DNA of 19,453 nt from Desulfonatronospira sp. (lineage in GTDB: Bacteria; Desulfobacterota; Desulfovibrionia; Desulfovibrionales; Desulfonatronovibrionaceae), in assembly GCA_003563255.1 (NCBI GenBank), contig PWSL01000156.1, forward strand, positions 1 to 19,453. The letters run 5' to 3'. The position numbers were made by a program, and so were the translations under genes. A model generated the notes under the pieces. It did no database searches. It saw nothing but the letters and a program-made list of their open reading frames with translations, and was not told the DNA's origin. Positions 1-19,453 of this stretch are shown here, in pieces; the stretch's first letter is position 1, and each line of letters begins with the position of its first letter.

Positions 1-118
1 CCTCCGGGGACTGGCTCTTTTGCCGCCTGTTATTTTGTTCAATTGCAAGTTATCAAACGGCAAAAGTGCCTGTCCCCAATTGAGACAGGTTATAAATTTT
101 TGAAGTTTCGCTGTAGTG
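1..118 (+). repeat. Family B palindromic element, left end outside window (copy B1)
   Basis: The left arm GGGGACTGGCTC (6-17) runs into TTTTGCCGCC. The right arm is GGCAAAAG followed by GTGCCTGTCCCC (66-77), giving a long imperfect hairpin. The right terminus TTTCGCTGTAGTG ends at 118. The same arrangement recurs at 8680-8820 and, inverted, at 16582-16725, where both CACTACAGCG / CGCTGTAGTG termini are visible; here the left terminus lies before base 1. No coding capacity. I interpret it as a miniature non-autonomous mobile element. Confidence 0.75.
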
Positions 119-123
119 TTATT

Positions 124-187
124 GTATTTGTGCAGAAAAGGTATCGCGGGGACTGTCCCCGGGCGGTATCTGCCCCCTGAATGGTTA
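124..187 (+). repeat. Family C repeat with GGGGACTGTCCCC palindrome (copy C1)
   Basis: The segment contains TTGTGCAGAAAAGG, then the perfect palindrome GGGGACTGTCCCC (148-160), and ends in CCCCCTGAATGGTTAC. Almost the same string occurs at 13859-13927 with a few substitutions and a small indel. The end TGAATGGTTAC resembles the GTGAATAGTTAC end of the large element at 16413-16834, so this may be the right half of a GTAAC-ended element. Its left end is not recognisable and it abuts copy B1. Confidence 0.65.
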
Positions 188-213
188 CGTATGATCGGCT
201 GATCCAAAAATAA

Positions 214-242
214 TTGACCATTTAATTATTATGGGAGATAAT
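214..242 (+). promoter_or_regulatory. Candidate sigma-70 promoter of the riboflavin operon
   Basis: TTGACC (214-219) and GATAAT (237-242) are separated by 17 bases, close to the sigma-70 consensus. A start about 7 bases after the -10 box would fall near 249, only one or two bases before the ribE ATG at 251, so this promoter would give an essentially leaderless mRNA. The sequence also contains GGGAGA (233-238), a poor ribosome binding site at that distance. No FMN riboswitch is recognisable in the short space before ribE. Confidence 0.4.
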
Positions 243-250
243 AGCAGGTT

Positions 251-910
251 ATGTTTACAGGCCTGATTCAGGGTACAGGCACCATTACCGCCATCCAGAG
301 AAAAGGGGGGGAAACCAGGTTCACTGTCAGGCCCGGATTCACCCTTCACGATCCCCGTCTCGGCGAAAGCATTGCTGTCAACGGGGTATGTTTGACTGTT
401 GAAAGCTTCGGCAGAGGCGGTTTCCATGTCTACGTCTCGGCCCAGACAATGTCCCTGACCAACCTGGGGGATTTAATAACCGGCTCGCAAGTCAACCTGG
501 AACGGGCCCTGGCCCTGGGAGACAGGCTGGGCGGGCACCTGGTTGCCGGACATGTAGACTGCCTGGCTGGAGTTGAACACATCCAGCAGGCAGGGGAATC
601 CAAGAAATTTACCCTGGTGTACCCTGAAGAATTCAACCCTCAGGTCATCAACAAGGGTTCAGTGGCTCTGGACGGCATCAGCCTGACCATCACTGAGTGT
701 GGGGCGGGACATCTGCAGGTGAACATTATCCCGGCCACCTGGAAGGAAACAACTATAGCCCACTGGAAAAAGGGCTCCCTGGTCAACATGGAGACCGACC
801 TCATCGGTAAATACGTCCAGAATATGCTGGGCCCCTGGATGGCTGAACGATTTTCACAGCAAAACCAAAAGGGGATAGACATGGACTTTTTGAGACAGCA
901 TGGTTTTTAA
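251..910 (+). CDS. ribE: Riboflavin synthase (alpha subunit type)
   Basis: Riboflavin synthase dismutates two 6,7-dimethyl-8-ribityllumazine molecules to riboflavin and 5-amino-6-ribitylaminouracil, the last step of the pathway, in the cytosol. The 219-residue protein starts with the canonical MFTGLIQGTG and shows the two lumazine-binding repeats of the family: residues 1 to about 97 (with ESIAVNGVCLTV near 39-50) and about 98-195 (with GHVDC near 100-104 and GSVALDGISLTI near 136-147). Length is normal. The family start motif fixes the ATG at 251, although no good ribosome binding site precedes it. ribBA and ribH follow, so the product sits with the enzymes making both pathway branches. ribD is not present; it could lie upstream or elsewhere. 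The symbol ribC is used for the same enzyme in some organisms. Confidence 0.95.
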   Translation: MFTGLIQGTGTITAIQRKGGETRFTVRPGFTLHDPRLGESIAVNGVCLTVESFGRGGFHVYVSAQTMSLTNLGDLITGSQVNLERALALGDRLGGHLVAGHVDCLAGVEHIQQAGESKKFTLVYPEEFNPQVINKGSVALDGISLTITECGAGHLQVNIIPATWKETTIAHWKKGSLVNMETDLIGKYVQNMLGPWMAERFSQQNQKGIDMDFLRQHGF

Positions 911-954
911 CGATTTAATCAATCCTTCGAGATATAATAAACGCGAGGCTACAC

Positions 955-2166
955 ATGTCCATTTGCACTATTGAAGAAGCAATCGAAGATATCCGGCGGG
1001 GCAAAATGGTTATCCTGGTGGATGATGAGGACCGGGAAAACGAGGGCGACTTGACCATAGCGGCCCAGCACATCACCCCGGAGGCCATCAACTTCATGGC
1101 CAAGTACGGCCGCGGGCTCATATGTCTGGCTCTGGCCCCGGAATGGGTGGACCGACTGGGACTGCCCATGATGGCCCCTAAAAACACCTCCAGATTCGAA
1201 ACCGCTTTCACCGTATCCATAGAAGCCGCCAAAGGTGTTACCACGGGCATCTCAGCCTTTGACCGCTCAACCACAATCCTGACCGCCATTCAGGATGATG
1301 TAAAGCCCCAGGACATTGCCACTCCGGGTCATATTTTTCCTCTGCGGGCCAAGAAGGGCGGTGTGCTGGTCCGGGCTGGTCAGACCGAGGGCGGTGTGGA
1401 CCTGGCCCGTCTGGCGGGGTTGAAGTCTGCGGCCGTAATCTGCGAGATCATGCGCGACGACGGCAACATGGCCCGCATGCCGGATCTCGTTGAATTTGCA
1501 AAAAAACATGAAATTAAAATTTGTACCATAGAAGACCTTATCCGCTACCGGGCCAGGTTTGATTCCATGGTCAAACGGGTGGCCGAGGCGGACCTGCCTA
1601 CGGATTTCGGCAACTTCAAAGCCATTGCCTACGCAAACGAGGTTGACGATCATACCCATGTGGCCCTGGTAAAGGGCAGATTTAAAAAACACGAACCTAT
1701 TCTGGTGCGGGTGCACAGCCAGTGCCTTTCCGGTGACGTTTTCGGGTCCCTGCGCTGCGACTGCGGCAACCAGCTCAAGGCGGCCATGCGCATGGTGGAT
1801 CAAGCCGGCAAGGGCGTCCTTCTATACATGAGTCAGGAAGGCCGGGGCATCGGCCTGGCCAACAAGATAAGGGCTTACTCGCTGCAGGACCAGGGGCTGG
1901 ACACTGTGGAAGCCAACGAAAAACTGGGCTTTGCCCCGGACCTTCGCAGCTACGGTATCGGTGCCCAGATCCTGGTGGACCTGGGCATTACCAAGATGCG
2001 CCTCATGACCAACAACCCCAAAAAGATAGTCGGCCTGGAGGGATTCGACCTGGAGGTGGTGGAGAGGGTATCCATAGAAGTACCGGCCTGCCGGCAGAAC
2101 CAGTGCTACCTGCTCACCAAAAAAGAAAAAATGGGGCATATCCTCAGCATTTCCGGCAAGCAGTAA
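955..2166 (+). CDS. ribBA: Bifunctional 3,4-dihydroxy-2-butanone 4-phosphate synthase / GTP cyclohydrolase II
   Basis: This 403-residue protein opens both branches of riboflavin synthesis. The N-terminal half (about 1-205) converts ribulose 5-phosphate to dihydroxybutanone phosphate and carries [11 protein letters not shown] (residues 23-33) plus the HIFPLRA and [14 protein letters not shown] motifs. The C-terminal half (about 207-403) opens GTP; it has the zinc ligand set C257, C268, C270 in [18 protein letters not shown], then [11 protein letters not shown] and LMTNNPKK. Both domains retain their signature residues, so both activities are expected. A weak GAGG (944-947) precedes the ATG by 7 bases. 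The gene starts 44 bases after ribE and is followed by ribH, consistent with one operon. Confidence 0.96.
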
Positions 2167-2192
2167 ATCAGGAGCATGGGAGATACAAACAT

Positions 2193-2666
2193 ATGCTGCA
2201 CATCAAGACCATCGAAGGCAGGCTGGACGCCGGGGGGCTTAAGATAGCCCTGGTGGCCTGCAGGTTCAACGACTTCATTGTGGACAGGCTCATAGGCGGG
2301 GCAGTGGATTACCTGGTACGCCACGGAATTGACAAGGATAACCTGACTCTTTACCGGGTACCGGGGGCCTTTGAAATGCCGGTACTGGTCAAGCGTCTGA
2401 CAGGCAAAAAAGATCTGGACGGCATTGTCTGTCTGGGAGCTATCATACGCGGGGCCACTCCACATTTCGACTTTGTGGCTGCAGAATCCTCCAAGGGCAT
2501 TGCTCAGGCTTCCATTGACTCCGGCATGCCCGTGGGCTTCGGCCTTCTAACTACGGACAGCCTGGAGCAGGCCATTGAAAGGGCCGGCAGCAAAGCCGGC
2601 AACAAGGGTGTGGAGGCTGCCGCAGCAGTATTGGAACTTATCCGGGTCATGGAGCAGATCGACTAA
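2193..2666 (+). CDS. ribH: 6,7-dimethyl-8-ribityllumazine synthase
   Basis: Lumazine synthase condenses 5-amino-6-ribitylaminouracil with dihydroxybutanone phosphate, supplying the substrate of ribE; family members assemble into pentamers or 60-mers. I chose the ATG at 2193 (157 residues, the usual length, with GGGAG about 10 bases upstream) over an in-frame start at 2103 that would lie inside ribBA. Motifs visible: RFNDFIVD near the N-terminus, [22 protein letters not shown] with the catalytic-type His in [24 protein letters not shown] and GNKG. It lies 26 bases after ribBA and 15 before nusB, a ribH-nusB order common in proteobacteria. Confidence 0.95.
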
Positions 2667-2681
2667 AAATCCCTTATTCAG

Positions 2682-3155
2682 ATGTCAAAAAAATCCACCG
2701 GGGCCTGGCGGAAAAGTTCCAGGCATGCACAAAGGGTGTTCGCCTTTCAGGTTCTTTACTCCCTGAACTTTGAGCATTCGGAGCAACAGCTCCAAACCAC
2801 ATTTGAACATTTTATCCAGGAGCAGCAACCCGGCACGGAAAAAGAAAACTCCTATGCCGGACAGCTGCTCAAAGGCATCCGGGACAACCTGGACAAGCTT
2901 GACTCTATCATAAGCAGGTATTCCCAGAACTGGAAAGTCAAGCGTATCGCCATGGTGGAGATGACCATAATGCGCCTGGCGGTTTACGAAATGCTGTACC
3001 GGGAGGATGTCCCGGTCAAGGTGGCCATCAACGAAGCCATCGAGTTGGCCAAGACCTTTGGCGACAACAATTCACGTAACTTTGTAAACGGCATTCTGGA
3101 CGCCGTTGCCAGGGATATACTAAATGGTAAACTTGGGCCTGGCCTGGAATCCTGA
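2682..3155 (+). CDS. nusB: Transcription antitermination factor NusB
   Basis: NusB binds the boxA RNA of rRNA leaders together with S10 (NusE) to keep RNA polymerase processive. The 157-residue all-helical protein shows the family pattern: a basic N-terminus (KSSRHAQRVFAFQVLYSL), a central block IAMVEMTIMRLAVYEML, and the C-terminal signature VPVKVAINEAIELAKTFGDN followed by FVNGILDAVARD. Length is slightly above the usual 140-150. No convincing ribosome binding site precedes the ATG, and the gene may be coupled to ribH, which ends 15 bases upstream. Its 3' end overlaps the next reading frame by 32 bases. Confidence 0.93.
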   Translation: MSKKSTGAWRKSSRHAQRVFAFQVLYSLNFEHSEQQLQTTFEHFIQEQQPGTEKENSYAGQLLKGIRDNLDKLDSIISRYSQNWKVKRIAMVEMTIMRLAVYEMLYREDVPVKVAINEAIELAKTFGDNNSRNFVNGILDAVARDILNGKLGPGLES

Positions 3156-3651
3156 GTCCTGCCCCCTGTATTTCTCCAGGCTGTTTTTTGTTTCTTCGGC
3201 GGACCAGGAAAAGCTGCCCGTTCTGAATTCCTGGCCCCAGGAAGAACACAGGATCTGGGAACTGATCTTTCCCATAAAAGAAAACCAGGACCAGGCTGAC
3301 TGGGTCCTGGAACTGTCCAGGTGTCTCAAGGGGCTGTCGCAATCCAGGTGGTGCATAAGCACCCCTGACCTGGTGCAGGTCTTCAACCTCCCCCTGGACA
3401 AAGCCCTGGCCAGATGGGGGGAACTCTTCTGGCCCAACTACCGGTTGGACTCGGTTTTTATTTTTACAACCGGGGATGATCCAGCCCTGGTCAGGGATAT
3501 TCTAAAGATGTGGCACAGCAGGCAAACCAATATCTGCATGCGCAGTCACTACGATTTTACGGTTCCTGACGGGCAGTCCCCATTGCAGGATTCTCCGAAA
3601 AAATCAAAATGGACATTCTGGAGCAGGCTTGGATTCAAAGTTTCTGTCTAG
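3124..3651 (+). CDS. Uncharacterised protein between nusB and leuS
   Basis: I do not recognise this 175-residue protein. It has no signal peptide, no clear membrane segment and no obvious motif; it is rich in Trp, Leu and Pro, and the C-terminus is basic (SPKKSKWTFWSRLGFKVSV). The start overlaps the end of nusB by 32 bases and is preceded by AGGG (3111-3114) 9 bases before the ATG, which favours genuine, coupled translation. The frame stays open for 528 bases with codon use like its neighbours, and no long competing frame covers it. The TAG stop at 3649-3651 forms the last bases of an 8-bp duplication flanking repeat A1. Function cannot be inferred; a translation-related role from context alone would be a guess. 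Confidence 0.7.
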   Translation: MVNLGLAWNPESCPLYFSRLFFVSSADQEKLPVLNSWPQEEHRIWELIFPIKENQDQADWVLELSRCLKGLSQSRWCISTPDLVQVFNLPLDKALARWGELFWPNYRLDSVFIFTTGDDPALVRDILKMWHSRQTNICMRSHYDFTVPDGQSPLQDSPKKSKWTFWSRLGFKVSV

Positions 3652-3708
3652 GTATCTGTTTAGCGCATTTTAGGAAAGCAGGGGACAGGCAAAGCGCTGA
3701 ACAGATAC
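3652..3708 (-). repeat. Family A mini-element, deletion derivative with 8-bp flanking duplication (copy A1)
   Basis: A 57-bp element with ends GTATCTGTTTAGCGC and GCGCTGAACAGATAC. The flanks CTGTCTAG (3644-3651) and CTGTCCAG (3709-3716) match at 7 of 8 positions, indicating an insertion duplication. Read on the minus strand, the interior is only the right arm of the full element (CCTGTCCCCTGCTTTCC); the left arm and the whole hairpin are missing. The junction lies at GCCTGT, which occurs twice in a full-length copy such as 9436-9573, so deletion between those short direct repeats explains it. Confidence 0.8.
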
Positions 3709-3773
3709 CTGTCCAGTGTGTTTTATTGCGGCAACTGTAACCGGCCAATAAAGTTTCAAGGAAGGCTTTTTTT

Positions 3774-6275
3774 ATGCAGGACAGCAGGTACCATCCGGAG
3801 CAGGTAGAGAAAAAATGGCAGCAGATATGGGAGGAGCGAAAAACTTTTGAGGTAACCCACCAGGATACTTCCAGGCCCAGGTACTACGTCCTGGAGATGT
3901 TTCCCTACCCCTCTGGCCGCATTCACATGGGCCACGTACGCAACTACTCCATAGGTGACGTGGTGGCCAGAATGAAAATGATGCAGGGATTCAACGTCCT
4001 GCACCCCATGGGCTGGGACGCCTTCGGACTGCCCGCGGAAAACGCCGCCATCAAAAACAACACTCATCCCGCCCAATGGACCTATCAAAATATCGGCTAT
4101 ATGCGCCAGGAACTCAAAAGGCTCGGCTACTCCTACGACTGGAGCCGGGAACTGGCCACCTGCCATCCAGGTTACTACCAGTGGGAGCAGCTCTTTTTTC
4201 TCAAATTTTATGAAAAGGGTCTGGTCTACCGCAAAAAGGCCCCGGTCAACTGGTGCCCCACCTGCGTCACTGTGCTGGCCAACGAACAGGTGGAAGACGG
4301 CCTTTGCTGGCGCTGCGACTCCTCGGTGGAAAACCGGGAACTCTCTCAATGGTTTTTACGCATAACCGACTATGCTGAAGAACTTCTGCAGGACCTGGAC
4401 AAGCTTACAGGGGGGTGGCCGGATCGGGTCCTGAGCATGCAGAAGAACTGGATAGGCAAAAGTACCGGGATGGAGATAGACTTCCCGGTGCAGGGCCTGG
4501 ATGCAAAGATAACCGTTTTCACCACCAGGCACGACACCCTGTTTGGTGCCACATTCATGAGCCTGGCTCCGGAACACGAAATGGTCCCCAGCCTCATCCG
4601 GGACAACCCCGGTCAGGACAGAATTCAGCAGTTCATTGCCAGGACAACCGCCCAGGAACACCGGGAACGTACAGACGATGATGCCGAAAAAGAAGGCATC
4701 TTTACCGGAAGTTTCTGCATAAACCCTGCAACCGGGGAAAAGATGCCCATTTACCTGGCCAATTTCGTCCTGGCGGAATATGGCACCGGTGCGGTCATGG
4801 CTGTCCCGGCCCATGACCAGCGGGATCTGGAGTTCGCCCGCAAGTACCACCTGCCGGTGCGTGTAGTGGTCAGGCCTTCAGACCAGTCCTCAGATTTTCA
4901 TATCCTTGATCAGGCCTATTCAGAGCCCGGGGTGGCCATCAATTCCGGACAGTTCGATCACAAGCCCACCCACCAGGTGCAGGAGGAGATCGCCGATTAC
5001 CTGGAGAGCCTGCAGGCGGGGCGAAGAGCGGTAAACTATCGCCTGCGGGACTGGAATATCTCCAGGCAGCGCTTCTGGGGGGCACCCATTCCGGTAATTT
5101 ACTGCGAGAAATGCGGCATTGTTCCTGTCCCGGCCGACAATCTGCCGGTTCTTCTGCCTCAGGATGCTGAAATGCCCAGCGACGGCCGCTCCCCCCTGCC
5201 CCACATGGAAGCCTTTGTGCAGATTGACTGCCCTGAGTGCGGGGGAAAAGCCAGACGTGAAACCGACACCATGGACACCTTTGTGGAATCCTCCTGGTAT
5301 TTTGCGCGCTTCACAACACCCCGCAAACCAGACAGTCCGTTTGAGCCGGATGCGGTCAAGTACTGGCTCCCGGTGGATCAATACATTGGCGGCATTGAAC
5401 ACGCAATCCTGCACCTTCTGTACGCCCGCTTCTTTGTCAAGGCTCTGCGCGATCTGGGGTACTGGGACCTGGACGAGCCCTTTTCAAACCTTTTGACGCA
5501 GGGCATGGTCCTCAGGGATGGAGCCAAGATGTCCAAGTCCAAAGGCAACGTGGTGGACCCCGACGAAATGATCCAGCGCTTCGGGGCGGACACTGTCCGC
5601 CTTTACTGCCTGTTTGCATCCCCCCCGGAAAAGGACCTGGAATGGAGCGATTCGGCCATTGAGGGTTCTTACAGATTTTTAAACCGCCTATGGAGGACTA
5701 TACACCAGCTCTCCGGGGTGTTGTCCCCTGTCGGCCCCTGCATGCCCATGGATCCCGGGGAATTGAGTTCTGAAGAAAAAAAACTGCGCGCCGCGGAGCA
5801 CGAGGCCATGCGCAGGGCCACCAGAGATATGCTGGACAGGTTTCAATTCAATACTGCCATTGCAGCCTGCATGGAACTCTTAAACACCATCGGGCAGCAC
5901 CGGGAACATCTTGAAAAGAGTTCCAACGGTCCCCGGGTGCTCTCCTCCGCCCTCTCCACTCTGCTCACAGTGCTGGCTCCCATCACCCCGCATATCAGCG
6001 AGGAACTCTGGGCTCACATGGGGCACAGCCACAGCCTGTCCGAAAGCAGGTGGCCGGACTACGATCCCCGGGCCCTGGTGCGCGATGAGGTTACCGTGGT
6101 TGTCCAGGTAAACGGTAAACTGCGATCCAGCATAAGCGTTCCCGTGGACATGGATCAGGAGGAACTCAAATCCCTGTGCCTGGAAGAAGATAAGGTCAAA
6201 AAGCATATTGAGGGCAAAAAAGTGGTCAAGATAATCGTGGTGCCGGGCAAGCTGGTCAACATAGTGGTGCGCTGA
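3774..6275 (+). CDS. leuS: Leucyl-tRNA synthetase
   Basis: Class Ia aminoacyl-tRNA synthetase charging tRNA-Leu in the cytosol. At 833 residues it has the normal bacterial length. The ATP-binding HIGH motif is HMGH at residues 51-54 and KMSKS is at 585-589 (GAKMSKSKGN). Between them lie a zinc-type knuckle (WCPTC ... CWRC), the CP1 editing domain with the threonine-rich TTRHDTLFGATF segment and AVPAHDQRD, and a second Cys cluster (CEKCG ... CPECG) before the TMDTFVESSWYF signature. The C-terminal anticodon-binding region ends with VQVNGKLR and a short basic tail. AAGGAAGG (3758-3765) sits 8 bases before the ATG. lptE starts 2 bases after the stop. Confidence 0.98.
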   Translation: MQDSRYHPEQVEKKWQQIWEERKTFEVTHQDTSRPRYYVLEMFPYPSGRIHMGHVRNYSIGDVVARMKMMQGFNVLHPMGWDAFGLPAENAAIKNNTHPAQWTYQNIGYMRQELKRLGYSYDWSRELATCHPGYYQWEQLFFLKFYEKGLVYRKKAPVNWCPTCVTVLANEQVEDGLCWRCDSSVENRELSQWFLRITDYAEELLQDLDKLTGGWPDRVLSMQKNWIGKSTGMEIDFPVQGLDAKITVFTTRHDTLFGATFMSLAPEHEMVPSLIRDNPGQDRIQQFIARTTAQEHRERTDDDAEKEGIFTGSFCINPATGEKMPIYLANFVLAEYGTGAVMAVPAHDQRDLEFARKYHLPVRVVVRPSDQSSDFHILDQAYSEPGVAINSGQFDHKPTHQVQEEIADYLESLQAGRRAVNYRLRDWNISRQRFWGAPIPVIYCEKCGIVPVPADNLPVLLPQDAEMPSDGRSPLPHMEAFVQIDCPECGGKARRETDTMDTFVESSWYFARFTTPRKPDSPFEPDAVKYWLPVDQYIGGIEHAILHLLYARFFVKALRDLGYWDLDEPFSNLLTQGMVLRDGAKMSKSKGNVVDPDEMIQRFGADTVRLYCLFASPPEKDLEWSDSAIEGSYRFLNRLWRTIHQLSGVLSPVGPCMPMDPGELSSEEKKLRAAEHEAMRRATRDMLDRFQFNTAIAACMELLNTIGQHREHLEKSSNGPRVLSSALSTLLTVLAPITPHISEELWAHMGHSHSLSESRWPDYDPRALVRDEVTVVVQVNGKLRSSISVPVDMDQEELKSLCLEEDKVKKHIEGKKVVKIIVVPGKLVNIVVR

Positions 6276-6277
6276 AT

Positions 6278-6799
6278 ATGCGGGCAGCGGCATTGATTCT
6301 CATGCTGACCCTGAGTGTCGGGTGCGGCTACAACTTTACCGGCATGGCTCCGGTGGACATGCCCGGGGATGTAAGCCGCCTTTACCTGAGCCGGGTAGAC
6401 AACCCCACCCTGGAGGTTTGGCTGGAGCCTTATGTGCGCACCAACTTCCGGGATGAATTCTCCAGGCGGGCTGACATATCCTGGGTGGACCGGGAAGAGG
6501 CCCAGGCTTATGTGGTGATAGACATATTAAACTACCGGGTTTCCGACGGCCTCACCGGTGCAGGCGACAGGACCATCCGCTCCCAGGTCCGGCTGGATCT
6601 GGATGTCAGGATGTACGATTCCCGCACCAGCGATCTGTTGTGGTCTTCGGGTGGTGTACATGGGAGCGGTTCATATTTCCCGGCCCATGATCAGGCTTCT
6701 GTTCCCGGGGAAAGCACCCCCGGGGAAAGACAGGCCGCCCGAGAAGCGGTGGAAGAAGCCCTGCGCCTGGCTGCGGATCGCCTGGGAACAGGGTTTTAA
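6278..6799 (+). CDS. lptE: LPS-assembly lipoprotein LptE
   Basis: LptE is the outer-membrane lipoprotein that plugs the LptD barrel and helps place lipopolysaccharide in the outer leaflet. The 173-residue product begins with a short hydrophobic signal ending in LSVGC at Cys16, followed by GYNFTG, as is typical of the family; the lipobox is imperfect (Ser at -3). The body fits the family: a conserved VSRLYLSRVDNPT-like strand, VVIDILNYRV, and a C-terminal helix (ARQAAREAVEEALRLAADRL). The start is 2 bases after leuS, suggesting translational coupling, and the leuS-lptE-holA order is widespread in proteobacteria. The assignment rests mainly on context plus the lipoprotein signal, because LptE sequences diverge strongly. 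Confidence 0.85.
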   Translation: MRAAALILMLTLSVGCGYNFTGMAPVDMPGDVSRLYLSRVDNPTLEVWLEPYVRTNFRDEFSRRADISWVDREEAQAYVVIDILNYRVSDGLTGAGDRTIRSQVRLDLDVRMYDSRTSDLLWSSGGVHGSGSYFPAHDQASVPGESTPGERQAAREAVEEALRLAADRLGTGF

Positions 6800-6812
6800 G
6801 GCGGATCAAGCC

Positions 6813-7784
6813 ATGTCCAGACCAGGATTTTATTTCTGCCTATGTCCGGACTCAGGCCTGCTCAAGAGACAGATCCATAAACTTCTGCAGCCTCATGACC
6901 CTGACAGCTGGGAAATAACCACCCTCTGGAGTGACGATGCCGAACTGGATCAAAAACTCTGGAAGGCCCTGAATATACCCAACATGATGGGCCCTTGCAG
7001 GGCTGTGGTGATACGCAACTGCCACACCTTCCAAGAAGCCCGGTGGAAGGCCCTGGCTCCGGCCCTCAAGGGCTTTAAGTCCGGCATCTGGGCTTTTTTC
7101 TGCATGGAGGGGGAGTGGGACAAAAAAAAGCCCAGGGTGCCTGCTTGTCTGGAAAAACAAAAATTTTACAAAATTGCCCGGGCAAAAGGCTGGATATGGC
7201 AGTTTCCAGGCATCAACAGGCAGAACCTTCCCAGGTACCTCAAACAAAGGGCCCTTGAATCAGGGCTGGTCCTGGAGTCCGGGGTTCAGGAAAAACTCGT
7301 GCAGATACTGCCCCTGGACAGCCGGGGCGTGGACCAGGAGCTGGAAAAACTCTTATTGCTTGCAGGACAAAGCGGCATGGTGCTCATGGAGCACCTGGAT
7401 GTGGTGGAGCCGAGATCACACCTGGACATATTTACCCAGTTGCAGAAGATTCAACAGGGGCAGAGCATAGCCCGGGTGTGGCACAAACTATTTCTGGACC
7501 AGCAGACCGGTCAGGACGGGCTTTTCCCGTTTATGGGCCTTCTTTTGCGCGAGGCCCGCATCTTGTGGCACCTGGCCACAGGCCAGGAGGACAAGATCTA
7601 TTTGTACCCCGGGGTCAGAAATGAAAAAATCCGGCTGGCCGGAAGGCTTGGACCGGAAAAAATAGCCCTCATGTGGGACATGGTCCTTGAAGCCGAGGCC
7701 GGGGTCAAATCCGGGGCTGTTTTGCAGGATCAGGCCCTGGAAAATCTCACCGCCGGAATGTACCGGCTTTTCAGGCCGGACTGA
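6813..7784 (+). CDS. holA: DNA polymerase III delta subunit
   Basis: The delta subunit opens the beta sliding clamp within the clamp-loader complex. I chose the ATG at 6813 (323 residues), 13 bases after the lptE stop with AAGGCGG (6798-6804) upstream; the frame is open further into lptE but that extension is not expected. Delta subunits are poorly conserved. What supports the call is length, the leuS-lptE-holA context, an N-terminal block resembling the pseudo-ATPase domain (ELDQKLWKALNIPNMMGPCRAVVIRN), and an all-helical C-terminus with the PFMGLLLREARILWHLATGQ segment typical of the delta collar domain. No Walker A motif is seen, as expected for delta. Confidence 0.82.
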   Translation: MSRPGFYFCLCPDSGLLKRQIHKLLQPHDPDSWEITTLWSDDAELDQKLWKALNIPNMMGPCRAVVIRNCHTFQEARWKALAPALKGFKSGIWAFFCMEGEWDKKKPRVPACLEKQKFYKIARAKGWIWQFPGINRQNLPRYLKQRALESGLVLESGVQEKLVQILPLDSRGVDQELEKLLLLAGQSGMVLMEHLDVVEPRSHLDIFTQLQKIQQGQSIARVWHKLFLDQQTGQDGLFPFMGLLLREARILWHLATGQEDKIYLYPGVRNEKIRLAGRLGPEKIALMWDMVLEAEAGVKSGAVLQDQALENLTAGMYRLFRPD

Positions 7785-7815
7785 CAACCTGACCGGCTTT
7801 CAGGGACAAAAGCAT

Positions 7816-8496
7816 ATGGATTCCAATAAGCCCCACCATACCGGTCACCGCCAGAGGCTGAAAGAACGTCTCAACCATGACCCTTCCAGCCTGCAGGACT
7901 ACGAAATTCTGGAACTGGTCCTGGGTTACGCCCTGCCCAGAAAAGACACCAAACCCCTGGCCAAGAACCTGCTCAAAAGGTATCCCACCTTCAAGGATAT
8001 CCTGGCTGCAAAACCCGGGGACCTGCAGAGTGTTGACGGCATCGGTCCGGGTATTATTACATTTCTAAAGCTCTGGGGAGAATTCTGGGCCAGGACCGAG
8101 CAGTCCGGCATCAGTACCAAGAGTACTCTTGATTCTCCGGAAAAGGTTGTCCGTCTGGCCAGGTCCAGGCTGCAGTTCAAGCCCATTGAAGAGTTCTGGA
8201 CCATTATGGTGGACAATAAAAACCGCCTGCTGGGCTTCGAAAAAATGAGTCGGGGAACCGTGGATCAGGCTCCTGTTTTTCCAAGAGAAATTTTGACTGC
8301 TGCCCTTGAAAAAAGGTCCAGCGGTATTATTCTATTACACAACCACCCAGGCGGGGATCCGCATCCTTCAGTACAGGACAGAGAACTGACCAGAAAAATC
8401 AAGGAGGTTTCAACTGCCCTGGGAATCAGGCTCCTGGATCACGTGATTATTTCCGAGGACAGCTTTTTCAGTTTTCAGGAACATGGCTATGTTTAA
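7816..8496 (+). CDS. radC: RadC family protein (JAB/MPN domain, UPF0758)
   Basis: The ATG at 7816 gives 226 residues, the usual RadC length, with AGGGA (7802-7806) 9 bases upstream; the longer frame would enter holA. The N-terminal part (about 1-100) has the helix-hairpin-helix region LQSVDGIGPGIITFLKL. The C-terminal part is a JAB/MPN metalloprotease-like domain with the metal motif HNHPGGDPHPSVQD (residues 175-188) and ALGIRLLDHVIISEDSFFSFQEHGYV. The metal-binding residues are intact, but the cellular role of RadC is unsettled; the old DNA-repair attribution in E. coli was withdrawn. It is the last gene of the leuS group, and a nest of repeats follows. Confidence 0.93.
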   Translation: MDSNKPHHTGHRQRLKERLNHDPSSLQDYEILELVLGYALPRKDTKPLAKNLLKRYPTFKDILAAKPGDLQSVDGIGPGIITFLKLWGEFWARTEQSGISTKSTLDSPEKVVRLARSRLQFKPIEEFWTIMVDNKNRLLGFEKMSRGTVDQAPVFPREILTAALEKRSSGIILLHNHPGGDPHPSVQDRELTRKIKEVSTALGIRLLDHVIISEDSFFSFQEHGYV

Positions 8497-8586
8497 CGCG
8501 CATATCATTATCACTTTATAACAGCTCAAGCCATTTCAGTATGCCATACAAACTGTTACATATCACTACAGTGACATTTTGTGATA

Positions 8587-8884
8587 GTATCTGTTTAGCG
8601 TTTTGCATGTGGCATGGGGACTGGCTCTTCCGGGACCCACTTGTCCCAAAAAATGAGATATTTTTAGCACAAAATAATGCTACAGCGAAACTTATGATTG
8701 GCCTCCGGGGACTGGCTCTTTTGCCGCCGAGATTTTTGAGCAGTTGAGGGTTTTGCATCGGCAAAAGTGCCTGTCCCCAATTGAGATACCATAGTGTATT
8801 TTATAAGTTTCGCTGTAGTGATAATGCTCAAGTGGGTCCCGGAGTGCCTGTCCCCTGCTTTCCTTAAAAGCGCTAAACAGATAC
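8587..8884 (+). repeat. Family A element with perfect 8-bp target duplication, itself interrupted (copy A2)
   Basis: The ends are GTATCTGTTTAGCG and CGCTAAACAGATAC. TTGTGATA flanks the element exactly on both sides (8579-8586 and 8885-8892), a clear target duplication. The arms GGGGACTGGCTC (8616-8627) and GTGCCTGTCCCC (8844-8855) enclose a TTCCGGGACCC / GGGTCCCGGA inner stem, nearly identical to the copy at 19333. Its loop is split by the B element at 8680-8820; without that the element would be about 151 bp. Confidence 0.88.
8680..8820 (+). repeat. Inner family B element with ATAATG duplication (copy B2)
   Basis: The ends are CTACAGCGAAACTTATG and ATAAGTTTCGCTGTAGTG. Arms GGGGACTGGCTC (8707-8718) and GTGCCTGTCCCC (8767-8778) enclose a TTTTGCCGCC / CGGCAAAA stem. 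ATAATG precedes (8674-8679) and follows (8821-8826) it. Removing 8680-8826 restores AGCACAAAATAATGCTCAAG, which matches the uninterrupted A copy near 19412-19431 at all but one base. If the terminus is CA-CTACAG as in other copies, the duplication would be ATAA and the first two element bases are changed here. Confidence 0.85.
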
Positions 8885-9089
8885 TTGTGATAATTTTTGC
8901 CTCGGCCACCGGGGAGAGGCACCCGGCACTTATTTTCCTAAGGAAGACTTACGGATTATTATAATAAGTGCGGGGAACCTGTCCCCTTCGAGTTCAAATT
9001 AAGTGTCGCTGTAGTGATAGTCTTGCCGGAGATAGTTAAACCTCAGGCAAGCTTATGTACAACGCCAACAAACCCACAGGAGAAGCTTT

Positions 9090-9359
9090 ATGAATTCCAT
9101 GAATTGTATACTCAGCGGCAAGGTTCAAGGCGTTTTCTTCAGATCCTGGATCCAGGAACAGGCCCAGAGTCTGGAGGTGAAAGGATGGGTGAGAAACCTG
9201 CATGACGGACGGGTGGAAGTTCTGGCCCAGGGAGATGAAGATGCCCTGGCTGAATTCAAGAAAAGACTGATTCAGGGCTCTTCCATGAGTGAGGTCAAGG
9301 ACATCAAGTGCGAAGACATGGAATACGACAAGACCTATTCCAAGTTTGAAATCAGGTAA
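9090..9359 (+). CDS. acyP: Acylphosphatase
   Basis: A small cytosolic enzyme hydrolysing the carboxyl-phosphate bond of acylphosphates such as carbamoyl or 1,3-bisphosphoglycerate. The 89-residue protein has both family signatures: GKVQGVFFRSW with the catalytic Arg18 and GWVRNLHDGRVEV with the catalytic Asn36, spaced 18 residues apart as in characterised members. AGGAGAAG (9078-9085) precedes the ATG at 9090; the second Met (9099) is an alternative start that would keep both motifs. The gene stands alone between two repeat-filled gaps, ahead of lon. A small inverted repeat CTTGCC ... GGCAAG (9022-9051) lies in its 5' region, of unknown meaning. Confidence 0.93.
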   Translation: MNSMNCILSGKVQGVFFRSWIQEQAQSLEVKGWVRNLHDGRVEVLAQGDEDALAEFKKRLIQGSSMSEVKDIKCEDMEYDKTYSKFEIR

Positions 9360-9435
9360 CCCGTTACCTGCTTCACGCCCCGAAGTAGTTGTATCGGCAT
9401 GAAAACCTGCCCTGAGAGCACCTGTACTGTGCGTC

Positions 9436-9573
9436 TTATCTGTTTAGCGCTTTGCCTGTAGCCTGGGGACTGGCTCTCCCCGCACTGATTTTTAGCTGAT
9501 GTGAAAATCATTACTAAATAATAAGTTCGTGGGTGCCTGTCCCCTGCTTTCCTTAAAAGCGCTGAACAGATAC
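9436..9573 (+). repeat. Family A element with 8-bp target duplication (copy A3)
   Basis: A 138-bp element with ends TTATCTGTTTAGCGC (first base changed from G) and GCGCTGAACAGATAC. TGTGCGTC lies exactly on both sides (9428-9435 and 9574-9581). Arms GGGGACTGGCTC (9465-9476) and GTGCCTGTCCCC (9533-9544) enclose a decayed CCCCGCACTGATTTTT / AATAAGTTCGTGGG stem and an AGCTGATGTGAAAATCATTA loop that closely resembles the one at 19268-19287. It occupies the middle of the 364-base gap between acyP and lon; 9360-9427 shows nothing recognisable. Confidence 0.88.
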
Positions 9574-9625
9574 TGTGCGTCCAACAAGACCTTAATGACT
9601 ATTGCCGGACACAACTTAAAATAGC

Positions 9626-9668
9626 ATCAAGCCCTGCATCTGTCTGCGGGGCTTGATTTTGTATTTTT
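9626..9668 (+). terminator. Rho-independent terminator upstream of lon
   Basis: ATCAAGCCCTGC (9626-9637) pairs with GCGGGGCTTGAT (9646-9657), one mismatch, with an 8-base loop, followed by TTTGTATTTTT. It would end transcripts from acyP or from the A3 repeat. It lies 55 bases before the lon start, so the lon promoter would have to lie between them or read through; I see no convincing promoter there. Confidence 0.7.
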
Positions 9669-9723
9669 GCGTCCAAAAACCGGATTCATTCCGGCATATC
9701 CATTTTTCAGGAGAAAATCAGCC

Positions 9724-12141
9724 ATGAGTGACGACAAAATATATCTTTCTGACCCTGGAGAAATAATCAATTCACCAGAAGACAACCCTCAATCCGACAG
9801 TTCGGGACAGGAGGGGGAGATAGAAATCCCCTCAAAGCTTCCTTTGCTTCCGGTACGTGATATAGTGGTTTTCAACTACATGATCCTGCCCCTGTTCGTT
9901 GGACGGGATAAAAGCATCCAGGCCATTGACTACGCCCTCAACAACAACCGTTACCTGTTCATATGCACCCAGAAGGACGAACAGGTGGAAGACCCCGGTC
10001 CGAATGATCTTTACCAGACCGGCACGGTGGTCATGATCATGCGCATGCTGAAAATGCCGGACGGCCGCCTCAAGGTCCTGGTGCAGGGAATCAACAAGGC
10101 CAGAATCCGCAATTACGTCCAGACGGATCCCATGGATATCGTGGAGATCGAAATCCTCATGGACAAGGAATTCACCGAGCCTACATCCGAGTCCGAGGCT
10201 CTTCTACGGGCTGCCCGGGAGCAGAGTGAAAAGCTGCTGGGCCTTCGCGGAGTGGACGCCTCCGAAATCATGGCCGTTTTAAACAGTGTTGACGACCCTG
10301 GCCGACTGGCGGACCTGGTAGCCTCCAACCTCAGGATGAAGCCGGTCGATGCCCAGCAGATCCTGGAGTGCGATGATCCTCTGCAGCGCCTCAAGATGGT
10401 CAATGAGCAGCTTGTCCGGGAGGTGGAGGTCGCCTCCATGCAGGCCAAGATCCAGAACATGGCCAAGGAAGGCATGGACAAGGCCCAGCGCGAATACTTC
10501 CTGCGGGAGCAGCTCAAGGCCATCCGCAAGGAACTTGGAGAGGTCACCGAAAGCGGGGACGACATGGATCAGCTCCGGGAGTCCCTGAAAAAGGCCAGAC
10601 TGCCGGCCAAGGTGATGAAAGAGGCTGAAAAACAGCTCCAGCGCCTGGAGAACATGCACCCTGACTCCGCCGAATCCACCGTGGCCAGGACTTATCTGGA
10701 GTGGCTGGTGGAAATCCCCTGGAAAAAAAAGACCAAGGACCGCCTGGACATAAAGGAGGCTCAGAAGATCCTGAACGAAGACCACTATGACCTGGATAAA
10801 GTCAAGGAAAGGATCCTGGAATATCTGAGCGTGCGCAAACTCAATCCCAGGATGAAAGGCCCCATCCTCTGCTTTGTAGGTCCTCCCGGTGTAGGCAAAA
10901 CCTCCCTTGGCCAGTCCATAGCCAGGTCACTGAATCGCAGGTTCGTGCGCATCTCTCTAGGAGGAATGCGGGACGAGGCTGAAATACGCGGCCACCGCAG
11001 GACCTATATCGGTTCAATGCCCGGGCGTATCATCCAGAGCATGAAGGATGCCGGGTCAGTAAACCCCGTCTTCATGCTGGACGAAATCGACAAAGTGGGC
11101 ACCGATTTTCGCGGGGATCCATCCTCAGCCCTGCTGGAGGTGCTGGACCCGGAGCAGAATCACTCCTTTACCGACCATTATTTAAATGTGCCATATGACC
11201 TCTCCAAGGTCATGTTCATCTGTACCTCCAACATCCTGGACACCATACCATCGGCACTGCTGGACCGCATGGAGGTTATCCGCATCCCGGGCTATACCGA
11301 GCAGGAAAAAGTAAATATCGCCCGCCAATATCTCATCCCCAGACAGATCAGGGAAAGCGGACTCAAGGAGAAGGACATATCCTTAAGCGACGGGGTCTTA
11401 AAACAGATTATCCGCAACTACACCCGGGAAGCCGGGCTTCGCAACCTGGAGCGCGAAATCGGGGCGGTCTGCCGCAAGATCGCCAGGCAGGTTGCAGAAG
11501 GCCGGAAAGGTCCTTTCCGCATCACCAGGAAAAAACTGGACAAACTACTGGGAGTACCCAAGTACATCCAGGAAGACCGGGAAAAAGAACTGCCTGCAGG
11601 TGTGGCCATCGGGCTGGCCTGGACCGCTTACGGCGGGGAAATCCTGCACGTGGAGGTCAGCCTCATGCCGGGCAAGGGCAAGCTTATTCTCACCGGCCAG
11701 ATGGGGGAAGTCATGAAGGAAAGCGCCCAGGCTGCCCTGAGCTATGCCCGCAGCAGGGCCAGGACCCTGGGTCTGGATGAAGACCTCCTGGACAAACGCG
11801 ATATTCATATACATGTCCCGGCCGGCGCCACTCCCAAGGACGGTCCATCGGCCGGACTGACCATGGTTTCAGCACTGGTTTCGGCCCTCACTGACAAGGT
11901 CCTGCCGGGGGATATCGGTATGACCGGAGAAATCACCCTGCGCGGCAGGGTACTTCCGGTGGGAGGCATCAAGGAAAAGATCCTGGCTGCCGTGTCATCT
12001 GGGATCAAGACGGTTATTATTCCAGATTCCAACAAACGCGATTTCAATGAAATCCCGCCGGAACTCAGGAAAAATATCCAGGTCCGGACCGTGGAGAGTA
12101 TTGATGAAATCTGGCCCATCCTGGAAATCGGCAAGGGTTGA
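9724..12141 (+). CDS. lon: ATP-dependent protease La (Lon)
   Basis: Lon degrades misfolded and regulatory proteins in the cytosol. I chose the ATG at 9724 (805 residues; AGGAG at 9709-9713) over an upstream TTG-type start. The N-terminal substrate-binding domain begins at about residue 38 (KLPLLPVRDIVVFNYMILPL) after an acidic, Ser/Pro/Glu-rich tail that makes the protein slightly longer than E. coli Lon. The AAA+ domain has Walker A GPPGVGKT (386-393) and Walker B FMLDEID (Asp453, Glu454). The protease domain carries the dyad Ser709 (GATPKDGPSAG) and Lys752 (GGIKEKILAA), 43 residues apart as in E. coli. Everything catalytic is intact. No CIRCE-type operator is visible upstream; a terminator follows. 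Confidence 0.97.
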   Translation: MSDDKIYLSDPGEIINSPEDNPQSDSSGQEGEIEIPSKLPLLPVRDIVVFNYMILPLFVGRDKSIQAIDYALNNNRYLFICTQKDEQVEDPGPNDLYQTGTVVMIMRMLKMPDGRLKVLVQGINKARIRNYVQTDPMDIVEIEILMDKEFTEPTSESEALLRAAREQSEKLLGLRGVDASEIMAVLNSVDDPGRLADLVASNLRMKPVDAQQILECDDPLQRLKMVNEQLVREVEVASMQAKIQNMAKEGMDKAQREYFLREQLKAIRKELGEVTESGDDMDQLRESLKKARLPAKVMKEAEKQLQRLENMHPDSAESTVARTYLEWLVEIPWKKKTKDRLDIKEAQKILNEDHYDLDKVKERILEYLSVRKLNPRMKGPILCFVGPPGVGKTSLGQSIARSLNRRFVRISLGGMRDEAEIRGHRRTYIGSMPGRIIQSMKDAGSVNPVFMLDEIDKVGTDFRGDPSSALLEVLDPEQNHSFTDHYLNVPYDLSKVMFICTSNILDTIPSALLDRMEVIRIPGYTEQEKVNIARQYLIPRQIRESGLKEKDISLSDGVLKQIIRNYTREAGLRNLEREIGAVCRKIARQVAEGRKGPFRITRKKLDKLLGVPKYIQEDREKELPAGVAIGLAWTAYGGEILHVEVSLMPGKGKLILTGQMGEVMKESAQAALSYARSRARTLGLDEDLLDKRDIHIHVPAGATPKDGPSAGLTMVSALVSALTDKVLPGDIGMTGEITLRGRVLPVGGIKEKILAAVSSGIKTVIIPDSNKRDFNEIPPELRKNIQVRTVESIDEIWPILEIGKG

Positions 12142-12183
12142 TCGCCTGATGATCCAGGAGCTCAAATCTTCAGATTGACTACA

Positions 12184-12220
12184 CCGGAGGGAGACCCTCT
12201 TGCCCCCCTCCGGTTTCATT
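12184..12220 (+). terminator. Terminator of lon, possibly bidirectional
   Basis: CCGGAGGG (12184-12191) pairs perfectly with CCCTCCGG (12206-12213) and is followed by TTTCATTATTT. It lies 43 bases after the lon stop and about 30 bases from the end of the convergent HD-domain gene, so the stem may serve both. The T-rich tract is clear only on the plus strand. Confidence 0.8.
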
Positions 12221-12245
12221 ATTTCCAGGCAACTCTGCCCGGCCT

Positions 12246-13502
12246 TCAGTCAAAATCCGCCAGCAGTGCACCGATGTGTACCACTCCCAGCAGGTTTTCA
12301 CGCTGGTAGCGGTTGCGGATCTTCCATTGGGCCTGCTGCAGTTGTTCATTGGTAATGCCGTTTCTGGTTGCGGTATAAGCCTCGATAAATGCCGCCAGGT
12401 TATCGCAGACCTTGAGGAGGTGTCCGTCCCTTGGGTCGAATTCATCCCGGTTATAATTTTGGTGCAGCTCCAGCGCCTCCAGGCTCAAAACCCTGCCCTC
12501 ATGCACCACGGTATTGTCAAACTCTGAATACTCCTTCCCCCCGAGATAGTAGCGCAGTCTAAAGGTCAATTCCCTGTACTGCGGCTCATCCAGAAGGGTA
12601 AACACCCTCTGCTCCAGTTCTTTTTGCTCATATTCCCGGATAAGGTCTTTTATCCTCTGCACAGACTGCTTTACCGGGGAAATTATATCCCGGGTCAAAA
12701 GCTCCGGCAGATCGTGGATCAGGCCCGCAAAAAAGTTGTTCTGCCTGCGCTGGGAGCAGGCCCCCACAGACAGGCTGAAAAAATAGGCAAAGCTGGCCAC
12801 GATAAACATATGCCCCAGCACTGAGGTCTCCGGGATGCGTGGGGTCTGGGACCACCTCTTTTGAAACCGCAGACGCCCGCACAGGTTTACCAGTCCTCCC
12901 AGGCCGTTGCGCGATCCTCCGGCAATTTCGCGCATGCCTTCAAGATCGAAGTGCTGTTTTAACAGTTCTTCAAAATTGGCCTCGATATCTTTGAGCTCGT
13001 CATCGCCCGGGTTGACCCCCTTGATAAGCCCGAACTCCCAGCTGCTGGCAAAGATATGCGCTGCACTCAGGATCTTGCCTGCCAACCCGGTATCATCAGG
13101 TTTTTGCAGGTACGTACAAAGCCCATGCCAGAAAAGTGAACCCAGGGGCTGTACCCTGGGCTGCAGCTGTTCCAGGACCCATTCTGTCAGCTGCCGGTAG
13201 TGCTCCGGGTTGGATTTGATGCGATAAAATATGGGGGGCTTGATATCGGTTATGACCAGCCGGTACAGGTATTCGAAAATACCGCCCAGGACGACCTCTT
13301 CCCCAAGGCGAAGCCTCTGTTGGGCATCCAGGTCCCTGGAATTGAGAAGATAAAGGATGTAAGCCACAAACATCTTGTGCGCCTGCTTGTCCACCTCCAC
13401 CAGCTCCACCGGACGCAGCTTGTCGTTCCAGCGCTTCATGAAAGAACCCGAAAAAATCAGTTGCAAAAGCCCCTTGCGTACGCTGGGATGATGTTCATGC
13501 AT
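12246..13502 (-). CDS. HD-domain (YfbR-like) protein with an apparent degenerate N-terminal duplicate
   Basis: The ATG at 13502 gives 418 residues; an AGGAGAGGAGG tract directly upstream makes it far better than the in-frame TTG at 13526. The C-terminal half is an HD phosphohydrolase domain of the YfbR/5'-deoxynucleotidase type: ETSVLGHMF (His231), GLIHDLPELLTRDIISPVK (His263-Asp264, with the Glu of DLPEL) and KVCDNLAAF (Asp367), the full metal-binding set. The N-terminal half repeats the same order with losses: QAHKMFVAYILYLL (His42), GIFEYLYRLVITDIKPPI where HD is FE, and KILSAAHIFA where the last Asp is Ser or Ala. I infer a tandem duplication with an inactive first copy. The substrate is unknown; nucleotide hydrolysis is a family-based guess. 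It is convergent with lon, and a palindromic repeat lies 93 bases before its start. Confidence 0.82.
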   Translation of the reverse strand: MHEHHPSVRKGLLQLIFSGSFMKRWNDKLRPVELVEVDKQAHKMFVAYILYLLNSRDLDAQQRLRLGEEVVLGGIFEYLYRLVITDIKPPIFYRIKSNPEHYRQLTEWVLEQLQPRVQPLGSLFWHGLCTYLQKPDDTGLAGKILSAAHIFASSWEFGLIKGVNPGDDELKDIEANFEELLKQHFDLEGMREIAGGSRNGLGGLVNLCGRLRFQKRWSQTPRIPETSVLGHMFIVASFAYFFSLSVGACSQRRQNNFFAGLIHDLPELLTRDIISPVKQSVQRIKDLIREYEQKELEQRVFTLLDEPQYRELTFRLRYYLGGKEYSEFDNTVVHEGRVLSLEALELHQNYNRDEFDPRDGHLLKVCDNLAAFIEAYTATRNGITNEQLQQAQWKIRNRYQRENLLGVVHIGALLADFD

Positions 13503-13594
13503 AATCGTCCACCTCCTCTCCTGCAATGCCTGATCCTGTCCACACCCGCCAGGCCCTGGTTACACGAAATTATTAAACCTGAATCCGTGAAAAA

Positions 13595-13794
13595 CAGGTT
13601 CCGGAATTTGTCAAAAAGGCCGCAAAGACTCACTCCAAGGCAGACTAAATCAAAATCCCGGTCTTGCCTGATCAAATATACTGCATGGCATTCAAAAATT
13701 AATATAAATTAAATCAGATGGTTAAAGGATTTTGATTAAGTCTGCCTAAGTCGCTCAGACAGTTTGCGGCCATTTTGTCAAACCCCGGAACCTG
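13595..13794. repeat. 200-bp imperfect palindrome (copy D)
   Basis: The left arm (13595-13660) begins CAGGTTCCGG and contains GGCCGCAAAGACTCACTCC and GGCAGACTAAATCAAAATCC. The right arm (13727-13794) is its imperfect reverse complement, ending CCGGAACCTG. An AT-rich spacer of about 66 bases separates them. The arms match the inner arms of the element at 16413-16834 over their length (shared ACTCACTCCAAGG and TAAATCAAAA blocks), so the two are one family. The GTAAC-type outer ends are not visible here. It sits upstream of the HD gene and forms the first part of the 480-base gap 13503-13982; 13503-13594 shows nothing else recognisable. Confidence 0.75.
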
Positions 13795-13797
13795 GAA

Positions 13798-13927
13798 GGG
13801 GGACTGTCCCCGCTAAGTACTATCTATGAAGGTTCACACAACTTAGCGTTTTTCATATTTAATTTGTGCAGGAAAGGTGTCGCGGGGACTGTCCCCGGGC
13901 CGGTTCCGGCACCCCCTGAATGGTTAC
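13798..13927 (+). repeat. Family C repeat with two GGGGACTGTCCCC palindromes (copy C2)
   Basis: Palindromes GGGGACTGTCCCC occur at 13799-13811 and 13884-13896. The portion from 13859 to 13927 repeats 124-187: TTGTGCAGGAAAGG, the palindrome, then CCCCCTGAATGGTTAC. Between the two palindromes lies CGCTAAGT (13811-13818) paired with ACTTAGCG (13841-13848) and followed by five T. That resembles a plus-strand terminator, but no plus-strand gene precedes it. The segment directly follows palindrome D and may be part of the same composite. Confidence 0.6.
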
Positions 13928-13935
13928 AACTACAG

Positions 13936-13975
13936 GTATCTGTTTAGCTTTGCATGTGGTGCGGGGACCGGCTCT
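13936..13975 (+). repeat. Truncated family A left end (copy A4)
   Basis: GTATCTGTTTAGC, TTTGCATGTGG and GGGGACCGGCTCTTC (from 13963) match the left arm of family A; the right arm is absent. It breaks off about 8 bases before the stop codon of the minus-strand EamA gene and begins exactly 8 bases after the GTTAC end of copy C2. Confidence 0.7.
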
Positions 13976-13982
13976 TCATTCA

Positions 13983-14921
13983 TTACCCACCGCCCTTTCT
14001 GAAAAACATGCGCAGTCTAATTAAAAGCCGGTTGCCGCCTGTAAACACTGCGTCCAGCTGGGCCGCCAGCATCCCTGCCAGCATCAGGGCGCAGCCTGTC
14101 CACCCCCTGGGACTTAAGACCTCCCCCAGGATAATGACCCCGGCAAGCACTGCAAAAACAGTTTCCAGGCTCAGAATGACCGCGGCATGGGTAGGGGGGG
14201 CTCTTTTCTGGGCCACCACCTGCAGGGTGAAGGCCACTCCCACCGAAAGTGCACCGCCGTAAAGGATGGGCACTGCAGCGCCTTTGATCATGCTCCAGGT
14301 GAGTTCTTCCAGCACCAGTCCCACCAGGAGACTCAGTAAAGCACACACCCAGAACTGCATGGCCGCCAGCCGCAGCACGTCCATTCTGGGAGCCAGCCAG
14401 CCGATGACAATCACATGCAGGGCGTACATAAAAGCACACCCAAGCACCAGGCTGTCCCCCAGGTTGATATGCAGGCCATCGGTGATGGTCAGCAGGTACA
14501 GCCCGGTCACCGCAAGAAGGGCCCCCACCCCGGACCCCGGTCCGGGCCTGAACCCCCACAAACACCCCAGAAGGGGGACTATGACCACATAAAGCCCTGT
14601 AATAAAACCGGCTTTGCCTGCGGTAGTATAAATTATGCCCACCTGCTGCAGTATGCTGGCGACAAACAGGATGCCCCCGGAAATAAGACCGGCCAGCAAA
14701 AGAGAAGGGCCTTTTCTGTGTGCAGTAACAGGGGGCGTGAGACCGCCGAAATAAAAAATCAGCGGAGTCAGCACCAGTGCCCCCAGGGCAAAGCGGATGC
14801 CCGTGTACATGAAAGGCCCCATGTGGTCCATGCCGACTTTCTGGGCCACAAAGGCCGTGCCCCATATCAGGGCTGTCAGAAGGAGCAGGAGATCGCCCCG
14901 GAGATGGCTTTTCCAGGACAC
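13983..14921 (-). CDS. EamA/DMT-superfamily transporter
   Basis: A 312-residue inner-membrane protein of the drug/metabolite transporter superfamily, with two EamA repeats of about five helices each (roughly residues 12-145 and 155-290). It opens with the family-typical LLLLLTALIWGTAFVAQKVG and continues GIRFALGALVLTPLIFYF; the second repeat ends SLETVFAVLAGVIILGEVLSPRGWTGCALMLAGMLAAQL. Such proteins export amino acids or other small metabolites; the substrate cannot be read from sequence. The start is a GTG, 3 bases after the stop of the upstream permease gene, so translation is probably coupled and the exporter is made with the ABC importer. The Arg/Lys-rich C-terminus is usual. A truncated repeat lies immediately downstream. 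Confidence 0.9.
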   Translation of the reverse strand: MSWKSHLRGDLLLLLTALIWGTAFVAQKVGMDHMGPFMYTGIRFALGALVLTPLIFYFGGLTPPVTAHRKGPSLLLAGLISGGILFVASILQQVGIIYTTAGKAGFITGLYVVIVPLLGCLWGFRPGPGSGVGALLAVTGLYLLTITDGLHINLGDSLVLGCAFMYALHVIVIGWLAPRMDVLRLAAMQFWVCALLSLLVGLVLEELTWSMIKGAAVPILYGGALSVGVAFTLQVVAQKRAPPTHAAVILSLETVFAVLAGVIILGEVLSPRGWTGCALMLAGMLAAQLDAVFTGGNRLLIRLRMFFRKGGG

Positions 14922-14924
14922 GGG

Positions 14925-15614
14925 CTAGTGCTGACCTGCTTCCAGGTAGGCGTTTATCCGGTTTTCAATTTTCTTGAAAATCCAGAGTATTCCGTAGACC
15001 AGGACCAGATAGATGGCTGCGGCCGCCAGGAAAAGCTCATAAAAGGCAAAGCTCCGGGCGGATATTTCTCTGGCCACCCCGGTAATGTCCATGACCGTGA
15101 TGATGGACACCAGGGAGGAAGCCTGCAACAGAAAAATGACTTCGTTGGTGTAGGCAGGCCAGGCGATGCGCAGGGCTTTCGGTATGATAATACGGCGGTA
15201 GAGTAAAAGACCGGACATGCCGCAGGCCCGGGCCGCTTCCACTTCACCCCGGGGCACCCCCTGAATCCCGCCCCGGAATATCTCGGCCGAGTAGGCTGCT
15301 GTATTCAGGGTAAGGGCCAGGACAGCACAGAACCAGGGGTTCTTGAAAAAAAACCACAGGCCCACAGAATCCAGAAAGCCATGGAACTGTCCGCTCCCGT
15401 AGTAGATGAGAAAAATCTGCACCAGAAGAGGAGTGCCGCGAAAATAAAAGGTAAAGGCATACACCGGCATCCATAGGCTGCGCAACCTGGACACCCGCAT
15501 GACAGACAGTGGAATGGCCAGCAAAAAACCCAGCAGCACGCTTAGAAAAGTGATCTGCAGGGTGACCACCGCACCGTTGAAAAGTCTGGGCAGACTGTCA
15601 ATAACAATGTCCAT
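14925..15614 (-). CDS. Polar amino acid ABC transporter permease (HisM/ArtM type)
   Basis: One of two inner-membrane subunits forming the translocation channel of a polar/basic amino acid importer. The 229-residue protein has the family layout: a periplasmic N-terminus, hydrophobic segments near residues 13-35, 52-73 and 95-112, and the EAA loop EVEAARACGMS ... RRIIIPKALRIAWPA that docks on the ATPase. NTAAYSAEIFRGGIQGVPRG just before the loop is typical of HisM/GlnP-type permeases. The start lies 7 bases beyond the partner permease gene, with AGG a few bases upstream. Substrate assignment rests on the HisP-like ATPase of the same cluster. Confidence 0.93.
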   Translation of the reverse strand: MDIVIDSLPRLFNGAVVTLQITFLSVLLGFLLAIPLSVMRVSRLRSLWMPVYAFTFYFRGTPLLVQIFLIYYGSGQFHGFLDSVGLWFFFKNPWFCAVLALTLNTAAYSAEIFRGGIQGVPRGEVEAARACGMSGLLLYRRIIIPKALRIAWPAYTNEVIFLLQASSLVSIITVMDITGVAREISARSFAFYELFLAAAAIYLVLVYGILWIFKKIENRINAYLEAGQH

Positions 15615-15621
15615 ATCCGCC

Positions 15622-16317
15622 TCAGTCCATTATAATGCCGCGGCTGGCCCGTTTTTCAGCCCATTGCTGCACCAGGTTGGAGCCGATGGTTATAAGCAGA
15701 TATATAAGCGAGGCCGCGAAAAAAAAGGTGAAAGGCTCCCGGGTGGCCCGGGCGGCTATGTCGGCATTGCGCATAAGTTCCGGCAGCTGGATAACCGAGA
15801 CAAGGGCAGTGGCCTTAATCAGAACCATCCAGACATTTCCCAGCCCCGGCAGTGCATAGCGCATCATCTGGGGCAGAGTCACCCGCCTGAATGTCAGCGC
15901 CCTGCTCATGCCGCAGGCCCTGGCGGCCTCAATCTGCCCCTTGGGCACTGCCAGGTAGGCTCCCCGGAAAACCTCGGTGGAAAAAGCCCCGTAAATAAAT
16001 CCTATGGTGGCTGTTCCAGCCACAAAGGGATCCAGGGAGATAAAGACGGGAGCCCCGAACATGGCTGAGATATCCTGAATCAGAGTCGGGGTACCGTAAT
16101 ACACCAGCAGGATGAGAATCAGCTCAGGGATTCCCCGGATGACCGTAGTATAGGTGTTGGCCAGAAAACGCAACAGGGCCGAGTTTGAAAACTTGCAGAG
16201 CACCCCCAGAAGTCCCAGCCCTATGGCCAGTATCATGGCGGAAATCCCGACATAAAGGGTCAGCTTGGCCCCCTGGATTAGAAGCCATCCGTAACCGTGC
16301 AGTTCAAAAAAGGGCAT
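15622..16317 (-). CDS. Polar amino acid ABC transporter permease (HisQ/ArtQ type)
   Basis: Partner permease of 231 residues. Hydrophobic segments lie near residues 20-40, 60-78, 98-118 and 200-218. TTVIRGIPELILILLVYYG and GAFSTEVFRGAYLAVPKGQ are family signatures, and the EAA loop is IEAARACGMSRALTFRRVTLPQMM. It is 26-30 percent alike by eye to the second permease, as expected for a heterodimer. The ribosome binding site before the ATG at 16317 is poor. It is separated from the binding-protein gene of the same system by 622 bases of nested repeats, which may uncouple or reduce its expression relative to that gene. Confidence 0.93.
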   Translation of the reverse strand: MPFFELHGYGWLLIQGAKLTLYVGISAMILAIGLGLLGVLCKFSNSALLRFLANTYTTVIRGIPELILILLVYYGTPTLIQDISAMFGAPVFISLDPFVAGTATIGFIYGAFSTEVFRGAYLAVPKGQIEAARACGMSRALTFRRVTLPQMMRYALPGLGNVWMVLIKATALVSVIQLPELMRNADIAARATREPFTFFFAASLIYLLITIGSNLVQQWAEKRASRGIIMD

Positions 16318-16412
16318 GGGAGTTTGATCCTGAGTATCAGATTAGGGCTTTGCATGTAGCATGGGGACTGGCTCTCCCCGCACTTATTTTTCCAAGAAAA
16401 CCTGGACCATTT

Positions 16413-16834
16413 GTAACTATTCACCATCTGATAAAATTGATCAATCTAAGCGCACCGCTGATATCCAGGGTCCGGGGGCTTTGCAAACCGGGCGTAAACT
16501 GTCTAATCGACGCGGAGTCACGCCTGTGGCGTGATTAATCAAAACCGTAAAACACTGAACCTGATTCAAAGCATTCTATAGCACTACAGCGAAACTTATA
16601 AAATACAGTATGGTATCTCAATGGGGGACAGGCACTTTTGCCGGTTGCTAATTTGTAAATGCTTCAAAAATTCGGCGGCAAAAGAGCCAGTCCCCGGAGG
16701 TCAATAAATAAGTTTCGCTGTAGTGATAGAAATATTCTGATTATTAAACTCGTGTGTAGGTTTTGATTTACGCTTCCTTGGAGTGAGTTTTTACGTCCTG
16801 TTTGCAAAGTCCCCGGACCCTGGTGAATAGTTAC
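16413..16834. repeat. GTAAC-ended palindromic element with 8-bp duplication, IS66-like ends (copy E)
   Basis: Ends GTAACTATTCACC (16413-16425) and GGTGAATAGTTAC (16822-16834) are perfect inverted repeats. GACCATTT stands directly outside both (16405-16412 and 16835-16842), an exact target duplication. Inner arms CCAGGGTCCGGGGGCTTTGC (16465-16484) and GCAAAGTCCCCGGACCCTGG (16804-16823) continue the palindrome; the left arm has an extra block of about 39 bases. Five-prime GTAA termini with 8-bp duplications are characteristic of the IS66 family, so an IS66-derived miniature element is likely. No transposase frame is inside. Element B3 splits its centre; without it the length would be about 274 bp. 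Confidence 0.85.
16582..16725 (-). repeat. Innermost family B element (copy B3)
   Basis: The most complete B copy, 144 bp, inverted relative to B1 and B2. Ends are CACTACAGCGAAACTTATAA and ATAAGTTTCGCTGTAGTG, nearly perfect inverted repeats of 18 bases. Arms GGGGACAGGCAC (16624-16635) and GAGCCAGTCCCC (16684-16695) enclose a TTTTGCCGG / CGGCGGCAAAA stem. ATAG flanks both sides (16578-16581 and 16726-16729), a probable 4-bp target duplication. Confidence 0.82.
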
Positions 16835-16910
16835 GACCATTTTAAAAATAAGTGCGGGGGTGCCAGTCCCCTGCTTTCCCATAGGGAGCGGCCCTCCCCG
16901 CACTGATTAT

Positions 16911-16929
16911 TGATGAAACAAATTCATCA
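16911..16929 (-). other. Small stem-loop after the binding-protein gene
   Basis: TGATGAA (16911-16917) pairs perfectly with TTCATCA (16923-16929) around a 5-base loop, 11 bases beyond the stop of the minus-strand binding-protein gene. No U-run follows, so it is not a standard terminator; it could be a minor RNA 3'-end structure or chance. Confidence 0.3.
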
Positions 16930-16939
16930 TGTGCAGGCA

Positions 16940-17722
16940 TTACTCATCGCCGTAAACGTCAAAATCAAAGTATCTGTCATTAATTTCCTGGTAGGTTCCG
17001 TCGGCACGGATATCTGCAATGGCCTGATTGAAGGCCTGGCGCAGTTCATCCTCTCCCTTGCGCAATGCTATGCCGATGCCTTCCCCGAACCACTGTTCAT
17101 CGGTATAGCTTGGACCGACAAACTCGTAATCCTGCCCTGCCTCTGAATCCAGAAAGCCTGTCTGCAGTACAACAGCATCTGCAAAAAGAAGGTCCACCCT
17201 TCCGGCCACCATGTCCAGGTTGGCTTCTTCCTGGGTGGCATAGGACCTGATATTCAAAACATTATCGAAGTTGTCGTTTATGAAATTTGCGCTCACAGTG
17301 GCCCTCTGGACCCCCACGGACAAACCTTCCAGTGACTCATCTGAAATTTCAATATCCCTGTCCTTGTGTTTCACAAACCTGGCCGGTGTCTGATAATACT
17401 TTTCAGTGAAATCCACCCTTCTTTTACGCTCTTCGGTAATGCTCATGGAAGCTATAATGGCATCGTAGTCTCTGGCCAGCAGGGCCGGGATTATGCCGTC
17501 CCAGCTCTGGGTAACGAATTCGCATTCAAAATTGGCAGCGTCACACAGGGCTTTGGCGATATCAATGTCAAACCCTTTGAGGTTGCCTTGCTGGTCTATG
17601 TAGTTAAACGGGGGGTAGGCACCCTCTGTACCGATACGCACCTTGTCCTGGGCCAGGGCACTGCCCGCCAGAAGCATCAACCCGAACACCGCCAGAACCA
17701 GAATGTTAAGAATCCTTTTCAT
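16940..17722 (-). CDS. Periplasmic amino acid-binding protein (family 3, HisJ/ArgT-like)
   Basis: The ligand-capturing subunit of the ABC importer. The 260-residue precursor has a signal peptide: basic MKR, a hydrophobic core (ILVLAVFGLMLLAG) and SALA before Gln25, a good signal peptidase I site. The mature part follows the family-3 pattern: GTEGAYPPFNYIDQQGNLKGFDIDIAKALC, DYDAIIASMSITEERKRRVDFTEKYY with the conserved Ser-x-Ser/Arg ligand region, and DLLFADAVVL. Overall resemblance is to the lysine/arginine/ornithine and histidine binding proteins, so a basic amino acid ligand is likely but not proved. GGAGGA stands just before the ATG, the strongest ribosome binding site of the operon, in keeping with the excess of binding protein usual in these systems. 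Confidence 0.94.
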   Translation of the reverse strand: MKRILNILVLAVFGLMLLAGSALAQDKVRIGTEGAYPPFNYIDQQGNLKGFDIDIAKALCDAANFECEFVTQSWDGIIPALLARDYDAIIASMSITEERKRRVDFTEKYYQTPARFVKHKDRDIEISDESLEGLSVGVQRATVSANFINDNFDNVLNIRSYATQEEANLDMVAGRVDLLFADAVVLQTGFLDSEAGQDYEFVGPSYTDEQWFGEGIGIALRKGEDELRQAFNQAIADIRADGTYQEINDRYFDFDVYGDE

Positions 17723-17975
17723 GTTTCCTCCTGTTTGTGTTTTAATATTTTTAGGCGGACACTCAAGACATTACATCATAGTCCACGGCTGAACCTTAAG
17801 GACTTACTTGTCATATCCTGTCCAGAATACAAGGCCTTCGCTGAGAAGCATGGCAGGTAATCCTTGCATAAGACAGGGCCTCAGCACTTGGCAGTGGGGC
17901 GGAACCGCGCTTATTGTTCTAAACCCCGACTGGACAGAGATGACTCTTTCATCTGGGTTACGGGCAAGGCCCGCC
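17723..17975 (-). other. Intergenic region between ATPase and binding-protein genes
   Basis: This 253-base space has no copy of the repeat families that fill the other long gaps. A small hairpin CGGGC-AAG-GCCCG (17961-17973) lies just after the ATPase stop, without a U-run. The binding-protein ribosome binding site is at the other end. A promoter of its own is plausible given the spacing, but I find no well-spaced -35/-10 pair. No small gene is convincing. Confidence 0.5.
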
Positions 17976-18773
17976 TCAGAAAAACCTGGCAAGAAACTTA
18001 CGGCACCGCTCCGAATGTGGATTAGTAAAGACCTGGCCCGGGGGGCCCTGTTCTTCTATCACCCCGGAGTCGAGGAATATAACCTGGCTGGAGACATCTC
18101 TGGCAAAAGCCATTTCATGGGTGGCCAGAACCATTGTTCGGCCTTCCCTGGCCAGATCCTGCAGCACCCGCAAAACCTCTCCCACCAGTTCCGGATCCAG
18201 GGCTGAAGTAGGCTCGTCGAACAAAAGGGCCTTGGGTTCCATGGCCAGTGCCCGGGCTATGGCCGCCCGCTGCTGCTGTCCCCCTGAAAGCTGGGCCGGG
18301 TAGTAATGGGAACGATCTGCAATGCCCACTTTTTCAAGGTAAGACATGCCCCTCTCCCGGGCCTCTTTTCTGGGAACCTTTAATACATGCACCGGGGCTT
18401 CCGTGACATTGTCCAAGACGCTCATGTGGGTCCAGAGGTTAAAGTGCTGAAACACCATGCCAAGCTTGGTGCGGATACGATCAACCTGTCTGTGGTCCTC
18501 TGGAATGTTCTGGCCACGCCTGTTTAACCGCATGCGGATCTTTTCTCCGCCGACAAATATATCTCCGGATGTAGGTATCTCAAGGAGGTTGATGCAGCGC
18601 AAAAGGGTACTCTTGCCGGATCCGCTGGAACCGATCATGGATATGACGTCCCCTTCATGGGCGGTCAGGGAGACGCCTTTCAGCACGTGCAGGGAGCCGA
18701 AACTCTTGTGCAGATTTCTTACGCCCAGGGCCTCCCTGGCACTATTTAGGTCTGGGTAGTTTGCCACTTCCAT
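17976..18773 (-). CDS. Polar amino acid ABC transporter ATP-binding protein (HisP type)
   Basis: The cytosolic ATPase that drives the importer. With the ATG at 18773 it has 265 residues; an in-frame TTG at 18800 would add 9 and neither start has a clear ribosome binding site. All nucleotide-binding motifs are intact: Walker A GSSGSGKST (48-56), Q-loop Gln in MVFQHFNLW (109), signature LSGGQQQR (162-169), Walker B LLFDEP (183-188) and H-loop His219 in ATHEM. Segments such as VFQHFNLWTHMSVLDNVTEA and FDEPTSALDPELVGEVLR closely resemble enteric HisP as I remember it, which is the best hint that the system carries histidine or other basic amino acids. It is the first gene of the minus-strand transporter cluster. 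Confidence 0.94.
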   Translation of the reverse strand: MEVANYPDLNSAREALGVRNLHKSFGSLHVLKGVSLTAHEGDVISMIGSSGSGKSTLLRCINLLEIPTSGDIFVGGEKIRMRLNRRGQNIPEDHRQVDRIRTKLGMVFQHFNLWTHMSVLDNVTEAPVHVLKVPRKEARERGMSYLEKVGIADRSHYYPAQLSGGQQQRAAIARALAMEPKALLFDEPTSALDPELVGEVLRVLQDLAREGRTMVLATHEMAFARDVSSQVIFLDSGVIEEQGPPGQVFTNPHSERCRKFLARFF

Positions 18774-18954
18774 CCGGACTAGAATATATTGAGGAATCAA
18801 CCCTGTAAAGAAACTTATTCATGCCTCAAAGGGTACCGGGCATTTCGAAGCCCCGGCTGTATGCCCACATCCCCTCCTAACCGCAGGCACGGGGCTTACG
18901 AGCCCTGAGCAGGCATTGAGCCGCTTGCTGCAAATAATCAGGCTTAAATGGCAT
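18774..18954. other. Upstream region of the transporter operon, no recognised element
   Basis: This stretch should contain the promoter and leader of the minus-strand operon. I see GC-rich short complementary segments (GGGCATTTCGAAGCCCC, GCACGGGGCTTACGAGCCC) but no clear -35/-10 pair, riboswitch or operator. A short minus-strand reading frame (18877-19074) crosses into the neighbouring repeat and resembles nothing I know. Confidence 0.35.
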
Positions 18955-19128
18955 GTCTTTGTTCAGCACTTTACGTGTGGTAGGTTTGCCTGCCGGGAGG
19001 CATACAGCCCTGAAGGAGGACCAGCTCTCCCAGCACCATATTTTAAATAAATACAGCTGCCTTGCCGTCATCAAAATAAGTGCAGGGGCGTCTGTACTCT
19101 GCTTTTATTCACAGCCCTGAACAGATAC
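18955..19128 (+). repeat. Decayed family A element (copy A6)
   Basis: The left end GTCTTTGTTCAGCACTTTAC lines up with GTATCTGTTTAGCGCTTTGC of intact copies, and the right end is CCTGAACAGATAC (19116-19128). Between them are degenerate arms (GGAGGACCAGCTCTCCCAGC on the left, AAAATAAGTGCAGGGGCG and GTCTGTACTCTGC on the right). Many substitutions and no visible flanking duplication suggest an old insertion. Confidence 0.55.
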
Positions 19129-19208
19129 TATTTTTATGTAATGCCATATACCGGTGTCAAGCTAAACTTGCCACCTTCTTCAATAAATTATCAGCCATAA
19201 TTTATAAG

Positions 19209-19332
19209 CACTACAGCGAAACTTATTTATTGACCTCCGGGGACTGGCTCTCCCCGCACTTATTTTTAGCTGATGTGAAGATCATTACTGAAAAATAAGT
19301 GCGGGGTGCCTGTCCCCAATTTTGACAGGTTG
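19209..19332 (+). repeat. Family B element with the CCCCGCAC stem, right end cut by an A element (copy B5)
   Basis: The left end CACTACAGCGAAACTTATTT and the following TATTGACCTCC are identical to the reverse complement of the right end of B3 (42 bases through GGGGACTGGCTC). The inner stem, however, is CCCCGCACTTATTTTT / AAAAATAAGTGCGGGG, otherwise seen in family A. The right arm GTGCCTGTCCCC (19306-19317) continues with AATTTTGACAGGTTGG and is then interrupted by the family A terminus at 19333. Confidence 0.72.
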
Positions 19333-19453
19333 GGTATCTGTTTAGCGCTTTGCATGTAGCACGGGGACTGGCTCTTCCGGGACCCGCTTGTCCCAAAAAA
19401 TGAGTCGATTTGAGCACAAAATGATGCTCAAGTGGGTCCCGGAGTGCCTGTCC
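19333..19453 (+). repeat. Family A element running off the window (copy A7)
   Basis: GTATCTGTTTAGCGC, TTTGCATGTAGC, arm GGGGACTGGCTC (19363-19374), inner stem TTCCGGGACCC / GGGTCCCGGA and the start of the right arm GTGCCTGTCC. It is the uninterrupted counterpart of copy A2 and shows what that locus looked like before its B insertion. The right terminus and any duplication lie beyond the window. Confidence 0.8.

Follow-up and report, generated by a model that had tools for sequence, protein, structure and literature searches.

The window, i.e. the whole stretch of 19,453 nucleotides analysed here (1..19453), carries MITE-like elements of several families, two of which share a hairpin. The termini of A (GTATCTGTTTAGCGC..) show no sequence relationship to those of B (CACTACAGCGAAACTT..), and elements of both families contain the arms GGGGACTGGCTC and GTGCCTGTCCCC. 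With up to two mismatches, the first arm matches the window 21 times against 2.8 expected and the second 27 times against 3.0, numbers equalled in none of 200 shuffles. Between the arms lies one of three inner stems, distributed as an earlier note on this DNA had described: s1 (CCCCGCACTTATT-type) in A3, A5 and B5 and, in decayed form, in B4; s2 (TTCCGGGACCC) in A2 and A7; and s3 (TTTTGCCGCC) in B1, B2 and B3.

Except for B3 and B4, which are found on the minus strand, all elements are on the plus strand. At the left edge, B1 (1..118), a B-type MITE truncated by the contig end, has arms at 6-17 and 66-77, an s3 stem of the form TTTTGCCG..CGGCAAAA and its right terminus at 101-118. It is followed by the right part of a D-type MITE (148..188), with the palindrome GGGGACTGTCCCC at 148-160 and the terminus CCCCCTGAATGGTTAC at 173-188. 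A1 (3652..3708) is a 57-bp A element whose hairpin has collapsed, with GGGGACAGGC joined to AAAGCGCTGAACAGATAC; its flanks, CTGTCTAG and CTGTCCAG, agree at seven of eight positions. A2 (8587..8884; arms 8616-8627 and 8844-8855) is bounded by the exact 8-bp duplication TTGTGATA and harbors in its s2 loop the element B2 (8678..8820; arms 8707-8718 and 8767-8778), which has two mismatches in its left terminus and the duplication ATAA. The b-type element B4 (8911..9016) has a decayed stem of s1/s4 type, decayed arms at 8911-8922 and 8975-8986 and a terminus at 8999-9016; a second terminus was not found. A3 (9436..9573; arms 9465-9476 and 9533-9544) shows the exact 8-bp duplication TGTGCGTC. Another D element is present in part (13799..13927; palindromes 13799-13811 and 13884-13896, terminus 13912-13927), followed by A4 (13936..13977), the left end of an A element only, with the arm GGGGACCGGCTC at 13963-13974. 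A5 (16334..16871; arms 16363-16374 and 16860-16871), for which no right terminus was found, is interrupted in its loop by E (16413..16834), an element with the ends GTAACTATTCACC and GGTGAATAGTTAC and the exact 8-bp duplication GACCATTT at 16405-16412 and 16835-16842. E in turn contains B3 (16582..16725; arms 16684-16695 and 16624-16635), flanked by an exact 4-bp duplication that reads CTAT on the strand of the element. Towards the right edge lie the decayed A6 (18955..19128; termini with four and three mismatches), B5 (19209..19331, end approximate; arms 19239-19250 and 19306-19317; right terminus not found) and A7 (19334..19453; left arm 19363-19374), which is truncated by the contig end.

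Genome-wide, the exact left arm occurs 534 times, and its reversed sequence, used as a control, does not occur at all. We collected 254 arm pairs from 1,143,329 of the 3,522,783 bases (1.14 Mb of 3.52 Mb); since these stretches were partly picked for listed arms, the arm density in them is not the genome average. The two 12-nt arms form an imperfect palindrome of six pairs, a T.T mismatch, three pairs, a second T.T and a final pair, and arm sequence and double mismatch are mostly conserved among the copies of this genome (180/219 and 188/219). Arms and inner part together span about 70-95 nt. A high copy number of such an imperfect hairpin is a property by which REP systems are recognized. The folds of two window copies are very stable (z -7.5 and -6.9), and this stability, together with the conserved arms and mismatches, might suggest that the arms are kept for a host function such as termination, mRNA stabilisation or binding of a nucleoid protein, which would favor unrelated MITEs that carry them. 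We consider this unlikely: the distribution is patchy, with more than five arms in just one of 148 genomes of the same phylum, the window's own; the window has no Rfam match at the gathering threshold; and hairpin-collapsed A elements exist, one of which (L285) has an exact duplication.

Both termini are present in 54 A and 54 B/b elements among the 254 arm pairs, where b denotes a variant of B. Exact 8-bp target duplications flank 23 of 52 A elements, against 0.43 with the right flanks shuffled, and they occur with either stem (s1, 11/23; s2, 8/19). B/b elements instead have exact 4-bp duplications (33/53 against 5.0 expected), again irrespective of whether they carry s1 (14/20) or s3 (16/24), and 32 of the 33 duplicated words have the form nTAn. 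Since A copies show duplications whether their stem is s1 or s2, and B/b copies whether it is s1 or s3, the MITEs appear to be the movers, which supports the packaging of the hairpin in MITE-like ends that the earlier note had suspected. A and B are different transposons. That both are decayed forms of one MITE family, with the hairpin inherited by common descent, would explain the shared arms and s1 stem, and yet we give it scarcely any credence in view of the unrelated termini, the 8-bp as opposed to 4-bp nTAn duplications and the finding that, in other phyla, these arms lie between different termini. It also seems very improbable that the combinations of termini and stems are assembly or binning artefacts. 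The draft is fragmented (532 contigs), its repeat load is high, and several contigs, including the window, end in these elements, but exact duplications flank A-s1, A-s2, B-s1 and B-s3 copies within contigs, and elements of the A and B families are found in other assemblies (L100, L104, L106, L120, L124 and L142).

The A ends begin with GTATC or, in a variant, GTAAC. The D family, in which 13 of 38 pairs show exact 8-bp duplications, likewise starts with GTATC/GTAAC. For IS66-type MITEs, 8-bp repeats and GTAAGCG ends are described in the accessible part of one report (PMC11946415). In being short and having inverted termini and target duplications, the elements resemble prokaryotic MITEs as far as the available portions of the literature go (reviewed in PMC10969869), with A and D starting with GTATC/GTAAC and leaving 8 bp; they differ in their nested hairpin, in arms common to unrelated families and in that no IS with the same ends was found. 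The one IS66-type element encountered has other ends after GTAAC, and 1.14 Mb of the 3.52-Mb genome yielded no autonomous element sharing the ends of A or B. Three long end pairs in the same 1.14 Mb enclose open reading frames that by eye look like host genes.

How stems and termini combine was evaluated in copies with matching outer halves and matching inner halves, using loose motif classes; 131 of the 254 pairs fall into this concordant set of A, B or b with s1 to s3. The s1 stem occurs in 33 A, 25 B and 8 b copies, s2 exclusively in A (27/27) and s3 exclusively in B or b (38/38), with unassigned outer halves left out. The association of stem and terminus is therefore strong (Cramer V 0.53, 131 copies), yet not the perfect association, broken by B5 alone, that the earlier note had set against its modular reading. 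The note had regarded B5, a B end with an A-type stem, as exceptional; among concordant copies, s1 is in fact the more frequent stem of B (25 of 42) and also occurs in b (8 of 29), so that we reject B5 as a local accident. If the left half alone is considered, further exceptions appear (s2 with B in two cases and with b in one, s3 with A in three). Exchange is nonetheless not free, given that s2 and s3 each keep almost entirely to a single terminus group.

Several observations bear on how this exchange came about. An A element and a B element located on separate contigs share an inner segment of 57 nt at 100% identity; 34 of 1829 A-B pairs reach at least 90%, and at 80% the s1 inner segments form a cluster of 31 A, 19 B and 8 b copies. 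Relative to the termini, the arms are in standard orientation in 159 of 204 pairs, with 5 flip calls, two of them doubtful by reading, and 40 unassigned. Within the stems, flipped loops occur in three s1 loop types (2/44, 5/17 and 1/23) and in s2 (1/34); one s3 loop type has none (0/28). B elements are nested in A elements in two cases, one in the window (8678-8820, in the s2 loop) and one at L190 (6788-6930, in the A terminus). Finally, 11 copies were labelled as hybrids among 166 with both outer halves assigned, about five of which we judged clear by reading. Among the hybrids, L035 (1258-1421) has A ends around half a B or b element and an exact 8-bp duplication; L244 and L258 are built alike, with duplications agreeing at 7/8 positions. 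The identical 57-nt segment, the flipped loops, the nested insertions and the hybrids favor recombination. Given the near-fixed arm orientation and the nested insertions, it is probably by arm-to-arm recombination that inner parts are transferred, and this accounts for stem exchange better than movement by a RAYT transposase. The products of stem swapping are observed; the recombination step itself we infer from them. Among 204 pairs with up to two mismatches, four have neither outer half assigned; on inspection by eye, A or B ends in decayed form are visible in three of these but not in the fourth (L087, 365-441).

The alternative, namely that a Y1/RAYT transposase still moves the hairpin in this genome and that it entered MITEs many times, strikes us as doubtful. 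The genome does have four Y1_Tnp matches, and in Geomonas the flanks of such genes are REP-like; GGGGACAGTCTC lies within about 100 bp upstream of one of these genes (L003), and a second (L004) has one right arm nearby and one left arm about 1 kb away. Moreover, 71 of 83 A copies carry GTGG (65) or GTAG (6) 3 nt outside the left arm, as would befit a REP tag; in the left halves of B (0/71) and b (0/41) this tag is absent. However, for none of the four matches were exact arms seen at both flanks, one being a fragment and contig ends cutting one flank of two; the hairpin orientation is nearly constant in A, B and b; and the proteins are distant from L201, an arm-flanked transposase of Geomonas (best 98 bits).

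In Geomonas paludis, the search for RAYT genes flanked by the same hairpin, which the earlier note had proposed, was successful: a compact hairpin lies on both sides of two of five Y1 genes, one of which encodes a protein scoring 84.2 bits against the NCBI cut-off of 80 for REP-associated tyrosine transposases. A comparison of 27 transposases shows Geomonas L201 and Desulfoscipio L219, both surrounded by GGGGAC-type arms, to be each other's closest match (55% identity). Outside Geomonas, the RAYT link is thin. Across seven arm-bearing genomes, 10-nt arms accompany 3 of 30 Y1 loci, and seven short stretches around Y1 matches in seven further genomes contain no 10-nt arm. A motif scan, which detects only 20 of 30 known loci, found no true Y1 gene in 105 loci centred on arms (760 kb): reading the protein exposed its sole match, L122, as a false positive. 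A stricter scan gave no matches. Of 17 genomes that carry arms, 10, excluding the window's own, have a transposase similar to L201 (at least 140 bits), as does 1 of 147 other genomes of the same phylum, a contrast confounded by phylum. No such transposase is present in the arm-rich genomes G002 (171 arms) and G014 (153 arms) or in that of the window, and G141 encodes one but lacks exact arms. The mere presence of Y1_Tnp was rejected as a predictor of arms, as 101 of 148 same-phylum genomes have it and one has more than five arms.

The arms are not restricted to this lineage. Exact arm pairs occur in at least 83 stretches of named genomes, a lower bound from a species mix that is not a sample, and outer and inner stems vary by lineage, with other stems around and between the same arms in Planctomycetes, Geomonas, Firmicutes and others. 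Among the 148 same-phylum genomes, the other four of the window's own order have no arms. As this search required exact arms, the T.T mismatches are conserved in its matches by construction; among further pairs in the retrieved loci, read on both strands and leaving out six loci with A or B elements, 15 have the T.T/T.T form and 11 other combinations, counts that depend on the query through the choice of loci. The same tally contains 102 more counts, which are complementary readings and include the retrieved matches. The recurrence of the arms with other stems in other phyla, and beside RAYT genes in Geomonas paludis, supports the earlier view of the hairpin as a unit in its own right. Of its two interpretations, packaging in MITE ends and recombination within arms both fit our results; present-day RAYT movement in the window's genome is the part that found no support.

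Taken together, we favor, as the more probable reading, a REP/TIRtron-like hairpin that lodged in unrelated DDE-type MITEs, was spread by them and had its inner part swapped via the arms. The hairpin would be a REP-like unit, its arms belonging to the class of palindromes found beside certain tyrosine transposases (the inverted repeats of 'TIRtrons'). In the lineage of this genome, it would have settled midway between the ends of unrelated MITEs of the DDE type: the IS66-like A, with 8-bp duplications and GTATC/GTAAC ends, and B together with b, with 4-bp nTAn duplications; D (8-bp) has a related palindrome. First entry into each family was probably by insertion through a Y1 transposase. The MITEs, rather than the hairpin, would be what transposes now, with B elements seen inserted into A elements. 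Hundreds of near-identical arms would then serve as homology handles, at which recombination, gene conversion or template switching may replace inner stem and loop or create hybrids. More tentatively, and as a possibility we rate below this reading, hairpins of the form GGGGACTGGC..GCCTGTCCCC could be a multi-phylum passenger, first spread by HUH transposases (RAYT/TIRYT; for the superfamily, see PMC6006769) and then come to rest, more than once, in loop regions of palindromic MITEs of the DDE type, outliving its own transposase while its core was swapped by arm recombination: a passenger riding on other passengers.

For TIRtrons, the consulted part of Di Nocera et al. (2013; PMC3733652) describes inverted repeats with a GGGGWSAS motif that flank tyrosine transposase (TIRYT) genes and make up families of repeats. 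Taken as its complement (GGGGACAG), the right arm matches this motif, and the left arm, GGGGACTG, does not; our repeats further differ in that they are hairpins, lie within DDE-type MITEs flanked by target duplications and have no linked transposase seen in the window's genome. From what could be seen of the REP, REPIN and RAYT literature, the likeness lies in high-copy imperfect hairpins that flank RAYT genes in Geomonas paludis and contain unpaired stem bases, such as E. coli TnpAREP is reported to need (PMC8266576, in part), and in the GTGG or GTAG of most A copies, GTGG being given as a variant REP tag in the seen part of PMC3733652. The differences are the untagged B and b, the length of arms plus inner part and the lack of a flanked RAYT seen in the genome. 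The same partly seen source describes composites of a degenerate REP and unrelated stem-loops, present hundreds of times in Pseudomonas putida and P. fluorescens; those composites flank a transposase gene, whereas the present hairpin lies inside DDE MITEs and its inner stem is exchanged between families. We found no published report of this hairpin unit in a search that lacked most subscription literature; a Thiomargarita paper, seen in part, matched a short arm string through a PCR primer. If our reading holds, a single recognized hairpin crosses between HUH single-strand and DDE double-strand transposition chemistries. This would offer REP-like sequences a route to persist without a transposase, bearing on their long-term survival, and would make this genome, with its hundreds of copies, one where module exchange between MITE families is measurable.

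A plasmid collection queried with one A and one B element gave no match. Hairpins also occur in viral contigs, in 18 stretches with a short and in 4 with a long gap, which served in the transposase motif scan only. Lastly, five concordant copies in the genome have the outer ends GGTTAACCC.. and ..GCAAGCAGGG (type C), which may represent a further MITE.

The hairpin, two 12-nt arms around an inner stem and loop, is in our reading a REP/TIRtron-like unit that sits packaged inside members of at least two unrelated MITE families, which have spread it and between which it has been reshuffled. In the window, one contig (19,453 bases) of a draft genome that comprises 3.52 Mb in 532 contigs, the A and B elements occupy the intergenic regions; the genes, judged by eye from ORF translations, presumably include flavin-synthesis genes, leucyl-tRNA synthetase, lon and an amino-acid ABC transporter. 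The arms are real, with 21 and 27 window matches against 2.8 and 3.0 expected, and the genome has 534 copies of the exact left arm (reversed control: 0). Arm pairing, with at most three mismatches per arm and four in total, covered 141 stretches (1,143,329 bases, partly picked for known arms) and gave 254 pairs, 204 of them with at most two mismatches.

In 151 of the 254 pairs, both outer halves (the sequence outside the arms) agree, as do both inner halves. Among these concordant copies, A elements carry stem s1 33 times, s2 27 times and s5 twice; B elements carry s1 25 times and s3 17 times; the B-variant b carries s1 eight times and s3 21 times; the further outer context C carries s4 five times; and 13 copies have an unassigned outer type. 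The association of stem and terminus is strong yet far from complete (Cramer V 0.53 for the 131 A, B and b copies with s1–s3). The earlier note had claimed a hairpin common to A and B with swappable inner stems; its stem assignments were borne out on re-reading the copies, and the association is not a perfect one with the window copy B5 as sole exception, since s1 is common to A, B and b. By left halves alone, s2 further occurs with B (two copies) and b (one), and s3 with A (three); three s2 copies (L064, L079 and L179) have CCCTACAACG-like left ends resembling B. C elements, such as that at L058 4547–4625, lie in the outer context GGTTAACCCTTGCAGGACGC.. / ..GCAAGCAGGG, and seven of the eight copies labelled C on the left have the s4 stem.

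Target duplications were counted for pairs in which both termini were found and neither flank ran off the contig, with expectations from shuffled right flanks. Exact 8-bp duplications surround 23 of 52 A elements (0.43 expected) and exact 4-bp duplications 33 of 53 B/b elements (5.0 expected), 32 of the 33 words fitting nTAn. Given these lengths and established MITE biology, A and B are therefore probably different DDE-type MITEs. Both families have moved two stem types, as duplications are found around A copies with s1 (11/23 exact) and s2 (8/19) and around B/b copies with s1 (14/20) and s3 (16/24). In a third family, D (ends GTAACCATTCAGGGGG), 13 of 38 pairs are bordered by exact 8-bp duplications, against 0.41 expected, and 20 of the 38 carry a related palindrome, GGGGACWGTCCC. 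Since IS66 elements are described as having 8-bp repeats and starting with GTAAGCG (PMC11946415), A and D look IS66-like. The only IS66-type element found in this genome (L288, contig C430, 242–3009; a transposase gene and then a DruA-domain gene, ends GTAACTTCTCAATAGTTCTGGG) was inserted into an A-variant hairpin, within its loop, and is flanked by the exact 8-bp duplication CAAAAACA; its ends are not A or B ends. We name no driving transposase for A or B, because the three long A/B end pairs in the sequence read enclose what appear by eye to be host genes.

How inner parts came to be shared was addressed by comparing the inner segments of 119 concordant elements with 30-nt flanks. Identities of at least 90% occur in 34 of 1829 A–B, 9 of 1711 A–b and 4 of 899 B–b pairs, and one 57-nt segment is letter-for-letter equal in an A (L183, 4897) and a B element (L182, 8215). 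Fresh insertions should place a hairpin in both orientations and at variable positions; in 159 of 204 pairs the left arm keeps to one side relative to the termini (five flip calls, 40 not assignable), which favours exchange between arms, in register, over fresh insertion. Of the earlier proposal that copies recombine within the arms, the shared A–B segments are observed, and arm recombination is their probable mechanism. Intermediates of exchange are present: a search for nested insertions yielded B2 (window 8678–8820, duplication ATAA), lodged in the s2 loop of A2, and, at L190 6788–6930, a b element within an A terminus (duplication TTAG). The latter kind of nesting could give rise to hybrids in which A ends enclose half a B or b element, as seen at L035, L244 and L258. 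Outer halves agree in 155 of the 166 copies in which both were assigned; 11 are labelled hybrid, about five of them clear on reading (L035, L038 1826, L041 5700, L089 and L094) and the remainder doubtful labels. Loops are also flipped inside their stems (2/44, 5/17 and 1/23 in three s1 loop types, 1/34 in s2, 0/28 in one s3 type), an outcome that inverted-repeat recombination would produce.

Nesting is threefold at window 16334–16871, where E, an element with its own ends, interrupts the A5 loop (exact 8-bp duplication GACCATTT) and itself holds B3. A 59-nt inverted repeat (13597–13655 and 16761–16819, 78%) links part of E to an unexplained intergenic stretch of the window. Head-to-tail hairpin arrays with A-type spacers occur at L038 1826–2164 (three units, period ~123 bp) and L061 8341–8730 (four units, ~103 bp), possibly made by recombination between copies.

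The origin of the hairpin may lie with Y1 transposases. In Geomonas paludis, two of five Y1_Tnp genes have compact hairpins, GGGGACTGGCTC-CGCCAG-GTGCCTGTCCCC or close variants, on both sides, those around L207 in inverted pairs. Of these two genes, L201 passes the 80-bit NCBI cut-off for REP-associated tyrosine transposases (84.2 bits), and L207 falls narrowly under it (78.6 bits). In Desulfoscipio, gene L219 lies between GGGGACAGGC repeats; in a comparison of 27 proteins, its product and that of L201 were each other's best match (55%). Counting against a RAYT link, a 10-nt arm is absent from 27 of 30 Y1 loci in seven arm-bearing genomes and from seven short Y1 stretches of other genomes. None of the four Y1_Tnp hits of the genome studied here was seen flanked on both sides (one is a fragment, two lie at contig ends), and all four are distant from L201 (best 98 bits). 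Most A copies (71 of 83) carry a REP-like tag, usually GTGG and rarely GTAG, 3 nt beyond the left arm; none of 71 B and 41 b copies does. The earlier picture of a REP-like unit in MITE-like ends holds for the packaging, target duplications are shown as well, and a Y1 origin is suggested by the Geomonas genes.

Parallels are known. The TIRtrons described by Di Nocera et al. (2013; PMC3733652) are tyrosine transposase genes with inverted repeats on either side that share GGGGWSAS, and the same article reports Pseudomonas composites in which REP units are joined to unrelated stem-loops. The E. coli TnpAREP requires unpaired bases in the stem (PMC8266576); here, T.T pairs are retained in 180 and 188 of 219 copies. 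We found no description of the hairpin unit itself in the open-licence literature searched.

Beyond this genome, the distribution of the arms is patchy. Exact arm pairs 44–74 nt apart occur in at least 83 stretches of named genomes; we read 88 matches, and those listed include Planctomycetes, Geomonas, Desulfoscipio, Diplocloster, an Armatimonadetes and two Acidobacteria-type MAGs. Both the outer and the inner stems vary between these lineages. Fifteen arm-pair-bearing genomes have 10 to 370 exact left arms (reversed control: 0 to 4). Among 148 genomes of the same phylum, none but the present one has more than five exact arm copies, and the four from its order have none. Two planctomycete elements (L102 and L143) have GTAACCG ends and duplications of 8 or 9 bp, so this genome is not alone in having the hairpin packaged in a GTAAC-type element. 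Another planctomycete locus (L122 4743–4886) holds a tandem of two hairpins, alike in left flank and arms and different in inner stem, an instance of stem swapping in a different phylum. A-variant and B elements of the families described here also occur in PWYO01, named as Actinomycetota MAG T3Sed10_139 (L100 and L104), reflecting either misbinned contigs or transfer.
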